Source of the DNA: Bradyrhizobium sp. CCBAU 051011
Lineage (GTDB): Bacteria > Pseudomonadota > Alphaproteobacteria > Rhizobiales > Xanthobacteraceae
DNA length: 64,000 nt
Reading direction: 5' to 3'
Assembly: GCF_009930815.1 (NCBI RefSeq)
Contig: NZ_CP022222.1
Span: 1-64,000 of the forward strand
Below the pieces are notes generated by a model. That model had not been told where the DNA came from and made no database searches. It worked only from the letters and a program-made list of their open reading frames with translations. Each line of letters begins with the position of its first letter. Within the stretch, counting starts at the first letter, position 1. Positions 1 to 64,000 of the stretch are shown here, piece after piece. The position numbers and the translations under genes were made by a program.

Positions 1-2
1 GC

Positions 3-530
3 ACCGACGAACTGCTCCAATCGGTCGGTCTCTCGCACGATCAGGGCCTGCGTTATCCGCACGAGCTCTCCGGCGGCCAGCGGCAACGGGCGGTCATCGC
101 CCGAGCGCTGGCGATGCAGCCGGACTTCCTGGTCTGCGATGAACCGGTCAGCGCGCTCGATGTTTCGATCCAGGCTCAGGTCATCAACCTGCTGATCGAC
201 CTGCAGGCCGAACTTGGACTCACCATGCTGTTCATCAGCCATGATTTGCGCGTCGTGCGGCAGATCAGCCGGCGGGTCGCGGTGATGTATCTTGGCCGCA
301 TCGTTGAGCTGGGCGATGCGGACCACCTCTTCGCCGCCCCGCAACACCCCTATACGCGCGCGCTGGTCTCCGCATCGCCGGCGCCAGGACGGCGCAGCGC
401 CGAGCGGATCGTCCTGACCGGCGATCCGCCGAATCCCCCCGCTCGCCCCGCAGGATGCGCCTTTCACCCGCGCTGTTCTCTCGCCTTCGCACGCTGCGGT
501 CGACGCCGCGCGCGACGCGCCGCCATCTGA
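3..530 (+). CDS. Oligopeptide/dipeptide ABC transporter ATP-binding protein (5' end outside window)
   Basis: The reading frame is open from the window edge, so the N-terminus with Walker A is missing. Visible are the ABC signature LSGGQRQR, Walker B ([12 protein letters not shown]), the H-loop (FISHDL), and the family-typical tail [12 protein letters not shown]...CAFHPRC of DppD/OppD/DppF-type ATPases. The protein should power uptake of peptides or similar solutes through the two permeases encoded next. After the [14 protein letters not shown] tail the frame ends early at 530. The +1 frame continues with a plausible tail to a stop at 568-570, which suggests a frameshift close to the C-terminus. 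Confidence 0.85.
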
Positions 531-599
531 TCATCCGGAACCGTTCCCGCCGCCGCTTCGCCGCCGCTGAGCGCGCTTTTCGCGTCCGATTGCCCGCGC

Positions 600-1460
600 A
601 TGCTCACCATCGCGCTGTCGTCACCTTGCCTTTGTCGTGCTACGCCTTTCCGTGATCCGGCGATCATCATGGGAGCCGCCGGAGGTCGCCGCCTTCCGCA
701 AGGCCTGGGTTGGATGACCCGCTCTGGGTGCTACTATTTCGGCGCGATCGCGCGGCGAGCCGGTTCGGGGGACGACCCGGCGATCCAGCTGGTCGCGGAG
801 CGGATTCCGGCGACACTGGCTCTGACAATTCCGGCACTGCTCCTCAAGCTTGGCATCGGCATTCCCGCCGGCATCCTTGCCGCGCTTCACCGCGGTAGCC
901 TCATCGACCGCGCGGTGATGGCCGCGGCGGTTGCCGGCTTCACCGTCCCGAGCTTCGTTCTCGGCCCCGTGCTCGTCCTCATCTTCGCGGTACAGCTTGG
1001 CTGGTTACCCTCTGGTGGTCAGGATAGCTGGCGACACGCCATCCTGCCCATCATCACGCTTGGTATCGGCGGCGCCGCGGTGCTGGCGCGGTTCACGCGC
1101 AGCGCGATGCTCGAAGTGCTTGGTCAACCCTATGTACGGACGGCATCGGCCAAGGGCGTCGCGTGGCGCGCGGTTGTCACCCGGCATGCGCTGCCAAATG
1201 CAGCTATCCCCACCGTGACCATCGTCGGCTTCATGGTGGGAACGCTGATCGCCGGCGCCGTCGTCGTCGAAAGCGTATTTTCCTGGCCCGGCGTTGGCAG
1301 GCTGCTGGTGGTCGCAGTGGCCAACCGCGATCTCGCAGTAGTGCAGTGTATTCTGCTGCTGGTGGCTGGGACCATGGTCGCCTCGAACCTCGCCGTCGAC
1401 TTCCTCTACGGGTTCCTCGATCCGCGGCTGCGGACCGGAACACAGGCAGGAGCGCATTGA
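600..1460 (+). pseudogene. DppB-type ABC permease with frameshifted N-terminal part
   Basis: From about base 790 the frame encodes an intact DppB/OppB-type permease: ERIPATLALTIPALLL, membrane helices, and the EAA-like cytoplasmic loop (VRTASAKGVAWRAVVTRHALPNA) that docks to the ATPase. Upstream, family-like pieces lie in different frames: LAFVVLRLS near 625-655, then GDPAII near 658, then LGLDDPLWVLLFRRD near 705-745. At least two frameshifts therefore separate the first helix from the rest. The gene overlaps the next permease gene closely (stop at 1460, next start at 1462). The transporter is probably non-functional unless these are sequencing errors. Confidence 0.75.
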
Positions 1461-1461
1461 G

Positions 1462-2325
1462 ATGGCGGACCTGTCGCTTCCACAGCAGCGCGCCGCCCGT
1501 CGACGTCTCTCGCTGCCGAAGATTCCGACTGCAGTGGTGGTGGCGATTGTCTGGATTCTCGCAATCCTTGTCGTCGCACTGTTTGCGGACACGATCGCGC
1601 CTTACACCCTGACCCGAATGGACCTGAAGAACCGGCTGTCGATGCCCGGTCATCCGGCGCATTGGCTTGGGACCGACGAACTCGGCCGCGACGTGCTTTC
1701 GCGCCTGTTATTTTCGATCCGGATTTCGTTGCTGATCGCCTTCGGCGCGACGACGATTTCCGCCGTGCTGGGCACATTGCTCGGCTTCCTGGCGGCGCAT
1801 TTCCGCGGCTTGATCGAACAGATCGTGCTCATGCTGGCTGATTTTCAGGCCAGCATGCCGTTCCTGATCCTGGCGCTGGCTGTGCTGGCCTTCTTCGGCA
1901 GTTCGTTGCAGCTACTCGTATGTCTCATGGGACTCTATGGCTGGGAGCGGTATGCGCGGATTGCGCGCGGCCTTGCCATCTCGGCAGCGGCGCAGGGTTA
2001 TGCCGGGGCGATCAGGCAACTCGGCGCGACACCTTCCCGGATCTATTTCCGGCACATCCTCCCCAACATCGCCTCGACCCTGATCGTCTCGATGACGCTC
2101 GTATTCCCCGAAGTGATCCTGCTCGAGTCCGGGCTGTCGTTTCTGGGCCTCGGCGTGCAGCCGCCGATGACCAGCCTCGGCAACATGGTCGGCTACGCCC
2201 GCGAATATCTTGGCCGCGCGCCGTGGATCATGCTGGCCCCGGCCACGACCATCGTCCTGACCACGCTCGCCGTCTCGATCATCGGCGACTGGCTGCGCGA
2301 CAAGCTTGATCCAACCCTGAAATAG
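1462..2325 (+). CDS. DppC-type ABC transporter permease
   Basis: This is a 287-residue inner-membrane permease of peptide/nickel-type ABC importers. The first membrane segment is at about residues 24-46. The family motif GTDELGRD follows at about 70-77, then further helices, and the EAA loop (AAAQGYAGAIRQLGATPSRIYFRHILPN) at about 175-202 that contacts the ATPase. The C-terminal SFLGLGVQPP and DWLRDKLDP motifs are typical. Length and domain order match the family. It follows the DppB-like gene with no gap, so the two are co-transcribed. No substrate-binding protein is visible in the window. Confidence 0.9.
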   Translation: MADLSLPQQRAARRRLSLPKIPTAVVVAIVWILAILVVALFADTIAPYTLTRMDLKNRLSMPGHPAHWLGTDELGRDVLSRLLFSIRISLLIAFGATTISAVLGTLLGFLAAHFRGLIEQIVLMLADFQASMPFLILALAVLAFFGSSLQLLVCLMGLYGWERYARIARGLAISAAAQGYAGAIRQLGATPSRIYFRHILPNIASTLIVSMTLVFPEVILLESGLSFLGLGVQPPMTSLGNMVGYAREYLGRAPWIMLAPATTIVLTTLAVSIIGDWLRDKLDPTLK

Positions 2326-2351
2326 CCGTGCTCCCCATTTCGGATATCGTC

Positions 2352-3620
2352 ATGCCCCACCCCATCGTCGTCACCGTCATTTGCGACGGCCACAGGCCTG
2401 ATTTTGTCTCTGACGAGACGACGCCGCATATGGCGCGTCTCAGGCGCGCCGGAACGTGGTTTGCCGATCACCGGGGAATTTTTCCATCGGCCACTCGTGC
2501 CTCCTCTGCCTCGATCGCCACCGGCTCATGGCCTCGATCGCATGGCCTGCGCGGAAACACCGTCGCCCTGCCCGTGGCCGGCGGACATGAGGTCCATGAC
2601 GCCGGCAAACCGAAATTCTACGATGCCTATCGCGGTCACTTCGGCCGCCTGTTGGCGCGCCGATCATTGGCCGAGCGCGTGGCACCTCTCAACGGCGCCG
2701 TCCTGTGCTCCAACGTCTCGCCCGGAGCGGCATTCTTCCATGATTCATACGGTCACGGAACGCTGCTGCATCGTGAGCTGTCTTACACTCCGGGCCGCCT
2801 GCCTCTGAAGGAGACGATCGATGCTCCGCCCGGAAGCATCGGCGATGTCTTGCTGGCGGATCGCTTTCTTGCTGTTCTCGCCTCGAATCCGCCTTCGATC
2901 GCCACCTTGTGGCTATCCGAACCCGACAAGACCATGCACGCGTTTCCACTTGGCTCACCGGAGCATCTCCTCGCCCTGCGGGCGGTCGATGATCATGTCG
3001 GCGCAGTTGCTCAGGCGGTCGAACGGCTACGGGACAAGGGCCACGACGTTCTCTTATTAATGGGCTCCGACCACGGACATGAGGCCGTGACGGAAGTAAT
3101 TCCAGTAGAGCGCCGACTGTTCGAAGCCGGCTTCAAGACTTCGCTCGAAAGCCCCGAAATTGTCGTCGCGCCGCAGGGCTCATCCGCCTTCATTCATTTT
3201 GGCCGCAGCTCACTGTCTCGCCGCGCCGAGGTCGCCTCCTGGCTCGGCGAACAGCCTTGGGCAGGCCGCGTCATCTCCGGCGAAGACCTTGCCGAACTGG
3301 GCCAGATCCCCGGTGACGATCTGCTTGCCGTCGATATGGCGAAGAGCGCAGGCTCAAACCGCAACGGCGTTCCCGGCCTGACCGCCATGGCGGTGCGGTT
3401 CTCCGAGCAGGAGGACGCGATCCGTCGAGACTGCGGCATGCATGGCGGCCTGGGCGCTTACGAAACGCAGCCAACGCTGATCGCGGTAGGACGTGGCTTC
3501 GAGGCCGGTGCATCCATCACGAGAACGAGCCGCATCATCGATATGGCACCCACGGCGCTGGCGCATCTCGATCTTCCGTTGGAAGAGGTCGATGGAACTG
3601 CACTGCAGAAGTGGCCGTAG
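2352..3620 (+). CDS. Alkaline phosphatase superfamily phosphodiesterase/nucleotide pyrophosphatase-like
   Basis: With the ATG at 2352 the product has 422 residues; a GTG at 2328 is also possible. It has the metal-binding layout of the type I phosphodiesterase/nucleotide pyrophosphatase branch: Asp12 (VICDGHRPD), a probable Thr nucleophile near residue 48 (FPSATRAS), Asp192 and His196 (EPDKTMH), Asp240-His241 (GSDHGHE) and His364 (GMHGGL). It probably hydrolyses a phosphodiester or phosphonate-type ester. No signal peptide is seen, so it is likely cytoplasmic. It follows the ABC permease by about 25 bases, so the operon may import and hydrolyse a phosphorylated organic compound; that link is inference. 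Confidence 0.85.
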   Translation: MPHPIVVTVICDGHRPDFVSDETTPHMARLRRAGTWFADHRGIFPSATRASSASIATGSWPRSHGLRGNTVALPVAGGHEVHDAGKPKFYDAYRGHFGRLLARRSLAERVAPLNGAVLCSNVSPGAAFFHDSYGHGTLLHRELSYTPGRLPLKETIDAPPGSIGDVLLADRFLAVLASNPPSIATLWLSEPDKTMHAFPLGSPEHLLALRAVDDHVGAVAQAVERLRDKGHDVLLLMGSDHGHEAVTEVIPVERRLFEAGFKTSLESPEIVVAPQGSSAFIHFGRSSLSRRAEVASWLGEQPWAGRVISGEDLAELGQIPGDDLLAVDMAKSAGSNRNGVPGLTAMAVRFSEQEDAIRRDCGMHGGLGAYETQPTLIAVGRGFEAGASITRTSRIIDMAPTALAHLDLPLEEVDGTALQKWP

Positions 3621-3817
3621 CCCAGTTTCAAGACGCATTTGGAAGAAACACTGAAAACGACCTCTAGCGACAGCCTCCGGTGCGTTAAAGGTCGGCAAGT
3701 CCATCTGGATCGCGTTCGACCAGCCGTGGAGAACACGGAGTAGTCGGCCATGGGCGCTCGACGGGCTGCGATCAGGTTGTTAAGCCCGCCTCCGCTAAGG
3801 AGCCACTGAGTCGGGAC

Positions 3818-5326
3818 ATGACCGTTGCGATCGAGATGGGACACACGACGGCAGGCGCCCCGGCTAACCTCGACCTGGAGGAACTGCTGGCGACCCGCCT
3901 GCTGGTGCAGGGCAATTCGGGCTCCGGCAAATCCCATCTGCTGCGCCGGCTGCTGGAACAGAGTGCGCCCTGGGTGCAACAGACCATCCTGGACCCCGAA
4001 GGCGACTTCGTGACGCTGGCCGACCGTTTCGGCCACCTCCTGATCGATGCCGAGGACCATACCGAGCGGGGCCTGGAGGTCGCCGGGGAGCGAGCGCGCA
4101 TCCATCGCGTCTCCACGGTGCTCAATCTTGAGGGGCTCGACGCCGAGAACCAGATGCGGCGCGCCGCCGCCTTCCTCAGCGGGCTTTTCGAGGTCGCCCG
4201 CGACCACTGGTACCCGATGCTGGTGGTGGTTGATGAGGCACAGCTGTTCGCACCGGCAATCGCCGGCGAGGTTTCGGACGAGGCGCGCAAGCTCTCGCTC
4301 GGCGCCATGACGAACCTGATGTGCCGTGGCCGCAAACGCGGGCTTGCGGGGGTCATCGCTACCCAGCGACTGGCGAAACTCGCCAAGAACGTCGCCGCCG
4401 AGGCATCCAATTTCCTCATGGGCCGAACATTCCTCGATATCGACATGGCGCGCGCCGCCGACCTTCTGGGCATGGAGCGGCGACAGGCCGAGGCCTTCCG
4501 GGATCTGGAGCGCGGGCAATTCATGGCGCTGGGACCGGCCCTCTCCCGCCGTCCGCTGGGTCTGCGCATTGGTCCGACGGACACCACGCCGCGCAACGCG
4601 ACCCCGCGCCTGATGCCTCTGCCGGAAGCGACACCGGACGCACGCGCCATCATCCTGGCAGCGCCGCCGCCGGAGAATAATCGGCCGCAGCGCCGGTCGC
4701 CACCAGATCTCCTCAACCAGCTCATGGCGGCGAAATCCGCGGCGCTGGAGATTCGTCCCGAAGCGGTGGAGCAGCCACTCAGCGCCGAGGAGTTGGCAGA
4801 ACGGCGTGAGCGGGTGGACCGTATTCTGCGCGCCATCATGGCGGAACCCGACGCGGGATTCCGTGCCATCGGCGTCCTCTATCAGGAGTTCGTGGTCCGC
4901 TGCCGGATCGAGGGCCTCGGTTCGGCCGTGCCGGACCTGGGTGACTTCCGTCGCATGCTGACGCGCGCCCGTGCCGGGCTCGGCTCCGATATGACTGAGG
5001 ATGACGGGTGGCAGGATGTCTCCGTCCGCGCCTCACTTCTGCCGGAGGATATGCAGGGCGTCTTCATGATGATTGCCCGCGCCGCGAAGGAAGGTTGGCC
5101 CTGCCCGGGCGATGCAGCGATTGCCCGCGCCTACGGCTCACATTCATTGCGCCGTGCGCGGCGTCTCTTGACCTACATCGAGGAGCAGGGCCTCATCGTT
5201 TGCCAGCTCGACGGCGCCGGTCGGCGGATCGTGACGCTCGTCGAACTGGCCTGGGCGACGGCCCCGGGCGATCCCAATGCCGAGGAACTGCCGGCGGAGC
5301 AAGGCTGCAGCAGTTCGGCTCCCTGA
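3818..5326 (+). CDS. HerA/FtsK-like P-loop ATPase (DUF87-type), orphan
   Basis: This is a 502-residue ATPase with Walker A GNSGSGKS at residues 32-39 and Walker B LVVVDEAQ at about 135-142. The arginine-rich stretch RGRKRGLAGVIATQRLAKL is typical of HerA-like ATPases with an RQ/TQR sensor. Residues 270-340 are proline-rich and low in complexity. The last 120 residues look helical and possibly winged-helix (DAAIARAYGSHSLRRARRLLTYIEEQGLI). HerA-like ATPases translocate DNA, often with the nuclease NurA. No nuclease gene is adjacent, so the role is unknown. A prophage or GTA relic is an alternative source. Confidence 0.8.
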   Translation: MTVAIEMGHTTAGAPANLDLEELLATRLLVQGNSGSGKSHLLRRLLEQSAPWVQQTILDPEGDFVTLADRFGHLLIDAEDHTERGLEVAGERARIHRVSTVLNLEGLDAENQMRRAAAFLSGLFEVARDHWYPMLVVVDEAQLFAPAIAGEVSDEARKLSLGAMTNLMCRGRKRGLAGVIATQRLAKLAKNVAAEASNFLMGRTFLDIDMARAADLLGMERRQAEAFRDLERGQFMALGPALSRRPLGLRIGPTDTTPRNATPRLMPLPEATPDARAIILAAPPPENNRPQRRSPPDLLNQLMAAKSAALEIRPEAVEQPLSAEELAERRERVDRILRAIMAEPDAGFRAIGVLYQEFVVRCRIEGLGSAVPDLGDFRRMLTRARAGLGSDMTEDDGWQDVSVRASLLPEDMQGVFMMIARAAKEGWPCPGDAAIARAYGSHSLRRARRLLTYIEEQGLIVCQLDGAGRRIVTLVELAWATAPGDPNAEELPAEQGCSSSAP

Positions 5327-5453
5327 TGCGACGGCAACTTTGATGGCGCGCGTGTCGCTCCGCCGTATATGATTCGCGGAAGGTTCCCTTGAAGTGTCCG
5401 CGCACTTGTCGCCGACCGCTTTTTGCATATCTCCGTTAAGAGGAGTTCTTAGC

Positions 5454-5936
5454 TTGAGCGTTGCCTTCACCAAGGAAGACAGTGCCGAAACGGCGTCGGA
5501 GACCTTGCTCCCCGACCGCCCGGTCTCGCCTCATCCGAACCTTGTCACGGAAGCAGGCTTGAAGGCTCTGGAATTTCAGCTCCACCAGGCTCGCGAGGCA
5601 TACGAGACCGCGCAGAAGATCGAAGACGTGAATGAACGACGGCGGCAAGCAGCAATTCCGTTGCGTGATGCGCGCTACTTTGCGGCGAGAGTTCGTACGG
5701 CTCAGGTCATCCCCAATCCGACATCGACTGACACTGTCGCCTTTGGCAGCACGGTGACCTTCAGGCGAGACGACGGGCGCGTGCAGAAATATCGTATTGT
5801 GGGAGAGGACGAAGCGGACCCCAAGGCCGGTTCTATTTCCTTCGTATCACCGGTGGCAAGGCTTCTGATGGGCAAGGCTATCGGGGATGAAGTCGGCGCA
5901 TCCGGCCAAACGCTTGAGATTATTTCGATCTCGTAG
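5454..5936 (+). CDS. GreA/GreB-family transcription elongation factor-like protein
   Basis: The TTG at 5454 is chosen because AGGAG lies 8 bases upstream (5441-5445); an earlier GTG at 5394 has no such site. The product has 160 residues. Its N-terminal half is a helical coiled-coil-like segment (TEAGLKALEFQLHQAREAYE). The C-terminal half is the FKBP-like GreA/GreB domain (VAFGSTVTFRRDDGRVQKYRIVGEDEAD...ISFVSPVARLLMGKAIGDEV). Proteins of this fold bind the RNA polymerase secondary channel and promote transcript cleavage. The acidic tip expected of a cleavage factor is not obvious, so it may be a Gre paralogue with another role. Confidence 0.8.
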   Translation: MSVAFTKEDSAETASETLLPDRPVSPHPNLVTEAGLKALEFQLHQAREAYETAQKIEDVNERRRQAAIPLRDARYFAARVRTAQVIPNPTSTDTVAFGSTVTFRRDDGRVQKYRIVGEDEADPKAGSISFVSPVARLLMGKAIGDEVGASGQTLEIISIS

Positions 5937-6068
5937 CACGTCCCTCATCGGGGCCCAGTTGGAGGGTCCAAATCAAGCTTGCGCGCCTATACATCGGCCT
6001 TCCAAAAAAGGTGCTCGTTGCTGCAAACTGTGCACCGTATTTCCGATTCGGAGACGTCTTGAGGAGCC

Positions 6069-6341
6069 ATGAACGAGACTCTGATATCCGCCTGCACGAT
6101 GTTTCTCGTTCCAGCAACGCTTTTGTTCGGCGCCTTAGGCGTCGCAAACTCGTCCTTTCTGAAGGTATTGGTCTGCTTGCTTGGCGCGGCCACGACGGGA
6201 TTATGGCTTTACCGCGTATGGTGGTGGACTAATCTGTCTTTGATGGATCGCAGAACGGCTCTTGGTCTCGCGGGCATGTATGCTTTTGCTTGGCTGATAA
6301 CATTCCTGGTCCAGTTGAAGAATATAGCCTCCTCGCGATGA
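6069..6341 (+). CDS. Small membrane protein, unknown function
   Basis: This is a 90-residue protein with three hydrophobic segments (about residues 7-25, 29-48 and 64-84). GAGGAG lies directly before the ATG. I recognise no family. It is separated from neighbours on both sides and is probably an inner-membrane protein. Confidence 0.6.
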   Translation: MNETLISACTMFLVPATLLFGALGVANSSFLKVLVCLLGAATTGLWLYRVWWWTNLSLMDRRTALGLAGMYAFAWLITFLVQLKNIASSR

Positions 6342-6560
6342 CCGATTCCGTTTCGCTGGATTGAGCCGAGGAGCTCCTGTTCGACCGAAATTGGATGAGC
6401 ACCGGCAGATGCACCCTCCCGGTGCCACTATCTGAAACGGACGCTCTGGCGGATTAGTCAGTCGTCCGCGCAGCCAAACCATTTGAAAAATCGGCCTCTC
6501 AAACGGTTCTGTTGCCAAGGCATTGAAATGGCGGGCGCACGGCCTGACTACTCCAGGCGC

Positions 6561-6992
6561 TCACAAATTGTTTTGTAAATATTCGAACACATAGTCGGCG
6601 TCGTTGCTCGAATTGAAATTGACCTCGTAGTCGATCGAGCCATCCTTGAGCACAACAGTACGCTGCGGTCCAAAACTACACGTCAGGCTTTTGATCTTCT
6701 GTTTGACGGCTTCCTTGCCGGCCTGGGAGTCACAGACGCGCCGCATGGCCTCGAGAGCTGCGCCGCAGTAGCCGTAGGCGCTGTAGATCTTCCGCTCCTC
6801 CGGCGCCGGCGGCTTCAACCAGTCAAACTTTGCTGTGAGACTGTTGCCGCACCGCTCGTTGGTGGTGGCGACCTCTCCCGCGAGATACTTCTCTTGGTCT
6901 GCGAAATACTCCCTGTCCTTGAGCGATTGCGCAAACGCGATCGAGGAGAGGATCGAGAGCGCGGCGAGGGCGAGACCGACGTGGATATTCAT
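6561..6992 (-). CDS. Secreted hypothetical protein with several cysteines
   Basis: The ATG at 6992 is chosen over a TTG at 7001 because GGAG lies 9 bases upstream. The product has 143 residues. A signal peptide of about 22 residues ends in IAFAQS. The mature part carries four cysteines (ERCGNS, GYCGAA, RRVCDS, LTCSFG), probably forming periplasmic disulfides. I recognise no family. It is transcribed divergently from the secreted protein at 7270, with a 17-bp palindrome between them. Confidence 0.6.
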   Translation of the reverse strand: MNIHVGLALAALSILSSIAFAQSLKDREYFADQEKYLAGEVATTNERCGNSLTAKFDWLKPPAPEERKIYSAYGYCGAALEAMRRVCDSQAGKEAVKQKIKSLTCSFGPQRTVVLKDGSIDYEVNFNSSNDADYVFEYLQNNL

Positions 6993-7148
6993 AGCGGACA
7001 ACTCCGAATTGGATGTTCATGCACACATCCCGTGCGGGCACGGCGTCCGGCCATTGACGGACCCAGGGATAGACGGACAGTGGCGGTGATTTTCCTGCGT
7101 CATCACGGCACCTGCCGCGGTGAATCTTGATTGAACCATTTTGAATAA

Positions 7149-7165
7149 TGAATGCGCCGCATTCA
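7149..7165. promoter_or_regulatory. Perfect 17-bp palindrome between divergent genes
   Basis: TGAATGCG-C-CGCATTCA is a perfect inverted repeat. It lies in the 277-bp space between the minus-strand gene starting at 6992 and the plus-strand gene starting at 7270. It could be an operator shared by both; no regulator gene is adjacent. Confidence 0.4.
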
Positions 7166-7269
7166 ATATGAGTGTCGGCCGCAAAAACTCCGCATTTGCT
7201 TCTCACTTCTCCCTGCGCTTATCAGCAATACCGCATCCCGCGGATTGTCGTGATGCTGTGAGGTCCACC

Positions 7270-7995
7270 ATGTCCGGACGTTTCCGAATGATCGTCGGCG
7301 CCGCCCTCACCTTAATCGTCAGCCATGGTGCCCTCGCAGCGGAGAATGGCCCGCGGCTTCGCATCGGCCATTACAGCACCGGCAGCGGATTGATGGGCTT
7401 TGTGATCGACCGGATGGGGACGCCGATCAAGCTGCGCTTCGACGGCTCCGACGAAATCCTGGCCTTGACCGCCGAGCAGGCTCCATACAATTCGATGACG
7501 CTCAAGCGCGATGACGGCGTCTCGGTTCTTCGGATCTATGAAACGGGCCGCATCCTCGTATTCAGCGACAAATTGTCGGGCGGTTCGGCTGACGCGTATC
7601 GTGACCAGGAAGCCGAGCCGCTCGTCGTCAAGAAGGCAACGAAGGAGCAGGCCGAGACCGAGGCTGAGTCCCTAGGGCGCAAGCTCAGGGGCGCGGGCGC
7701 CCCGGCGCTCGCGATCTCGCTCGACGCGCCGCGCCTTTCCGCTGACTCCGCCGCATGGTCCGCCATGGCGGACGCAATCGCGGTCACCGGAATTACTCTG
7801 GAGGAGATGCTCACCTCACCGATCGCACGCGAGGTTATCGCGGCGAAACTGCGGCGCGTCGTCATCCGCGACGCCGACCGGGTCGACGTCAGGTTGGCGG
7901 ACGACGCCCTGATCGTGGAGGTCAAAGCAATGGAGGCGGTTACAGGCCGGCCGTCCTCGGCGCGCCTCAAGTCTGCGATCGGCGACCTCCTGTAG
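7270..7995 (+). CDS. Secreted hypothetical protein
   Basis: The frame is open from 7141, but the ATG at 7270 opens directly into a good signal peptide (MIVGAALTLIVSHGALAAEN), so I use it. The product has 241 residues. The first half is rich in beta-strand-like sequence (LRIGHYSTGSGLMGFVIDRMGTPIKLRFDGS). The second half is charged and helical. I do not recognise a family. It stands in line with the membrane protein at 8155 and the caspase-fold protein at 8910, but gaps of more than 150 bases and a repeat element separate them. Confidence 0.6.
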   Translation: MSGRFRMIVGAALTLIVSHGALAAENGPRLRIGHYSTGSGLMGFVIDRMGTPIKLRFDGSDEILALTAEQAPYNSMTLKRDDGVSVLRIYETGRILVFSDKLSGGSADAYRDQEAEPLVVKKATKEQAETEAESLGRKLRGAGAPALAISLDAPRLSADSAAWSAMADAIAVTGITLEEMLTSPIAREVIAAKLRRVVIRDADRVDVRLADDALIVEVKAMEAVTGRPSSARLKSAIGDLL

Positions 7996-8154
7996 CTGGA
8001 TCGATACCCGGGGCGCAAATTTACAGCAGCCGGCGCGGAGAAAAAATCGTCGCCGGTCCGTCTCTCTATCTTGATGTGGTGGCGACGGCCGCAGGCCGTC
8101 TTGAAATATCACCGCAATATAGTGCGCTATCTTATCAAGAAAGAGAGGAATCCA

Positions 8155-8589
8155 ATGTCGGGTCTGATTACTGGGCTGGTTTTGCTCGCGCTCGGCGCCC
8201 TTGCGGCCGCTTCGAGCCTCGTCGCGAGGCGTCCGGACGCGAAGGCGTATATCGAACTGATGATACCTTACCAGGGATGGTTCGGATTCATCACTTGCCT
8301 ATGGGGTGTCTGGATCATTATCAGCGCGATCATCAACCTGAATTGGTTCGGCTACGTGCCGGTCTGGTGGCTGACCTACCTTGCGACTGGCGTGCTAATT
8401 GCTTCGCTCGGCCTGCTACTCGGCTATGCCTTGCTGACGAAGTACATCCTCAACCACAGCGCTGAAGCGGTGCAGCGCGGCGAGCAGATTCGCGCCATCA
8501 TTGTGCCCTATCAGACCATGCTCGGCTATGCCGCGATCGTCCTCGGCCTTTGGACGATCGTTGCAACGTTTCTCTATCGTATCGTCTAG
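8155..8589 (+). CDS. Four-helix inner-membrane protein, unknown function
   Basis: The ATG at 8155 follows AGAGAGG at good spacing; an open frame from 8071 has no such site. The 144-residue product has four membrane segments, at about residues 3-22, 40-62, 75-97 and 118-140. A conserved-looking pattern IPYQGWFGFITCLWGVWII recurs near the C-terminus as VPYQTMLGYAAIVLGLWTI. This internal similarity suggests that two two-helix repeats make up the protein. The family is not recognised. Confidence 0.65.
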   Translation: MSGLITGLVLLALGALAAASSLVARRPDAKAYIELMIPYQGWFGFITCLWGVWIIISAIINLNWFGYVPVWWLTYLATGVLIASLGLLLGYALLTKYILNHSAEAVQRGEQIRAIIVPYQTMLGYAAIVLGLWTIVATFLYRIV

Positions 8590-8743
8590 AGCGTGATCCG
8601 GAAAAAGCCTGCCCCCGCACTTTGTTGCAGGTAGACACCGGTTATCCCTCGCCGCAAACGCGGGACCGCGTTTGCGCAGAGATCATGCTCAAAGAACAGG
8701 CACGAGCGCGATGACGGTTCATCTTGAACTCATCGCGCTCTGG
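8588..8743 (+). repeat. Intergenic palindromic repeat element, copy 1
   Basis: This non-coding element starts right after the stop at 8589. It contains a perfect 10-bp hairpin (CGCAAACGCG...CGCGTTTGCG, about 8653-8676) and ends in GAGCGCGATGA...TCATCGCGCTC (8704-8740, 11-bp arms). The same unit appears in opposite orientation at 10640-10784. Intergenic repeats beginning GAGCGTGATCCGGAAAA are familiar from Bradyrhizobiaceae, a point of recall rather than a search. Confidence 0.65.
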
Positions 8744-8909
8744 CAGGTCTCTGAAAAGATCATTTCAAACGTTAACATAACAAAATCCCGTGGCGAACGA
8801 ACCCAAATCGGCCCAGAGTTGGCGAATAATGGCGCTCAAACGCCGAACCGTTGGCAGCCAGCGGAGACAGCGGCTCCATCAGCCCGCCATAGCATCGACG
8901 AAAGCATTC

Positions 8910-10541
8910 ATGTCGAAAAAACACTTGTGCCTGGCAATTCTCGCGCTGAGCATCGCGATAAGTTTCGCCGCAACCGCACGCGCAGAGAAGCGCGTTGCAC
9001 TGCTGGTCGGCAATAACGCCTATGAGAACATTCCGCGGCTGCAGACCGCCGTCAACGATGCGCGCGCGGTCGGCACCGCACTGCGCAAGCTCGGCTTCTC
9101 GGTGATTTCCGTAGAGAACCAGTCGCGCCGTGCCATGAGCGAGGCCATGCTCGCCTTCGACAAGGCGATCGAGCCTGGTGACACTGCGCTGTTCTTCTTC
9201 GCTGGACACGGCTTCGAGATCCAGGGCCAGAACTACCTACTGCCAACGGACATCCCGGAAGTTCGCGAGGGACAGGAAGAGCTAATCCGCGATTCCGCAA
9301 TTCCAGCCGGCCGGATCATCGACCGGCTGCAGGGGCGCGGCGCCCGCACCGTGGTGCTCGTGCTCGACGCTTGCCGTAACAATCCGTTCGAGCGGCCGGG
9401 CGGACGCGGGCTCAAGGGCAGCGGCGGTCTCGCAGCGATGACGCCTGCGGAAGGCGTGTTCATCATGTTCTCCGCTGGCGCCAAGCAAACCGCGCTCGAC
9501 CGGCTGTCCAGCACCGAGCGCGCCTCAAACTCCGTATTCACGCGAAACCTCATACGGCGGCTCGGGGAGCCGGACCTGACGCTGGTGCAGATTGCCAAGC
9601 GCCTGCAAATCGAGGTGCGGCAGCTGGCGGCGAGCGTCGGTCGCGACCAAACGCCGGCCTACTACGACCAGGTCGTTGGCGAGATCGTGCTCAACTCAAG
9701 CGGACGCCCCACGCCTGCCGCCCCCCCGCCACCACAAACCGCAGCCCTGCTCTCCGACGTCGACAAGCGTGCCACCGAGGCCGTGCCGGCTCCCCCGGCC
9801 GATCCTCTGACCGCCGAACTCGACGCGCTGGCGGCCGCGAAAAGCTGGAGCGAGCTCCGCGGCCACCTGACAACGGTGAGGCCGACGGCGCGCGACGCAC
9901 ACTGGGCTTCGTTGGCCGAACAAGCCGCGATCGGCGAATTAACTCCGCTTGCAACGTCGCCGCATCCATTTCACGATCGGCTTGCGGCGCTCGAGCACTA
10001 TGCCACGACCTTTCCGATCCTGAACGACAACCCGAAATTCCTGGCCCTGCGCACGTCGATCGGCCTGTCCGCGTTCGGCGACTGCCTTGAGCAGGCTTAC
10101 GGGACGATACTCGTCGATTGCCGTCGGCGACTGGAGAGCTTCGTGCGCACAACGCCCAAGAGCGCCGGTACGGTGCGCGTCGACCTCGCGCGTGACGCTG
10201 CCCGTCTGGTCGGACGCAAGCTCAACCGATCCGCCGCTGCGCCGTTTTTCGCCATCGCGATCGAAGCACCGCCCGAAGCGAACGCGGCGGTCTGTACGGA
10301 TCCAGATCTGACGGACGCCGTCATTGCCGCGCTCGGCCGGCCTCCCGACTGGGATGAGGCCAAGGCAGCGGGGGCGCTCACGGAAGCCTGCTGGAACACA
10401 CTCGGCACCGCAGTCGTGGCGCAAGTCGCGCGCGAGACCGGCGAGAGCTATTACCTTGGCAATGCTTGCCCGATACTATTGCAGCGCGACGCCTTGACAG
10501 GACTGCGCGCGGCCCGCTGCCGGGAAATTAAATCGCGATAG
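8910..10541 (+). CDS. Secreted caspase-fold (peptidase C14) protein
   Basis: The ATG at 8910 opens into a signal peptide ending ATARAEK, so an upstream ATG at 8790 is discarded. The product has 543 residues. The caspase domain spans about 27-265, with catalytic His100 (FFFAGHG) and Cys155 (LVLDACRNNPF). Both dyad residues are present, so it is probably active. A proline-rich linker (PTPAAPPPPQTAAL) follows, then about 240 residues with paired cysteines (FGDCLEQAYGTILVDC, AVCTDPD, EACWNT, CPILLQ). It is probably exported to the periplasm. Neighbours are secreted proteins and a sigma/anti-sigma pair on the other strand. Inverted repeats flank the gene, and its substrate is unknown. Confidence 0.9.
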   Translation: MSKKHLCLAILALSIAISFAATARAEKRVALLVGNNAYENIPRLQTAVNDARAVGTALRKLGFSVISVENQSRRAMSEAMLAFDKAIEPGDTALFFFAGHGFEIQGQNYLLPTDIPEVREGQEELIRDSAIPAGRIIDRLQGRGARTVVLVLDACRNNPFERPGGRGLKGSGGLAAMTPAEGVFIMFSAGAKQTALDRLSSTERASNSVFTRNLIRRLGEPDLTLVQIAKRLQIEVRQLAASVGRDQTPAYYDQVVGEIVLNSSGRPTPAAPPPPQTAALLSDVDKRATEAVPAPPADPLTAELDALAAAKSWSELRGHLTTVRPTARDAHWASLAEQAAIGELTPLATSPHPFHDRLAALEHYATTFPILNDNPKFLALRTSIGLSAFGDCLEQAYGTILVDCRRRLESFVRTTPKSAGTVRVDLARDAARLVGRKLNRSAAAPFFAIAIEAPPEANAAVCTDPDLTDAVIAALGRPPDWDEAKAAGALTEACWNTLGTAVVAQVARETGESYYLGNACPILLQRDALTGLRAARCREIKSR

Positions 10542-10639
10542 GCGAGATAGTCGCACCAGTCGTGACCATGACACGGCCAGAATATCTTCCCTGGCACGCC
10601 CTGCTTTCGAGACCATCGTCGGACGCAGCCGTCTTATAT

Positions 10640-10784
10640 GAGCGCGACGGGTTCAGGATGAATCGTCATCGCGCTGTGGCTTGTTGCCTGAGCGTGAATC
10701 TCCGCGCAACCGCGGTTCTCGCGAGGGAAAACCGGTGTCCCACCCCGCAACAAATGCGGGGCAGGTTCTTCCGGATCGTGCTCT
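10640..10784 (-). repeat. Intergenic palindromic repeat element, copy 2 (inverted)
   Basis: This is the reverse complement of the element at 8588-8743, with substitutions and short indels. Shared landmarks are GAGCGCGA...TCATCGCGCT at the left end, an AACCGGTGTC segment, a GCAACAAA-GCGGGGCAGG block and TCCGGATCGTGCTCT at the right end. With copy 1 it brackets the caspase gene. Confidence 0.6.
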
Positions 10785-10875
10785 GGCGGGATGGCCTCCA
10801 GCCCCTTTTGCTTCGACGTGCGCTCCACAGAAGGATGGGACGAATGGACGCCCCACGCCTTCCCGTGCAGCTACA

Positions 10876-11226
10876 TTAGAACGAGCAGCCGAAGCCTTGC
10901 AGCGAGGTCTTGATCGCGTCCATCGTCTGCTTGCAACTTTGTTCCATGGCTGGCTTTGTTGACGGGTTCTTGGCCATGTCAAGCCACGTCTTGCGCGTCT
11001 GGTCGAGCTGCGCCTTGTAGGTCGCGCGCTGCGCCTCCGGAAGCTTCGACGTCACGCAAGTATCGTATTTTGCCAAAAAGTCGTCGCAAGCTGCGATACC
11101 GGTGTTCTGCGCACGTGCAGGCCCGGCGACGGCAATGACGAGCAGAACAGCACCTGCCATATGCAAGAGCGGCAACGCGCTGCGCAAGCGTGAGTCGATC
11201 GCAGCTTCGGTCGTTGTGTGGTGCAT
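10876..11226 (-). CDS. Small secreted cysteine-containing protein
   Basis: The ATG at 11226 is preceded by AGGAGAAG, so longer upstream extensions are discarded. The product has 116 residues. It has an N-terminal charged stretch, then a hydrophobic segment ending AGPARAQN, which is a signal peptide or anchor. The mature part is about 75 residues, helical, with four cysteines (ACDDFL, DTCVTS, SCKQTMD, GFGCSF) and a conserved-looking AQLDQTRKTWLDMAKNP. The layout resembles short periplasmic proteins of bradyrhizobia with no known function. It lies downstream of the anti-sigma gene on the same strand. Confidence 0.65.
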   Translation of the reverse strand: MHHTTTEAAIDSRLRSALPLLHMAGAVLLVIAVAGPARAQNTGIAACDDFLAKYDTCVTSKLPEAQRATYKAQLDQTRKTWLDMAKNPSTKPAMEQSCKQTMDAIKTSLQGFGCSF

Positions 11227-11407
11227 TACCTTCTTCTCCTTTACAACGTGAGTTTGGACAACAACATTGAAGTAGACGGACAAAACTTTCGCTTTTGATC
11301 CGTTGCCCTGTTGTGATGTCTCTTTCGGACCCGTCGTTGTGACTAGAACGCAGCGTACCGCCCGCAACCGAGATGCGGCCCGGACGACTTTAAGCGTCGA
11401 GTCTAGG

Positions 11408-12187
11408 TCAGTTCGATCCTGCGGAAGCGGGGCGCTGATGCTTGCCGGCACCCGCCGGCTTTGGCCCGCATGGATCATTGTCTTTGGTGGGCGCCTCGCC
11501 CGGAGAGGGCGCGGTTACAGTACCGCGGTCACTTCCCATGCTATCGAGCGTCGACTTCTTGGCCTGTTCGTTCGCGTCAATGCACGACTGAACATCTTTC
11601 TTCTTGGTCGGACTGGACGGCGTCGCCACGATTCCGCGGCTCATCGTATCACCGGCGTCGTCCGGCTTGACCGCGGTCGCTACGCCGTCGCCAACCATCT
11701 TCACGACAGTCGGGATCGCGATCACAGCCAGGGCGGCCAGAGCGAAGCCGGACCACACAACCGAACGCCGGTACTGAGCAAGTGGAGCGACCACCACGGC
11801 CGAAACCTGCGGCCGGCTCTGTTCTGAGGCAGCAAGAACGCCGGCCGCCTGCGCCATCAAACCCGCTGGAACTGTCGCAGGCTGCGACTGGATTTCGTCC
11901 AGCAATGCCGCCGCGGCGGTTAACTCCGCGCGGGCCGCCGGGTCATTGGCAAGTCTCTTAGCGACGGTATCCCACTCTGCCCGCGACAGGGAACCGTCGA
12001 GAAACGCGGCGAGCTGCGCGTTGTCGATCTCGCTCCATTGATCTGCTGCAACGGAGCCTTGCCCCACCCCCTCCGAAATGGCCCGCGACAATTGCGCGCG
12101 AAACAGCTCAAGCGCTTGTAGCCGGTCGGAGCGGCCGTCGTCCTCGGCGTGCGCAGACGCCGGCTCGTGACTGGGGCGTTCGATCAT
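11408..12187 (-). CDS. Membrane-bound anti-sigma-like protein
   Basis: The ATG at 12187 gives 259 residues; a TTG at 12202 is an alternative. The N-terminal cytosolic part (about residues 1-140) contains DNAQLAAFLDGSLSRAEWDTVAKRLANDPAARAELTAAAALLDEI, which has the pattern of anti-sigma domains. One membrane helix follows at about 150-172 (VVWSGFALAALAVIAIPTVV). The last 80 residues are a low-complexity periplasmic tail rich in Pro, Lys and Gly. It starts 24 bases after the stop of the sigma gene, so the two are co-transcribed. The expected role is to sequester that sigma factor; this follows from position and architecture. Confidence 0.7.
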   Translation of the reverse strand: MIERPSHEPASAHAEDDGRSDRLQALELFRAQLSRAISEGVGQGSVAADQWSEIDNAQLAAFLDGSLSRAEWDTVAKRLANDPAARAELTAAAALLDEIQSQPATVPAGLMAQAAGVLAASEQSRPQVSAVVVAPLAQYRRSVVWSGFALAALAVIAIPTVVKMVGDGVATAVKPDDAGDTMSRGIVATPSSPTKKKDVQSCIDANEQAKKSTLDSMGSDRGTVTAPSPGEAPTKDNDPCGPKPAGAGKHQRPASAGSN

Positions 12188-12211
12188 CGGGCAGAATTCC
12201 AATACCCATGT

Positions 12212-13429
12212 TTAGACGGACATATCGGAATTCTTTTCCAATTGCACCGTGATTTCTTTTAGCCATTTCTGGCTGCGCTGCTTCAAGCGATAGACGTCCT
12301 CGACCGGACAACCCATCAGCCTCGCAATGCCACGTGCCGGCAACGGCTCATTGGCCGAAAATACAATCTGAAGGTACAACCGTTCATCCGAAGGAAGCTT
12401 TTCCGCTGCCGCATTGATGGCCGCGACGAGAGCTGCGCGGCGCTCTTCCTCCTCAAAGAGCAGCAACCGGTCCTCGGGAGTTGGCGATGAATCCGCGATC
12501 GAAATACTTCCGCCTTCGCCAAGCAGTGCCTCAAGCGAGACGGCCTCGGTTGCAGGCGATGTGCGCTCCAACCTCACGATACCGCCAAGGCGCGCGACCG
12601 ACTCGGCGATGTCAGCAGCTGTCGGATCTTGCACCAGCCTGCCGCGTAGTGCAGCGGCAAGCCGATCGGCGTCCAGCGGACAACCCTCCCATACCACGGC
12701 CGTATAAATCGCCTGGTCGAGCGGCGGCGAACGGGAAATCGCCGCCGGCATACGCCGTCGAGGCGTTTCACGCCGCACGAGATCGATCAGGATACGATCG
12801 ACCACTGTCAGAATATAGCCTGTGAAGCTGCCGCGGCCCCCGTAAGAACGGATGCGACGAAAATCATTCTCGATCAGCTTGAGGCATACTTCTTGATACG
12901 CGTCCTCGCGACCGGCTCTACCAAGTTTGCTCGGCAATTGTTTGGCGATCCGGCTGCGAACGTCGGCCTCGAAGTAGCGCGAGAATCTCTCCCACGCCTC
13001 GCGCGGCGTTTTGCTGAATTGTCCCGCCAGTTGGTCGGCGAGAACATCGCGAGCGACAAGCGACAAATACGTCGTAATCCGCGAACGCCCGTTGAACCCT
13101 CGCAGCCGCGCATAATCGTCAGCCTTCAGTGATGCGACGATGTGAAGGAATGCAGCCTCCGCGTCGGCTCCATCGCCTACCAGCTTCACGACGATCGACC
13201 ATAGGGTCGTCGAGACGTGTTCGAGAAATCTGCTCGCCGCGCCCACCTCACCGGAGAGGACGGCATTGACGAGTGCGTGATCAAAATTGCCGCTCAACGG
13301 CGGCGCAATCTGAAGCTCGGAAGAGACCGCTCGGTCGGCTACCGCGTTGGCACTGTCGGCATCGTCGTCTTGTGGCTTGGCTTTTTTTGGTACCAACAGA
13401 TTCTGAACCAACAGGCTGCGCGACCACAT
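12212..13429 (-). CDS. Sigma-70-family factor with two apparent sigma-2 regions
   Basis: The ATG at 13429 follows GGGAGACGAGG; a TTG at 13447 is less likely. The product has 405 residues, about twice the usual ECF length. A first sigma-2-like segment spans about residues 50-138 (LRGFNGRSRITTYLSLVARDVL). A second spans about 148-228 and is closer to the canon (EDAYQEVCLKLIEN, IRSYGGRGSFTGYILTVVDR, DLVRRE). After a linker a sigma-4 helix-turn-helix region lies at about 335-395 (ALVAAINAAAEKLPSDERLYLQIVF...ARGIARLMGCPVEDVYRLKQRSQKWL). It probably directs RNA polymerase to a small regulon and is held by the downstream anti-sigma protein. Confidence 0.8.
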   Translation of the reverse strand: MWSRSLLVQNLLVPKKAKPQDDDADSANAVADRAVSSELQIAPPLSGNFDHALVNAVLSGEVGAASRFLEHVSTTLWSIVVKLVGDGADAEAAFLHIVASLKADDYARLRGFNGRSRITTYLSLVARDVLADQLAGQFSKTPREAWERFSRYFEADVRSRIAKQLPSKLGRAGREDAYQEVCLKLIENDFRRIRSYGGRGSFTGYILTVVDRILIDLVRRETPRRRMPAAISRSPPLDQAIYTAVVWEGCPLDADRLAAALRGRLVQDPTAADIAESVARLGGIVRLERTSPATEAVSLEALLGEGGSISIADSSPTPEDRLLLFEEEERRAALVAAINAAAEKLPSDERLYLQIVFSANEPLPARGIARLMGCPVEDVYRLKQRSQKWLKEITVQLEKNSDMSV

Positions 13430-13506
13430 GACCTCGTCTCCCGACAAACGGTCGAGCTACCGAACGACAGTGAACAGCCAGAGACTGCGGCCTTCAAGTT
13501 GGCCCT

Positions 13507-13536
13507 TTTTGTCGCCAAACAACCGGTTTTGTCGCC
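13507..13536. promoter_or_regulatory. Direct repeat TTTTGTCGCC upstream of the sigma gene
   Basis: Two exact copies of TTTTGTCGCC, at 13507-13516 and 13527-13536, are spaced 20 bp start to start, about two helical turns. They lie 78-107 bp before the sigma start. They could be binding sites controlling the sigma/anti-sigma operon. Confidence 0.35.
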
Positions 13537-13682
13537 GCACAAGTGGTCCTCCAATCTGGCGAGATTATGAATTGCAACAATGCAGCGGACGTTGAGACTG
13601 CAAACGAATAATGCGTTGCCAGTCCTGAGCGAGGGCTCCACTTGCGGCGCAAGCGACATCTGCCGCCCTGACACCGACTAAG

Positions 13683-13850
13683 TTATGTCACAACGATGCA
13701 CCCACAAATGCCACAAGCCGCGCTGCGTCGATCGCCGGGTCCACGTACCCATTGAAACTGCAGAGTTATCGCGATCGGCACTAGCAGCGATGCGCGCACA
13801 AGATCGGCAACACGCGCTTCCAGGACTAGATACAACCAGGATTTGAACAT
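13683..13850 (-). CDS. Possible 55-residue membrane peptide
   Basis: The ATG at 13850 has AGGAAGAA 8 bases upstream. The peptide opens MFKSWLYLVLEARVADLVRASLLVPIAI, a single hydrophobic segment, and ends in a cysteine-rich tail (ACGICGCIVVT). No family is recognised, and it may be a chance frame. Confidence 0.3.
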   Translation of the reverse strand: MFKSWLYLVLEARVADLVRASLLVPIAITLQFQWVRGPGDRRSAACGICGCIVVT

Positions 13851-14248
13851 TATAATTTCTTCCTGGGATTGCACCCTTCACCCAGTGTGACCAAGGCGTC
13901 ACGGTCAGCCAAAATCTGCAATCGTCCGTCTTACGAGTCGAATACGGGACATTGCTTAACTCACGGCGATCTTCAGCGGTCATCCTGCGCCCGGATCGAC
14001 GCGGCGCGCCAAGCGTTCGAACCTCACAACTTCTCCAGCCGACCGACAGGCCGCTACCCAATTAGGAGATATTCGGGCGCGGATCAGGTCCAGCACGAGC
14101 CTTGAACCGCTCAGTCACCGACCGAGACAATGAGTTCGTTCTGTCGTGTCGTCGGCGGTCCCCACGAGCAGTCCTGGTCAAGAATGACGCAGACCTCGCA
14201 TTAGCCTCCGTGCCCCACGTGACCGGGACGATGGTGTGGTCGGCATTT
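13851..14248. other. Intergenic stretch, no gene seen
   Basis: Both strands were read. Frames here are short, lack ribosome-binding sites and resemble no family. The stretch separates the sigma locus from the catabolic cluster. Confidence 0.5.
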
Positions 14249-15400
14249 TCACAATTCAACCGGCATCCAGATCCCGCCGGCCGCGCTCGAGCGCAGGACG
14301 GCGTCCACCATCGCAACACCGGCAAAGCCATCTTCAATCGTTGGAAAGGTCAGCCCCGGATCGGCAAGGGATGCCGTACGACTGGCCACAATAGCTGTGG
14401 CCACTTCGGTATAGATCGTCGCGAACGCTTCCAGGTATCCCTCAGGATGGCCGGGTGGAATACGATTGACGCGCTGACCGGCGGCGTTCATGGACGTTGT
14501 GCCGCGGCGGATCAATCGTGGTGCGTCTCCGAGCGGCGACCAGGTGAGAAGGTTCGGCTCTTCCTGCCGCCAATCCAGACCGCCCTTCTCGCCGAAGATC
14601 CGTAATCGCAGTCCATTGTCGTTTCCGACTGCAACCTGGCTCGCCCATAATGCGCCCCGCGCCCCGTTCCCGTAACGCAGCAGGATTTGCACGTTGTCAT
14701 CGACACGGCGGCCCGGCACGAAGATGGTCGTCTCGGCCAGAATCTGCTGAGGCATCATCCCGGTGACAAAGTGCGCCAGCTGATATGCATGGGTACCGAT
14801 GTCGCCGACGCAGCCGCCGGCACCCGAGCGCGCTGGGTCGGTACGCCAGTCGGCCTGTTTCTGGCCCGCAGCCTCAAGCGGATCGGCCAACCAATCCTGC
14901 GGATATTCGATCTGCACGATCCGGATCGCGCCGAGTTCGCCGCCCTGAACCATCGAGCGGGCATGGCGGACAAGCGGATAACCGGAATAATTATAGGTGA
15001 CGGCAAATATTAGTCCGCTCGTGCGTGCCTTGTCGCGCAACCGGCGCGCCTCCTCAAGGGTTGTCGTCAACGGTTTGTCGCAGATGATATGAACACCCGC
15101 ATCCACGAAGACGTCGGCGACAGCGGCGTGCATATGGTTTGGAGTGACGATCGCAACCGCCTCGATACCGTCGGTTCGCGCGGCCTCGGCCTGGGCCATG
15201 GTCCGAAAGTCCGGATAGGATCGATCGGACCCAAGGCCGATGGCCGCCGCCGATCGGATCGCTTTATCGGGCGAGGCCGAAAGCGCGCCAGCGACGAGTT
15301 CGTAACGATCGTCCAGACGCGCAGCGATACGGTGGACGGCGCCGATGAAGGCGCCTTCCCCGCCGCCTACCATTCCAAGTCGAATGCGTGGCTCAGCCAT
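14249..15400 (-). CDS. Gfo/Idh/MocA-family NAD(P)-dependent oxidoreductase
   Basis: The ATG at 15400 opens directly into the Rossmann fold ([15 protein letters not shown]), so longer upstream frames are discarded. The product has 383 residues. Family marks include the dinucleotide-binding GGGEG, the substrate-side [12 protein letters not shown] (the EKP-type lysine), and [17 protein letters not shown] in the C-terminal domain. Such enzymes oxidise or reduce sugars and inositols at a ring carbon. The gene lies 31 bases after the TIM-barrel isomerase gene, a pairing known from inositol- and sugar-degradation operons. Confidence 0.9.
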
Positions 15401-15431
15401 GTCGCGCGCTCCTGTCGATTTATTCAGGCGC

Positions 15432-16505
15432 TCAGATGAGGCCCAATGTCCGTCGGATCTGCGTCTCGTCGCTGGTGCCGCCGGCGAAGTCGTCGAAGGC
15501 TCGCTCGGTGACGCGGATGATGTGGTCGCGGATAAAGGCGGCACCTTCGCGCGCGCCGTCCTCCGCGTTCTTCAGGCAGCATTCCCACTCCAGCACCGCC
15601 CAGCGGTCGAATCCGATGGCAGCCAGCCGCGAGAAGATCGCCTTGAAGTCGACCTGTCCGTCGCCGAGCGAGCGAAAGCAGCCGGCGCGATTGATCCAGG
15701 GCTGGAAGCCCGAATAGACGCCCTGCCTGCCGGTCGGATTGAACTCCGCGTCCTTGACATGGAAGGCGCGGATGCGCTCGGCGTAAATGTCGATGAAGGC
15801 CAGATAGTCCAGTTGCTGCAGGACGAAATGGGACGGATCGTAGTTGATCGCGCAACGCGGGTGATTGCCGGTGCGCTCGTAGAACATCTCGAAGGTAATG
15901 CCGTCGCATACGTCCTCGCCTGGATGGACCTCGTAGCAAAGGTCGACGCCCGCTTCCTCATATGCATCGAGGATCGGACGCCAGCGACGCGCGAGTTCGT
16001 CGAACGCCGTCTCGATCAGGCCAGGCGGCCGCTGCGGCCAGGGATAGAGGAACGGCCAGGCCAGGGCGCCGGTGAAGCTCACGCTGCCGGTGAGGCCGAG
16101 GCGGCGAGACGCCTGCGCGGCCTTCATCATTTGATCTACCGCCCAGACCTGACGTTCGTTCGGCCTGCCCCTGACTGCCGGCGGCGCAAAAGCGTCGAAG
16201 GATTCGTTGTAGGCCGGATGAACCGCGACGAGCTGCCCTTGCAAGTGGGTGGACAATTCCGTGATCACCAGACCATGGTTCGCAGCCACGCCGGCAATCT
16301 CATCGCAATAGGTTTGAGAGGCCGCAGCCTTGTCGATATCGATCAGGCGTGGATCGGAGGTCGGGACCTGAACGCCCTTGTAACCGAGTCCTGCCGCCCA
16401 GCCGCAGATGGCATCGAAGCTGTCAAACGGCTGTGCATCGCCGATGAACTGCGCCAGAAAAATTGCGGGCCCCTTCATGGTGGCCGGTCGGACAGTCGCT
16501 GACAT
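15432..16505 (-). CDS. TIM-barrel sugar phosphate isomerase/epimerase
   Basis: The ATG at 16505 has GGAG at good spacing. The product has 357 residues and the AP-endonuclease-2-like barrel. Metal-ligand-type motifs are VDLCYEVHPGED (Glu and His), INYDPSHFVLQ (Asp and His), RIRAFHVKDAEF (His, Asp) and AVLEWEC (Glu). It should isomerise or epimerise a keto sugar. It heads the two-gene transcript with the Gfo/Idh/MocA dehydrogenase. A perfect 15-bp palindrome lies 50 bases before its start. Confidence 0.9.
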   Translation of the reverse strand: MSATVRPATMKGPAIFLAQFIGDAQPFDSFDAICGWAAGLGYKGVQVPTSDPRLIDIDKAAASQTYCDEIAGVAANHGLVITELSTHLQGQLVAVHPAYNESFDAFAPPAVRGRPNERQVWAVDQMMKAAQASRRLGLTGSVSFTGALAWPFLYPWPQRPPGLIETAFDELARRWRPILDAYEEAGVDLCYEVHPGEDVCDGITFEMFYERTGNHPRCAINYDPSHFVLQQLDYLAFIDIYAERIRAFHVKDAEFNPTGRQGVYSGFQPWINRAGCFRSLGDGQVDFKAIFSRLAAIGFDRWAVLEWECCLKNAEDGAREGAAFIRDHIIRVTERAFDDFAGGTSDETQIRRTLGLI

Positions 16506-16554
16506 GACATTTCTCCGGTTCAAGCCGCTGCGCTACGCCAGTAGGACGCCGTCT

Positions 16555-16569
16555 CCTTGTCCGACAAGG
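16555..16569. promoter_or_regulatory. 15-bp perfect palindrome, candidate operator
   Basis: CCTTGTC-C-GACAAGG lies 50 bp upstream of the isomerase start, in a 339-bp space (16506-16844) where I see no gene. The gap and palindrome suggest that the isomerase/dehydrogenase pair has its own promoter, separate from the upstream transporter operon. Confidence 0.45.
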
Positions 16570-16844
16570 ATGCCGACCTTTCAATACGCGAGACGATCTT
16601 GATCGTCCCCCCAGCGGCGCCCGCCTGCTGATCGGGGTGTATGACTTCCAACACATGCGCGGCGAAGCCGTTGATAAGACGTGGATTGTCAGCCCATCGC
16701 TACAAAAGCCGGCGCCAAATCCACGCATATGAGCGCACGTGCTATGTTCGGGGAACTGTCGTTGGCTCCCTCGGCGCCGGCACCCTGGCGACCAGATCCA
16801 CATTGAGTGAACCGAACACAGGGATCGCCCCTTTAGCAAAGGCC

Positions 16845-17291
16845 TCAGCCTTCCGCATCCATCTCGTGAAGCTTCTGGACGCGTCGTCGGAAATCCTCCT
16901 CCGTCGAAAATTCGGCGGCAAGAAACGAGGAGATCAGATCATTGGCGAGCCACGGTCCAACGATCTGCGCGCCAATGCACATGACATTCACATCGTCATG
17001 CTCGACGCTCTGGTGGGCCGAATGGACATCGTGACAGACCGCGGCGCGGATACCCTTCATCTTGTTGGCCGCAATCGAGGCACCAACACCGGTGCCGCAC
17101 ACCATGATGCCGCGGGCGACCTCTCCGGAGATGATCTTCCCCGCGACCGCCCGTGCGATATCCGGAAAATCCACCGGATTTGCGTCGTAGGATCCGACAT
17201 CGACGACCTCATGTCCGAGGCTGCGCACGTGATCGATGACGGCCTTCTTGAGCGACCAGCCGGCATGGTCGGATCCTATGACGAGACGCAT
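16845..17291 (-). CDS. rpiB: RpiB/LacAB-family sugar-phosphate isomerase
   Basis: The ATG at 17291 opens directly into MRLVIGSDHAGWSLK, the family N-terminus. The 148-residue length is typical. The active-site loop VCGTGVGASIAANK carries the catalytic cysteine, and CHDVHSAHQS supplies the histidine. It interconverts ribose- or allose-type 5/6-phosphates. It follows the binding-protein gene by 59 bases. In a sugar cluster it may act on a substrate other than ribose 5-phosphate. Confidence 0.9.
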   Translation of the reverse strand: MRLVIGSDHAGWSLKKAVIDHVRSLGHEVVDVGSYDANPVDFPDIARAVAGKIISGEVARGIMVCGTGVGASIAANKMKGIRAAVCHDVHSAHQSVEHDDVNVMCIGAQIVGPWLANDLISSFLAAEFSTEEDFRRRVQKLHEMDAEG

Positions 17292-17350
17292 TCTAGTTTT
17301 TCCTCTTGTGATTGGCGGAGGCCGTGACGGCTGCCACTGATTTATGGGTT

Positions 17351-18148
17351 TCAGCCGCGCATATCGGGTGGCAGTTCGACGCCATGGAATTTCTTGTAGA
17401 TGGCGTTGAGCTTGCCGTTTTTGACGTTTTCGGTGACCCACGCGTTGAGCTTCTCCAGCAAGCGCGTCTCACCCTTCTTCAGGCCGATGGCGAGATCGAA
17501 GCTGGCGAGCGGGATCTTGGACTCGAAGACGCGCGCCGGATTCTTGACGCCGATCTGGTTGATGATCGTGGCCGACGAACCGACGCAATCGACCTGGCCG
17601 GAGACGGCCGCCGTCACCCCGGTGGCATCGTCGTCATAGCGCGCGATCTTCAGTTCCTTGTCCTTCATGTTCGACAGCATCGTATCCTGCGTGGTGCCGC
17701 GCGAGACGCCCACGGTCTTGTCCTTCAGGTCCGGCCAGTCCTTGACGTTCAGTGATTTCAGGCAGCCGATATCCGATTGTAGGGTCGCGTAGCGCTTGGA
17801 AAAATCGATCACCTTGGCCCGCTCTGGCGTGACTGACAGGGTCGAAATGATGATATCCGCCTTGCCGGTCTGCACATTCGGAATCCGCGTCGCGCCGGTA
17901 GTCTGGATGAATTCCAGCTCCAGTCCCCAATCCTTTGCCAGCAACTGGGCAACCTCGACATCGGAGCCGGTCGGCTTCATGCTGCTGTCCATCATGCCGG
18001 ACGGAGGAATGGCAAGGTCCGTCGAGATCCGAATCTTCTTGGCCTTCGTGATGTCATCGAGCAGGTCGGCCTGCGCCGGCCGGTCAGCCAGCACGACGAG
18101 ACAGCATGCAGCGACGGCGCTGCTCAGAATCATCCTGTTTCCGATCAT
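17351..18148 (-). CDS. Amino-acid-type ABC transporter substrate-binding protein
   Basis: This is a 265-residue periplasmic protein of the SBP_bac_3 family. AGGAGAGG precedes the ATG. The signal peptide ends near RPAQADLL. Family signatures are KKIRISTDLAIPPSGMMD, VEVAQLLAKDWGLELEFIQT, KADIIISTLSVTPERAKVIDFSKRY and the hinge VGVSRGTTQD. It delivers ligand to the two permeases encoded upstream. The ligand is not evident; the neighbouring sugar enzymes argue against a common amino acid. Confidence 0.9.
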   Translation of the reverse strand: MIGNRMILSSAVAACCLVVLADRPAQADLLDDITKAKKIRISTDLAIPPSGMMDSSMKPTGSDVEVAQLLAKDWGLELEFIQTTGATRIPNVQTGKADIIISTLSVTPERAKVIDFSKRYATLQSDIGCLKSLNVKDWPDLKDKTVGVSRGTTQDTMLSNMKDKELKIARYDDDATGVTAAVSGQVDCVGSSATIINQIGVKNPARVFESKIPLASFDLAIGLKKGETRLLEKLNAWVTENVKNGKLNAIYKKFHGVELPPDMRG

Positions 18149-18166
18149 TGGGGTTTTCCTCTCCTG

Positions 18167-18922
18167 TTATGATTTTAGATTGCCCGTCCCTACGAACTGG
18201 ACGAGTTCCGGCGTCGTCGGCGCCGTCAGGATCGAGGCCGGTCCGGTTTCGTGAACCTTGCCACGATGCATGAAAACGATCCGATCGGCGATGCTCCTTG
18301 CAAACCCCATTTCGTGCGTGACCATCACCATGGTCATGCCGTCGGCGGCGAGCTGTTCGATCACCTTCAGCACTTCGCCTGTCAGTTCGGGATCGAGCGC
18401 AGAGGTTACCTCGTCGAACAGCATGACCTTCGGCTGCATGGCGAGCGAACGCGCGATGGCGGCGCGTTGCTGCTGGCCACCGGAAAGCTGTTCGGGATAG
18501 GCGTGAATCTTCTCTTCGAGACCGACCTGCGCCAGCACCTTGTGTGCCAGCGCTTTCGCCTCGGTCAGGCCCATTCGCTTCACCGAGCACGGCGCCAGCG
18601 TGATGTTCTGCTCGATCGTGAGGTGGGGAAACAGGTTGTAGCTCTGGAATACGATACCGACATCCTGTCGCAAAGCTCGCAGATCGACGTCTGGAAGATC
18701 AACCCTGCGTCCGCAGACGGTGATCTCGCCTCCGTCGACCTTCTCGAACCGATCGATGCAGCGTAACGCGGTGCTCTTGCCGGACCCCGACCTGCCAATG
18801 ATGGCAAGGACCTCGCCGCGCTCGACGGTAAAGCTCACGCCATCAAGCACCTTCAGCGAGCCAAAGCTCTTCTGCACGTCGCGGAGCGACACGATGGGGG
18901 TGGAGGATGCGGTTTGCTGCAT
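18167..18922 (-). CDS. Amino-acid-type ABC transporter ATP-binding protein
   Basis: With the ATG at 18922 the product has 251 residues; a GTG at 18952 would overlap the permease gene. Walker A GRSGSGKST, Q-loop (FQSYNLFPHLT), signature LSGGQQQR, Walker B VMLFDEVTSALD and H-loop VTHEM are all present, so the enzyme should be active. It matches GlnQ/HisP-type ATPases. It starts one base after the permease stop (TGA-C-ATG). Confidence 0.92.
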   Translation of the reverse strand: MQQTASSTPIVSLRDVQKSFGSLKVLDGVSFTVERGEVLAIIGRSGSGKSTALRCIDRFEKVDGGEITVCGRRVDLPDVDLRALRQDVGIVFQSYNLFPHLTIEQNITLAPCSVKRMGLTEAKALAHKVLAQVGLEEKIHAYPEQLSGGQQQRAAIARSLAMQPKVMLFDEVTSALDPELTGEVLKVIEQLAADGMTMVMVTHEMGFARSIADRIVFMHRGKVHETGPASILTAPTTPELVQFVGTGNLKS

Positions 18923-18923
18923 G

Positions 18924-19592
18924 TCAGGCCAGACTGAAGTTGGCACTGCCACGTCCCATCCGCCGCTCCAGCTTCTGGCTGAACAGGGACAGCGGGTAGC
19001 ACATGGCGAAATAGATGGCGGCGATGATGGCGTAGACGACGAACGGCTCGAACAGCGAGTTATTGACGATCTGTCCCGAGCGCATCAGTTCGACGAAACC
19101 GACGACGGAGGCGAGTGAGGTATTCTTGATGATCTGCACCATGAAGCCGACGGTGGGCGGCGTCGCGATGCGGATCGCCTGCGGGAGGATCACCTTGATC
19201 ATGCGCTGGCTGCGGCTCAGCGCCAGGCCTTCCGCCGCTTCCCATTGTGGTTTTGGCACCGATTGGATCGAGCCGCGCCAGATTTCGCCGAGATAGGCGG
19301 CGACATAAAGAGTGAGCGAAGCACCGGCAGCGGCAAGCGGCGACATCTTGAGGCCAATGGCTGCCAGTCCAAAATAGCCGAGGAACAGGATGACAAGGAG
19401 CGGAGTGCCCTGGATCAGTTGTACATAGGCGGCGCTGAGGAGTCGCACGATCCTGAGCGGAGAGATGCGCGCGAGTGCGATCACGAAGCCGACTATACCG
19501 CCACCAATAAGCGCGATCAGGGAAAGTCCGACCGTCCATAGCGCGCCATGGCCGAGGAAAAGCAGGTGGTTGATGTTGAGATGTCCGCCCAT
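18924..19592 (-). CDS. Amino-acid-type ABC transporter permease (second)
   Basis: This is a 222-residue HisM/GlnP-family permease. It has the family hallmarks QLIQGTPLLVILFLGYFG, LTLYVAAYLGEIWRGSIQSVPKPQWEAAEGLALSRSQRMIKVILPQAIRI (EAA loop) and about five membrane helices. It forms the membrane channel with the product of 19601-20284; their genes are 8 bases apart. Confidence 0.9.
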   Translation of the reverse strand: MGGHLNINHLLFLGHGALWTVGLSLIALIGGGIVGFVIALARISPLRIVRLLSAAYVQLIQGTPLLVILFLGYFGLAAIGLKMSPLAAAGASLTLYVAAYLGEIWRGSIQSVPKPQWEAAEGLALSRSQRMIKVILPQAIRIATPPTVGFMVQIIKNTSLASVVGFVELMRSGQIVNNSLFEPFVVYAIIAAIYFAMCYPLSLFSQKLERRMGRGSANFSLA

Positions 19593-19600
19593 GCCCTACC

Positions 19601-20284
19601 TCACAACGGCGTGCCGAGTTGGCGTCGGCGCGGAAACAGGACCAGGCCAAGCCCCCAGAATCCCGCGCGCAAGACCAGCGACAGCAGAATGTAGAGCACG
19701 GCGACGATGATGTAGGTCTCGAATGCCCGATAGGTGTCCGACTGGATGTAATTGGCAACCGCCGTCAACTCTTCGGCAGATATCTGCGAGCAGACCGATG
19801 AGGCGAGCATCAGCAGGACGAACTGGCTGGTCAGAGCCGGATAGACCTTTTCGACGGCGGGCAGCAGGATGATGTGCCAGTAGATCTGGAAGCGCGTGAG
19901 CGCGAGGCCTTCGGCCGCCTCGATTTGCCCGCGCGGGATCGCTTCGAAACCCGCCCGCATGATCTCGGCAGTGTAGGCCCCGACATTGATCGTCAGCGCG
20001 ACCACCGCAACGGTGAAGGCTGACAGTTTCAGTCCGATGCTGGCAAGTCCGAAATAGACCAGGAATAGCTGGACCAGCAGCGGCGTATTGCGGATGGCTT
20101 CGACGTAGACTTTGCAGATGCGGGCAATCAGCCGGCTATGGGTGCCGCGGCCCACGGCGGCAAACGTGCCGAGCAGCGCGCCGGAAACTGTTGCGAGGAA
20201 TGCGAGTTCGAGCGTCAGAATGGCGCCGCCGAGGAAGTTCGGCCACCGTTCCAGCACCGCGGGAAAGTCGAGCTCGATGCTCAT
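19601..20284 (-). CDS. Amino-acid-type ABC transporter permease (first)
   Basis: This 227-residue permease is paralogous to the next one: EAIRNTPLLVQLFLVYFGL, TINVGAYTAEIMRAGFEAIPRGQIEAAEGLALTRFQIYWHIILLPA and about five helices. It lies 10 bases after the dehydrogenase gene, which it follows in the same operon. Confidence 0.9.
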   Translation of the reverse strand: MSIELDFPAVLERWPNFLGGAILTLELAFLATVSGALLGTFAAVGRGTHSRLIARICKVYVEAIRNTPLLVQLFLVYFGLASIGLKLSAFTVAVVALTINVGAYTAEIMRAGFEAIPRGQIEAAEGLALTRFQIYWHIILLPAVEKVYPALTSQFVLLMLASSVCSQISAEELTAVANYIQSDTYRAFETYIIVAVLYILLSLVLRAGFWGLGLVLFPRRRQLGTPL

Positions 20285-20294
20285 CGCAACAGGA

Positions 20295-21194
20295 TCATCC
20301 AGTGTTCTGATTGGTCATGCGGTCGTAGACGCGGAACAGAGCCTGATTACCGTTCGCGCCTTCGCCGTGCGCCCGCGCGTCGACATATTGGCTCGTGACG
20401 AGTGCGGTTCCGGGCAGTGGCACGTTCAGCGCCTGCGCATGCTCCTGCACCAGCCTGAGGTCCTTGAGCATCAAGTCGATCCGGAAGCCGGCACTGACGT
20501 CGCCTCCGATCATTGCCGGTCCGAGCTTGTCCAGCATCCAGGACGAGGCCGAGCCGCCCAACAGAACGCGGCGAAGCAAATCCAGGTCGACGCCGGAGGC
20601 GCGTCCCAAAGCGAGCGCTTCACAAATAGCCTGGATGTTGATGCCGCAAATCAGTTGATTGCAGAGCTTGACCGTTTGTCCGGCGCCGGAAGCGCCGACA
20701 TGGGTGATGGTCGTGCCCATGGCCCTGAAGAAAGGTTCAGCCTTGCCGAAGGCTTCCGCTTCGCCGCCGGCCATGATCGACAGCGCCGCATTCTTGGCGC
20801 CGAGGGGGCCGCCGGACACGGGAGCATCGATGAAGCTGACGCCGGCCTGCTTCAGATCGGCATGGACGCGGCGGACCGCGACCGGCGAGATCGTGCTCAT
20901 GTCCACGATCAGCTTGCCGGGAGGCGGAGCTTTCAGCAGACCGTCCTCGCCGTAGACTACCGCCTCGACATGGGGCGTATCGGGCAGCATCGTGATGACG
21001 ATGTCGGCGTCGCGCGCGGCGTCTGCCGCATGTTGCGCCCGTGCCGCGCCCTCCTTTGCGATGTTTGCGACGGCGGCCTCGTTGAGATCGAAGGCACGGA
21101 CCGCGTATCCTGCCTTCAGGAGGTTGCGCACCATTTCCCGGCCCATCGTTCCGATGCCGATGAAGCCGACGCTTCCCTTGCCGTCCCGTCCCAT
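20295..21194 (-). CDS. 3-hydroxyisobutyrate dehydrogenase-family NAD(P)-dependent oxidoreductase
   Basis: With the ATG at 21194 the product has 299 residues. It shows the Rossmann motif VGFIGIGTMGREMVRNLLKAG, the substrate-binding DAPVSGGPLGAKNAALSIMAGG, and the catalytic-lysine helix GQTVKLCNQLICG (Lys in VKLCNQ). These beta-hydroxyacid dehydrogenases act on 3-hydroxyisobutyrate, tartronate semialdehyde, sulfolactaldehyde and related compounds. Its place between regulator and transporter suggests that it acts on a product of the imported compound, for example by reducing a semialdehyde. Confidence 0.9.
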   Translation of the reverse strand: MGRDGKGSVGFIGIGTMGREMVRNLLKAGYAVRAFDLNEAAVANIAKEGAARAQHAADAARDADIVITMLPDTPHVEAVVYGEDGLLKAPPPGKLIVDMSTISPVAVRRVHADLKQAGVSFIDAPVSGGPLGAKNAALSIMAGGEAEAFGKAEPFFRAMGTTITHVGASGAGQTVKLCNQLICGINIQAICEALALGRASGVDLDLLRRVLLGGSASSWMLDKLGPAMIGGDVSAGFRIDLMLKDLRLVQEHAQALNVPLPGTALVTSQYVDARAHGEGANGNQALFRVYDRMTNQNTG

Positions 21195-21234
21195 CTGTTC
21201 GCTCTCGTCTTCTTGTTGTTCGATTGCGTTGCAG

Positions 21235-21987
21235 TCAGCGCGACGCCTTTCGGCCGTCGGTCTCGCCGACCAGCGCACGCCTGCGGTATTCATCGCCAAT
21301 CTCGAAGTGCTTTCGCAGCGTCGCATCCGCTCGTTCCGGATCACGTGCGATAACGGCCTCGAAGATGCGCCTGTGGTCGTCGACCAGATACGTCTTCATC
21401 GAAGGGAACGACTGCACGAGCTCACGGCGGCTGCGATGCGAATGCGTCAGGAGACCCGCCAAAGAATTGTGAAGGACGGTCAGCGTTTCCGAATGTGAGG
21501 CGAGCACGATCGTGCGGTGAAATTCGAAGTCGGCCATGCCGCCCGCATCGGCCTCGTCGATCGTCGCTTCGATCTGCGCGAGCGCGCGCTGCAGACGTTC
21601 GAAATCGGCAATTCCTGCGCGATCACAGGCGAGCCTGATCGCCTGGCATTCGATTGCGACGCGCGCCTGCATCACGTCATCGAGCATGTCCGCCTGCTGG
21701 GCGAGCGCGAAGGTGAAGAAGTCATTGAGGACCGAAACATCCGGCCGCGTCACCACGGTGCCGATGCGATCGCGTATTTCGACGATGCCGAGCACGGTCA
21801 GCGCGCGCAGCGCTTCGCGAACGATCGGCCGGCTGACGCCAAGCTGGCTTGCGAGTTCGCGCTCGGAAATCAGGCGATCGCCGGGCTTGAGCGACCCTGC
21901 GAGAAGTCGCTCCCGCAAGAAGGCAAAAACCTTCTCGAATCCCTTGTCTGGCTCGACAGGCCGCGTGAGTTCCATCCCTGCGTCCAT
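21235..21987 (-). CDS. GntR-family regulator, FadR subgroup (FCD domain)
   Basis: With the ATG at 21987 the product has 250 residues; a start at 21975 is possible. An N-terminal winged helix lies at about residues 18-80 (RLISERELASQLGVSRPIVREALRALTVLGIVEIRDRIGTVV). An all-helical ligand-binding FCD domain follows (DFEFHRTIVLASHSETL...DDHRRIFEAVIARDPERADATLRKHF), with His and Asp residues placed for a metal. It probably represses the operon that it heads and is released by a pathway intermediate. A matching operator lies directly upstream. Confidence 0.9.
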   Translation of the reverse strand: MDAGMELTRPVEPDKGFEKVFAFLRERLLAGSLKPGDRLISERELASQLGVSRPIVREALRALTVLGIVEIRDRIGTVVTRPDVSVLNDFFTFALAQQADMLDDVMQARVAIECQAIRLACDRAGIADFERLQRALAQIEATIDEADAGGMADFEFHRTIVLASHSETLTVLHNSLAGLLTHSHRSRRELVQSFPSMKTYLVDDHRRIFEAVIARDPERADATLRKHFEIGDEYRRRALVGETDGRKASR

Positions 21988-21997
21988 TGATCTGACC

Positions 21998-22010
21998 CTG
22001 GTCAGACCAG
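21998..22010. promoter_or_regulatory. Operator-like palindrome before the GntR gene
   Basis: CTGGTC-A-GACCAG is a perfect palindrome. It contains TGGT-N3-ACCA, the half-site arrangement known for FadR-type GntR regulators. A second overlapping inverted repeat, TCTGACC-CT-GGTCAGA, covers 21991-22006. It lies 11 bases before the start at 21987, so autoregulation is likely. Confidence 0.65.
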
Positions 22011-22208
22011 TAGGATGACCAGACTCGGGCGTCAAGTCCTTTGATGGCGCAGCGGTACGAGCCCGCCCGCGACGATGCAGGCCTGTCGAGGCTGCAACGA
22101 GATCCTGCGTTGCAAAGCCTCGGCGAATTCTTCAAAGATTGGGGCGAGCAGTCGGGCGACCTTGGCGCTACGACCGGCCGTCCAGTGCGCGGCAAGAAAG
22201 ATGACCTC

Positions 22209-22808
22209 TCACTTTGCCGACTGTTCTTCGAAAACTTTGACAGATACGTTCGCCACTTGCCGCAACGCTTCGCGATTGGCGCCGGATGACGCCATCACGC
22301 CCATGCCGGCGGATACCGCCGACAGATAGCGCGCCAGCGCGGCAGCGTCGGCAGCCGGCTTCAGATCGCCCTCTTCCTTCGCCCTGACGAAGCGCTCGCG
22401 CAGCTGATCTTCGGTTAATGCACGACGCGCTGCGAGCTCGAAGGGAACGTTCTCCGAACCGGTACCGCAGGCAAGGCCGCCTTGCACGAGCAGGCAACCG
22501 GGCGGATTGTCGGGATCGGTTTGGCTGTCTGCAGTACCCATCAGCATCCGCTCCGCGACGTCGCGGGCGGTTGGCGCGCTCAAAACCTCGTCCATCCAGG
22601 CCGCACGTTTGGCCGTGTACCGATCGAGAGCAGCCTTCAAAAGACCTTCCTTATTTCCAAATGCCGCATAGAGACTCGGCGGATTGATGCCCATCGCCTC
22701 GGTAAGCTGCGCAATGGTGGCGCCCTCATAGCCATGCCTCCAGAAGACTTCCATCGCCTGATCCAATGCGGCATCGGCGTCGAATTCTCTCGGGCGTCCC
22801 ATGGCCAT
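22209..22808 (-). CDS. TetR-family transcriptional regulator
   Basis: The ATG at 22808 has GGGAG 8 bases upstream. The product has 199 residues. The N-terminal helix-turn-helix is typical (GRPREFDADAALDQAMEVFWRHGYEGATIAQLTEAMGINPPSLYAAFGNKEGLLKAAL). The variable C-terminal domain has a CLLVQGGLACGTGS segment with two cysteines near the ligand pocket. The gene diverges from the RND efflux operon at 23011, so it probably represses it until an efflux substrate binds. Confidence 0.88.
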   Translation of the reverse strand: MAMGRPREFDADAALDQAMEVFWRHGYEGATIAQLTEAMGINPPSLYAAFGNKEGLLKAALDRYTAKRAAWMDEVLSAPTARDVAERMLMGTADSQTDPDNPPGCLLVQGGLACGTGSENVPFELAARRALTEDQLRERFVRAKEEGDLKPAADAAALARYLSAVSAGMGVMASSGANREALRQVANVSVKVFEEQSAK

Positions 22809-22977
22809 TCGCGTTACTCCCTTGAAGCCGACGCCGCTTTTCGCGCGGCGTTCAATTGTCTAACCTTCTGATTTATCGTGATTCTTTTATTTGATTTCCA
22901 GTCTTGCGGATGGTGATCTAAGATTTTCGTAGTGGATGGTACATAAGTATCTTGCAGACTGCGGTCCAGCTCCACAT

Positions 22978-22995
22978 CTGTAGCGAACACTACAG
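22978..22995. promoter_or_regulatory. Candidate TetR operator upstream of the RND operon
   Basis: The inverted repeat CTGTAG-N6-CTACAG lies 16 bases upstream of the adaptor start at 23011, in the 202-bp divergent space. A second, imperfect palindrome (GGTACATAAGTATC, 22939-22952) lies 26 bp further left. Either could be the repressor site. Confidence 0.5.
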
Positions 22996-23010
22996 TTATG
23001 GAGCGCGCAA

Positions 23011-24252
23011 ATGCCCCCACCCGCTAACACCTTCCGTTCCGGCCGTTTCCGACGCGTTGTCGGCGGCCTTGGCATCATCGGCATCATCGTGGCGGCCGGT
23101 TCGATCGCGAGCGGCCGCTACTTTTATGCAGCCCAGGCGACCACTGGGACCGCACCCGAACAAGCCGTCTCCGTCACGATCTCGGTAATCGAGCCGCGTC
23201 GGACCGCGCTGTGGGATGACTTCTCTGGACGTCTCGAAGCCGTCAATCGCGTCGAGCTCCGCCCACGCGTCGCTGGCGCGATCCTGTCGGCCAATTTTGC
23301 CGAGGGCGCGCTCGTGAAAGCCGGCGATGTACTGTTCAAGATTGATCCCGCGCCCTACGCCGCCGAAGTGGATAAGGCCAGCGCGCAGCTCGAGGCAGCA
23401 AAGGCGCGTGCGATCTTCACTGCCAGCGAAGTCGAGCGCGGCGCGCAGCTCGTCGGCAACGCCGTCGTCACGCGGCGCGATTTCGATCAGCGCGACAACG
23501 CCAATCGCGAAGCGATCGCCAATGTGAAGGCCGCCGAAGCGACGCTGCAGACTGCAAAGCTCAATCTCGACTACACCGAGGTCCGCGCGCCCGTCGATGG
23601 CCGCGTCGGCAAGATCGAGGTGACCGTCGGCAATCTAGTGACCGCAGGGACTGCCTCGCCGGTCCTGACCTCTCTGGTTTCTGTCAATCCGATCTATGCG
23701 AGTTTCGATGCCGACGAAGAGATCGTGCTGCGGGCGCTGAATTCCATTGCAGATAGTTCGGGCAAGCGCGGCAATCTTGATCAAATACCCGTCGAGATGA
23801 CCACCTCCGGCGGCACCTCGGCCAAAGGCCATATCCAGTTGATCGATAACCAGGTCAATGGTCAGAGCGGCACGATACGCGTCCGCGCAGTATTCCAGAA
23901 CGGTGATGGCCGCCTTATCCCGGGTCAGTTCGCGCGCGTCCGGATGGGCCAGCCTCAGCAACAGACACTGGTGATGATCGACGAGCGAGCGATCGGCACC
24001 GACCAGGATAAGAAGTTCGTTATGGTGGTCAGCAACGACAACCGTGCGGTCTATCGCGGAATAACGCTTGGTGGCTCCGTCGATGGACTCCGCGTCGTAA
24101 CGGGAGGCCTGAAATCCGGCGACCGCATCGTCGTCAACGGCCTGCAGCGGGTACGCCCGGGTGCGCTCCTGAAGACAGAAATTGCGCAGATGGGCTCGCG
24201 CGGGCCACAGCAAGCATCGAACGACAGCAGCCAGCAAATCGTGCAGCGCTAA
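23011..24252 (+). CDS. RND efflux periplasmic adaptor (membrane fusion protein)
   Basis: This is a 413-residue HlyD/AcrA-family protein. A hydrophobic N-terminal anchor lies at about residues 18-36. The barrel-sandwich and hairpin parts follow (VELRPRVAGAILSANFAEGALVKAGDVLFKIDPAPYAAEVDKASAQLEAAKA, LDYTEVRAPVDGRVGKIEVTVGNLV), then the beta-barrel (PIYASFDADEEIV) and the membrane-proximal domain. It links the inner-membrane pump encoded 26 bases downstream to an outer-membrane channel, which is not encoded here. Confidence 0.93.
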   Translation: MPPPANTFRSGRFRRVVGGLGIIGIIVAAGSIASGRYFYAAQATTGTAPEQAVSVTISVIEPRRTALWDDFSGRLEAVNRVELRPRVAGAILSANFAEGALVKAGDVLFKIDPAPYAAEVDKASAQLEAAKARAIFTASEVERGAQLVGNAVVTRRDFDQRDNANREAIANVKAAEATLQTAKLNLDYTEVRAPVDGRVGKIEVTVGNLVTAGTASPVLTSLVSVNPIYASFDADEEIVLRALNSIADSSGKRGNLDQIPVEMTTSGGTSAKGHIQLIDNQVNGQSGTIRVRAVFQNGDGRLIPGQFARVRMGQPQQQTLVMIDERAIGTDQDKKFVMVVSNDNRAVYRGITLGGSVDGLRVVTGGLKSGDRIVVNGLQRVRPGALLKTEIAQMGSRGPQQASNDSSQQIVQR

Positions 24253-24278
24253 CTACCCGCAGCGCTTGGGGCATAGCA

Positions 24279-27200
24279 ATGAATCTCTCAAAGTTCTTCA
24301 TCGACCGGCCGATCTTTGCCGGCGTGCTTTCCATCGTGATCTTCCTGGCCGGCCTGATCTCGCTCTTTGCGATGCCGATCTCGGAGTATCCGGACGTCGT
24401 ACCGCCCTCCGTGGTGGTGCGCGCGACCTACCCCGGCGCCAATCCGAAGGTGATCGCGGAAACAGTGGCAACGCCGATCGAAGAGCAGATCAATGGCGTC
24501 GAGAACATGCTCTACATGAGCAGCCAGGCGACCACCGACGGGGCGATGACGCTGACAGTGACGTTCCGCCTCGGCACCGATCCCGACAAGGCGACACAGC
24601 TTGTGCAAAACCGCGTGCAGCAGGCAGAGCCGCGCCTGCCGGCGGTAGTTCGCCAGCTCGGCATTATTACCAAGAAGAGCTCGCCCGACCTCACCATGGT
24701 GGTGCACCTGCTGTCGCCGAACAATCGTTACGACATGACGTATCTCCGCAATTACGCGGTGCTGAACGTCAAGGACCGTCTGGCGCGGATCGACGGCGTC
24801 GGTGATGTCCAGCTCTACGGCGCCGGCGACTACTCGATGCGCGTCTGGGCCGATCCACAAAAGGCCGCCGAGCACGGCCTGACCGCGAGCGACATCGTGA
24901 GGGCGATCCAGGCCCAGAACGTCGAGGCCGCCGCCGGCGTGGTCGGCTCCTCGCCGAGCGTCAAGGGCATCGACCTTCAGATGTCGGTCAACGCCGAAGG
25001 TCGGCTCGCAAGTGAGGAGCAGTTCGGCGACATCGTGGTCAAGACCGGTTCGCGTGGCGAGGTGGTACGGCTCCGCGACGTCGCACGCATCGAATTAGGT
25101 GCGTCCGAATACGGCCTGCGCTCGCTGCTCGATAACAAGCAGGCGGTGGCGATCCCGATCTTCCAGGCACCGGGCTCCAACGCGCTCCAGATCTCCGACC
25201 GCGTCCGCGCCACCATGGCCGAGATCAAGAAGAACATGCCCGAGGGCGTATCCTACCAGATCGTCTACGACCCCACACAGTTCGTACGCTCGTCGATCGA
25301 GGCGGTGATCCACACGCTGCTGGAAGCGATCGTGCTGGTGGTGCTGGTGGTCATCCTGTTCCTCCAGACCTGGCGGGCTTCCATCATTCCGCTCCTGGCT
25401 GTGCCGGTGTCGATCGTCGGCACATTCGCCGTGATGCACGTGTTCGGCTTCTCCATCAATGCGCTCAGCCTGTTCGGGCTGGTGCTCGCAATCGGCATCG
25501 TCGTCGACGACGCCATCGTCGTGGTCGAGAATGTCGAGCGCAACATCGAGGCCGGGCTGTCGCCGCGAGACGCTACCTACCAAGCAATGCGGGAAGTCTC
25601 CGGCCCCATCATCGCGATCGCACTGGTCTTGATTGCCGTATTCGTTCCCCTCGCCTTCATCTCCGGCCTCACCGGGCAATTCTACAAGCAGTTTGCGCTG
25701 ACAATCGCGATCTCGACCGTAATCTCCGCGATAAACTCCCTGACGCTGTCGCCGGCGCTGTCGGCGTTGCTGCTCAAGGGCCACAATGAGCCGAAGGACA
25801 GGCTGACCCTCGTTATGGAAAAAGGGCTCGGCTGGTTCTTCCGCGGCTTCAACCGCGCCTTCGGGCGCGCTTCGGATAATTATGGCAGCAGCGTCTCCAA
25901 GGTGATCTCCGGCAAGGCGGCGGTGATGGGCGTCTATGTGCTCTTGGTCGGCCTGACCGCCCTGCTCTTCCAGCAGGTGCCGAGCGGCTTCGTTCCGGGT
26001 CAGGACAAGCAGTACCTTGTCGGCTTCGCTCGCCTGCCCGACGGGGCCACGCTCGACCGCACCGAAGACGTCATCCGCAAGATGAGCGACATCGCGCTGA
26101 CGCAGCCAGGTGTCGAAAGCTCGGTGGCGTTCCCAGGCCTGTCGATCTCCGGCTTCACCAATTCCTCCAACGCCGGCATTGTGTTCTCGACGCTGAAGCC
26201 GTTCGACGAGCGCAAGGATCCCTCGTTGAGTGGCCTCGCGATTGCCGCCGAACTGAACAAGAAATATGCCGGGATCCAGGAAGCCTTCATCGCCATGTTC
26301 CCGCCGCCGCCGGTCAACGGGCTCGGCACCATCGGCGGCTTCAAGCTCCAGATCGAGGACCGCGCCGGCCTCGGCTATGACGCGCTGAACGAGGCGACCA
26401 AGGCGTTCATGGCCGCGATGCAGAAGGCACCGGAAATCGCCGGCGTGTTCTCGAGCTTCCAGGTCAACGTGCCACAGTTGTTCGCCGACATTGACCGTAC
26501 CAAGGCCCTGCAGCTTGGCGTGCCCGTGACCGAGGTCTTCAACACGCTGCAGATCTATCTGGGCTCGTACTACGTCAACGACTTCAACAAGTTCGGGCGC
26601 ACCTATTCGGTCCGTGTGCAGGCCGACGCGCCGTTCCGTGCGCGGGCTGACGATATCAGGCAATTGAAAGTGCGCTCCGCATCCGGCGACATGATCCCGC
26701 TCTCAGCACTGCTGAAGATTCGCCAAAGCGCCGGGCCCGAGCGCGCGATCCGTTACAACGGTTTCCTGTCATCCGACATCAACGCCGCCGCAGCGCCCGG
26801 CTATTCCTCGGGACAAGCGCAGGCCGCCGCCGAGCGCATCGCCGCCGAAGTACTGCCGCCGGGCTTTGCTTTCGAATGGACCGACCTGACTTATCAGGAG
26901 TTCATCGCAGGCAATTCCGGCATTTGGGTCTTCCCGCTGGCGATTCTGCTGGTGTTCCTGGTGCTGGCAGCGCTCTACGAGAGCCTGACCTTGCCCCTCT
27001 CGATCATCATGATCGTACCAATGGGGCTGCTTGCTGCGATGTTCGGCGTCTGGATCTCGAAGGGCGACAACAACGTCTTCACCCAGATCGGGTTGATCGT
27101 GCTGGTGGGATTGTCCGCCAAGAACGCAATCCTTATCGTCGAATTCGCGCGCGAACTGGAGTTCGCAGGCCGTTCGCCGATCCGGGCAGCGATCGAGGCG

Positions 27201-27467
27201 AGCCGCCTGCGGCTGCGTCCGATTCTCATGACCTCGATGGCGTTCATCATGGGCGTCTTGCCCCTGGTGCTCTCGACCGGTGCCGGGTCGGAAATGCGCC
27301 GAGCTATGGGTGTCGCCGTTTTCGCTGGCATGATCGGCGTTACGGTGTTTGGCTTGTTCCTGACACCTGTGTTCTACGTTCTGTTGCGCACCGTCACGGG
27401 ACTGAAGCCACTGACAAACCATTCCGCCAATGGAGCGACCGGTCACGCGCCGGAGCCCAGCCGCTGA
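24279..27467 (+). CDS. RND-family inner-membrane efflux pump (HAE1/AcrB type)
   Basis: The 1062-residue length matches AcrB/MexB. The N-terminus MNLSKFFIDRPIFAGVLSIVIFLAGLISL is typical. Twelve membrane segments are arranged in two halves, with large periplasmic loops. The proton-relay aspartate pair is in TM4 (LAIGIVVDDAIVVVENVERN). Further family motifs are GFVPGQDKQYLVG and LLVFLVLAALYESLTLPLSIIMIVPMG. It exports hydrophobic drugs or solvents using proton motive force. It forms an operon with the adaptor and lies at the left border of the putative island. Confidence 0.95.
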   Translation: MNLSKFFIDRPIFAGVLSIVIFLAGLISLFAMPISEYPDVVPPSVVVRATYPGANPKVIAETVATPIEEQINGVENMLYMSSQATTDGAMTLTVTFRLGTDPDKATQLVQNRVQQAEPRLPAVVRQLGIITKKSSPDLTMVVHLLSPNNRYDMTYLRNYAVLNVKDRLARIDGVGDVQLYGAGDYSMRVWADPQKAAEHGLTASDIVRAIQAQNVEAAAGVVGSSPSVKGIDLQMSVNAEGRLASEEQFGDIVVKTGSRGEVVRLRDVARIELGASEYGLRSLLDNKQAVAIPIFQAPGSNALQISDRVRATMAEIKKNMPEGVSYQIVYDPTQFVRSSIEAVIHTLLEAIVLVVLVVILFLQTWRASIIPLLAVPVSIVGTFAVMHVFGFSINALSLFGLVLAIGIVVDDAIVVVENVERNIEAGLSPRDATYQAMREVSGPIIAIALVLIAVFVPLAFISGLTGQFYKQFALTIAISTVISAINSLTLSPALSALLLKGHNEPKDRLTLVMEKGLGWFFRGFNRAFGRASDNYGSSVSKVISGKAAVMGVYVLLVGLTALLFQQVPSGFVPGQDKQYLVGFARLPDGATLDRTEDVIRKMSDIALTQPGVESSVAFPGLSISGFTNSSNAGIVFSTLKPFDERKDPSLSGLAIAAELNKKYAGIQEAFIAMFPPPPVNGLGTIGGFKLQIEDRAGLGYDALNEATKAFMAAMQKAPEIAGVFSSFQVNVPQLFADIDRTKALQLGVPVTEVFNTLQIYLGSYYVNDFNKFGRTYSVRVQADAPFRARADDIRQLKVRSASGDMIPLSALLKIRQSAGPERAIRYNGFLSSDINAAAAPGYSSGQAQAAAERIAAEVLPPGFAFEWTDLTYQEFIAGNSGIWVFPLAILLVFLVLAALYESLTLPLSIIMIVPMGLLAAMFGVWISKGDNNVFTQIGLIVLVGLSAKNAILIVEFARELEFAGRSPIRAAIEASRLRLRPILMTSMAFIMGVLPLVLSTGAGSEMRRAMGVAVFAGMIGVTVFGLFLTPVFYVLLRTVTGLKPLTNHSANGATGHAPEPSR

Positions 27468-27532
27468 TGCAATGTCGGGGTTGCCCGGAAGCGGGCCATC
27501 TGGCGGGCACTATTGCAAGTGCTTGAAAGGCT

Positions 27533-27577
27533 TGGTGGGCGCACCAGGGCTCGAACCTGGGACCCGCTGATTAAGAG
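27533..27577 (-). other. 3' fragment of tRNA-Lys(CUU): probable island attachment site
   Basis: Read on the minus strand, these 45 nt are the 3' part of a tRNA. They begin in the anticodon loop (CTCTTAA, anticodon CUU), then the variable region, a perfect T-arm (CCAGG-TTCGAGC-CCTGG), the acceptor strand TGCGCCCA and encoded CCA. The sequence to the right (27578 on) does not continue into the D-arm or 5' acceptor strand, so this is not a whole gene. Such fragments are left when a tyrosine-recombinase element integrates into a tRNA gene. The orientation places the element to the right of this site. Confidence 0.75.
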
Positions 27578-27587
27578 GCGTATGATC

Positions 27588-27702
27588 TTGTCGGAAAATC
27601 AATGTCCATTCCGACAAATGTGTCGTCCAACCTGCATTGGATTCGCAGTGGGTTTTCTCTTTGTCGGAATGACAGTCTGATCACCGAGGGACGATCAGAC
27701 TG
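27588..27702. repeat. Repeats adjoining the attachment site
   Basis: TTGTCGGAA occurs at 27588-27596, inverted at 27609-27617, and direct again at 27661-27669. A perfect 10-bp inverted repeat, CAGTCTGATC-N10-GATCAGACTG, follows at 27673-27702. Their position just inside the tRNA fragment fits recombinase or excisionase arm sites. From 27703 to 28155 I see no gene. Confidence 0.5.
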
Positions 27703-28155
27703 CAGTCTCTCGAGTCAGGCTTCGTGCAGAGCGAAACCCCACTATCGTGGAAGCTGCAACCCAACGCGATTTCAGCGCTGGACGTGGGCTGTGGTGCGCT
27801 CGGAGGGCGGAGAAGATGTTAGCAACTTCAATAACTTGGCGAGATGAGGCAAAGGCGAGGTGCATTTCCCGCCTATAGGTGCTTTTCAAGCCCAGTGCCA
27901 AGCTGAACTAACTAAATCGGGCGCGACGCCGATTCAGTACGCGCGCCTCGCAATCGACCCTGCAATCGGAGCAGTCCTCCGGGGACGACATTTGTGGACT
28001 GTGCCGCTATTTTGAGAAGCACCAAAGCGAAGGCACCCGTTTACGCTACGTGCCACCAAGAATTCGGCCAGTAACAACCGGGGCCGGGGCAAGCAGCAGC
28101 CAATGAACCGGGCCTGGGCTGGCTCGGCGCTTCTATATGAATCCATGGAGACATC

Positions 28156-28476
28156 ATGCGGGTGGTGATTTGCGGAGCCGGCGTGATCGGAGCCTGCACC
28201 GCCTACTTCCTCGCTCGCCGCGGCATCGACGTCATCGTGGTGGAGCGGACCGAAGTGGCTGCGGCGGCGTCCGGCAAGGCCGGCGGATTTCGGGCGCTCG
28301 ACTGGTCCGCTGGCACTCCGCTCGATGCGCTGGCGCGCCGCAGCTTTCACCTCCACGCCGCCCTACCTGACGAGATTGCGGGCGATTGGGCCTACCAGCG
28401 CATAACCGCCTATAGCGGGCTCGTCGTCCCCGATTGCCGCCCTCCTCCCGCTTCCCGCACAAGTTACTGCCTTTAA
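28156..28476 (+). pseudogene. FAD-dependent oxidoreductase, N-terminal remnant
   Basis: A DadA/glycine-oxidase-like N-terminus with the dinucleotide motif MRVVICGAGVIGACTAYFLARRGIDVIVVER is followed by about 60 more family-like residues up to YSGLVVPD (about 28430). The frame then turns into unrelated sequence and stops at 28476. A full enzyme has about 370-400 residues, so three quarters are missing. Confidence 0.75.
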
Positions 28477-29235
28477 GGGATTTTCCTGTCGAATGTTGTG
28501 CGAACTACGGTCCTAACCCACGATTGCTTCAACCCGGCGCAACCCTACTGGACGGTAGAATAGATCGTCCGCTGCTCGGAGCGCGAGGTTGCGCAAGATC
28601 CATCCTGGTCACTGGCTCGCATTCGGCAAGGACAAGAACCGTAATTTCAAGCCCGTTGGCTTTGTGATCCCGATCATGCCCTGGCGACGCAGGTCGGCAC
28701 CCTCACCACTTATAGACAAACGTTTAACGCCGACCATACCCTGGGGGCTTGGCACTGGTTTGCCCGCTTCCGCCGCCCGCCGCGCCCCGGCGTCCCCACG
28801 GCTAGCGCGAAGATCGCCTGGAACGGCAGAGATGGCGATCTCCAGCAGGACATCCTCGCTTGCTTGCCAGGTGTCGTGGGGGTCGAGTTCATCGTCCGGG
28901 AGTCGGCATCATGACCGCGGCCACCGCAAGACAGGTGCGAACCGCCGGCCAGGAAATTACTGCCGTTCGGCAAGGATAAGCCGTGACCGAAACCACCGAC
29001 CTGACGCGCCGCCTATTCGACCACGTCACTACTATCGGCACGCTCGACTTGCGCGGCTGGTGCGATTTCTGGTCGCGTTTGGCGGGCCTGCGCGGGCAAC
29101 CAATCTCATCGCCCGGATATGAGACTGAGAGCGTTTCGGAGCGCCAGAACCCGGTCGTCAGCGGTGGCGTTCCAACGCCAATTGATGCTTTCCCCGGACG
29201 CAGGCTGCTCCAAGGCCAACCGAAGGGAGAACTCC
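28477..29235 (+). other. Degenerate stretch with gene fragments
   Basis: One frame, 28645-28914, is open without a start codon and reads protein-like (QTFNADHTLGAWHWFARF...LACLPGVVGVEFIVRE). It ends in ATGA, overlapping a 22-codon frame (28911-28979). A GTG-started frame follows at 28983 (MTETTDLTRRLFDHVTT). I recognise none of these; they look like remnants of a small-gene cassette. Confidence 0.3.
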
Positions 29236-29532
29236 ATGAAGGCCATCGCACTGGGCGTATTCGGTGCCGCGCTGTTCGCGTCCGCCGCTTTCGCCGCGCC
29301 CGTCAACGCGACGACGATCAACTCCGTCGAAGTCTCCAACGTCGATCTGGTCGACCTGATCTGCAACGAGTATTATGGGCGCTGCTGGCGGACCCGGGGA
29401 CCGCGCCATGTCCTGCGCTATTACTACGACCCCAGCTACTTCCCCGGCCGGGGCTACAACTACTACGCTGGCCCCGGCTACTACGATCGCTCCGGCTACA
29501 GCAGACCAAGGTTCATCATTCGCGGCTGGTAG
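29236..29532 (+). CDS. Small secreted Tyr/Gly-rich protein
   Basis: The ATG at 29236 follows GGGAGA. The product has 98 residues. A signal peptide (MKAIALGVFGAALFASAAFAAP) is followed by ICNEYYGRCWRTRG, with two cysteines, and a tail rich in Tyr, Gly and Pro (YYYDPSYFPGRGYNYYAGPGYYD). Similar short exported proteins are frequent in bradyrhizobia; the function is unknown. Confidence 0.65.
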   Translation: MKAIALGVFGAALFASAAFAAPVNATTINSVEVSNVDLVDLICNEYYGRCWRTRGPRHVLRYYYDPSYFPGRGYNYYAGPGYYDRSGYSRPRFIIRGW

Positions 29533-29783
29533 CAAGGACGCAAAGGGCCGCTCTCTGGTGGGGCCTTTCTTACGGACAGTCGCTTCCAGACCGCCTGCAG
29601 AAGGAGACAGCGAGGATCGTCCAGACCGCGATCGAGTTCCCACCGATGCAGAAAGGGCAAGCTTCAATCTCGCGGGTGAAGGCGACAGATCGAGAGGGCG
29701 ATGCGGCCCGCAAGGAAATCAATTTCAACTGCGTCGCATATCATCAGCCCCGGTCGTCATGTAGGCGTCAAGTTCGAGCTTGT

Positions 29784-29930
29784 CTCAACCATCATACCGC
29801 ACGGACGCTCGGCCTCCCGGTGCCGCTGTCGCTGCTCGCGCCCGCCGACGAGGTGATCGAACGAGTGGCGCTGCACGAGTCCGGAACATTCGTCACCCTC
29901 ACGCCAGCGGGCGCGGAGTTGTTCGCTTAG
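29784..29930 (+). pseudogene. C-terminal tail of an ABC substrate-binding protein (remnant)
   Basis: The residues ARTLGLPVPLSLLAPADEVIE match the common C-terminal ending of ABC_sub_bind-family binding proteins (A-K-x-LGL-x-VPP-x-LLARADEVIE). The upstream part of the frame is not family-like. I treat it as a remnant. Confidence 0.35.
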
Positions 29931-30023
29931 CTACGTCCGCCCAGCACAACCGATCCATCCGAACGCCAGCCGGCCGGTTGCAACCGTTGCGAATTCCGGG
30001 ATTTGATTTCTTTTCCGGAGGCA

Positions 30024-30371
30024 ATGATGTCGACCTTCGTCGCCCTCATTGTGGAGGATGATCCGTTCCAGCGGACGTGCCTGGCCGACCTTCTGAAAAG
30101 CGAGGGGCTTGAGGTGGTCGAGTGTGACAATGGAGAGGTCGCGGAACTTGTACTAGCTACAACAGGCACTGAATTCCGCGCGCTGGTGACCGACATGCAG
30201 CTTGGTGGAGGGATGTCCGGCGCCGAACTTGCGCAGTAAGCCAAGCGCAAATTCCCGAACCTCAACGTCGTGATGGTCTCAGGACACAGCGCGCCCTTGG
30301 TCCTGCACGAAACCCACTTTCTTATGAAGCCCTATGAGCCACAGCAGCTATTGGACGCGGTGCTGAGGTGA
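30024..30371 (+). pseudogene. Single-domain response regulator interrupted by a stop codon
   Basis: The frame reads as a receiver domain: acidic pair VEDD, phosphoacceptor Asp in LVTDMQLGG, then GAELAQ, a TAA stop at 30237-30239, and in the same frame AKRKFPNLNVVMVSGHSAP...FLMKPYEPQQLLDAVLR, with the conserved lysine in MKPYEP. A single base change would restore a 115-residue CheY-like protein. GGAG precedes the ATG. It is probably a recently inactivated gene. Confidence 0.8.
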
Positions 30372-30497
30372 GCGGCCCGTCGTCGGGGTTTTGTCTCGTG
30401 GAGCCGCTTTTCCTAAAAACGCTCTCTCGGAATGATTTTCGCAACCCCACCGATTGTTGTCGCACCTCGCACATTGCATCGCGGCCTTAAAACGAGT

Positions 30498-30528
30498 GAA
30501 GGGCCCCCGCGGCGGGCTGGGGCCCTTC
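30498..30528 (+). terminator. Strong hairpin, probable terminator
   Basis: GAAGGGCCCC...GGGGCCCTTC forms a 10-bp stem with an 11-nt loop, followed by TT. It lies 127 bases after the response-regulator remnant. Confidence 0.5.
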
Positions 30529-30593
30529 TTGGTTACGCACCCTGGGGGGACACGGTGCGAACATTTGTCAACCCACCACCTGCATTCGCGTTC

Positions 30594-30779
30594 CTAACGG
30601 CCGAGCCGACGCTCGACCCGCTTGCGGCTGCTGCCGACCTTCTTGACCGCCTTCTTTACAGCGCTCGCGGACTTCTTTGCCTTCTTCGCCGTGTAGCGCA
30701 CCTCGTAATCCTGCCCACCGGCGACCCGCGCTCCGTCCTGCTTGCGACCGCGTCTGGATTTCTTCTTTGCCTTTGCCAT
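30594..30779 (-). CDS. DUF3606-like small basic protein
   Basis: The ATG at 30779 gives 61 residues. A very basic N-terminus (MAKAKKKSRRGRKQDG) leads into DYEVRYTAKKAKKSASAVKKAVKKVGSSRKRVERRLGR, which has the DUF3606 pattern (YEVxYW-KK...LxxAVxxVGxSxxAVxxxL). DUF3606 proteins are frequent stress-induced proteins of rhizobia. An EcfG-type promoter sits 29 bases upstream, which supports stress induction. Confidence 0.7.
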   Translation of the reverse strand: MAKAKKKSRRGRKQDGARVAGGQDYEVRYTAKKAKKSASAVKKAVKKVGSSRKRVERRLGR

Positions 30780-30807
30780 CCTGCAATACCTCCCGTTGCG
30801 AGTGGGC

Positions 30808-30832
30808 AACGCGTCATGATGTGCCGGGTTCC
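30808..30832 (-). promoter_or_regulatory. EcfG-type promoter of the DUF3606 gene
   Basis: On the minus strand this reads GGAAC-N16-CGTT, an exact match to the general-stress sigma (EcfG) consensus of alphaproteobacteria. It lies 29 bases from the ATG at 30779. Confidence 0.75.
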
Positions 30833-30894
30833 TGTTCTCCCGCCGGAACGATTCAGCTCAGGTCAATTTGAATCCGTATTGAGTGGAGTTCATT

Positions 30895-31248
30895 ATGCGT
30901 AGCTCTAGTTGGACGCCGTCGATCGTCCCGAACGACAACGTTGAGACGGTTTACTTGGTGGCGGATGATCTCGGTCGACTAGGCCGCGCCTGGCGTGAAG
31001 CCGATTGCGAAACTGCCGACCTCGAGACGGTCCTCGGGGATCTGCTTACCGGCCAATACAGCAATCCAATTCGCATTGTCGCCTTCAATACCGCCGAGCA
31101 TTGGGCGGAAGATGTTTCCGAAGACGTCGCGCGCGAATTGCGCCGCCGCTGCGATCTGCAGATGCGCGAGCTTCCCCATACGATTTCTGATTTCGTCGAA
31201 CGGCACGATGTCCGCGATCGGCGTCAGCTGACCCTCCGGCTGGTATGA
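30895..31248 (+). CDS. Conserved-looking hypothetical protein
   Basis: The ATG at 30895 gives 117 residues (an ATG at 30883 is possible). The sequence is soluble and mixed helix/strand (TVYLVADDLGRLGRAWREADCETADLETVLGDLLTGQYSNPIRIVAFNTAEHWAEDVSEDVARELRRRCDL). It appears intact with good codon structure. I recall similar proteins in bradyrhizobia but no function. Confidence 0.65.
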   Translation: MRSSSWTPSIVPNDNVETVYLVADDLGRLGRAWREADCETADLETVLGDLLTGQYSNPIRIVAFNTAEHWAEDVSEDVARELRRRCDLQMRELPHTISDFVERHDVRDRRQLTLRLV

Positions 31249-31332
31249 ATCAGACCGTTCATGAACCTAACGACGTTTTTGCGCGTTCTGCTCGTTACGG
31301 GCGACAAGCAAGACCAACAAGGGACAACTGAA

Positions 31333-31650
31333 ATGCGCAACTTAATCTTTGGTGCAGCAAGTGCGCTTGCTCTTGCTTCTCCGGCCGTGGCGTCCGATCT
31401 GCCCGTAACCAGCTACAGCGAAAGCTATGCACGATCGTACGAGTACCGGACTTCTCCGCCGGTTGTTGTCGAGGAATCGGCTCCAATCGTTTCCGAGACT
31501 CTGGTGGTCCGCCGCCCCGTCATCGTAGCGCCGCCGCGAGTGGTGGTTGAAGAATATCCGGTGTATGCGGCACCGCGTGTATATGCGTACGAGGGTCCGG
31601 GTTGGCGTGGCGGATGGGGTCATCGACGTCACTTCCACGGTGGATGGTAA
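31333..31650 (+). CDS. Small secreted Val/Pro/Tyr-rich protein
   Basis: The ATG at 31333 opens a signal peptide (MRNLIFGAASALALASPAVASD). The 105-residue product continues with a low-complexity mature part (PPVVVEESAPIVSETLVVRRPVIVAPPRVVVEEYPVYAAP) and ends in a Gly/His-rich tail (WRGGWGHRRHFHGGW) that could bind metal. AAGGGAC precedes the start. Confidence 0.65.
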   Translation: MRNLIFGAASALALASPAVASDLPVTSYSESYARSYEYRTSPPVVVEESAPIVSETLVVRRPVIVAPPRVVVEEYPVYAAPRVYAYEGPGWRGGWGHRRHFHGGW

Positions 31651-31909
31651 AGTCCCGGAATTAGCTGCCGTCGCTGCGATTTGCAGACGTGCAAGCTTCC
31701 CGCTGCGAACTCTGATTTCGGCGGCAGCGGCAGTTGACCGTTCGGCTGCTCTGATCAGACTCGCATTTTGCCTGCGGTTGCCTATTTATCCCGCATGTCT
31801 AAATCTGCGTTCGATCCCTGCATTCCGACGCGCGGGACCAAGGTCCCCGATCGGCCGGAATGCCTTCAGAGATCAGGCACGATGGCTATCGACTAATGGT
31901 TCAACGTGA

Positions 31910-32204
31910 AGGCAAGCGAGTGCGTCTGCGGAGCCACATGATGAAGCGACATCCAGGAACACCTTCTCCCGAGAGATAGCTGCGGATGCCGAGCACATGC
32001 GGCGAGCAAGCGAAGCTTCGTATCTTCGCATGCTAGATGCGGATACGAAAGGTGCTGATTGGCGGGAAGTTGCGCGAGTCGTGCTTCATCTTGATCCAGA
32101 ACATGAATCTGATCGCGCTCGAACGGCGTTCGACAGCCATTTATCGCGCGCAGATGAATGAGCACGGTTACCGGCACCTGCTATGTGGTGGTGCCTCCGC
32201 TTAG
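31910..32204 (+). pseudogene. DUF2285-like protein remnant with frameshift
   Basis: One frame reads AEHMRRASEASYLRMLDADTKGADWREVARVVLHLDPEHESDRARTAFDSHLSRA and stops at 32159. The next frame continues QMNEHGYRHLLCGGASA to 32204. Joined, they have the GxxWREIA...GYRxLL pattern of DUF2285, a domain I associate with rhizobial integrative elements. The 5' end is undefined. Confidence 0.45.
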
Positions 32205-32492
32205 AGCGACCCTGAGCCAGCGGCGGCTCCTGACAAAGCGCATAAGAATGTCGAATCGGGTGGATCAAGTTCACGGGAAAACGTGGCAACTTTTTCGTTG
32301 CGACCGAATTGACTTTAGGAGCGGCATTCTTGGAGCTCAAAATGGGTGAGGGATTTCCGCTGAGGGTTGCGGTTGATCAGGCTTGCTCCTCGAAGTGTTC
32401 GACCGGACGTTGGCGGCGATTGCAAGTCCATTGCAGCGGGTATCGCAGCGTCGGTTCGATATGTGTTTAATTAACGGTCTTGAGGTTAACTA
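32205..32492. other. Intergenic stretch, no gene seen
   Basis: No supported frame, hairpin or promoter was found here on either strand. Confidence 0.4.
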
Positions 32493-32627
32493 ATGGCCGA
32501 TACTGACAGCCTGAAACTCATCGGACTTGCTTTTGCAATCGTGACATTTGCCGTCGTCACGGCGGCGGTGGTTGCGAATGTTGATGCTGAGGGGCTGGAC
32601 GTGCAATCGACATTCGTTGCGGGGTAA
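32493..32627 (+). CDS. 44-residue single-helix membrane peptide
   Basis: The ATG at 32493 follows GAGG. The peptide MADTDSLKLIGLAFAIVTFA... has one hydrophobic helix (about residues 8-30) and a short acidic tail. Single-span miniproteins of this design are common in bradyrhizobia. Confidence 0.5.
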   Translation: MADTDSLKLIGLAFAIVTFAVVTAAVVANVDAEGLDVQSTFVAG

Positions 32628-32665
32628 TCCGGAAACTTCCTGTGCCGGCGCTTCGAGGAACGGCC

Positions 32666-32854
32666 ATGGAATACAAAGCCATTCAGTTTGAAATCATTCA
32701 GACGACAAATCCATGTTGCTGGAAATGGGTCGTCTTTCTCGATGCCACCAAAACGCGGACTGGCATCGCGCTTACACGGGCCGACGCCGTGTTGGATGCC
32801 GAATTCGCCATCGAGAAAGCGGTGGAGAGCAGACAACGCTGCCTCAAGCAATAG
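32666..32854 (+). CDS. Small hypothetical protein
   Basis: The ATG at 32666 follows GAGGAACGG and gives 62 residues (MEYKAIQFEIIQTTNPCCWKWVVFLDATKTRTGIALTRADAVLDAEFAIEKAV). The pattern (strand-rich N-terminus with W-x-W/V, then a helix) is familiar from short bradyrhizobial proteins, but no function is known. Confidence 0.6.
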   Translation: MEYKAIQFEIIQTTNPCCWKWVVFLDATKTRTGIALTRADAVLDAEFAIEKAVESRQRCLKQ

Positions 32855-33006
32855 CGGCTTCAGCGCCGTGCGAAACGATATCGAAGCCGGCGTAGCTCGT
32901 TAGGAACCTTGCATTCTGTTCGGCATTTTCATGACATGCCAAGGTACTATTTCAACGTGCATACCGTGCGCCCAAGCGCCGGCGACTTGGGCCGAGAATC
33001 CCGATA

Positions 33007-33561
33007 ATGAAGCCGCTTGGAGACGCGCCACGGTCATCGCTGGCGCAGCTACCGCTCTTCGAGCGCAAAGCGCATCTCAAAAAGTTGATCGAGAAGACGG
33101 CCACCAATTCCGCGAAAGCTTCAAGGTCGACGGCAAGGAGATGTTCGCCCACGCCTGCAAAGTCGGGCTGGAAGGCGTCGTCTCCAAGGTCCGCGATAGC
33201 CGCTACCCATCAGGCGCGGCCGCGAATGGGTGAAAAAGACCTGTGCTCAGCGCGAGACACTGACCATCGCGGGCTTTGCCTTCGATGGCTACGATTGGGA
33301 TGGCATCTTGTCGGCCGCCGCAAGGGCGATGACCTGATCTACGCTGGCAAGGTCGACCACGGCTTCGACAAGAACTCATCCGCCGAGCTGCGCAAGCGCC
33401 TGACACCCTTGATCCGCAGAACCCAGCCCTACACGAAGCGGATCGCGCACAAGGGCATCTGGGTGGAGCCGGAGCTGAACGCCGAGATCGAGTACCGCGC
33501 CAAGTCAGCCGAGGGAAAGGTTCGCCATCCCTTCTTCAAGTGCCTGCGGGGGGACCTGTGA
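33007..33561 (+). pseudogene. LigD-type ATP-dependent DNA ligase, C-terminal remnant
   Basis: Ligase sequence is split over three frames: LPLFERKAHLKKLIEKT, then FKVDGKEMFAHACKVGLEGVVSKVRDSRYPSG, then REWVKKTCAQRETLTIAGFAFDGYDWDG, and finally back in the first frame GRRKGDDLIYAGKVDHGFDKNSSAELRKRLTPLI...IEYRAKSAEGKVRHPFFKCLR. This covers the end of the adenylation domain and the OB fold. The active-site lysine region and everything before it are absent. A full LigD acts with Ku in end joining. Confidence 0.8.
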
Positions 33562-33746
33562 TGGACGATTTCGATCGCTTCTGGCAATGGGCAAACAAAC
33601 CCCTCGACAGCGGGCTGGCTATTCCGGCCGACATTCATCACGCGGTCACGTCGCTGCCGCTGGAAGCGCGGCGCGACCGCGCCAAGGTCAATGAGGCCGT
33701 GCGCATCGTGCAAGAGACCGGACATACTGCGCTACATCGCCCGTGA
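33561..33746 (+). CDS. Small protein downstream of the ligase remnant
   Basis: The ATG at 33561 overlaps the ligase stop (TGATG). The product has 61 residues (MDDFDRFWQWANKPLDSGLAIPADIHHAVTSLPLEARRDRAKVNEAVRIVQETG). It looks intact and was probably translationally coupled to ligD. The function is unknown. Confidence 0.6.
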   Translation: MDDFDRFWQWANKPLDSGLAIPADIHHAVTSLPLEARRDRAKVNEAVRIVQETGHTALHRP

Positions 33747-33784
33747 ATCCAGGATCTCAACGGCCGGGGATCGCTGCACCAACA

Positions 33785-34030
33785 CTAGGACAGACGGGCC
33801 ACGTTCGCCGCGACATGTTTGCGGTAGAAATCGATCACGTCGGCCGTCTTTTTGCCACCTAAAAGCATCGAACCCGCTTCAAAAGCAGCATCGACCTTTT
33901 CGCTGACCATCAAGCTGGTTTCTTCTGCGGCGTTCACTGTGCCAGCGGCGATACTCTGAAGGCGAATACCGATCACGTTACTGCACTCCACGGCCAACAT
34001 AAGGGCCGGATACCACGGGTAAAAAACCAT
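33785..34030 (-). CDS. Phasin-like small protein, candidate Crp/Fnr target
   Basis: This is an 81-residue protein; the ATG at 34030 follows GAGGAG. The sequence MLAVECSNVIGIRLQSIAAGTVNAAEETSLMVSEKVDAAFEAGSMLLGGKKTADVIDFYRKHVAANVARLS is amphipathic and helical, like short phasin-type proteins. A 16-bp palindrome identical in plan to the one before the Crp/Fnr gene lies 80 bp upstream. Confidence 0.6.
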   Translation of the reverse strand: MVFYPWYPALMLAVECSNVIGIRLQSIAAGTVNAAEETSLMVSEKVDAAFEAGSMLLGGKKTADVIDFYRKHVAANVARLS

Positions 34031-34109
34031 CTCGCTGTCTCCTCACAGAAATGCTGCGTGTGCTAACCGTGAGGAGCGGTAATGGTTGCTGTGTTCACTA
34101 ATGCGCATG

Positions 34110-34125
34110 TGGTCAATTTTGACCA
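34110..34125. promoter_or_regulatory. Crp/Fnr-type palindrome, copy 1
   Basis: TGGTCAATTTTGACCA has perfect GGTCAA/TTGACC half-sites, and only the middle AT pair is not strictly symmetric. It differs by one base from the palindrome at 39389-39404 next to the Crp/Fnr gene. Confidence 0.65.
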
Positions 34126-34272
34126 TCGCGGACATCGTCCCGAGTATTCTCCGTCCATCACCGCACTGTATCGGGCTGTTATCGGTGACTGAGAGTACCT
34201 GCGCTCCGGCCTTCCCAAGGAATAGAGCATCGCTATGCAGAATCAACTGCGACGACGCTGATGGGGTCGTTC

Positions 34273-34298
34273 GGAACCGGCGCTGCCGCCGAAACGTT
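34273..34298 (+). promoter_or_regulatory. EcfG-type promoter candidate upstream of the NUDIX gene
   Basis: GGAAC-N17-CGTT on the plus strand; both N16 and N17 spacings are known for EcfG. It lies 190 bases from the NUDIX start. A 29-codon frame (34399-34488) that overlaps the NUDIX start lies between. Confidence 0.5.
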
Positions 34299-34484
34299 GC
34301 ACAACATTGTTCTTGAAAGGTTTCGGCGATAGCAACCAAGTATCAATCGCGAGACCCATTCCATCAGGAGCTCGACCACATGCATTGGGGGTGTTGAGAT
34401 GGACCGTAAAGGAGGTGTATCGCCGGACCGCGTAATCAATGCCATTCCTCTCGCGACGGCAGACTGCCGCCCGCGCAGCCTAGC

Positions 34485-34970
34485 GTGATGGTGGCAACAA
34501 CCATATCCAGCAAACTGAGCGCGGGGCTTCTTCTCTACCGCTTACGGGGCGGTGGCATCGAAGTCCTGCTCGGTCATCCCGGAGGACCCTTCTGGCGCAA
34601 GAAGGACCTGGGATCGTGGTCGGTTCCAAAAGGCTTGATCGCCGCGGGTGAAACTCCCCTCGCCGCAGCAAAGCGCGAGTTTGCGGAAGAAACTGGTCAC
34701 CGTCCGCGCGGCAAGTCTGTGTCGCTGGGCCAGTCGAAGCAGCCAGGAGGAAAGATCGTTCACGTATGGGGTGTTGAACAAGACTGGGACGCCGCCGATC
34801 TCAAGAGCAATATGTTCGAGATGGAATGGCCGCCGCAATCCGGGCGGCGTCAGATGTTTCCCGAACTCGATCGCGCCGCATGGTTTGAAATTGAGGAGGC
34901 TCGCGCGAAAATTTTGAAGGGGCAAGCGGTTTTCCTCGACCGTCTGCTGGCAGCTATCGCAGACAGTTGA
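34485..34970 (+). CDS. NUDIX hydrolase
   Basis: This is a 161-residue protein starting at GTG 34485 or ATG 34488. The NUDIX box is complete at about residues 50-72 (GLIAAGE-TPLAAAK-REFAEETGH; G-x5-E-x7-REUxEExGU). The N-terminus KLSAGLLLYRLRGGGIEVLLGHPGGPFW is typical of the NTP- or Ap4A-type branch. It hydrolyses a nucleoside diphosphate linked to another group. In this stress-rich region it may remove damaged or alarmone nucleotides. Confidence 0.88.
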   Translation: MMVATTISSKLSAGLLLYRLRGGGIEVLLGHPGGPFWRKKDLGSWSVPKGLIAAGETPLAAAKREFAEETGHRPRGKSVSLGQSKQPGGKIVHVWGVEQDWDAADLKSNMFEMEWPPQSGRRQMFPELDRAAWFEIEEARAKILKGQAVFLDRLLAAIADS

Positions 34971-35040
34971 CCTACGGCCGCGCAAAGCATCATCAATGTT
35001 GCTAGGCCTTCATCTGGAGCAGATACGTTAGGAGTAGGCC

Positions 35041-35537
35041 ATGGCTTTATCGGTCGACTGGAATTCCGTGTTTGTGCCGGCAATAGGACTTGCAGAGATC
35101 GTTGTTCGCGGCAGCCTCAGGTATCTTGGGCTTTTCGTCATCCTCCGCTTCATGGCGCGACGCCAGGCGGGACATTTCGGGCCTGCTGACCTCCTGGTCA
35201 TCGTTTTGATCGCCGATGCCGCTCAGAATGGGCTTGGAAAAGAGTACAGCTCGGTAACCGAGGGTCTCGCGCTCGTTCTGACGATCGTTGCGTGGGGTAT
35301 CTTCTGGACTGGATCGCCTGGCGCTTTCCAGCGACACAGCCGTATCTGAAGCCGCCAAGCCTTACGCTGATTCGTGACGGCAGGTTGATTCCGCAGAACC
35401 TGCGCAAGGAAATGATTACCGAAGATGAACTGAAATCGCAGCTGCGCGAACAGAGTGTCGACAACTACGAGGACATCAAGCTGGCTACGCTAGAAGGCGA
35501 CGGACGGCTCAGCGTTTTGAAAAGGCAAAGCGTATAG
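35041..35537 (+). pseudogene. DUF421 (YetF-type) membrane protein with frameshift
   Basis: The first frame (35041-35349) gives two to three membrane helices and HFGPADLLVIVLIADAAQNGLGKEYSSVTEGLALVLTIVAWG. At about 35295 the family sequence jumps frame and continues YLLDWIAWRFPATQPYLKPPSLTLIRDGRLIPQNLRKEMITEDELKSQLREQ to 35537. One base is missing in a G-run. Joined, the product would be a 165-residue YetF-like protein. AGGAG precedes the ATG. Confidence 0.8.
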
Positions 35538-35689
35538 TTTTCTGCAGTGCCGGGCCGGATCCCGGAGCTCGCGCGGTTCATTCCCCCTGCCCGCGCATTC
35601 GACAAGTACGTCTATTCGCCCCTGACGGGCAGCGATCTGCATCAACAGCTTCGCAGCGCCGTTCATCCATGCTCTTCCCCGAATAAAAA

Positions 35690-35713
35690 GGCCGCCTGCC
35701 ATGGCGGACGGCC
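35690..35713 (-). terminator. Hairpin with T-run on the minus strand
   Basis: On the minus strand CCGCC-ATGGCA-GGCGG, with GG/CC extension, is followed by TTTTT. It could end transcripts from the oxidoreductase at 35927-36832. The rest of 35538-35926 holds no gene I can support. Confidence 0.45.
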
Positions 35714-35926
35714 GTTGTTCCATGATTTGCCGAGGTTCTGGCGCGCGCATGTCGCTCGCTTCGTGATCTTGCCTCCATCGCCTGGACGGCCGACGGCTGG
35801 GTTGAAAGCAAAGCGTCGCGCGTTGTCCAGAATGTTATTCTCCTTCTCATCAATGCCCTCGGCGTTTGGCGCTGGTTTCCAAGGGCCGAGAAGGAAGCGA
35901 AAAGCTAGCTATCTTCCCAGAGCCCA

Positions 35927-36832
35927 TCACTCGCAGAATCCGTCGCGGCGCAAGAAACCCTTGTTGATGGCGACGGCCGCCTGCGCGCCTTCCGCAATGG
36001 CTACGGCGACAAGAAGAACGTCGCGCGACACGTCACCCGCAACATATACGCCCGGGACGCTGGTTTCCTCCGTGTCGGGGTCCGTCACGACGCCCCCCTT
36101 TTCATCGCGCTTGCAACCAAGGCGTTTGGAAAGGTCAGACGCCTGATGGCAGCCCGTCGAGAAAAACAAACCTGCCCGGGGCAGATCCGGCCCGCTCCTG
36201 AATACGATCTTTGTGAGCTCTCCGTTCGTACCTTCGAGGGATTCAATGGGCTCCAAGCGCAGCGGAATATCGTGCTCTTTGAGTTTTCGATTCGCTTGCG
36301 CACTGACCTCAGTTCCATCGCAGCAGGCCACAACATCCGCCATCCAGTGTTTCATCATGATGGCAAGCTCAGCCCCTTTATCACCCTTGCCAAATGCAGC
36401 TACGGGCTTCCCCGCGTATTCGAAGCCGTCGCAATATAGACAATGGTGGACGGAAACGCCGTACAGAGGCTTGATCCCCGTTAATTCAGGAAGCTCGTCA
36501 ACGAGACCTGTCGCAAGCAAGACCTTTGAAGTGCTGCCGGTTGTCCCGTCCGAACACACAAACTCGAATTCATCGCCCCTCGGAATGATGTCGGTTACTC
36601 GTGTCCCGCGCACCGAAATGGACTTGTAAAGGCTGAGTTCTTGCCGCGCCTCATCCACGAATGCTGAGGGGGACCGGCCTTCCCGTCCGAGCAGGCCGTG
36701 AATCGCGTGGGAACTCAGGTTGCGCTGATGCCCCTCATCGCAGAGCAATGCTTTGCGGTGGCACCTCCCTAGAATAAGCGCGGCGCTTAATCCGGCAGGC
36801 CCGCCGCCGACAATGAGAACATCGAATTTCAT
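35927..36832 (-). CDS. Thioredoxin-reductase-like NAD(P)/FAD oxidoreductase
   Basis: With the ATG at 36832 the product has 301 residues, the low-molecular-weight TrxR length. The FAD motif is FDVLIVGGGPAGLSAALILGR. The redox CxxC is HHCLYCDGFE, and VYVAGDVSRD is the C-terminal FAD motif. The NAD(P)-binding motif is altered (VAAFGKGDKGAEL instead of GGGxSA), so the cofactor preference may differ. It probably reduces a small dithiol protein or a non-thioredoxin partner. Confidence 0.85.
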   Translation of the reverse strand: MKFDVLIVGGGPAGLSAALILGRCHRKALLCDEGHQRNLSSHAIHGLLGREGRSPSAFVDEARQELSLYKSISVRGTRVTDIIPRGDEFEFVCSDGTTGSTSKVLLATGLVDELPELTGIKPLYGVSVHHCLYCDGFEYAGKPVAAFGKGDKGAELAIMMKHWMADVVACCDGTEVSAQANRKLKEHDIPLRLEPIESLEGTNGELTKIVFRSGPDLPRAGLFFSTGCHQASDLSKRLGCKRDEKGGVVTDPDTEETSVPGVYVAGDVSRDVLLVAVAIAEGAQAAVAINKGFLRRDGFCE

Positions 36833-36926
36833 TGGAAGCCCTTTCGTTGCGCAGACATATAAGACTGCTCGCAACGCTTGGAACCCCTGGTGACCATTCA
36901 GGCGTTAGTACTTGGGAAGAAAATCA

Positions 36927-37587
36927 TGCCGCGCGCGAACACAGCGGTTCGATGGAAAGAACTAACGCGAGAGGAGTGGCGCGAACGGAGGCGGCTACGC
37001 CGCGAAAAGCAGCGCGAGGACAATATAGGCCGCGCCGCGAAGATGCACCTTGCCCGAAAGGAGTTGGTTTCCGAAGGCGCACGGTCAACGCCTCGTTTGA
37101 AGGCGGCCTATGTCGGTTGCTGTGGCTGGCACTACTGGAAATGGCGGGGATTGTTCTATCCCGCGGATCTGCCGGCTTCCGCCGAGTTACCGTTACACCA
37201 AGGCGCGGCTGAATGCGATCGTCAGTCAGCTCGATCCTGCGCGCCGCAACGCCGTTGAGTTCCGGCACGCCAGCTGGTGGAATGAGGAGGTTTACAGCGC
37301 CTTCCGTGAGGCAGGCATTATCCTCTGCTCTTGCAGCGGGCCACGGCTTCCTGATGAGCTTATCAGGACGGCTGACGGTATACGTGCGGCTGCACGGCCC
37401 CAGGCGCTGGTATCAGCATGACTATTCAAAGGACGAGCAGCTGGAGTGGACGAACAGGATTAATGCAAGTGGGGCGAAGAGAGCCTGGATCTACTTCAAT
37501 AATGATAACGACGCCTATGCGCCAAAGAACGCGACTGCTATGCGGCGCCTGCTAAGCGGCTTTCTTCGGAGCGTCGACCCGTGGTAA
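36927..37587 (+). pseudogene. DUF72 (YecE-type) protein, deleted and frameshifted
   Basis: Family blocks are spread over three frames: AYVGCCGWHYWKWRGLFYPADLPA (to about 37180), SYRYTKARLNAIVSQLDPARRNAVEFRHASWWNEEVYSAFREAG, then VYVRLHGPRRWYQHDYSKDEQLEWTNRINASGAKRAWIYFNNDNDAYAPKNA. About 60 residues between the first two blocks are gone. The first 60 residues of the open frame (MPRANTAVRWKELTREEWRERRRLRREKQR) are a basic extension not typical of DUF72 and may belong to a separate small gene. Confidence 0.75.
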
Positions 37588-37793
37588 AGCGACATCGAAC
37601 GCAGAGGATTAATTCTCGATTAACACGTACCATTGGCAGCTATGGCGTGCACTCATAAAACGAGAGATTTCCCGTTTTGAGGCCAGAACAGACATGCGCT
37701 GGTCATCCGGGAATTTCGCCCTTTGACCCTTAACCGGTCATCGAGCGATCGGCGTTCGCGTATCGGCAGTTAAGGAATATCGGCGGGTCGAAA

Positions 37794-38643
37794 TTACTCC
37801 GGCTTGATGTTGGCCGCGCGGATCACTTTCGCCCACCTTTGCGTGTCGTCAACGACGAATTTTCCGAAGTCAGAGGGCGAGAGAACAAGAGGCGTAATGC
37901 CCAGATCGGCGTACGCGCCTTTATGCCGGGACGTGCTAGTCCGGCATTGATATGATCGTTGAGCTTCTGGATGATCTCGGACGGTGTGCCCCTCGGCGCC
38001 CCCACCCCTGCCCGCCCGTTCGCCTCGTATCCGCGGACCGTTTCGGCAATGGTCGGCACGTCGGGCATTGTGGGTGACCGCGCGGTGGTGGTCACCGCCA
38101 GCGCACGAAGCTTCCCGCCCTGATAAAATTCAAGCGACGGGGTCACACTAACGAACATGAGTTGGACTTGACCGCTGATTGCGTCGGTGAGCGCAGGTCC
38201 CTCGCCGCGATTGGGTACGTGAACGAGGTTGACGCCAGTCATGATCTTGAACAGCTCGCTGGCCACATGGCCCGGCGTCCCGACGCCGCCCTACCCATGT
38301 TGATTTTGCCGGGATTGGCTTTGGCGTAGGCGATGAAGTCCGGAACGGTTCTGGTGGGATGAGCAGGATGCATCACCATGAGTAGGGGGCCATGCACGAT
38401 CCCGGCGACCGGCGCAATGTCCCGGATGAAGTTGAAGTTAAGCCTGTCGTAGAGCGTTGCGTTGATTGCGCCCGGTGTTAAGGCCAGCAGGAGCGTATAG
38501 CCGTCGGCCGGTGCACGGACGACTGCCTCTGTGCCAATGTTGCCGCCGGCACCCGGCCGGTTCTCGACGACGAATTGCTGGCTGGGCCGCTCCGATAACC
38601 ACTGACCATTAGACGATATTCGAGCAAGCCGCCGGCGATACAA
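37794..38643 (-). pseudogene. Tripartite tricarboxylate transporter binding protein (TctC/Bug), decayed
   Basis: The sequence QFVVENRPGAGGNIGTEAVVRAPADGYTLLL...AKANPGKINMG is in one frame and ASELFKIMTGVNLVHVPNRGEGPALTDAISGQVQLMF...PDVPTIAET in another. The ending DFGKFVVDDTQRWAKVIRAANIKPE is in a third frame, with its stop at 37794. The signal peptide and first strand are missing. These are the hallmarks of Bug-family periplasmic carboxylate-binding proteins. At least two frameshifts make it a pseudogene. Confidence 0.8.
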
Positions 38644-38654
38644 GTGACGCCCGG

Positions 38655-39338
38655 TCAGGTTGGCTTTTCGTCTCGTTCTAGCTGAGGTTTTTCAAATAAG
38701 ACCGCGTTCAACAAGGAACGGTGCACCTCGATCTTTCCGTTGTAGCTAATCAATCCCAGCTTGCGAAATTTGTTTAGGAAGAAGCTCACCCGGGATCGGG
38801 TCGTCCCGATCATCTCCGCCAAGGTTGCTTGATTGATCGAAGCATCGACTGGCGTTGGCTTACCATTTTTTCCGAAATTGGCCAGCAGAAGAAGAAGGCG
38901 CGCGAGCCGCTTCTCGCTCGAATTGAATAGCTGGTCGATCAAATCTTCTTCAATGCGATTGCTCCGGGTCACCAGGTAAGTCACGAAAAGTTCTGCAAAC
39001 TTGGGCTCCCTACGGAGCGCCGCTACCATCGCCTTCCGCGTTATCGAGGTGATAAGGCATTCCTCCATTGCTCTCGCGGTTCCAACGCGGACCGCCTGAC
39101 CATTCAGACATCCCTCGCCAAAGAACTGCGCAGGTTCCAATATGCCGACGACTGCTTCTTTCCCTTGCTCGGAAACAACGGTCACCTTGACCTTGCCCGA
39201 TTGGATATAAAAAATCTTATCGGCCTCTTCGCCTTGGGTGTAGATGATCCGACCCTTACGGTACTTCTCTATCGTTTTTCCGGTCCCGACTTTAGCGAGG
39301 AAGGCCTGGGGATCGAACTGTCGCTTTGCTGACTTCAC
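38655..39338 (-). CDS. Crp/Fnr-family transcriptional regulator
   Basis: This 227-residue regulator has a cyclic-nucleotide-binding-type jelly roll at about residues 25-120 (GRIIYTQGEEADKIFYIQSGKVKVTVVSEQGKEAVVGILEPAQFFGEGCL). A long dimer helix follows, then a C-terminal winged helix at about 150-205 with recognition segment GTTRSRVSFFLNKFRKLGLI. The recognition helix differs from CRP (RETVGR) and FNR (VETISR), so a different DNA site is expected. There is no N-terminal cysteine cluster for an iron-sulfur sensor. A palindrome 51 bp upstream suggests autoregulation. Confidence 0.9.
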   Translation of the reverse strand: MKSAKRQFDPQAFLAKVGTGKTIEKYRKGRIIYTQGEEADKIFYIQSGKVKVTVVSEQGKEAVVGILEPAQFFGEGCLNGQAVRVGTARAMEECLITSITRKAMVAALRREPKFAELFVTYLVTRSNRIEEDLIDQLFNSSEKRLARLLLLLANFGKNGKPTPVDASINQATLAEMIGTTRSRVSFFLNKFRKLGLISYNGKIEVHRSLLNAVLFEKPQLERDEKPT

Positions 39339-39388
39339 AATGCCCTCCTTTGGACCAGTGACGCCTAAACACTAAAAGTGCGGTGTTG

Positions 39389-39404
39389 TGGTCAATATTG
39401 ACCA
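39389..39404. promoter_or_regulatory. Crp/Fnr-type palindrome, copy 2
   Basis: TGGTCAATATTGACCA is a perfect 16-bp palindrome in the divergent space. It lies 51 bp before the Crp/Fnr gene and 26 bp before the plus-strand gene at 39430. It matches the site at 34110-34125. Confidence 0.75.
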
Positions 39405-39429
39405 GCGGATCAGTTTCCTACGTGAAAAA

Positions 39430-39735
39430 ATGACCCCGTCAGTGCCGGTGTCCGGCAGCGTGTTGCGCACCCGCCTGATCCAAAAGGGTGCCCGCATGCT
39501 CGGCTCTCATGCGTTACCAACCGGCCCGCCGCTTAGCGTCATAGAGCGCCCGCGCTGTAAACACTGTGAGGCTCGAACGAACTTGGCCGGCATTGCGTCC
39601 GGACCAGCGGGCTACGAACTCCGCACCTTTGAGTGCCCCAGGTGTGATCGTTTCCAGCGAACTCTGGTGGTCAGCGACCCCATGAGCGGCGACGCGAGCG
39701 GGTGGCTTCGCGGCGAGCTTAAATCCCCGGACTAG
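39430..39735 (+). CDS. Small zinc-ribbon-like protein
   Basis: The ATG at 39430 gives 101 residues; a GTG at 39388 would overlap the palindrome, so it is less likely. A four-cysteine ribbon (CKHCEARTNLAGI...FECPRCDRFQRTLVVSDP) suggests a zinc-binding fold. The ending SGWLRGELKSPD resembles that of the next gene (LDWFEEELVSPK), so the two are probably duplicates. Confidence 0.6.
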   Translation: MTPSVPVSGSVLRTRLIQKGARMLGSHALPTGPPLSVIERPRCKHCEARTNLAGIASGPAGYELRTFECPRCDRFQRTLVVSDPMSGDASGWLRGELKSPD

Positions 39736-39763
39736 ATTTTGGCAATCTCATGGAAGATTAAAA

Positions 39764-39994
39764 ATGTCCGCTGAAGTAGCTCCCTCACCACCCCGGGTCC
39801 TATCCAGTTCCAGATCCGCCCGTTGCTGCGGCGTTACCGTGGTGCAGCGGATCACGCCTTCACGAACGGGTTACGAGCATTGGACGCTGCGCTGCACACG
39901 ATGCGGCCACATCCAACAAATGCAAGTTGTATCCGGCCCATCGCAAACCGAACCGCTCGATTGGTTTGAGGAAGAATTGGTGTCGCCAAAATGA
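39764..39994 (+). CDS. Small zinc-ribbon-like protein (paralogue of previous)
   Basis: This 76-residue protein shares the layout of its neighbour: ITPSRTGYEHWTLRCTRCGHIQQMQVVSGPSQTEPLDWFEEELVSPK. The CTRC pair is kept, and the first pair reads ARCCGV. It overlaps the next gene by four bases (ATGA). Confidence 0.6.
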   Translation: MSAEVAPSPPRVLSSSRSARCCGVTVVQRITPSRTGYEHWTLRCTRCGHIQQMQVVSGPSQTEPLDWFEEELVSPK

Positions 39995-40197
39995 GACCCA
40001 ACAAGCGTAACAGGAAGAAGGTTACATTTTTGACGGCCGACCAGTTGGAAGAGCAGGCAGATGCGGCCGCGAGTGAGGCGAAGCAATTGCCTGACGGCGA
40101 GGCGAAACAGGATGCGCTTCGCAGCGCAGCACAATTAAGAGTATACGCCACCATGAAGCGCGCACTCACACCACAAACCGTCAAATCGAAATGGTAG
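39991..40197 (+). CDS. Small helical protein (family also at 51747-51947)
   Basis: This 68-residue protein starts with the ATG at 39991 that overlaps the previous stop, so it is translationally coupled. A basic N-terminus (MRPNKRNRKKVTF) is followed by a helical stretch, LEEQADAAASEAKQLPDGEAKQDALRSAAQLRVYATMKRAL. The plan LEEQA...EAK-LP-G-x-x-x-ALRxAxQ matches the protein at 51747-51947. Confidence 0.65.
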   Translation: MRPNKRNRKKVTFLTADQLEEQADAAASEAKQLPDGEAKQDALRSAAQLRVYATMKRALTPQTVKSKW

Positions 40198-40255
40198 ACG
40201 CGGATCGAGCGGATTACATAACCCAATTCCCGAATTCGGCGCAGGTTGCAGCACA

Positions 40256-41335
40256 ATGAACAATGTACTTTCCTACGCGCTACGCTCTTTCCAGCGCAAA
40301 CCCGAGAGAACCTCCACCGAGGTGGATGCGATAGCCAACGCAGTCCGCGTCGCCCTCGGTTGGCCTGACGAGGAACAAGCCTTCGAATTGCCCGGGCGGC
40401 TATTCGAACAACTCCCATTTGCCGTTTATGTCTGTGACCGGGACGGTCTCGTTCTGCGATACAATCACCGCGCTGCCGAACTATGGGGCCGGTCGCCTAA
40501 ACTCAGCGATCCTAATGAACGGTTTTGCGGATCGTATCGAATGTTCCGGCCCGACGGGAGTCTGTTGCCGCACCACCAATGCCCCATGGCAGATGTGCTG
40601 CGTACCGGTATTTCCGTGCGCGAACAGGAAGTTCACATCCAGCGACCTGACGGCTTGCGCGGCGTCGCGCTCGTTGACATCGAGGCAATCAAGGATAACG
40701 GTGGAAACGTTGTCGGTGCCGTCAACTGCTTCCAGGATATAACTGAGCGCAAACGCAGCGAGGCGCAGATCGTCAATCTCGCGCGCGAGGCAGAGCATCG
40801 AACAAAGAACATCTTGTCCACTGTGCTAGCGACGGTGCGTCTGTCCAATTCCGATACGTCTGATGGTCTGAAGCAACTGATCGAAGGGCGCATCAATGCC
40901 CTCGCAAAAGTCCATACGCTGTTCGTGGAATCCCGTTGGGCGGGACCCGAGCTTCACCGCCTGGCCACGCAGGAGCTTATGGCTTACAGCGGGGAGATTG
41001 AGGCACGTGTGCGAATTGAGGGGCCAGCCGTAATGCTGGAGCCGAGTACAGCTCAGACTACTGCAATTTCCCTGCACGAGCTCGCGACCAACGCGGCAAA
41101 ATACGGATCGCTATCGGCAGCGGGTGGTCACGTTGACCTCTCATGGTCCCTTACAGCAGACGGAAGGCTCAGCTTCCGCTGGATCGAATCGGGTGGCCCG
41201 GCCGCCACGCCGCCCACGCATCGCGGGTTCGGCACACGCATTTTGGAAAATATGATTGGCCAACTCAAGGGTGAGGTGCATTTTGATTGGCGCGACCGAG
41301 GGCTAATTTGCGAAATCTCCTTGCCGCTTGCATAG
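40256..41335 (+). CDS. PAS-domain HWE-family sensor histidine kinase
   Basis: This is a 359-residue cytoplasmic kinase. A PAS domain spans about residues 48-165 (LPFAVYVCDRDGLVLRYNHRAAELWGRSP...VNCFQDITERKRSE). The HWE dimerisation region has phosphorylatable His181 (AEHRTKNILSTV). The ATPase domain has N-box HELATNAAKYG (274-284) and the family WxE (RWIESGG, Trp309-Glu311). HWE/HisKA_2 kinases are the typical inputs to PhyR-NepR-EcfG stress signalling. The gene ends at a bidirectional terminator shared with csbD. Confidence 0.92.
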   Translation: MNNVLSYALRSFQRKPERTSTEVDAIANAVRVALGWPDEEQAFELPGRLFEQLPFAVYVCDRDGLVLRYNHRAAELWGRSPKLSDPNERFCGSYRMFRPDGSLLPHHQCPMADVLRTGISVREQEVHIQRPDGLRGVALVDIEAIKDNGGNVVGAVNCFQDITERKRSEAQIVNLAREAEHRTKNILSTVLATVRLSNSDTSDGLKQLIEGRINALAKVHTLFVESRWAGPELHRLATQELMAYSGEIEARVRIEGPAVMLEPSTAQTTAISLHELATNAAKYGSLSAAGGHVDLSWSLTADGRLSFRWIESGGPAATPPTHRGFGTRILENMIGQLKGEVHFDWRDRGLICEISLPLA

Positions 41336-41374
41336 GCCGATACGGCTGCTCAGCCATCGCTTAGGCAAGAAAAG

Positions 41375-41390
41375 GCCGCCCGGAGGCGGC
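41375..41390. terminator. Bidirectional terminator
   Basis: GCCGCC-CGGA-GGCGGC is a perfect hairpin between the convergent kinase and CsbD genes. On the minus strand it is followed by CTTTTC. Confidence 0.7.
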
Positions 41391-41413
41391 TAGTTCTTGG
41401 TCATCACTCTTGC

Positions 41414-41605
41414 CTATTTTTTGAGGGCGTCAGCGGCGTCCCGCACTGCATCCTTCACATCTCCCGCGGCGTTGTGCGCGGATCCCTTGGCCTTATCAAT
41501 CTTGCCTTCGGTTTCCAGGTCCTTGTCATTACTGAGCTTACCGGCACCTTCTTTGATGGCGCCTTTTGCCTTGTCGGCAGCGCCCTTCACATGTTCGCGA
41601 TCCAT
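41414..41605 (-). CDS. CsbD-family stress protein
   Basis: This 63-residue protein, MDREHVKGAADKAKGAIKEG..., shows the repeated K-G-x2-x3-K pattern of CsbD (KGAADKAKGAIKEGAGKLSND, KIDKAKGSAHNAAGDVKDAV). CsbD proteins are abundant general-stress proteins of unknown mechanism. An exact EcfG promoter lies 33 bases upstream, so control by the general-stress sigma factor is well supported. Confidence 0.92.
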   Translation of the reverse strand: MDREHVKGAADKAKGAIKEGAGKLSNDKDLETEGKIDKAKGSAHNAAGDVKDAVRDAADALKK

Positions 41606-41637
41606 GGTCGTGTTCCTTTGCTGTCTGAGATAGGGGC

Positions 41638-41662
41638 AACGAAAGAGTTACGCCGCCGTTCC
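41638..41662 (-). promoter_or_regulatory. EcfG-type promoter of csbD
   Basis: GGAAC-N16-CGTT on the minus strand, an exact consensus match, 33 bases from the CsbD start codon. Confidence 0.85.
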
Positions 41663-41682
41663 TCCGAAAACATGCGCACACA

Positions 41683-41760
41683 CGACTTCTGAGTTTGGCA
41701 CTTTTGAGACATGCTGACTGGGCTGACAAGGTCCGTTTACAGGGGGAGACCGGAAGTAGT
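41683..41760 (-). repeat. Dispersed intergenic repeat, copy A
   Basis: On the minus strand it begins with a CTTCCGGTCT block, continues to CATGTCTCAAAAGTGCC and ends near AGAAGTCG. The same modules in the same order occur at 58852-58930 (plus strand), and the first module recurs at 63150-63180. Confidence 0.65.
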
Positions 41761-41832
41761 TGGCCGACGGCCAAAGTGACGCGATTGACCCTAAAGCAGC
41801 GTATTGAGCTCCCGGCCATCGCGGGGAGATCC

Positions 41833-41934
41833 CGTGCGTGAGCGCACGCTTAATCTCAGGATTAATCTATGCGTTGGCTAGATCAAACCTCACCCCTAGG
41901 ACGGCAAGAGCGGCTGACAGCAGCCGCTCTTTTT
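41833..41934 (+). ncRNA. Candidate structured small RNA
   Basis: Three perfect hairpins lie in a row without a plausible frame: CGTGCG-TGAG-CGCACG (41833-41848), TTAATC-TCAG-GATTAA (41850-41865), and a terminator AGAGCGGCTG-ACAG-CAGCCGCTCT plus TTTT (41907-41934). An unpaired segment, AAACCTCACCCC, between the second and third could pair with ribosome-binding sites. No protein gene on this strand explains the terminator. The promoter is not identified. Confidence 0.5.
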
Positions 41935-41958
41935 CGAAGTCGAAACTGCACGCCCGGG

Positions 41959-42597
41959 TTAAGCGGTGCGCCGGATCTCTTCCATACTTTGTTTGATCTG
42001 CTTTCCGGCGTCGTCGGCCATTTTGAGCGACATGTCGGCTATCCGACGGCTGCTCTCCAGGGCGGTTTCCACGGTCTCTCGCACCATGTCACTTTGTACG
42101 GCTGCAAAGTCCTGAGGAGTTCGGCAGGACCACAACTCATTCATGTGGTCCATGTTCTTCTCGACTTGATGCCGAATCATCTGGAAGTACTCTTGAGACA
42201 TTCCACCCACTACTCTGGCAGCAGCTGTACCAGTGTAAAGCAGTGTTTGCGCGTTGCGCGCCGACCGTTCCGTTGCCTTCGTTGCCTGTTGCACCCCTTC
42301 TCCTGACACGCCGAGCGTGCGACCAAATTGCTCGGTAGACCGTCCCATGGCCGAGGTCGCGGCTTCCAGGCCGAAGCGCCATGCGTTCTGCAACGTCTCG
42401 ACGTTTTGCTTGAGCAGGTTCGCACTCGCTCGAGCCACTTCCTCCCCGGCTTCAGCCGCAGCTTGCCCCACACGCGCCGTCTGATCAGCTGCAGCTTGTC
42501 CGATACGGGTGGTCTGCTCAGCAGCACTCTCGCCAGCGCGGCGGGCTGCGTCTTCCATGCCTTGCGTAGACTTGTCCTCCTGGCGGGGATTTGCCAT
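41959..42597 (-). CDS. Phasin-family protein
   Basis: The ATG at 42597 follows GGAGAA. The product has 212 residues. The N-terminal third is an Ala/Gln-rich repeat of ARxGESAAEQTTRIGQAAADQTARVGQAAAE. The rest is the helical phasin domain (LKQNVETLQNAWRFGLEAATSAMGRSTEQF...EYFQMIRHQVEKNMDHMNELWSCRTPQDFAAVQSDMVRETVE). Phasins coat polyhydroxyalkanoate granules and also act in stress. An exact EcfG promoter lies upstream. Confidence 0.9.
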   Translation of the reverse strand: MANPRQEDKSTQGMEDAARRAGESAAEQTTRIGQAAADQTARVGQAAAEAGEEVARASANLLKQNVETLQNAWRFGLEAATSAMGRSTEQFGRTLGVSGEGVQQATKATERSARNAQTLLYTGTAAARVVGGMSQEYFQMIRHQVEKNMDHMNELWSCRTPQDFAAVQSDMVRETVETALESSRRIADMSLKMADDAGKQIKQSMEEIRRTA

Positions 42598-42646
42598 CTT
42601 TGTTCTCCACTGATTGGTTGACGACTTGCCGCAGCTCCTTGCCAAG

Positions 42647-42671
42647 AACGCGATCTGGGTGAGACCGTTCC
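42647..42671 (-). promoter_or_regulatory. EcfG-type promoter of the phasin gene
   Basis: GGAAC-N16-CGTT on the minus strand, an exact match, 50 bases from the start codon. Confidence 0.8.
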
Positions 42672-42932
42672 TAAGCCCGCCATTCTTTTCCGCCGGTGTC
42701 GTTAGGACGACGGATTGCGAGGCGTCCGGCCGTTAAGCGCGGAGGTCATTCCGGGAAAGCTTTCCAATATTTCCGCGGACAACTGCAAGACCGATCTATT
42801 GATGGAGAACGAATCTCAAAATCAATAACTGGCTCTACGAAGGGAGATCATATCTAAGCGCTGGCGTGGTCGCTCGTAAAATAACCTCCGCGCGCGAGAG
42901 ACAAGTTGAAGTCTTCTCATGCGGCTGGGCCG

Positions 42933-43115
42933 CTAGGTCGCGCTAGGCCACCGGGCGCGGGCTAGCCGCACCAGTTCGGTGCGCTGACATATCTTGCAGC
43001 GATACTGAATAAGATCATTCCCCTTGTCATCAGGATCAATCTTCTCAAGCGTCATCGTTTGATTGCAGTCAATGCAAGTCAACAAATCGGGCAACCTGCT
43101 CCGGTTATCGTTCAT
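42933..43115 (-). CDS. Small zinc-ribbon protein
   Basis: The ATG at 43115 gives 60 residues. A CxxC pair (LLTCIDCNQTM) and a second (YRCKICQRTELVRLARARW) form a rubredoxin-like zinc ribbon. The function is unknown. A weak EcfG-like promoter lies 52 bases upstream. Confidence 0.6.
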   Translation of the reverse strand: MNDNRSRLPDLLTCIDCNQTMTLEKIDPDDKGNDLIQYRCKICQRTELVRLARARWPSAT

Positions 43116-43166
43116 ATGAGCCGTAGCCGCCACGGGCGTGTGTCCCTCTGCCGCAGTTCGACTAGC

Positions 43167-43191
43167 AACATATCGTTATGGCGGATGTTCC
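43167..43191 (-). promoter_or_regulatory. Weak EcfG-like promoter
   Basis: GGAAC-N16-TGTT on the minus strand, one base off consensus, before the zinc-ribbon gene starting at 43115. Confidence 0.35.
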
Positions 43192-43241
43192 TAAGCTATC
43201 CGCTTGTTGGCGTTACCGCTTGCCGCAACAGGAGGCCGGGC

Positions 43242-43544
43242 ATGAAGTTGGTTCATATTGGATGGTTTAGGGGAAGCAACTGGCATTGGGCGACGATTCT
43301 GGCTCTATTAATCTTGGCCTTCCTCCCGGACAAGCTCGCCGCGCAGGGGCTTCCGGTTGAAACCGGCTCGCATGTGTCGGTCGCCCTATTGTTCGCCGGC
43401 GCCATCGTGCTCGGGCTGGTGATCGCCTACGGCATCACGCGAAACAGGAGCCGGACGCGCTCCGAGAAGCAGATTACCGAACAAGCAACGAAGGACCTTT
43501 ACGTGAGAGAAGAGCGCGACCGGGCAAACTCAGGCAGCGAGTAA
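43242..43544 (+). CDS. Small membrane protein upstream of a histidine kinase
   Basis: The ATG at 43242 follows GGAGG. The 100-residue product has a membrane segment at about residues 14-31, a second at about 49-70 (VSVALLFAGAIVLGLVIAYG), and a charged tail (NRSRTRSEKQITEQATKDLYVREERDRANSGSE). It is followed 84 bases later by the GAF kinase and might be its accessory; this is inference. Confidence 0.65.
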   Translation: MKLVHIGWFRGSNWHWATILALLILAFLPDKLAAQGLPVETGSHVSVALLFAGAIVLGLVIAYGITRNRSRTRSEKQITEQATKDLYVREERDRANSGSE

Positions 43545-43628
43545 CCGACCTGAAGCAGACCGGCGAGGAGGCTGAGGCCACTCGTGAAACGACAAGAGGT
43601 GGAACCGGTGGGTGGGACTTAGAAGCTG

Positions 43629-44798
43629 ATGGAGAACCGTTCCAACGAAACGAGAGAAGCCGACGTGCTGGACAAGCTCCGGCGTCACGTTCGTATTTTG
43701 GCCGATATCGGACGAATTGCGAGTGCGAGTGCGGAGTTAAATCATTTCCTGGACCAAGCCGTCGTCCAGATCGCTCGGGCAGTCGAAATACACCATGTAA
43801 AAATTCTTCGATATCGTCCCGAGACGTCGGATCTGCTCCTCGTCGCAGGTGTCGGATGGAAGGAAGGTGTCGTTCGCACAGCTACGTTGTCCGCAGACCT
43901 GCGTTCACCGCCTGGGCGCGCATTTCAAACGGCAGAGCCGGTCAGCATCAAGGATTTCAGAGAGCAAGATGAGTACGTCCCGTCAGATTTTTTGAAGGAG
44001 CATGGCATCATCTCAGTGGCCAATGTGCCTGTGCTGATCGGAGGTGCGGCATGGGGCGTGTTGGAGGTGGATAGTACTTCGCCTAGAGACTTCAGTGAGG
44101 ATACGAGTGATTTCCTATCGTCCGCTGCGGGCCTCATAGGCTCCGTGCTGCGCCACCATGCGCAGCCGGATAAAGAAGCACGCTTGATGGCTGCGGCTAC
44201 CGAGGCTCAGAAACAAGAGATTCTGCTTCGCGAATTGCAACACCGTGTCAAGAATAACTTCCAGCTCGTTTTGTCCTCTATTTCCATTCAGAAACGTCGG
44301 TATCAAGGTCTGGAGGTTCATCGCGCGCTGGATCATGTTGCAAGTCGCATCAACGCCATTTCACTCGCACACGATCAGCTCGCATCGCGACACGAAGGCA
44401 AGACAGTCAGACTGTCAGATTACATTCGCGCTCTTAGCAGCGCAATCCGTCAGCAGATCGACGGCGTCGAGATTGACGTAGAGTCGGATGAACTTGAATT
44501 GAGCATTGATCGAGCCTTGCCGGTTGGTCTCATCTTGAATGAAGCAGCAATGAACAGCATCAAACATGCATTTGGCCCGGATGCGGGCAAGATAAAAGTG
44601 AGATTGGTCGGAGGCATCGGTTATGGGGAGGCCCGCCTCACCGTTTCTGACAACGGACGCGGTATCCGTCAGCCGAGCGAACACGGGTCCGGACTTAAAC
44701 TAATTGCTTCTCTTGCAAGACAGATCGGCGGCACCATTGAACAGGAAAGTTCAGATTCCGGGACGACAACGACGCTCACGTTTCCGTTGATAAATTGA
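43629..44798 (+). CDS. GAF-domain HisKA_2-type sensor histidine kinase
   Basis: This is a 389-residue cytoplasmic kinase. A GAF domain spans about residues 35-175 (FLDQAVVQIARAVEIHHVKILRYRPETSDLLLVAGVGW...NVPVLIGGAAWGVLEVDS). The HisKA_2 helix has His205 (RELQHRVKNNFQLVLSSI). The HATPase part has NEAAMNSIKHAFG and DNGRGIRQPSEHGSGLKLI. With the PAS kinase 3 kb upstream it could feed the PhyR-EcfG general stress response. No PhyR, NepR or EcfG gene lies in the window. Confidence 0.92.
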   Translation: MENRSNETREADVLDKLRRHVRILADIGRIASASAELNHFLDQAVVQIARAVEIHHVKILRYRPETSDLLLVAGVGWKEGVVRTATLSADLRSPPGRAFQTAEPVSIKDFREQDEYVPSDFLKEHGIISVANVPVLIGGAAWGVLEVDSTSPRDFSEDTSDFLSSAAGLIGSVLRHHAQPDKEARLMAAATEAQKQEILLRELQHRVKNNFQLVLSSISIQKRRYQGLEVHRALDHVASRINAISLAHDQLASRHEGKTVRLSDYIRALSSAIRQQIDGVEIDVESDELELSIDRALPVGLILNEAAMNSIKHAFGPDAGKIKVRLVGGIGYGEARLTVSDNGRGIRQPSEHGSGLKLIASLARQIGGTIEQESSDSGTTTTLTFPLIN

Positions 44799-44881
44799 GG
44801 GTCATAGTCGGAATTATTCGCGCCTAAATCGAGCGAGCATCAGTTAACCGTTCTCTTGAGGAATCAGGCAGGGTGGTAGGA

Positions 44882-45316
44882 ATGTTTGGTTGGTTCAAAT
44901 CCGAGCGGCGCGAGCGCCGGAAGAAGGTTAGACAAGATCGCAAACGGCTTGAAGTAAAGGCGCGGCGATTCCTAAAAAGCTACCTAGAAGCCGATGAAGC
45001 GCGAAAGCCTGAGTTCTATCGCGCCGTTGAAGACATCAGCAAGAGGTGCCGTCCCCCCGATCTAGATTTTTCCCAACCAGATTTGAACGATAGGCAAATT
45101 GCCGAGGCTACCTCGAAAGCTGCGATGCGGATGGTTTTGGAACGTGAGAACCGCCGAGTCGGAGACTTCTTGACCGATGCCTGTGCAACGGTAGCGGTCG
45201 CATATCATCGTGCCGCAGGGATCTACGAAGCCGACGCAGACATGCAAGAGTTAGGAACTGCCGCTGTCCACCTGCTAACGATGGCAACCTCCTATACCAA
45301 CGCACAGAAAGAATGA
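44882..45316 (+). CDS. Hypothetical helical protein
   Basis: The ATG at 44882 gives 144 residues. A basic N-terminus (MFGWFKSERRERRKKVRQDRKRLEVKARRFLKSYLEAD) is followed by helical sequence ending VHLLTMATSYTNAQKE. It appears intact. No family is recognised. Confidence 0.6.
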   Translation: MFGWFKSERRERRKKVRQDRKRLEVKARRFLKSYLEADEARKPEFYRAVEDISKRCRPPDLDFSQPDLNDRQIAEATSKAAMRMVLERENRRVGDFLTDACATVAVAYHRAAGIYEADADMQELGTAAVHLLTMATSYTNAQKE

Positions 45317-45429
45317 TTTACGGCAGTCAATTCAGAACGCTGTCGGCAATCATTGCAAGCGCTGCCGCGCAACAATGGCGGGAGGGTTCAGTCTCGAAAG
45401 AACGTCTGTATCGGCTTTTTTAGAAAAAG

Positions 45430-45449
45430 CGGCCCGCCGAAGCGGGCCG
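45430..45449 (-). terminator. Terminator of the stress-protein operon
   Basis: On the minus strand CGGCCCGC-TTCG-GCGGGCCG is an 8-bp stem with a stable UUCG tetraloop, followed by CTTTTTC. It lies 17 bases after the stop at 45467. Confidence 0.8.
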
Positions 45450-45466
45450 TCTGGATGTCTTATTAT

Positions 45467-46087
45467 TTAACGCAGTCCACCGCCGTACAGGGCTCGTTCC
45501 TTCCGAACCTCCTCAGCGCCGTAGGGTTTGCTGGCAGGATCGAACGATTTCCACCCAGCCTTTTGCCAGGCGGCACTCCGGTCGCGCAGGTTGATGGCTG
45601 ACTCGTTCAATATTGAATCGAGGCGCGACCGGTCCGCGTCGGCCACTCGTGCCGACACCAGCGTGCCTCCACGACGGACGCCCTCGGCGTAGGAGTGAGC
45701 ATCCTCTGCCGAAACGCCAGCCTCCGTGAGTGCTCCGACAATACCGCCGGTAGCTGCTCCTGCGGCCGCGCCAACCGCGGTCGCGGCCAGCCAACCAGCT
45801 GCGACAACGGGGCCGAGGCCGGGGATCGCAAGCAATCCGAGCCCTGCAAGAAGGCCGGCCGTGCCACCTACGCCCGCACCGATGCCGGCGCCTTTCCCGG
45901 CACCTTCGGCGCGATCGTCGACGCCATCGCGGTCGCGATCCACCTTCTTGTCGGTGTTGAACCAGCTGTCTGAATTATTGGCGACGATGCTGATGTCCGA
46001 GTGCGGCACGCCTGCGGATTCGAGGCGCCGAACAGCCTGCTGAGCGTCATTGTAGTTGTCGTAAAGACGAGAAATTGTAACGGTCAT
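45467..46087 (-). CDS. General stress protein (YflT/17M-like) with glycine-rich membrane segment
   Basis: This 206-residue protein has an N-terminal YflT-type fold (TVTISRLYDNYNDAQQAVRRLESAGVPHSDISIVANN). A Gly/Ala-rich hydrophobic middle follows (GAGKGAGIGAGVGGTAGLLAGLGLLAIPGLGPVVAAGWLAATAVGAAAGAATGG). The C-terminal part is EAGVSAEDAHSYAEGVRRGGTLVSARV. Such proteins are stress-induced in many bacteria. It is the second gene of an operon with 46100-46417 (12-base gap), which has an EcfG-like promoter. Confidence 0.85.
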   Translation of the reverse strand: MTVTISRLYDNYNDAQQAVRRLESAGVPHSDISIVANNSDSWFNTDKKVDRDRDGVDDRAEGAGKGAGIGAGVGGTAGLLAGLGLLAIPGLGPVVAAGWLAATAVGAAAGAATGGIVGALTEAGVSAEDAHSYAEGVRRGGTLVSARVADADRSRLDSILNESAINLRDRSAAWQKAGWKSFDPASKPYGAEEVRKERALYGGGLR

Positions 46088-46099
46088 GCTAACCCTTCC

Positions 46100-46417
46100 T
46101 TATTTGGCGGGATTGACGTTGCCTTGAAAATCGACGCTTACCGCAGTGGCTGCCCCGCCCTTGCTGGCTTTGCCGCGCCAGACACCATTGTCGTCCTTTT
46201 TCAGTTCGGTGACGTTGGCGTAGCCCGCATCCTCGATCTTCGACTTGGCTTGCCCTTCGGTGAAGCTATTGCGACCAGCGACAGGAGAGTTGGAGTTGTT
46301 GTGCCCGGGGCTGTTGACCGCGCTGTTGTTCGGTCCCGACTGCGCAGGCGGATTTTGCGCGGAAGCCGTGGTAGCTGCCAATAATCCAATACAAATGAAA
46401 AGAAATGAGCGTTTCAT
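46100..46417 (-). CDS. Secreted PepSY-like small protein
   Basis: The ATG at 46417 follows GGAG. The 105-residue product has a signal peptide ending TASAQN and an Asn/Pro/Ser-rich linker. A domain like PepSY/YPEB follows (NSFTEGQAKSKIEDAGYANVTELKKDDNGVWRGKASKGGAATAVSVDFQGNV). It is the first gene of the stress operon, and a periplasmic location is expected. Confidence 0.75.
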   Translation of the reverse strand: MKRSFLFICIGLLAATTASAQNPPAQSGPNNSAVNSPGHNNSNSPVAGRNSFTEGQAKSKIEDAGYANVTELKKDDNGVWRGKASKGGAATAVSVDFQGNVNPAK

Positions 46418-46447
46418 AGTTTTCTCCGGAGTTTCAGGAGCGAGCGT

Positions 46448-46472
46448 AACCACTCGCTACCGCTTTAGTTCC
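46448..46472 (-). promoter_or_regulatory. EcfG-like promoter of the stress operon
   Basis: GGAAC-N16-GGTT on the minus strand (one base off CGTT), 31 bases from the ATG at 46417, the same spacing as the exact sites. Confidence 0.6.
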
Positions 46473-46871
46473 TAAATCCTGTGAGTTAGGCGCTTACGCG
46501 CTTTGCTAGGAACTCCCACCGCTTGAGTGCGTCGGCCGGGATATCGTTCGCGCGGCAGTGGAGCGCCTTCCTGATCGTAATGGATGCGCACAGGCCGAAA
46601 CGTCTGCACCATGCGAACTCCAATCGTGATTTTGGCCGAACCCGATATTGCGATCATCGTTCGATCGCTTCAAAATCCAGCCGAACGTATCCAAGCCGTC
46701 CTTGCGTCTAGGCCGAACGTTGCATGAGGGTCCGAAAGAGCCGAGATAGAATGGGGGTCGAAAAGTCCACCTCTCGAATTGGCTGACCATCATTCGAGCG
46801 ACAATTCAAGCATCTTATCGTGAATCGTGGCGTGGCCATCTCGGAACACTTCAACGTTGGCGTCGTTCCGC
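46473..46871. other. Intergenic stretch, no gene seen
   Basis: Frames on both strands are short and lack starts or family resemblance. Confidence 0.45.
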
Positions 46872-47549
46872 CTAAACCTCATCCCGTGCCGGAGCGACTT
46901 CGTTGATCTGTAAAGATCGCCGGTAGTTCAAGCAGCTCATCCGCAACAGCGAAACAGCGGGCCTCCAGGAGCGCTTGTTTGGCAACCCACCTGTAAGAAG
47001 CCCGGCGGCTGCAATGCCTGCTCCGCTCGCGGCTTCGGCGTCGTACGGAGTGTCTCCGATCATGACGACTTGCCCGGCTGATATCCCGAGCTTTCCAAGC
47101 GCCAGCCCCACTAATCGTGGATCCGGCTTGCCATGTTCAACGTCGTCCCCGCATGCCATGGCATCGATGAGATCATCGATATTCAGTAGCGAACGGTAAT
47201 GGTTGAGTTCAGGACCCTTGCAGTCCGTGGCGAGCGCAATCCTGCCGCCGCCCTCCCTTAGTGCCTCGAACACATCCCGCACACCCGCGAATGCCTTAAC
47301 GCTTCCCAGGTATTTGGCTTGGTAAATTTTCCTTTTGGCTTCCAGCACCTCCTGCCGCTCGCGCGCGATCAGGTCTGGGGCTACGAGCTGAAGGGTTTGA
47401 TCGCCGTCTAGTCCGGAATAAAGTTGCAGGAGCTCGTAGGGAACGCTAACCCCGAAGTCGCCCAAGCACACCTGAAGGCTCAGCAGGTTCTGCGGCACGC
47501 TGTCCACAAGCGTGCTTTCGACATCAAATATGTAACCGCTAAACAGCAT
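46872..47549 (-). pseudogene. HAD-superfamily hydrolase with C-terminal frameshift
   Basis: A phosphoglycolate-phosphatase-like HAD protein. Motif I is FDVESTLVDS, where the usual second Asp is Glu (DxE). Motif II is in ALATDC, the lysine is in HGKPDPR and motif IV is VMIGDTPYDAEAA. After GLLTGG the frame turns into KRSWRPAVSLLRMSCLNYRRS, while the next frame carries the expected ending KQALLEARCFAVADELLELPAIF. A single frameshift near 46980 therefore changes the last 45 residues. The core domain may still fold; activity is uncertain because of the DxE motif. Confidence 0.75.
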
Positions 47550-47559
47550 ACCGCCTCCG

Positions 47560-47763
47560 CCGCAGAAAAGTGGCCGGAGTCGCCCAGCATGTCCTTGATT
47601 GACGCAGCAACTTGCCCCTCACCGCCTCACGACCGAAAAAACGCCGGCGACCGCGATTGCGATCGATGATGGGGCCTATGGAGAAGACGGAATAATAAGC
47701 CAGCGCCGCGCCCTGACGCGCGTCCTTTATGGCTCGACTAATTTCCCGCAGCATCACTTGCAA
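47560..47763 (-). pseudogene. YihY/BrkB-family membrane protein, N-terminal remnant
   Basis: REISRAIKDARQGAALAYYSVFSIGPI, followed after a small frame change by FFGREAVRGKLLRQ, matches the first helix region of YihY/BrkB proteins (AAALAYYTxFSLAPLL...VFGxEAAxGxL). The remaining 200 or more residues are absent. Confidence 0.6.
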
Positions 47764-47900
47764 TCGACCATAGCATCGCGAGCCCTTTCACCTTCTCAAT
47801 GGGCGACATCGCGAGCGGTTCCAAATTTGAACAAACAACGCCTTGGATCGAGATGCGGGACAGCCCAGTGTAAAGCTTGAGGGATACGAGGAGCATTTTT

Positions 47901-47925
47901 GGAACGTATCCATCCTGCTGCTGTT
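47901..47925 (+). promoter_or_regulatory. EcfG-like promoter of the dehydrogenase gene
   Basis: GGAAC-N16-TGTT on the plus strand (one base off consensus), 56 bases before the ATG at 47981. Confidence 0.5.
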
Positions 47926-47980
47926 GCGCTCAGACGACATGGACCCGTGAATGTGCATGCCGATCCATAAGGAGAACCTA

Positions 47981-49156
47981 ATGCGCGCACTGTGCTGGCA
48001 CGGAAAAGGCGACGTTCGGGTAGACACCGTTCCCGATCCCAAAATCCAGCACCCCCGCGATGCCGTCATCAAGATCACCGCCTGCGCGATCTGTGGTTCC
48101 GACCTTCATCTGTTTGACGGCTATCAGCCCACCATGGAGAGCGGGGATATTCTCGGGCATGAGAATATGGGCGAGGTTATCGAACTTGGCTCCGAAGTCA
48201 CGAACCTGAAGATCGGTGATCGCGTCGTCGTTCCATTCACTATCAGCTGCGGTCAATGCTGGTTCTGTCAGAAGGGTCTGTTTTCGTGCTGCGACCGCAC
48301 TAATCCGAACGCCGAAGTGGCAGCCAAAGCCATGGGACAATCGCCTGCCGGGCTGTTCGGCTTCAGCCACATGCTAGGCGGATACGCGGGCGGCCAGGCC
48401 GAATATCTCCGCGTCCCGATGGCCGATGTGGGCCCGATCAAGGTGCCGGAAAACATAACCGACGAGCAGGCGCTATTTCTGTCAGATATCTTCCCGACCG
48501 GCTATATGGCCGCGGTCAACGCACAGATTGAGCCAGGCGATACCGTGGCGATCTGGGGCTGCGGTCCTGTAGGGCAGTTCGCGATCCGCTCCGCCTTGAT
48601 CCTGGGCGCCGGCCGAGTCATCGCGATTGACGAGGTGCCCGAGCGATTGGCCATGGCGGAGGCCGGCGGCGCTGACACGATCGATTTCTCGAAGACGGAC
48701 GTCTACGACGAGCTCATGAGACGAACCAATAAGCGTGGTCCCGATAGCTGCATCGATGCGGTTGGTTGCGAAGCGTCCGGTCACGGCGCGGCCGACGCAG
48801 TTCTCGATAGGGTCAAGGCAGCGACGTTCTTGGCGACGGACCGCATTCACGTCCTCCGCGAGGCAATCATGTGCTGTCGCAAGGCCGGCACGGTTTCCAT
48901 ACCCGGGGTTTACGTTGGCATGGGCAACGAAATTCCGTTGGGTGCCGCGATGAACAAGGGTCTCACCATCAAGACCGGTCAAACTCATGTCCAGGCCTAC
49001 ACCCAGCCGCTCCTCAAACTTATCCAAGCTGGTGATATTGACCCGAGCTTCGTTGTTACACATCCCGCGAGCCTCGAAGACGCGCCGGCTATGTACAAGA
49101 AGTTTCGCGACAAGGAAGACGGCGTCATCAAGGTTGTCATGCGCCCGGGTAGATAG
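47981..49156 (+). CDS. Zinc-dependent alcohol/formaldehyde-type dehydrogenase
   Basis: The ATG at 47981 follows GGAG. The product has 391 residues of the MDR family. The catalytic zinc region is [13 protein letters not shown] and GHENMGEV. The structural zinc cluster is [17 protein letters not shown]. The Rossmann motif is [16 protein letters not shown]. The length and the insert after the zinc cluster resemble glutathione-independent formaldehyde dehydrogenases. It oxidises an alcohol or aldehyde with NAD(P), and an EcfG-like promoter suggests stress induction. Confidence 0.9.
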
Positions 49157-49333
49157 TGCTTGGCAGAGGCCGTAACAGTGTATTTCTTTTTTTTCCAACC
49201 GTTGGGCTGTCTTTGGATCGCTATTGCTCTCGGCCTTGGTCACGGTCGCTCTACTTTTATGTTTGGGAATGCTGCGCTTCTAAACCCTGGCGGCCGAATG
49301 ACTGGTCCTCGTAGCGGAAAGTGGCTTCGGCTA

Positions 49334-49358
49334 GGAACAACTCAACGGCAATCTCGTT
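49334..49358 (+). promoter_or_regulatory. EcfG-type promoter of the DUF892 gene
   Basis: GGAAC-N16-CGTT on the plus strand, an exact match, 31 bases before the ATG at 49389. Confidence 0.85.
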
Positions 49359-49388
49359 TGGTACCGGCAATTTAACCTGGAGGCTCCT

Positions 49389-49895
49389 ATGGCTAGAGAG
49401 AAAGAACTGAAAGATCTGTTTCTTGATACACTGAAGGATATCTACTTCGCCGAAAAGAAGATCCTGTCCGCCCTGCCGAAAATGGCCAAAGCCGCGCAGT
49501 CGCCGAAGCTTAAGGCTGCGTTCGAAAAGCACATGGCCGAAACCGACGGCCAGGTCGAGCGGCTTGAGCAGGTATTCGCGTCGATCGACGAAACGCCGAA
49601 GGGCAAGACCTGCGATGCCATTATGGGAATCATTGAAGAAGGCAAGGAAGTTATGGACGAGTACAAGCGTATGCCCGCCCTTGACGCTGGTCTGCTTGCT
49701 GCCGCACAGGCCGTCGAGCATTACGAGATTTCGCGTTATGGCACCCTCAAGACCTGGGCAAACGAATTGGGTTACGCCGACGCAGTGAAGTTGCTCGATG
49801 CAACCCTGAAGGAAGAGAAGGCAACGGACAGTGCCCTGAGTCAGCTCGCGGCATCCGAAGTCAATCAGCACGCCGAAACCGCGAAAGCCGCGTGA
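49389..49895 (+). CDS. DUF892 (YciF-type) ferritin-like protein
   Basis: This 168-residue four-helix protein, REKELKDLFLDTLKDIYFAEKKILSALPKMAKAAQSPKLKAAFEKHMAETDGQVERLEQVF, has helices with the acidic and His residues of a di-iron-type bundle (AVEHYEISRYGTLKTWANELG). YciE/YciF homologues are stress-induced. GGAGG precedes the start, and an exact EcfG promoter and a downstream terminator frame a single-gene unit. Confidence 0.92.
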   Translation: MAREKELKDLFLDTLKDIYFAEKKILSALPKMAKAAQSPKLKAAFEKHMAETDGQVERLEQVFASIDETPKGKTCDAIMGIIEEGKEVMDEYKRMPALDAGLLAAAQAVEHYEISRYGTLKTWANELGYADAVKLLDATLKEEKATDSALSQLAASEVNQHAETAKAA

Positions 49896-49920
49896 CCAAG
49901 CGACCGGATACAAACTACGG

Positions 49921-49950
49921 ACGGCCCCCAGCTACCGCGCTGGGGCCGTT
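49921..49950 (+). terminator. Terminator after the DUF892 gene
   Basis: ACGGCCCC-C-AGC...GCTGGGGCCGT forms a stem of 11 pairs with one bulge, followed by TTCT, 25 bases after the stop. Confidence 0.65.
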
Positions 49951-50244
49951 CTACCGATAGATGTGCGTCACTCGGAATCGATCGACGGGCGACCCATCGA
50001 CGAATAATGGGGTGTCGCTGCGGAGCCAGGACAGATCGAGAGCAGTGTCGATCTTCCGCGCCAAATGATCTTCGGGGACCGCATCGCCAAGACGAAACTC
50101 GTAGAACAGTTGACCTTGGTCACCATCATGGATCGACCTCACCGAGAATCGCGTCACCACAATGGAATCACGCCTCGCGGCCTGTCTCAACAGCTTTTGC
50201 AGCAAAATTGGCCAAGTGCGGACATCCGCCGTTACTCGGCGCAT
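49951..50244 (-). pseudogene. Transposase N-terminal remnant (IS5/IS1182-like, DUF772)
   Basis: The segment GQLFYEFRLGDAVPEDHLARKIDTALDLSWLRSD matches the N-terminal DUF772 part of IS1182/IS5-type transposases (LFYxFxLExxVPxDHLLRxID...LDLSxLR). After it the frame is lost and the DDE domain is absent. Confidence 0.65.
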
Positions 50245-50277
50245 TCGTTACGACCGTCCGTCAACACTATCCGATAC

Positions 50278-50835
50278 TCACCTCTTTCCGTACTCCGTGA
50301 AAACGTAGTCGAGGTTCTGCACCACCGAGTGGCACCCGAACCCGCACTTCGCGTCGTTTTCCTGCGGCGGATTGCTCGCTATAGTGGCGGGCTTAAACGT
50401 ATCGGACGCCGCGTCATAGTCGAACGCGGCCCATCCCCATCCGCCGCTGTCCGCGAACCTCTTGCTGTCCTTCACCATGAAACCAACGTCATGCTGCGCA
50501 CCTGGCACCTTTGGCTGACCGGGCCAGGTTTCTTGTATTTTCGGGTTCCAATGAATTTTCGCCATCTTGGCGCCGTCTGGGAAAGGCTTGCCATTGCCGG
50601 GCACGCCTTGCTTATAGGCGCCGATGATTACCGGATTCCCTACGGTCACAGCGATCTTACCTCCGTTCTCACTGATCGCGATCACTGGCCAGTCCTCGTA
50701 TCCCCTGAACTCAGAGAACGCGAGCCCATTCGGTACTTTCACAGTGTATTTGTCCTGCGCGGAAATCGCGACACCAGCCGCCAAAACGGCGATCGATACC
50801 GAAATACTGAGACTGATCAGCGTACTTTGTTTCAT
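50278..50835 (-). CDS. Cytochrome P460-family protein
   Basis: This 185-residue protein has a signal peptide (MKQSTLISLSISVSIAVLAAGVAISAQD). The P460 beta-sheet fold follows (GYEDWPVIAISENGGKIAVTVGNPVIIGAYKQGVPGNGKPFPDGAKMAKIHWNPK...FMVKDSKRFADSGGWGWAAFDYD). A C-terminal heme site reads KCGFGCHSVV, which is CX3CH rather than CxxCH. Family members bind a lysine-crosslinked heme and act on hydroxylamine or NO-type substrates. Redox or nitrogen-oxide detoxification in the periplasm is plausible. Confidence 0.85.
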   Translation of the reverse strand: MKQSTLISLSISVSIAVLAAGVAISAQDKYTVKVPNGLAFSEFRGYEDWPVIAISENGGKIAVTVGNPVIIGAYKQGVPGNGKPFPDGAKMAKIHWNPKIQETWPGQPKVPGAQHDVGFMVKDSKRFADSGGWGWAAFDYDAASDTFKPATIASNPPQENDAKCGFGCHSVVQNLDYVFTEYGKR

Positions 50836-51121
50836 TGTCGCATCTCCTAACCTCTTTGTTGGAAATTGCGGTCGATTGTTGTCTCCGAGGCTTAGGGCTT
50901 CGTTGCCCGTTGCTCACGAAGATTACAACATGGATTTGCGCGTTGCGAAATGGGGGCCTATGCCATGGTGCAGTATTTCTGAACTGTGACGATGCCCGCT
51001 ATGGGTCGGTCATTAGCGGACTCGGCGGCTCAACTGTTTGATGTCCGCTTTTCCCTCAGCAGGGCACATCGCTGCATCCACTTGTGGTGTCCGAAAAATG
51101 CCAACTAGCGACATTGGAAAA

Positions 51122-51319
51122 CTAGGAGGGATTTCCTTTCCGGTAAATTCCGATGGTCGTTCCCACGACGGAGGAAAGGCAAACCATTATTGCGATTGCA
51201 CCCACTGGATAAATAAGCAGCGAGAGACCTGACAAATCTTCTTCGCCGGTGATCCAACGCCAGCCCGCCAGCGCGGCGAGGATGCAGAAAAGTAGAATGC
51301 ATAAGAAAACGATCTTCAT
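51122..51319 (-). CDS. Small two-helix membrane protein
   Basis: This 65-residue protein has hydrophobic segments at about residues 2-20 (IVFLCILLFCILAALAGW) and 34-58 (LLIYPVGAIAIMVCLSSVVGTTIGIY). No family is recognised. Confidence 0.5.
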   Translation of the reverse strand: MKIVFLCILLFCILAALAGWRWITGEEDLSGLSLLIYPVGAIAIMVCLSSVVGTTIGIYRKGNPS

Positions 51320-51503
51320 CCACGATATTGCTGGGGCACGCGCAACGCGAGGTAGGCCGCCCCCAAGCGACGATAGCCGAAAATGAGACCAAAAGGATGA
51401 TTAGGCCGGTCATTGGACGCATCACCCGGCAAACTTGTTGAAAACCAATCCCAAGCGCGAACAACACGGCCCAATTGGGCCAACTGCAAAGTTCACCATT
51501 CTC

Positions 51504-51731
51504 CTACGAGACCAGCGTTAGCGATTTATATCTCACGCGGTAAGCATCGATGGCTCTGTTGGAGAGGATTAGCCTTCGCCTCTCGCCGTCTCCCATCATT
51601 TCCGCAATTTCATCGAGAAGGAAACATGAAGTGTCGTGAGTGAGGTCACCTGATCTCTCAAGCACACTCCAAGCGATTTCGTAAGACTGCTCCAAGAGGT
51701 CGGCGTCGTGCATGGGGACGAGAACGGCCAT
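51504..51731 (-). CDS. Small conserved-looking hypothetical protein
   Basis: This 75-residue protein has GGAGG four bases before the ATG at 51731; a second ATG lies at 51713. The sequence is MHDADLLEQSYEIAWSVLERSGDLTHDTSCFLLDEIAEMMGDGERRRLILSNRAIDAYR. I recall similar short proteins in bradyrhizobia. An exact EcfG-type motif overlaps the start region. Confidence 0.65.
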   Translation of the reverse strand: MAVLVPMHDADLLEQSYEIAWSVLERSGDLTHDTSCFLLDEIAEMMGDGERRRLILSNRAIDAYRVRYKSLTLVS

Positions 51732-51747
51732 GGACCTCCGTTGTTCC
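51723..51747 (-). promoter_or_regulatory. EcfG-type motif overlapping a start codon
   Basis: GGAAC-N16-CGTT on the minus strand. The ATG at 51731 lies inside the spacer. A transcript starting here could only use the ATG at 51713, nearly leaderless. It could instead be a chance match. Confidence 0.35.
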
Positions 51748-51947
51748 TACGTCGGGGCTTGAAGACCTGGAGAAGTGAGCCATTCCGATATCTGCGACGC
51801 AGTAACGGCCTGTCTTGCCTTCCGCAGAAGGCGTTGGCGCTCGACACCAGGGGGGATGAGCTTTGCTTCCGCTCGCAGCCTAGCAGCCTCTGCTTCGAGA
51901 CGATCTTCCAGGGTTTTGGTTTGCTTAAAGCGATTGCGCTTAATCAT
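51747..51947 (-). CDS. Small helical protein (family also at 39991-40197)
   Basis: This 66-residue protein reads MIKRNRFKQTKTLEDRLEAEAARLRAEAKLIPPGVERQRLLRKARQAVTASQISEWLTSPGLQAPT. Its basic start, LExxA-x-x-x-x-EAK-LP-G and the following RxLLRKARQ resemble the protein at 39991. It lies 15 bases upstream of the gene starting at 51731. Confidence 0.7.
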   Translation of the reverse strand: MIKRNRFKQTKTLEDRLEAEAARLRAEAKLIPPGVERQRLLRKARQAVTASQISEWLTSPGLQAPT

Positions 51948-52143
51948 GGCGCGTCTCCCTTGTTGATTAGGCGGGAGCGCAACCTGGCGTTCTCATCACC
52001 GATAAAAGCCAAAATACCGCGCGGTGACAATGAAGACTACTTCTCCAAAGATGGAGGTGACACAACAAACGTTAGGTTGGAACGCCGAAAGACTTCACAA
52101 AGAACTGCATTGAAATGGCGCCGCAACACCCCACATCGATGGG

Positions 52144-52332
52144 ATGAAGCAATCTAATATTCTCAGAGAAAACGCCGACAACTGCCTATGGCTCGCCGAA
52201 CGTCGGTCGGATGAGCCGTCCTTCAGGCGCTTTCAGTGAATGGCAGCTAGTTGGCGGGCGTTGGCCGACGAACAGGACTGGCTTGATGGCGAAATCCATC
52301 CGACCAACCACCGCCCTATTTTCGCGACGTGA
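52144..52332 (+). pseudogene. Small hypothetical gene with in-frame TGA
   Basis: From the ATG at 52144 the frame reads MKQSNILRENADNCLWLAERRSDEPSFRRFQ, then TGA at 52237, then MAASWRALADEQDWLDGEI in the same frame. Related proteins I recall read RxxRMAxAWRALAxEQDWLDGE without a break, so TGA probably replaced CGA. The second ATG could allow partial re-initiation. Confidence 0.65.
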
Positions 52333-52611
52333 TATCCCTGTATTCGACATCGGCATAGAACTTTGGCTCTACCCACGTTGCTTTCGGCTTCCAGATGGGT
52401 CAGCTTTGACTTCGGGCTAACCACGGTAACGGGCTGCTTTCTGATCTGGCTTGAGACGGTACGAGACCAGCCCTTCCCAACCTTTGCCCATGTAGACAAG
52501 GTCTTTGCCTTCCTGTTTGCCGAGATACAGGGCGGCTACGCCGCTGGGGTCTTTGACAAAAAAACCGACGACGGGGAATTTGCTTTTTCTTCTCGGCAAA
52601 ACGCGTATTAA
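52326..52611 (-). pseudogene. Second LigD-type ligase remnant
   Basis: On the minus strand RKSKFPVVGFFVKDPSGVAALYLGKQEGKDLVYMGK continues, after frameshifts, as GKGWSRTVSSQIRKQ and KATWVEPKFYADVEYRDIT. This is the OB-fold end of LigD-type ATP-dependent ligase. It is more diverged from the remnant at 33007-33561 than a recent duplicate would be, so it derives from a different ligase gene. Confidence 0.75.
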
Positions 52612-52615
52612 CAGT

Positions 52616-52972
52616 TTCCATCAGCCGAGACCGTGGTCGAAACCGTAGCTTTCAAGCAGCCTGTGTGGCCAGAAGCGAGTGATTCCAAGGAAGTTGACAG
52701 GACACCCCTTCAAGACGTACGCCGAAGCCGAGACAGCCTGTGAGGCCATGCTGGCGAACCTGACCAGATAGCTTCGGTTTCGGCGCAGCCGACGCAAGCA
52801 TTCGAGCACGAGGTATTGGAATAAACCGCCGCGCCTCAATGATCTGCGGGGCTCTGCAGCGCGCCCCGCTGGTTCTCGACCGCGGCGCCCGATGGTGGCT
52901 CAGTGTTGCATTTTGGTTACCCGTGCTTTTGCTTACGAGCGATAAGCTCGGTCTCTTTAGCGGAGGCAACAT
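52616..52972. other. Intergenic stretch with a possible gene tail
   Basis: On the plus strand, 52690-52770 reads protein-like (RKLTGHPFKTYAEAETACEAMLANLTR, stop) without a start. Otherwise I see no gene. Confidence 0.3.
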
Positions 52973-53173
52973 ATGATCGATGTATATTTAAGCGCCAAAC
53001 GTGATCTGCTCGTTGTGAAGAAGGGATGTCCGATGCCGCCTATTGGAGCGTCGGGGAAATGGCGCAAGAGCAAGAAGAGAGTTATCAAAATCAGCGACGA
53101 GATCAGGTCCGCGCTTCAGCGGCAGGGTTACTACATGCGGAAGCTAAGGGACCTGCATAGTAGCAGAGACTAG
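52973..53173 (+). CDS. Small basic hypothetical protein
   Basis: This 66-residue protein has GCGGAGG before the ATG: MIDVYLSAKRDLLVVKKGCPMPPIGASGKWRKSKKRVIKISDEIRSALQRQGYYMRKL. It appears intact. No function is known. Confidence 0.6.
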   Translation: MIDVYLSAKRDLLVVKKGCPMPPIGASGKWRKSKKRVIKISDEIRSALQRQGYYMRKLRDLHSSRD

Positions 53174-53206
53174 CGCAGGGTGATCCGTGGCGGTAGCTTT
53201 CGATAA

Positions 53207-53377
53207 ATGTGCAATCTCTACAGTATCACTACGAGCCAAGATTCCATTCGCGCTCTCTTCCGCGTCATCAACCGCTACGTCGGCAACCTGCCGCCGATGA
53301 TCGGCGTATTTCCAGATTATCCCGCGCCGGTTGCCGGAAATCGAACGTTGATATCGCATTGTTACCGTCTCAGGTAG
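53207..53377 (+). pseudogene. SRAP (YedK/HMCES-type) N-terminal remnant
   Basis: MCNLYSITTSQDSIRALFRVINRYVGNLPPMIGVFPDYPAPV is the conserved start of SRAP-domain proteins, including the catalytic Cys2 that crosslinks to abasic sites in single-stranded DNA. After VAGNRT the sequence loses resemblance and stops at 53377. The catalytic core, including the HxE region, is missing. Confidence 0.8.
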
Positions 53378-53621
53378 CGTTGTCTGTCCGATAGACAACA
53401 TATGGCAGACCCCAAGGCAAATCCCGAAAGGATCATGGAGGCGGCCGAGCCACCCAAGGCCGTCGACGCCGGCCGGCCGCTGGGGTGATGGACGTTCGCC
53501 TGTTCGATTCTCAGCGAACCTGTCAGGTTTACGGTCACCACGGCAGCGACGGGTGCCCTAGGAACTGGCCTCACCGCGTCCCATTGCCCTCCCGGAGGAG
53601 AACGGAGCATCGGCGAAGCTC
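53378..53621. other. Intergenic stretch with short inverted repeat
   Basis: GTTGTCT-N7-AGACAAC lies just after the SRAP remnant, at about 53379-53399. No gene is supported. Confidence 0.3.
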
Positions 53622-53822
53622 ATGATTGGATCGTTGGGATTACCACATTGGCTGATGATCGCAGGGACGTTGCTGGTCGTCGCCGGCTTTGTTGGTGCCC
53701 TAGTCAGCGGAAAGAAGGCGAAGGAAGTTGAGCCGCCTTCCGACGAGCCGACCGATGCTTCGCGCCAGCAGATGCCGCCTTTGCCAAGCCTTCTCGACTC
53801 CAGGCCAAAGAACAACGCCTAG
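53622..53822 (+). CDS. Small single-pass membrane protein
   Basis: This 66-residue protein, MIGSLGLPHWLMIAGTLLVVAGFVGALVSGKKAKEVEPPSDEPT, has one membrane helix (about residues 8-29) and a hydrophilic Pro-rich tail. The function is unknown. Confidence 0.6.
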   Translation: MIGSLGLPHWLMIAGTLLVVAGFVGALVSGKKAKEVEPPSDEPTDASRQQMPPLPSLLDSRPKNNA

Positions 53823-54022
53823 TCACTGGTTGGGATTCTCAACGGGTCTGCGGCCATCGGCGCTGTAATCAAAGCGTCACTAACCTGCGGCAGGGTTAGC
53901 TAGCCGACATTTCAGCAGCCGACCGGGGAAATACCAATGCCGCCGAGCGAATATACTCCGCTCTGGCCGGCGTTGCGTCAAAACAAAGGAAATAAACCCC
54001 ACTCGTCAAAGGACGACGATAG

Positions 54023-54268
54023 ATGATTGATCAATAGTTGGCTCGATTGCGCACGCATCGCAAAAATATTCAACGCTATCGCAACTTATTGAAAACGAGC
54101 CTGACAGAACTTGAAAGGCAGTTTGTTCAAAAGCGCTTGACGGAAGAGCAATCAAATCTGGAGAGCTTGGCCACTCCCTCCCCGATGACTTTGGCGGGTG
54201 GAAAGCCGGTCGTTCGGACAGCCGCCTGGCTTAGGCGATGCGTGCTTGCAAGTGGCCCGTCAGCGTGA
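54023..54268 (+). pseudogene. Small hypothetical gene with amber codon at position 5
   Basis: The ATG at 54023 follows AGGA, and the frame reads MIDQ, TAG (54035-54037), then LARLRTHRKNIQRYRNLLKTSLTELERQFVQKRLTEEQSNLESLA. The in-frame TAG replaces a likely CAG. Translation might restart at the TTG at 54038. The tail from PVVRTAAWLRRC looks degenerate. Related short helical proteins are common in bradyrhizobia. Confidence 0.6.
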
Positions 54269-54400
54269 GCCGGCGGCGACTTCCCATGATGCGTTGCGCG
54301 TTGAACCGACCCGCTGTGAACGACACGAAAATCCGTCGCTGGATTGACTCAGCGACGGCTCCCCGGCCGCCAACCCTGGCGCTGCGCTCCAAGCCCTCGC

Positions 54401-54571
54401 CTAGCTGTGAAGTTCTGACTTGTGGAGTGGTAGTCGCAATTCTGCGGCTCGCTCCTGCTTTGCTTTCTTTCGAAACTCTCGTTCTTTCCGCTCGAAGTCG
54501 ATCATCTCTTTTTGCGCCGCTTCAAAAAACCGGTCGCGCGGTGTGACTGCCAATTGTACTTGTCCCGTCAT
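54401..54571 (-). CDS. 56-residue charged helical protein
   Basis: The ATG at 54571 and stop at 54401 enclose MTGQVQLAVTPRDRFFEAAQKEMIDFERKEREFRKKAKQERAAELRLPLHKSELHS. It is a single long charged helix with regular codon use, so it is probably real. It resembles in style the remnant at 61538-61639. Confidence 0.45.
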   Translation of the reverse strand: MTGQVQLAVTPRDRFFEAAQKEMIDFERKEREFRKKAKQERAAELRLPLHKSELHS

Positions 54572-54783
54572 TACGTATCCCTACGATTGCCCCGAGTTTC
54601 TCCACCATATCAATTACTGGAACCGCGGGAAGGTTCGATGCCGTAAAATTACGGATTTATGACGACGGCCTTACGCCCCTTGGCACGCATTTCAGTCTGG
54701 GTCGTTCTCAGGAACCTGCAGCGTTGCTGAGAGTCGAATCCATCGCTCCCGGGGGATCGTGGAGACAAACCGGGAGAAAGTGG

Positions 54784-54823
54784 CGGCCCCAGCTATCTCC
54801 TCCCAGAGTACTGGGGCCGTTTT
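54784..54823 (+). terminator. Hairpin with T-run on the plus strand
   Basis: CGGCCCCAG...CTGGGGCCG is a 9-bp stem with an 18-nt loop, followed by TTTT. It lies downstream of no recognised plus-strand gene, so it may end a short untranslated transcript or the remnant at 54023. Confidence 0.5.
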
Positions 54824-54875
54824 CAGGTGCGGCCCGCCAGCGCGATCGGCGGTCGTATTTGGATGACTACGACGA

Positions 54876-55079
54876 TCAACCTACCCTGAGGTTTTCGGCG
54901 GATTCTTTTCCGCGGTTGGCCACGACTTCGTAGCTTACCCTCGCGCCCTCATTCAGACTGCTCAGACCTGCTCTCTCGACGGCCGAGATATGGACGAACA
55001 CGTCCTTGCCGCCCGTCTCGGGCTGAATAAATCCGTAGCCCTTTGTCGCGTTGAACCACTTCACTGTACCTATTGCCAC
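54876..55079 (-). CDS. Cold-shock-domain protein (CspA family)
   Basis: The GTG at 55079 is chosen because GGGGAGAG lies just upstream; an ATG at 55094 would overlap that site. The product has 67 residues with RNP1 (KGYGFIQP) and RNP2 (VFVHISAV), so it binds single-stranded RNA or DNA. It is the usual CspA length. No cold-shock 5' leader structure was identified. Confidence 0.9.
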   Translation of the reverse strand: MAIGTVKWFNATKGYGFIQPETGGKDVFVHISAVERAGLSSLNEGARVSYEVVANRGKESAENLRVG

Positions 55080-55160
55080 GTCCACTCTCCCCATAGATTC
55101 GAATACACGAAAGATGGTGACGGAAATCCGGCGAAAGAAAGAGCCCTCTGGCGCGAAAAG

Positions 55161-55188
55161 GCCGCCGCTGGGCTGAGACAGCGGCGGC
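55161..55188 (-). terminator. Hairpin with T-run on the minus strand
   Basis: GCCGCCGCT...AGCGGCGGC is a perfect 9-bp stem, followed on the minus strand by CTTTTC. It abuts the stop of the frame ending at 55188. Confidence 0.6.
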
Positions 55189-55415
55189 TATTGCGCATTA
55201 CTCCTCATGGGTATGCGATCCGCGATTGCCCGCGATCCTGCTGGCGGTGAGTTAATGAACGGTTGGCCAGCCCGAACCTGAGCCGGAAGCGAACGAGGAT
55301 CAGCCGGAGAAGAGGACGGACGATGCGATTTGCTGTTGGACAGGCTTTCGAAAGCGCTGTGAGTGGTAGGCAGGCAGTCGTGACAGAAACCCGCGATGAT
55401 GGCCATGCTGGGCAC
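55188..55415 (-). CDS. Possible small protein ending at a terminator
   Basis: A frame of about 75 residues (GTG 55415 or ATG 55406) reads MAIIAGFCHDCLPTTHSAFESLSNSKS and then becomes Ser/Pro-rich. Its stop coincides with a terminator hairpin, which is the main support. No family is recognised. Confidence 0.3.
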   Translation of the reverse strand: MPSMAIIAGFCHDCLPTTHSAFESLSNSKSHRPSSSPADPRSLPAQVRAGQPFINSPPAGSRAIADRIPMRSNAQ

Positions 55416-55905
55416 CTACGCTTCCCAAGCTGGGTCTAATTCTTGGCACAATTGGGCGCATGATCAAAAATCCTTTAGGAGTGGTGTGCCGCTTCGGGCG
55501 GCAAACTCTGACACGTCCCAGTCAGCAAGAAGCCTGACCTATATCCAGATCAGCCCACATGAGAGCAGACCGTGCAGAGGTTCAGGGAACGAACCACCTG
55601 TAAGTATGAGTATGCTGAGCGCTGCTAAAGCTAGCCAGCTCACAATCTCTGTCGGGCCGATCGGGTTATCTTGCTTTGAGAATGGCCGCTCGGCAGGCAA
55701 AAGGATGAATACGCCTGGAGATCGAATTTGGTCGGTTGCTTGCCACCCGTGTGGCGCAGAGATCGACAAGACAATTCATGTGTTAGGCCCGACATTCCGT
55801 GTGTGGTTCCAGATCGCACAATCGGGCGGAACTTGTATCAGCTTCGAGCCTTATTGCGGGGTGGCATCTGCCAGCTGAAGCCATCTCACGTAGGAGATCT
55901 TCGAG
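55416..55905. other. Intergenic stretch, no supported gene
   Basis: A plus-strand frame (55396-55878) lacks a ribosome-binding site and protein character. On the minus strand the segment EIVSWLALAALSILILTGGSFPEPLHGLLSCGLIWI (55539-55650) is hydrophobic and could be the end of a small membrane protein, but no start fits. Confidence 0.35.
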
Positions 55906-56667
55906 ATGGGTAATAACAGCCACTTAAGCATTACCGAGATGCGCAAGCGCAAATTCGCGTATCAGATCGGCAAGGATATCTTGCCTGCTGGGAATGGAGC
56001 GGTCGCTGACAGCTACTTCGAGACGTATTCCGGTAATCGGAGTTATGAAGACATTTTCCAAACGGCTTTCAATGCGAAATATCTTCTTCATTTGATTAAG
56101 GCCGTCTGGGGTGCGGTGCCGCCCTATAAGTTGCTTGACTGCGGTAGCGCCAATGGGCTGACCATTGGGCAATTCGACAAACTGGGTGTCGAAGCCTGGG
56201 GCATCGAAAACAGTGCGTACATACATTCGAAGACGCCGCACGCGTGGCGCAAACGAAACCGGCTTGGCGATGTGCGCAAAATGCCGTTCAAAAACGGATC
56301 GTTCGACTTCATTTATGAAACGTGCCTTCCGTACCTTCCCGAAGAAAACATCGACCAAGCGATCAAGGAGCTGTTTCGGGTATGTCGTGCAGGAATTGTG
56401 TTCCAAGGCACGACTACCGACATGACGGAGGAGGTGATTGAGGACTATGAATTATTTGCGGGCTTGCAGACCTTTTGGACAATTTCAGAGTGGTCCGACG
56501 CGTTCGTCCGCAACGGCTTCCAGCTCGCAGCTTTTAATTCAGCGTTGCTCGATGAGATTTGGCGCATCGAACAGGAGGCTGATCCGGATGACTGGGACTG
56601 GTATCCGGACAAGGAAACCATGCGATATTGCTTTTTCAGCAAGCCACAGATCGGGCCAAGTCCTTAA
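55906..56667 (+). CDS. Class I SAM-dependent methyltransferase
   Basis: This 253-residue protein has motif I LLDCGSANGLTIGQF (about residues 76-90), an acidic strand end (AWGIEN), motif II/III sequence GDVRKMPFKNGSFDFIYETCLPYLPEENIDQAIKELFRV and a C-terminal DWDWYPDKETMRYCFFSK. It probably methylates a small molecule or peptide. The methyl acceptor is unknown. It is intact and stands alone, with long gene-free DNA on both sides. Confidence 0.85.
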   Translation: MGNNSHLSITEMRKRKFAYQIGKDILPAGNGAVADSYFETYSGNRSYEDIFQTAFNAKYLLHLIKAVWGAVPPYKLLDCGSANGLTIGQFDKLGVEAWGIENSAYIHSKTPHAWRKRNRLGDVRKMPFKNGSFDFIYETCLPYLPEENIDQAIKELFRVCRAGIVFQGTTTDMTEEVIEDYELFAGLQTFWTISEWSDAFVRNGFQLAAFNSALLDEIWRIEQEADPDDWDWYPDKETMRYCFFSKPQIGPSP

Positions 56668-57152
56668 AGAGCTTGAATACGCCTCAGCTTAGATGATTGG
56701 AGGTACTTACATGGGTTCGAAAAGTCGGTTCGAACGCTAATGGGACAAAATTTCGCCAGCATAACAGGCCGCACGGCTTCTCAGACATCGTCAACTGGTC
56801 GGCAATACTGATCGATTTGTGGAGGCACCTGGATGGCTCCTGTCCGAGTTGGGTCGATTGTGTTGAAAAAGTCCTTTTCGCTGATGACTGAACATTCTCA
56901 GGACCGCTGGTGCGTCTCTCTCGCTGCGAGGTGAGAGACCACATCAATTACCGCAAAACGATCGCTGGCGCCTCGTATCGATTCTACAGAGCCTTGCAGC
57001 GGTTGAGATCGCTAATGCGCTACATTTGCGAGATTTTCGGAGTCCCGCGATTTACGAGTTTTTCAACACAATCTGCCAACCTCGGAAATTCCTCCGCGGG
57101 TTACCTGCACGCTGTCGACGTCAATCGCAGTGACATGTTTCACGTGGCTACG
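56668..57152. other. Intergenic stretch, no gene seen
   Basis: Short frames on both strands lack starts and family resemblance. Confidence 0.45.
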
Positions 57153-58580
57153 TCATCGTCGAGACGTGAGGCTGTGGCCTCCCGCCGCGCCGCGAGCCGC
57201 ATCGAGCGTGCCCGCTTGCAATGCCGTGCGCCTCTCGACGATGGCGTGATTGAATAGTTCGAGCACCAGACCAAAGGCCGCCAGTTCCTCTTCCTCGATG
57301 GCGCCGTCATCGTAGCATTCGAGCGTTTCACTTATGATGGCGTCGACCTCGCGTTGCATCGCCAGCAGTTTCTGGTTGGAATCCGCGGTGCGTACCCTAG
57401 AAACCATGGCCAGGATTCTGTTGCGATGGCTGGTGTTTTCGTCCCTTTCATCCCGATTCAAATAGTGACGCAACCAGGCACCGGCCGAACCGATCCCGGA
57501 GAGAAGCAGGAGCGCAAACCAAAAGTAATCGCCGTACCTGTCGAGGAAGGTGCGTTCGGTGCCGTCGACGACGGCTGCCGCTCCCCGATGCACTGGCAGC
57601 TCGGCGTCTTTCTCGGTGTCCGGCTTGATGATGTGCGCAGCGCCAGGCACTTGCCTGGCAATCGCCTGACGGACGGCGAATAGTTGCCGGAAAAATGCCG
57701 CCACCGTCGTTTCAGATAAAGCCTTTCGCGCCATGATCAGGTGGCTGACGCTGACCGTCTCGACCTTGTCATCCGGCCTGGCCGGATTCGCATTGAAGAC
57801 GCTGGGTGGAATTTCCTCGGACTCGTAGCGCGGGTGCTTCAGGGCGATGGCTTCCGATGCCTCGATCGCGAGAAACTTCGGCTCGCCTCGCGACCGGACC
57901 GTCGCGGTGATGGCGTCCGAGGTGATCTTGCTGTCGAGCGGACCGACCGCCATGAATGCATCGAGGGTCGGGTCGCGTGCGAGCTCCTCGATTTGGTCCG
58001 TGCCAAATTGCGTAACCGCGACCTTGTCCGCCTCCACGCCGGAGGCGCTCAGGATGACCCGCAGCAACGCGGCGTTCGCCGGCGTCCGGCCGATCACGCC
58101 GACCCTGTGCCCTGCGAGATCGGCGACCTCCTTGATTTTCGGCGTGGGCTTTCTTTTGGAGCGCTTGCCCGCGAGTCCGGAAGGCGACCACAGCACAGCA
58201 AAGTTCTTGCGCACGATGGCGACGGTCTGCGCGTCGGCCGGCATCTCCAGATCGCCACGACCGACCGCAAGGTCGGCCTTGCCAGCACCAAGCAGGGCGA
58301 GGGCTTCGACCGCTCCGTCGGTCGTGATCGGAGATAGCTTGACAGTCCTGCTTTCGCTGGCGAAGGCCTCGGCCGTCGCCTGAATCACTTTGTGGTCGTC
58401 GCTTCCCGGCGGTCCGACGGCAATCCGGAGAGTTACCGGCCGCAACACATAATACAGTGCGCCCGCGGCGGCGCCAAAAACAAAAAATCCAACGGCCAAG
58501 ACCAACAGTAAGGAATTGCTCCTTCTCCGCCGTCGGCGGGCAGCGTCACTGGTTTCATTTGTACCATCGGACGAGGACAT
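57153..58580 (-). CDS. TAXI-family TRAP-type solute-binding protein, membrane-anchored
   Basis: This is a 475-residue protein. A basic N-terminus leads to a membrane helix at about residues 22-46. A TAXI-type binding domain spans about 48-340 (VTLRIAVGPPGSDDHKVIQATAEAFASESRTVKLSPITTDGAVEALALLGAGKADLAVGRGDLEMP). A second helix lies at about 345-368 (YFWFALLLLSGIGSAGAWLRHYL), and the C-terminal region is charged and cytosolic (NQKLLAMQREVDAIISETLECYDDGAIEEEELAAFGLVLELFNHAIVERR). The two helices and cytosolic tail suggest a sensor-like role rather than a simple transporter. No TRAP permease is nearby. Confidence 0.85.
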   Translation of the reverse strand: MSSSDGTNETSDAARRRRRRSNSLLLVLAVGFFVFGAAAGALYYVLRPVTLRIAVGPPGSDDHKVIQATAEAFASESRTVKLSPITTDGAVEALALLGAGKADLAVGRGDLEMPADAQTVAIVRKNFAVLWSPSGLAGKRSKRKPTPKIKEVADLAGHRVGVIGRTPANAALLRVILSASGVEADKVAVTQFGTDQIEELARDPTLDAFMAVGPLDSKITSDAITATVRSRGEPKFLAIEASEAIALKHPRYESEEIPPSVFNANPARPDDKVETVSVSHLIMARKALSETTVAAFFRQLFAVRQAIARQVPGAAHIIKPDTEKDAELPVHRGAAAVVDGTERTFLDRYGDYFWFALLLLSGIGSAGAWLRHYLNRDERDENTSHRNRILAMVSRVRTADSNQKLLAMQREVDAIISETLECYDDGAIEEEELAAFGLVLELFNHAIVERRTALQAGTLDAARGAAGGHSLTSRR

Positions 58581-58851
58581 TGCCGCTGCCAGTCGGAGAT
58601 CAAAAGCGCTTCCTGTTTTGCAGGAATATCACGTTTTTCCGAGGAAAACGTCGGAGCAGCGGCCCTGGTTTCAGGCGGAACACCTGGTGGCCTGAAAAAT
58701 TCGCTGGCTGGCTCTGGGGTTGAAGACGTGTACGCCGAACAGCGCGACACCGAATGACGTCCGATACTGGCAACGGTCGATGGCGGAATGGGACGACATA
58801 CCATTGCCTAGAGGCCGCATAGGTCATTCGCAACGGTTTGGTCGGCCGCCA

Positions 58852-58930
58852 GTCACCTCCGGTCTTCCCCGAACTTCGGACATAATCAGATCGCCTCAGC
58901 ATGTCTCAAAAGTGCCAGAAGCGGACGTCG
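58852..58930 (+). repeat. Dispersed intergenic repeat, copy B
   Basis: It has the same order of modules as 41683-41760 (which is on the minus strand): a CTCCGGTCTTCCCC block, a CGGAC block, then CATGTCTCAAAAGTGCC and AAGCGGACGTCG. Confidence 0.65.
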
Positions 58931-59364
58931 CTATGAGTTGGCGCCGGTGGCTTCATGCGTTCACACTCGACCAGAGGCGACAGGCGCGCCCCCGCCCTCG
59001 AACTGCTGAGCCGCCGTCTTCTGGAAGCCATCGGCGCATGGCCGCTCTTTCGCGCAATCCGCGGTGAGCCGCACCGTCACCGTGGGACTTGTGGCGGGTC
59101 TCGTACCGTGCCCGCCTCACGTTGTTCGCGATGGTCTACGCCTTGGTAAACGGTGTCCCAGCGGTCGGCGTTGCTTTCGCCGCCGCGATGCTGCTGGGCG
59201 TCGCCCTGACGCTCTGCGTCGTTGCGTTGCTGACGATCTTCGCACGCGAATGGTGCGTGCGCAGCTGGACCCGGCATGGCGCATTCCTAGCCCATCAGTC
59301 CCGTCTCCTGGAAGGTGCCACGGGCGTCGCCCTAGCGCCGACGCTGAAAACGCTGCACATTTGA
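58931..59364 (+). pseudogene. NicO-type nickel/cobalt exporter, C-terminal remnant
   Basis: Family pieces lie in different frames: LLEAIGAWPLFRAIRGEPHRH (about 59015-59085), SRTVTVGLVAGLVPCP (about 59064-59110), then LTLFAMVYALVNGVPAVGVAFAAAMLLGVALTLCVVALLTIFAREWC...RLLEGATGVALA (59113-59340). These match the last helices of NicO/RcnA-like Ni/Co transporters. The N-terminal half is absent and frames shift at least twice. Confidence 0.7.
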
Positions 59365-59592
59365 GGGCAAGGAAATGCTGGACCGACAAGAACGCTATGG
59401 CGGTGAAGAAGGCCGTTGTTCTTCCGCCCTTTCGACCTATGGTGGTTGGCACTTACCCCAAAGGGGAGTAGCTTCGCCGGACGGTCGTCAGGACGAGATC
59501 TTGATCTCCTCATCGTGCCGCCGGGCGCCCAAGGCGTTGCCGATTGTCGTCCCGACCAGAATAGGGTCACGATTCTGCTGAGGGAGGAGCGA

Positions 59593-60855
59593 ATGGTGCA
59601 ATCCGGGCAATTCTGGATCATCACTGCGGCCGCGACTTTGCTGCTCAGCGCAACCGCAGCGCATGCGGATACGACGTCCGTTAAGGCGTGGCAGGTTGTG
59701 CGCGTCGCGAAGACCGGCGCGCACTGCGTCGACGACAAGAACTGCATGAACCGCATGCACCCGGCCATCAAGCCGGTGAGTCGCGCCAACCCCGGTCAAC
59801 ATATCGTCTTTGAAACGCGCGACGCCTTCGACTCCGACTTCAACCTCGGCTCCAAGCCCGAGGATGTGTCGGCGGCCGATCTCAATCTCGTCCACCCGCT
59901 GACCGGCCCGGTCTTCATCGAGGGTGCCCAGCGCGGCGACGTACTGGCGGTGACACTCCTCGACGTACAGCCGGACGACTACGGTTACACCGTGATCGTC
60001 CCGGGCTTCGGTTTCCTGCGCGATCGCTTCACCAAGCCGTTCATCGCCAATTGGAAACTCAACCGCAAGGAGGCGGTCTCCGACCAGATCCCGGGCGTCG
60101 TCATCCCCTTTAACGGATTTATGGGCACGGTCGGGGTGCTGCCGGGCCAGCCCGAGGTGGCCACGATCCTCACGCGCGAGGCGGCGCTGCAGAGCGCGGG
60201 CGGCGTCGTGCTGACTCCGCAGCCGCTCGGTGCGCTGCCGAGCGATGTCTGCGGTCAGAACGGAAGCAGCAAGAATGAGTGCCTGCGCACCATTCCGCCG
60301 CGCGAGAACGGTGGCAACATGGACATCAAGCAGATGGTGGTGGGCACGACGCTGCTGCTGCCCTGCTTCGTGGACGGGTGCGGGTTGTTCGTCGGCGACG
60401 TCCATTTCGCGCAAGGCGATGGCGAGGTCTCCGGCACGGCGATCGAGATGGGGGCGACGGTCACGCTGGTCACCGAGATCCGCAAGGCGCAAGTCGCGAA
60501 GGTCAAAGTCCCGCACTTCGAAGGCGGCGATCAGCTCATCCGGTTGGCGCCGACCGAGTTCTACGCCACCACCGGCTTCCCGCTGAAAGCCAAGGGCCAG
60601 ATCCCGCCTTACCATACCTACCTCGACAGCCAGAAAATCGGCCCGCTCGAGAACCTCTCGGAGGATCTGATGCTGGCGGCGCGCAACGCCCTGATCGAGC
60701 TGATCGACTGGATGGTTGGCGAGAAGGGCCTCACGCCGGAGCAGGCATATGTCGTGGCGAGCGTGGCCGCCGACCTGCGTATCGGCAATGTCGTCGACGT
60801 GCCGAACTACGCAGTCTCCGCCATCCTACCGACCACCATATTCCGCAAGAAGTAG
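59593..60855 (+). CDS. Exported acetamidase/formamidase-family protein
   Basis: The ATG at 59593 follows GGGAGGAG and opens a signal peptide (TAAATLLLSATAAHAD), so the upstream in-frame extension is discarded. The product has 420 residues of the FmdA/AmdA family: GPVFIEGAQRGDVLAVTLLDVQPDDYGYT, GRR-type sequence PRENGGNMDIKQMVVGTTLLLPCFVDGCGLFVGDVHFAQGDGEVSGTAIEM, EDLMLAARNALIELIDWM and VASVAADLRIGNVVD. It hydrolyses short amides such as formamide or acetamide. Export to the periplasm is unusual for the family. The next gene starts two bases after the stop. Confidence 0.9.
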   Translation: MVQSGQFWIITAAATLLLSATAAHADTTSVKAWQVVRVAKTGAHCVDDKNCMNRMHPAIKPVSRANPGQHIVFETRDAFDSDFNLGSKPEDVSAADLNLVHPLTGPVFIEGAQRGDVLAVTLLDVQPDDYGYTVIVPGFGFLRDRFTKPFIANWKLNRKEAVSDQIPGVVIPFNGFMGTVGVLPGQPEVATILTREAALQSAGGVVLTPQPLGALPSDVCGQNGSSKNECLRTIPPRENGGNMDIKQMVVGTTLLLPCFVDGCGLFVGDVHFAQGDGEVSGTAIEMGATVTLVTEIRKAQVAKVKVPHFEGGDQLIRLAPTEFYATTGFPLKAKGQIPPYHTYLDSQKIGPLENLSEDLMLAARNALIELIDWMVGEKGLTPEQAYVVASVAADLRIGNVVDVPNYAVSAILPTTIFRKK

Positions 60856-60856
60856 C

Positions 60857-61506
60857 ATGTGGCATAAGACCGAAGGTCCTGAGGTTGGCGGGAGGCCGAG
60901 CCGCCGGGAATTCCTCCGAACGGCGGGGGCCGGCGCCGCAGCCATGTTCCTTTGTGGCCACGCACCCTATGGCCAGTGGGGCGTCTACCGCCGGCGCCAC
61001 CTGCTGATCCTGACTTCGCGCGCCGATCCTCCCTCGTTCGAGCTCGGCCAGCGGGTAGCTGAGGTCCTCGCGGATCGCTTGCCGAGCAGCAAGGCTCAGG
61101 TGAGCAGGGCGCCGCACAAGGAGCGCATCGCCAGCCTGATCAGCTCGCAGCAGTTGGACGTCGCACTGATGCGGCGCGACGATGCGGCAGCCCTTCGACA
61201 AGGGAGGCCCCCTTCGCCGAGCACGGACCAGTCAAGCTGTTCACCGTCGTCGGCATCGGAGAGTATTTGTTCGTCTGCCGCGACGACTTTGCAGCACGCC
61301 ATGCCTGGTTGATCGCCGAAGCATTGGACAAGAGCCGCAGCGCCCTTCCCGAATTGCTGCTGCCGAGCGGTTCGTCCTCCGAGCCACCCGACTCGCGCAT
61401 CCCGCTGCATCCTGCCGCTCTAGGTTATTTCACGGGCGCGCCCATGCCGGGCCTCGAGCCACATGCCCATGAAGATCACACCCACGAGGTTGATGTCCCG
61501 CAATGA
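60857..61506 (+). pseudogene. Tat-exported TAXI/SBP-like protein with frameshift
   Basis: The ATG at 60857 gives a twin-arginine signal (SRREFLRTAGAGAAAMFLCGHA), then LLILTSRADPPSFELGQRVAEVLADRLPSSKAQVSRAPHKERIASLISSQQLDVALMRRDDAAAL. Near 61200 the frame breaks; the other frame continues EAPFAEHGPVKLFTVVGIGEYLFVCRDDFAARHAWLIAEALDKSRSAL to 61506, ending in a His-rich tail (HAHEDHTHEVDV). Joined, it would be a 215-residue secreted TAXI-type binding protein. It is two bases from the amidase gene, so they form an operon. Confidence 0.7.
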
Positions 61507-61537
61507 ATCGCGCCACTAAACTGGAGGTCGAAGGGCG

Positions 61538-61639
61538 GTAACGGAATACGAAAAAGCGCAGGAGGCTTTCCAAAAGAACTACGAACGATTGCGGGCTGAG
61601 CGATTAGCTAGGGAAGCCGCGAAGCCCAAAGAGAAATAG
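61538..61639 (+). pseudogene. Small helical protein remnant without start codon
   Basis: The frame TEYEKAQEAFQKNYERLRAERLAREAAKPKEK (stop at 61637) is protein-like, but the codon before it is GTA where ATG would be expected. It is probably a small gene whose start is lost. Confidence 0.35.
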
Positions 61640-62004
61640 CACCGTTGCTCCGTGGGTCACATGAAAGCGCTGGACGGCACTCTATACCCACGCGCCCCTA
61701 GACTGCTCATGACCGCAGAGCGCCCATACCCGCGTAGTTTCTCGCGCAGGTGGCCAGAGTCCGTTGTGGGGGCGCCCTGGCAAGAACTTTCTGACGTTTT
61801 GCAGCATTGGTCGGGTGCGGTCACGTGTCCGGCCTGTTGATGCGGCAGGTGTGGCCGCTGGCCCTAATGCTCTGCGCGGATCGGGTCCCAATCGTTCGCA
61901 TGCACTTGAAAGTGCGTTGACCCAAACGGGCTCTCCCAATCCCCGGAACAACCGTATCTGCATTACGTCGTCATGCCCTCGCCAATCGTTGAAACTCCTA
62001 TTGT
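61640..62004. other. Intergenic stretch before the IS element, no gene seen
   Basis: No supported frame was found. The left end of the IS110 element probably lies within the last 60 bases; terminal repeats are not expected for this family. Confidence 0.4.
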
Positions 62005-63036
62005 CTATGCTGCTGGCAGCAATCTTGGCTCTTTGAACTGCTCTCCGCGTACCATCATGGCCCAGGCCATGCGCGCGATTTTATTGGCAAGCGCCACGGC
62101 GGCGACCTTGATCGGCCGGCGCTCCATAATATGCGCAAGCCAGAGGCGCCGCGTGCCATGCTGCCGCGCGTATCGGATAACGGCCATGGCGCCCGTGACG
62201 AGCAGCCATCGCAAATATCGATTTCCCTGCTTTGAGATTCTACCCAGACGTTCCTTGCCGCCGGTCGAATGCTGCTTGGGAACAAGCCCGATCCAGGCCG
62301 CCAGGCTTCGTCCGGACGAGAACTCTTTCCAATCACCGACTTCTGAGACCAGGGCGGTGGCGACGATGGGACCAACGCCTGGGATCTGCTCGAGCCGGCG
62401 GCTTTCTTCGCTTGAACGATGCCAGGCATGGATGCGCTTCTCGATAGCTCCGATCTCAGCTGCGATCGCGGCGTGTTGGCGGGCAAGAACCTCGAGGCTG
62501 AACCGTGCGGCCGCGGGTATCCGACCATCCTTCTCGTCAGCAATGATCTTGAACAGCTCGGCTGTGCCGTTGCGCCCCTTTGCCGAGATAATGCCGAGCT
62601 CGGCCAAGTGACCGCGGATCGCGTTCGACAGCATCGTTCGCTGACGGACCAGTAGCTGTCGGCTGCGATGCAGCATCAGGCCTGATTGTTGCTGCTCGCT
62701 TTTGGTCGGCACAAAACGCATCGACGGACGTGTCACTGCCTCGCAGATCGCCGCAGCATCATTAGCGTCGTTCTTACTGCGCTTGAGATAGGCCTTCACA
62801 TAACTGGGCGGCATCAGCCGCACCGTATGGCCGAGCGCCCGGAGCTCACGGCTCCAATGATGGGCACTTGGGCAAGCTTCAATGCCAACAACGCAAGCCG
62901 GCAAAGTCGAGAAGAACTCCAGCACCTTGGCGCGGCTCACACGCTTGCGGATCACAACCGCGCCATCAACATCTGCGCCGTGAACCTGGAAGACTGACTT
63001 CGCAATATCGAGACCAATCGTGCTAACCTCGCCCAT
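62005..63036 (-). CDS. IS110-family transposase (DEDD recombinase)
   Basis: This 343-residue transposase is full length. The N-terminal RuvC-like DEDD domain has Asp10 (GLDIAKSVFQVHG), Glu53 (VGIEACPSAHHW) and Asp90/Asp93 (KRSKNDANDAAA). The C-terminal transposase_20 domain has LEQIPGVGPIVATALVSEVGDW and GRSLAAWIGLVPKQHSTGGKERLGRISKQGNRYLR, with the family serine in the last segment. All key residues are present, so the element may be active. IS110 recombinases are guided by an RNA from the element's own non-coding end. Confidence 0.95.
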   Translation of the reverse strand: MGEVSTIGLDIAKSVFQVHGADVDGAVVIRKRVSRAKVLEFFSTLPACVVGIEACPSAHHWSRELRALGHTVRLMPPSYVKAYLKRSKNDANDAAAICEAVTRPSMRFVPTKSEQQQSGLMLHRSRQLLVRQRTMLSNAIRGHLAELGIISAKGRNGTAELFKIIADEKDGRIPAAARFSLEVLARQHAAIAAEIGAIEKRIHAWHRSSEESRRLEQIPGVGPIVATALVSEVGDWKEFSSGRSLAAWIGLVPKQHSTGGKERLGRISKQGNRYLRWLLVTGAMAVIRYARQHGTRRLWLAHIMERRPIKVAAVALANKIARMAWAMMVRGEQFKEPRLLPAA

Positions 63037-63115
63037 GGACGGCTCCCCTCAAAGTGGTTTGCTTCAACGCAACCACCCCTATGGCACTTCGATGCCGCAG
63101 AGTGGGCGCCGTCCA
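63036..63115 (-). ncRNA. Candidate bridge/seek RNA region of the IS110 element
   Basis: Directly upstream of the transposase start, 63036-63043 (TGGACGGC) pairs perfectly with 63108-63115 (GCCGTCCA). The closed region contains a stem GTGGTT-T-GC/GCAACCAC (63054-63076) and a short stem GGCA/TGCC (about 63083-63096). IS110 elements encode a structured guide RNA in the end upstream of the transposase. The fold fits that role, but guide loops were not assigned. Confidence 0.4.
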
Positions 63116-63149
63116 CAGCATCATTCGCGTCGGTTTGGCGGCGTACCGA

Positions 63150-63180
63150 TGACTTCCGGTCTACCCCTATAAACAGGCCA
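63150..63180 (+). repeat. Dispersed intergenic repeat, truncated copy C
   Basis: It contains the first module (GACTTCCGGTCTACCCC...AAACAGG) of the repeat found at 41683-41760 and 58852-58930; the second module is absent. Confidence 0.5.
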
Positions 63181-63181
63181 T

Positions 63182-63223
63182 GCGAGACTGATCCATTCCC
63201 GGGCGAGACTGATCCATTCCCGG
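63182..63223. repeat. Perfect tandem duplication of 21 bp
   Basis: Two identical 21-bp units starting GCGAGACTGATCCATTCCC lie head to tail, at 63182-63202 and 63203-63223, beside the IS110 element. Confidence 0.8.
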
Positions 63224-63296
63224 CGCTCCAGGCCATTGGCTGGGACTGCGAGCTTCATGGCCGCTTCCGCTTGGCTCTCAGGTCGTAATGCGCTGC

Positions 63297-63680
63297 CTAG
63301 CGTAATAGGCCACCTCGCGACTCGCAGTACTCGGGTGTCCCGTAATACTGGTGGGTGCGCGTTTCCCAGTCTCGATCCTGCCACGAGTCATCACTGAACT
63401 CAGGCGCGTCCCTCAACTGTTGCTCGGTGATATTTGTTCGGAAACCACCAAGCGACGTATCATATGTCAGAGCGCCCCAGGGTATGGGATAATGGCTGTG
63501 GCCTAACCCAACAAATCCGCCAAAACTCATGACGGCATAGGCTACGCGACCTGACACCTTGTCGATAATGAGATGATCTATCTCACCGATGTTCTTTCCA
63601 CCTGCCCCATAAACCTCGGTTCCCTGAATGTCTTCGCTTGAGATGCATTGATGATCCGGATGGGCTGTCGCACCGGCCAT
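63297..63680 (-). CDS. PRC-barrel domain protein
   Basis: The ATG at 63680 follows GAGGGACG. The product has 127 residues. The PRC barrel is clear: ISSEDIQGTEVYGAGGKNIGEIDHLIIDKVSGRVAYAVMSFGGFVGLGHSHYPIPWGALTYD. The C-terminal tail is acidic and aromatic. Stand-alone PRC-barrel proteins are common EcfG targets in alphaproteobacteria, and an EcfG-like promoter lies 34 bases upstream. Confidence 0.9.
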   Translation of the reverse strand: MAGATAHPDHQCISSEDIQGTEVYGAGGKNIGEIDHLIIDKVSGRVAYAVMSFGGFVGLGHSHYPIPWGALTYDTSLGGFRTNITEQQLRDAPEFSDDSWQDRDWETRTHQYYGTPEYCESRGGLLR

Positions 63681-63713
63681 GGCTTCGTCCCTCAATAGTA
63701 AGTTTGTCGCCTT

Positions 63714-63738
63714 AACTCGGCAGCTACCGGGTCGTTCC
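63714..63738 (-). promoter_or_regulatory. EcfG-like promoter of the PRC-barrel gene
   Basis: GGAAC-N16-AGTT on the minus strand (one base off consensus), 34 bases before the start at 63680. Confidence 0.6.
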
Positions 63739-64000
63739 TAGGCGCTCCGGACAACAATTTCACAAAGCAATTCTGGAAATCCGATTTAGGGCCCGCGACC
63801 GTTGTGCGCCGTGGGACGAGGCGAAGGACGTTGCAGCGACCGCTGCCAGACAAAGTAATGGAGTTGGTGGCACGCGTGCTGGCCGCGCGTTCGGGCACAC
63901 GAGCGGCGTCTTCCGATTGGAATGTTCTTCTCTTGAAAGTCCGCCAAGTCGGTCGGATACTGGTCGGGGTCCTTGGCTGCCATAAATCTGAGGAGGACGA
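63739..64000. other. End of window, no gene supported
   Basis: A 65-codon minus-strand frame (63786-63983) has no ribosome-binding site and no recognisable family. A plus-strand GAGGAGG at about 63991-63997 could belong to a gene starting beyond the window. Confidence 0.35.

Follow-up and report, generated by a model that had tools for sequence, protein, structure and literature searches.

The general stress response is usually pictured as a core chromosomal programme. In Bradyrhizobium diazoefficiens more than 100 genes are reported to be under EcfG control (PMC8092242), and in Rhizobium etli the pattern GGAAC-N16-CGTT has been published as the EcfG1 motif (PMC3892343). Accessory DNA also enters some of these systems: R. 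etli CFN42 carries its EcfG2 on a plasmid (PMC3892343), and in S. meliloti rpoE2-dependent genes bear the SMa and SMb tags of the megaplasmids, while rsiA1 and rsiB1 bear chromosomal SMc tags (PMC3616915). Genomic islands, for their part, are commonly found at tRNA genes (PMC11218460).

The window analysed here comprises 64,000 nucleotides of Bradyrhizobium sp. CCBAU 051011 (contig NZ_CP022222.1, positions 1 to 64,000). Its EcfG-type sites have the same motif and spacing as those of the alphaproteobacterial PhyR-NepR-EcfG systems (B. japonicum/diazoefficiens, R. etli), and the regulators are likewise gathered in one core locus; unlike in those systems as described, the sites gather on an integrated island, which takes up 2% of the genome and has 15 of its 151 exact sites (2.8 expected, P 2.5e-7). 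The RpoE2 regulon of S. meliloti similarly has targets on accessory replicons (pSymA, pSymB) and chromosomal regulators, the carriers there being two megaplasmids and here a tRNA-inserted island plus a Bradyrhizobium plasmid typed as conjugative, pCC1502_1. The R. etli CFN42 plasmid supplies a sigma factor; on the island and on pCC1502_1 there are targets together with HWE/HisKA_2 kinases, and no close EcfG. The island resembles other tRNA-inserted ones, Bradyrhizobium symbiosis islands included, in being inserted at a tRNA 3' end and in its direct repeat, lower GC and adjoining integrase-like remnant; it differs in a cargo enriched in EcfG-type promoters and in its site, tRNA-Lys(CTT). Among the papers listed by searches of largely non-subscription literature, on subjects other than tRNA-Lys islands, none deals with EcfG-regulated islands or plasmids in Bradyrhizobium, judging by title and start of abstract.

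Genes and predicted promoters in the window

Exact GGAAC-N16-CGTT patterns start at six positions of the window: 30808, 41638, 42647, 46843 (+), 49334 and 51723 (-). Four of them form predicted promoters directly upstream of genes. On the reverse strand these precede genes for a DUF3606 protein (30594-30779; promoter 30808..30832), a CsbD-family protein (41414..41605; promoter 41638..41662) and a phasin of the Phasin_2 type (41959..42597; promoter 42647..42671), and on the forward strand a gene for a DUF892 protein (49389..49895; promoter 49334..49358), with 28, 32, 49 and 30 nt, respectively, between the end of the -10 element and the called start. Four further sites differ from the pattern by one base, in every case the C of CGTT. 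The first, a TGTT variant (43167..43191, -), lies before the small zinc-ribbon gene (42933..43133, -), whose product has two CxxC pairs, recognised by eye, and no Pfam or NCBIfam match; the -10 end is 33 nt from a GTG or 51 nt from an ATG. A GGTT variant (46448..46472, -) precedes a gene pair (45467..46417, -) encoding a small secreted PepSY-like protein (46100-46417, -; named from the earlier note and by eye, with no Pfam match) and a YflT-like protein (45467-46087, -). The remaining two, a TGTT variant at 47901..47925 (+) and an AGTT variant at 63714..63738 (-), are predicted to serve a zinc-binding alcohol dehydrogenase family gene (ZnADH, 47957..49156, +) and a PRC-barrel gene (63297..63680, -). 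Distances for PepSY, ZnADH and PRC are 30-33 nt.

The earlier note had placed exact sites at 30808, 41638, 42647 and 49334, one-base variants at 43167, 46448, 47901 and 63714 and an N17 site at 34273, and all of these were recovered; it had omitted the exact sites at 46843 (+) and 51723 (-). Its claim that the sites lie near start codons holds for eight genes, at 28-51 nt, and fails for the NUDIX gene, where the N17 site is 186-189 nt away. We dropped that gene as a target on the ground of this distance and because none of five NUDIX upstream regions compared has a site within 130 nt. The site is the window's only N17 match, a number reached in 46 of 100 shuffles. The site at 51723 was rejected as a promoter and is probably a chance match, since it overlaps the start codon and Shine-Dalgarno sequence of a small frame. 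No EcfG-type site precedes the HAD hydrolase gene (46872..47549, -). Genes of the segment are oriented both ways.

The core regulator locus and the island kinases

The genome encodes intact PhyR, NepR and EcfG, together with an HWE kinase, in a core locus at 3.21 Mb (L051). No exact EcfG-type site was found before the core genes, and a near-match, GGAAC-N16-CATT, lies just upstream of nepR. This locus contains the only NepR match and the only intact close EcfG of the genome, from which we infer that the island genes would fall under that chromosomal switch. The label of an accessory regulon, given in the earlier note, therefore fits, with the likely regulator in the core locus and the targets on the island.

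It is unlikely that the promoters are real but read by a different ECF sigma factor, such as an EcfG paralogue. ECF -35 elements with AAC are common, and the genome holds EcfG-like genes at 5.438 Mb (68% identical) and 4.350 Mb (38% identical), besides weaker ECF matches. Against this reading, the 68% copy is interrupted by an internal stop, and the GGAAC-N16-CGTT pattern is the very one reported for R. etli EcfG1, where just 1 of the 19 units lowered in an ecfG2 mutant has it (PMC3892343). That EcfG-type promoters on a tRNA-Lys(CTT) island are read by the core EcfG is, taken as a whole, the best explanation and one we hold to be quite probable. By sequence and conservation, the accessory stress genes on the island, among them CsbD, phasin, DUF892, PRC-barrel, Zn-dehydrogenase and DUF3606, each have an EcfG-type promoter of their own, GGAAC-N16-(C/N)GTT. 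Under stress, PhyR would free EcfG from the PhyR-NepR-EcfG partner switch at 3.21 Mb, and the freed sigma factor would act on promoters of the core and of the island alike.

Two kinases of the window, a PAS-HWE histidine kinase (HWE1, 40256..41335, +) and a GAF-HisKA_2/HWE histidine kinase (HK2, 43629..44798, +), which the earlier note takes to be of the kind that feed PhyR, have no EcfG-type site upstream: none of 22 HK2 upstream regions has one, and neither does the single HWE1 region. HK2 loci in relatives are nonetheless site-rich, with 24 sites in 13 loci against 6.5 expected from the control blocks of the present genome. A general companionship of HWE kinases and EcfG sites was considered and rejected. 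Of 16 Pfam matches to HWE in the genome, those below 5.72 Mb amount to 11 genes when a split match is taken as one, and these were compared with the exact sites listed, all of which lie below 5.72 Mb. Their surplus of nearby sites comes entirely from the two kinases in the window; outside it 6 sites lie within 15 kb, against 4.4 for random positions (P 0.29).

The tRNA-Lys(CTT) island and its promoter blocks

A perfect 56-bp direct repeat occurs at 27522-27577 (+), where it consists of the tRNA-Lys(CTT) 3' end (45 nt) and a further 11 nt, and at genome positions 209415-209470, where it overlaps an intact tRNA-Lys(CTT) gene. This tRNA repeat shows the segment to make up the left fifth of a genomic island of 181.8 kb, about 2% of the genome, inserted at the tRNA 3' end; the island portion inside the window runs from 27578 to 64000 and continues to genome position 209414. 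The proposal that the sites cluster on one probable mobile segment thus stands as regards an island with a tRNA repeat, its extent being wider (27.5-209.4 kb) than the 30594..63738 first suggested. No known RNA family reached its gathering score in 28-64 kb.

The putative integrase adjoining the intact tRNA gene is truncated; across 126 aa, its remnant shares 85% identity with the final part of a 443-aa protein that adjoins the same tRNA in genome G106. Full-length relatives occur in G106, beside the same tRNA sequence, and in G114, close to a copy of it. Searched against Pfam and NCBIfam at E up to 0.1, the family gave no match, and a profile search against solved structures gave one match, a ribosomal protein at E 1.3. 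Its named members are nearly all hypothetical proteins, with one UniRef name pointing to a tyrosine recombinase, and we take the residue spacing to be tyrosine recombinase-like. With its putative integrase truncated, the island can probably no longer move by itself. When 1-463 kb was searched with five conjugation or partition proteins of pCC1502_1, nothing matched at E 1e-5; by this comparison, conjugation genes of an integrative and conjugative element were not found inside. Among the matches listed in an empty-site search of 117 genomes, none spans the joined flanks; G087 has both flanks, 1.65 kb apart.

Blocks of gene plus promoter have been duplicated, reordered and lost between the island, accessory regions elsewhere and other genomes. 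A second CsbD copy, 95% identical and with its own EcfG-type site, lies at genome position 190500. The exact site at 46843..46867 (+) faces no HlyIII gene in the window, and an identical 25-mer stands before intact HlyIII genes at 5.985 Mb and in locus L053; from these sequences we read it as an orphan predicted promoter, a remnant of gene loss. A 100-bp intergenic repeat at 41690-41800, which presumably belongs to a type common in Bradyrhizobium, has 23 matches genome-wide (its own copy and partial ones included); it was discarded as the mover of the blocks, as only one block end (41799) was seen to coincide with it.

Could the segment instead be an ordinary, vertically kept core stress regulon in a gene-poor region? 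A compact core-like cluster does exist in this genome at 1.275-1.281 Mb, where CsbD and four other EcfG-type promoters sit in a 20-kb block that is 90% coding and 63% GC. We consider a vertical origin of the segment very improbable, given the tRNA repeat and integrase-like remnant, the reordering of blocks between genomes, the presence on conjugative plasmids of relatives of several such EcfG-type-promoter genes and the patchy occurrence of HK2, which at E 1e-100 is present in 9 of 117 genomes of the genus, this one included.

Abundance and conservation of the sites

Elements GGAAC and CGTT, 16-17 nt apart, occur above chance: 100 dinucleotide shuffles of the window gave a mean of 0.51 exact sites and a maximum of 3, versus the real 6. 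Promoter-placed exact sites number 4 in 30.5-64 kb and 5 in 64-200 kb, as against 5 across control blocks totalling 1.2 Mb, and none of five control motifs gave an exact promoter-placed N16 site in any region. The region is gene-poor—only 56% of the segment is coding—which makes chance matches likelier there. Predictions for promoter-placed GGAAC-N16-NGTT were drawn from 60 control blocks of the same genome. Seven such sites in 30.5-64 kb compare with 0.87 predicted by intergenic bases (P 3.5e-5) and 0.39 by gene number; the excess in 64-200 kb is modest (8 versus 2.6 after intergenic-base correction). Genome-wide, the exact pattern is noisy and mildly enriched (151 versus 111 for the reversed pattern). 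The check proposed earlier, enrichment in the segment over the rest of the genome, hence came out positive, both by control blocks and by the island's share of exact sites.

The motif is kept in 37 of 48 distinct upstream regions from nine gene families, or 29 of 40 when the window's own eight are left out, versus 0 of 69 in twelve neighbouring families and 0 of 117 for each of three control motifs. Conservation is complete for the PRC-barrel (7/7) and zinc-ribbon (4/4) genes and weak for PepSY and ZnADH (2/5 each). Across related regions the -35 and -10 elements are unchanged and the spacers vary.

In other genomes, the tRNA-Lys interval holds 8 of 25 EcfG-type sites in G002 (0.6 expected) and 11 of 28 in G106 (0.94 expected); none is present in the short intervals of G005, G009 and G114, and clustering is absent in 6 of 11 genomes. 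Plasmid pCC1502_1, itself devoid of a close EcfG, has 30 exact sites and 0 for the backwards pattern, and 43 promoter-placed NGTT sites versus 8.5 expected, or roughly fivefold the control density per intergenic base; with spacers of N13 to N19, the counts are 1, 1, 3, 43, 9, 0 and 5. As a set, the EcfG-type sites are not chance: a reading as chance matches, favoured by low GC and much non-coding DNA and by the look of the 51723 and NUDIX sites, is very improbable and is refuted for the set by the empty control motifs, the specific N16 spacing (43 versus 0-9 at N13-N15 and N17-N19) and elements that stay while spacers change, although individual sites may still be chance.

Taken with the core EcfG as the probable reader of these promoters, the island points to stress defences that are carried around by mobile DNA and yet switched on by a core chromosomal regulator. 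More tentatively, and with slightly less than even confidence, tRNA-Lys islands and conjugative plasmids of Bradyrhizobium may form a shared pool of "plug-in" stress genes that bring their own EcfG promoters and no sigma factor of their own, with kinases possibly adding inputs to the host PhyR-NepR-EcfG, so that the response would be rewired by acquired DNA. If a sizeable share of the promoters lies on islands and conjugative plasmids, stress tolerance would be gained, duplicated and lost as units pre-wired to the host sigma factor—which, if true, could help to explain why desiccation and salt tolerance differ from strain to strain among root-nodule and soil bacteria.

Promoter-like sites and their conservation

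A single contig of 9,099,371 bases opens with the 64-kb window, and a pattern search of the window recovered every motif coordinate of the earlier note correctly. The four one-base variants proposed there all alter the same base, giving GGAAC-N16-(A/G/T)GTT, and two further exact GGAAC-N16-CGTT sites, absent from that list, are present at 46843 (+) and 51723 (−). In R. etli, GGAAC-N16-CGTT is the published motif of EcfG1 (PMC3892343); EcfG of B. diazoefficiens controls over 100 genes (PMC8092242). The window holds six exact N16 sites versus a mean of 0.51 and a maximum of 3 in window shuffles. Genome-wide, the bare pattern is noisy (151 exact sites versus 111 for the reversed pattern), so that site position had to be considered. 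We therefore counted promoter-placed sites, i.e., those outside genes and 5–120 nt upstream of a gene called by a simple gene caller written for the analysis, with 60 evenly spaced 20-kb blocks of the genome (1.2 Mb) and five control motifs as controls. Exact promoter-placed N16 sites numbered 0 in 1–30.5 kb, 4 in 30.5–64 kb, 5 in 64–200 kb, 1 in 200–463 kb and 5 in the control blocks; the five N16 control motifs gave 0 throughout. With any base allowed at the C of CGTT (NGTT), the counts were 0, 7, 8, 4 and 12, respectively—the zinc-ribbon site being left out because the gene caller missed that gene—and the control motifs gave 0 in 30.5–64 kb, 0–1 in 64–200 kb, 0–2 in 200–463 kb and 1–3 in the control blocks. 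Intergenic bases predict 0.87 NGTT sites in 30.5–64 kb (P = 3.5e-5) and 2.60 in 64–200 kb (P = 5.4e-3), bearing out the enrichment suggested for the segment relative to the rest of the genome.

Conservation was examined in distinct upstream regions (motif within 130 nt, selected loci) of nine families: HlyIII and eight picked for having a window site. The motif occurs in 37 of 48 such regions, or in 29 of 40 once those of the window itself are excluded; these are related sequences, and the counts are not independent. Both elements are retained and the spacer has diverged in all seven PRC and all four zinc-ribbon regions, with lower conservation for PepSY (2/5), ZnADH (2/5), DUF3606 (2/3) and DUF892 (11/15). 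Among twelve neighboring families—NUDIX, the kinases HK2 (GAF-HisKA_2/HWE, 43629–44798) and HWE1 (PAS-HWE, 40256–41335), HAD, Crp, P460, PyrRedox, NMT1, CspA, FmdA, methyltransferase and a LigD fragment—none of 69 upstream regions had the motif within 130 nt, which gives no support to the NUDIX gene, one of the targets initially put forward. Three control motifs were each found in 0 of 117 regions.

A tRNA-Lys-bounded, mosaic island

A perfect repeat at window positions 27522–27577 comprises the 3' 45 nt of tRNA-Lys(CTT), located at genome 209426–209501, plus 11 nt beyond. The 181.8 kb between the repeats have a GC content of 58.7% and contain 15 exact sites versus 2.77 expected from the remaining genome (P = 2.5e-7); after 190 kb, the next exact site lies only at 390 kb. 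Just inside the right repeat, frame 208976–209368 shares 85% identity over 126 aa with the end of a 443-aa protein of genome G106, which itself stops 57 nt short of the same tRNA sequence. The frame is also 73% identical over 124 aa to a protein near a tRNA-Lys copy in G114. Neither Pfam nor NCBIfam recognizes this integrase-like family; in UniRef, one member bears the name 'Tyr recombinase domain-cont...', and the others among the matches listed are called 'hypothetical protein'. R346, H369 and Y378 are invariant in the alignment and spaced as in tyrosine recombinases. When the joined flanks were queried against 117 genomes, none of the matches listed crossed the junction, and the tRNA-side matches listed mostly start near the repeat; in G087, both flanks lie on one contig, 1.65 kb apart. 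Transposases are also present (IS110 at 62005 and, further right, two with rve domains among those checked). The island also has EcfG-type sites at genome positions 103914, 104018, 109982 and 110086, within a polysaccharide-like gene cluster (genome 101933–111616, function assigned by eye).

Segment blocks reappear in a different order in three other loci (L052, L053 and L070) and are duplicated elsewhere in the genome, e.g., 46.49–49.96 kb at 5.979–5.986 Mb (83–97%). At 46843–46867, alignments with L053 and the 5.98 Mb copy stop exactly at CGTT, and in both of these an HlyIII-family gene begins 31–32 nt after the same 25-mer. The window lacks this gene and ~2.4 kb along with it, so that 46843–46867 is an orphan promoter left behind. 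The fragment at 47573–47900 (−) is probably the remnant of a YihY/BrkB-type membrane gene (named by eye from plasmid annotation) truncated by a 0.7-kb deletion; the 5.98 Mb copy continues. Other features of the window include a 100-bp intergenic repeat that separates the CsbD promoter from the phasin block (41690–41800; 23 genome-wide matches, 72–100% identity), an apparently broken TctC-type binding protein gene in two overlapping frames (37823–38643, −) and a LigD-type DNA ligase of which just the C-terminal part is present (33007–33561, +), with related C-terminal sequences both in further accessory regions and in other genomes (C-terminal parts compared).

Site clusters in other genomes

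We searched for TAGGAAC-N17-GTT in 11 single-contig genomes: the present one (G000), eight among those listed without an HK2 match, and G106 and G114, chosen because they hold HK2. Sites were clustered in G000, G002, G106 and G114 (none of 5000 simulations), as well as in G019 (8–9 of 5000); the simulation revealed no clustering in the other six (G004, G005, G008, G009, G015 and G021). The reversed pattern gave 0–2 pairs within 20 kb per genome. Intervals between tRNA-Lys ends, selected after the repeats had been seen and leaving out the far-apart opposite copies of G015 and G021, hold 16 of 40 sites in G000 (0.8 expected; some of the 16 are non-promoters), 8 of 25 in G002 (7.42–7.66 Mb, one strand; 0.6 expected) and 11 of 28 in G106 (7.01–7.32 Mb, one strand; 0.94 expected). 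Short intervals have none (G009, 0/20; G005, 0/11; the same-strand pair of G114, 0/15). The G114 cluster (6/15 sites) lies between two oppositely oriented copies, a second G106 cluster (4.07–4.15 Mb) begins 19 kb from another copy, and the G019 cluster is not near that genome's single copy. Genes behind the cluster promoters of G002, G106 and G114 include DUF892, Mn-catalase, isochorismatase, DUF4142, PRC-barrel and CsbD (some named by eye). In G002, copies of the tRNA-Lys end follow one another at 7422697–7658843 (L313, L314, L320), four of them exact and one nearly so, as if several islands had inserted in tandem.

Plasmids, kinases and the core regulator

The closest named matches of HK2 are from Bradyrhizobium (94–96% identity), which makes the host probably a Bradyrhizobium. 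At E 1e-60, relatives occur on two plasmids each of Bradyrhizobium barranii (76%) and Microvirga (42–43%). HK2 neighborhoods are site-rich (24 sites in 13 loci versus 6.5 expected); HWE genes of G000 below 5.72 Mb and outside the window are not significantly near exact sites. Plasmids are seldom reported in Bradyrhizobium; one set of inoculants included three plasmid carriers, CC1502 among them (PMC11837538). The plasmid pCC1502_1 (441,693 bp, typed conjugative) has 30 exact sites versus 0 with the pattern read backwards and 1–6 matches for other control motifs; pS11L-1 has 37 versus 18, and a Bosea plasmid 35 versus 6. Promoter-placed NGTT sites on pCC1502_1 number 43 versus 8.5 expected from the control blocks of another strain (G000), and spacings N13 to N19 give 1, 1, 3, 43, 9, 0 and 5. 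The best EcfG match on this plasmid has 28% identity, NepR has no match and only the receiver half of PhyR is matched (both at E up to 1e-3); pCC1502_1 thus carries probable targets and kinases with no recognizable switch. Three response-regulator-like genes on it (295997–296356, 361821–362171 and 378186–378473; one annotated as such, two assigned by eye) have EcfG-type promoters. Response regulators of this kind participate in the response of other alphaproteobacteria.

The S. meliloti megaplasmids carry rpoE2-dependent genes (PMC3616915). The combination found here was not met in the accessible literature on EcfG-regulated islands or plasmids and Bradyrhizobium, most subscription papers lying outside the search.

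Elsewhere in G000, an ecfG-like gene at 5437973–5438467 (−; 68% identity with the core EcfG) is interrupted by an internal TAG and seems to be a decayed accessory ecfG; EcfG-type sites occur in that region too. A compact core-like cluster in dense DNA of 63% GC (1274971–1281040) has five EcfG-type promoters, with genes named by eye as CsbD, a small membrane protein, L,D-transpeptidase-like, AI-2E-like and DUF883-like.

One core locus, at 3.21 Mb, encodes intact EcfG, NepR and PhyR together with an HWE kinase. PhyR would release the EcfG encoded there, which would then read the island genes; more speculatively, the island kinases might add inputs.
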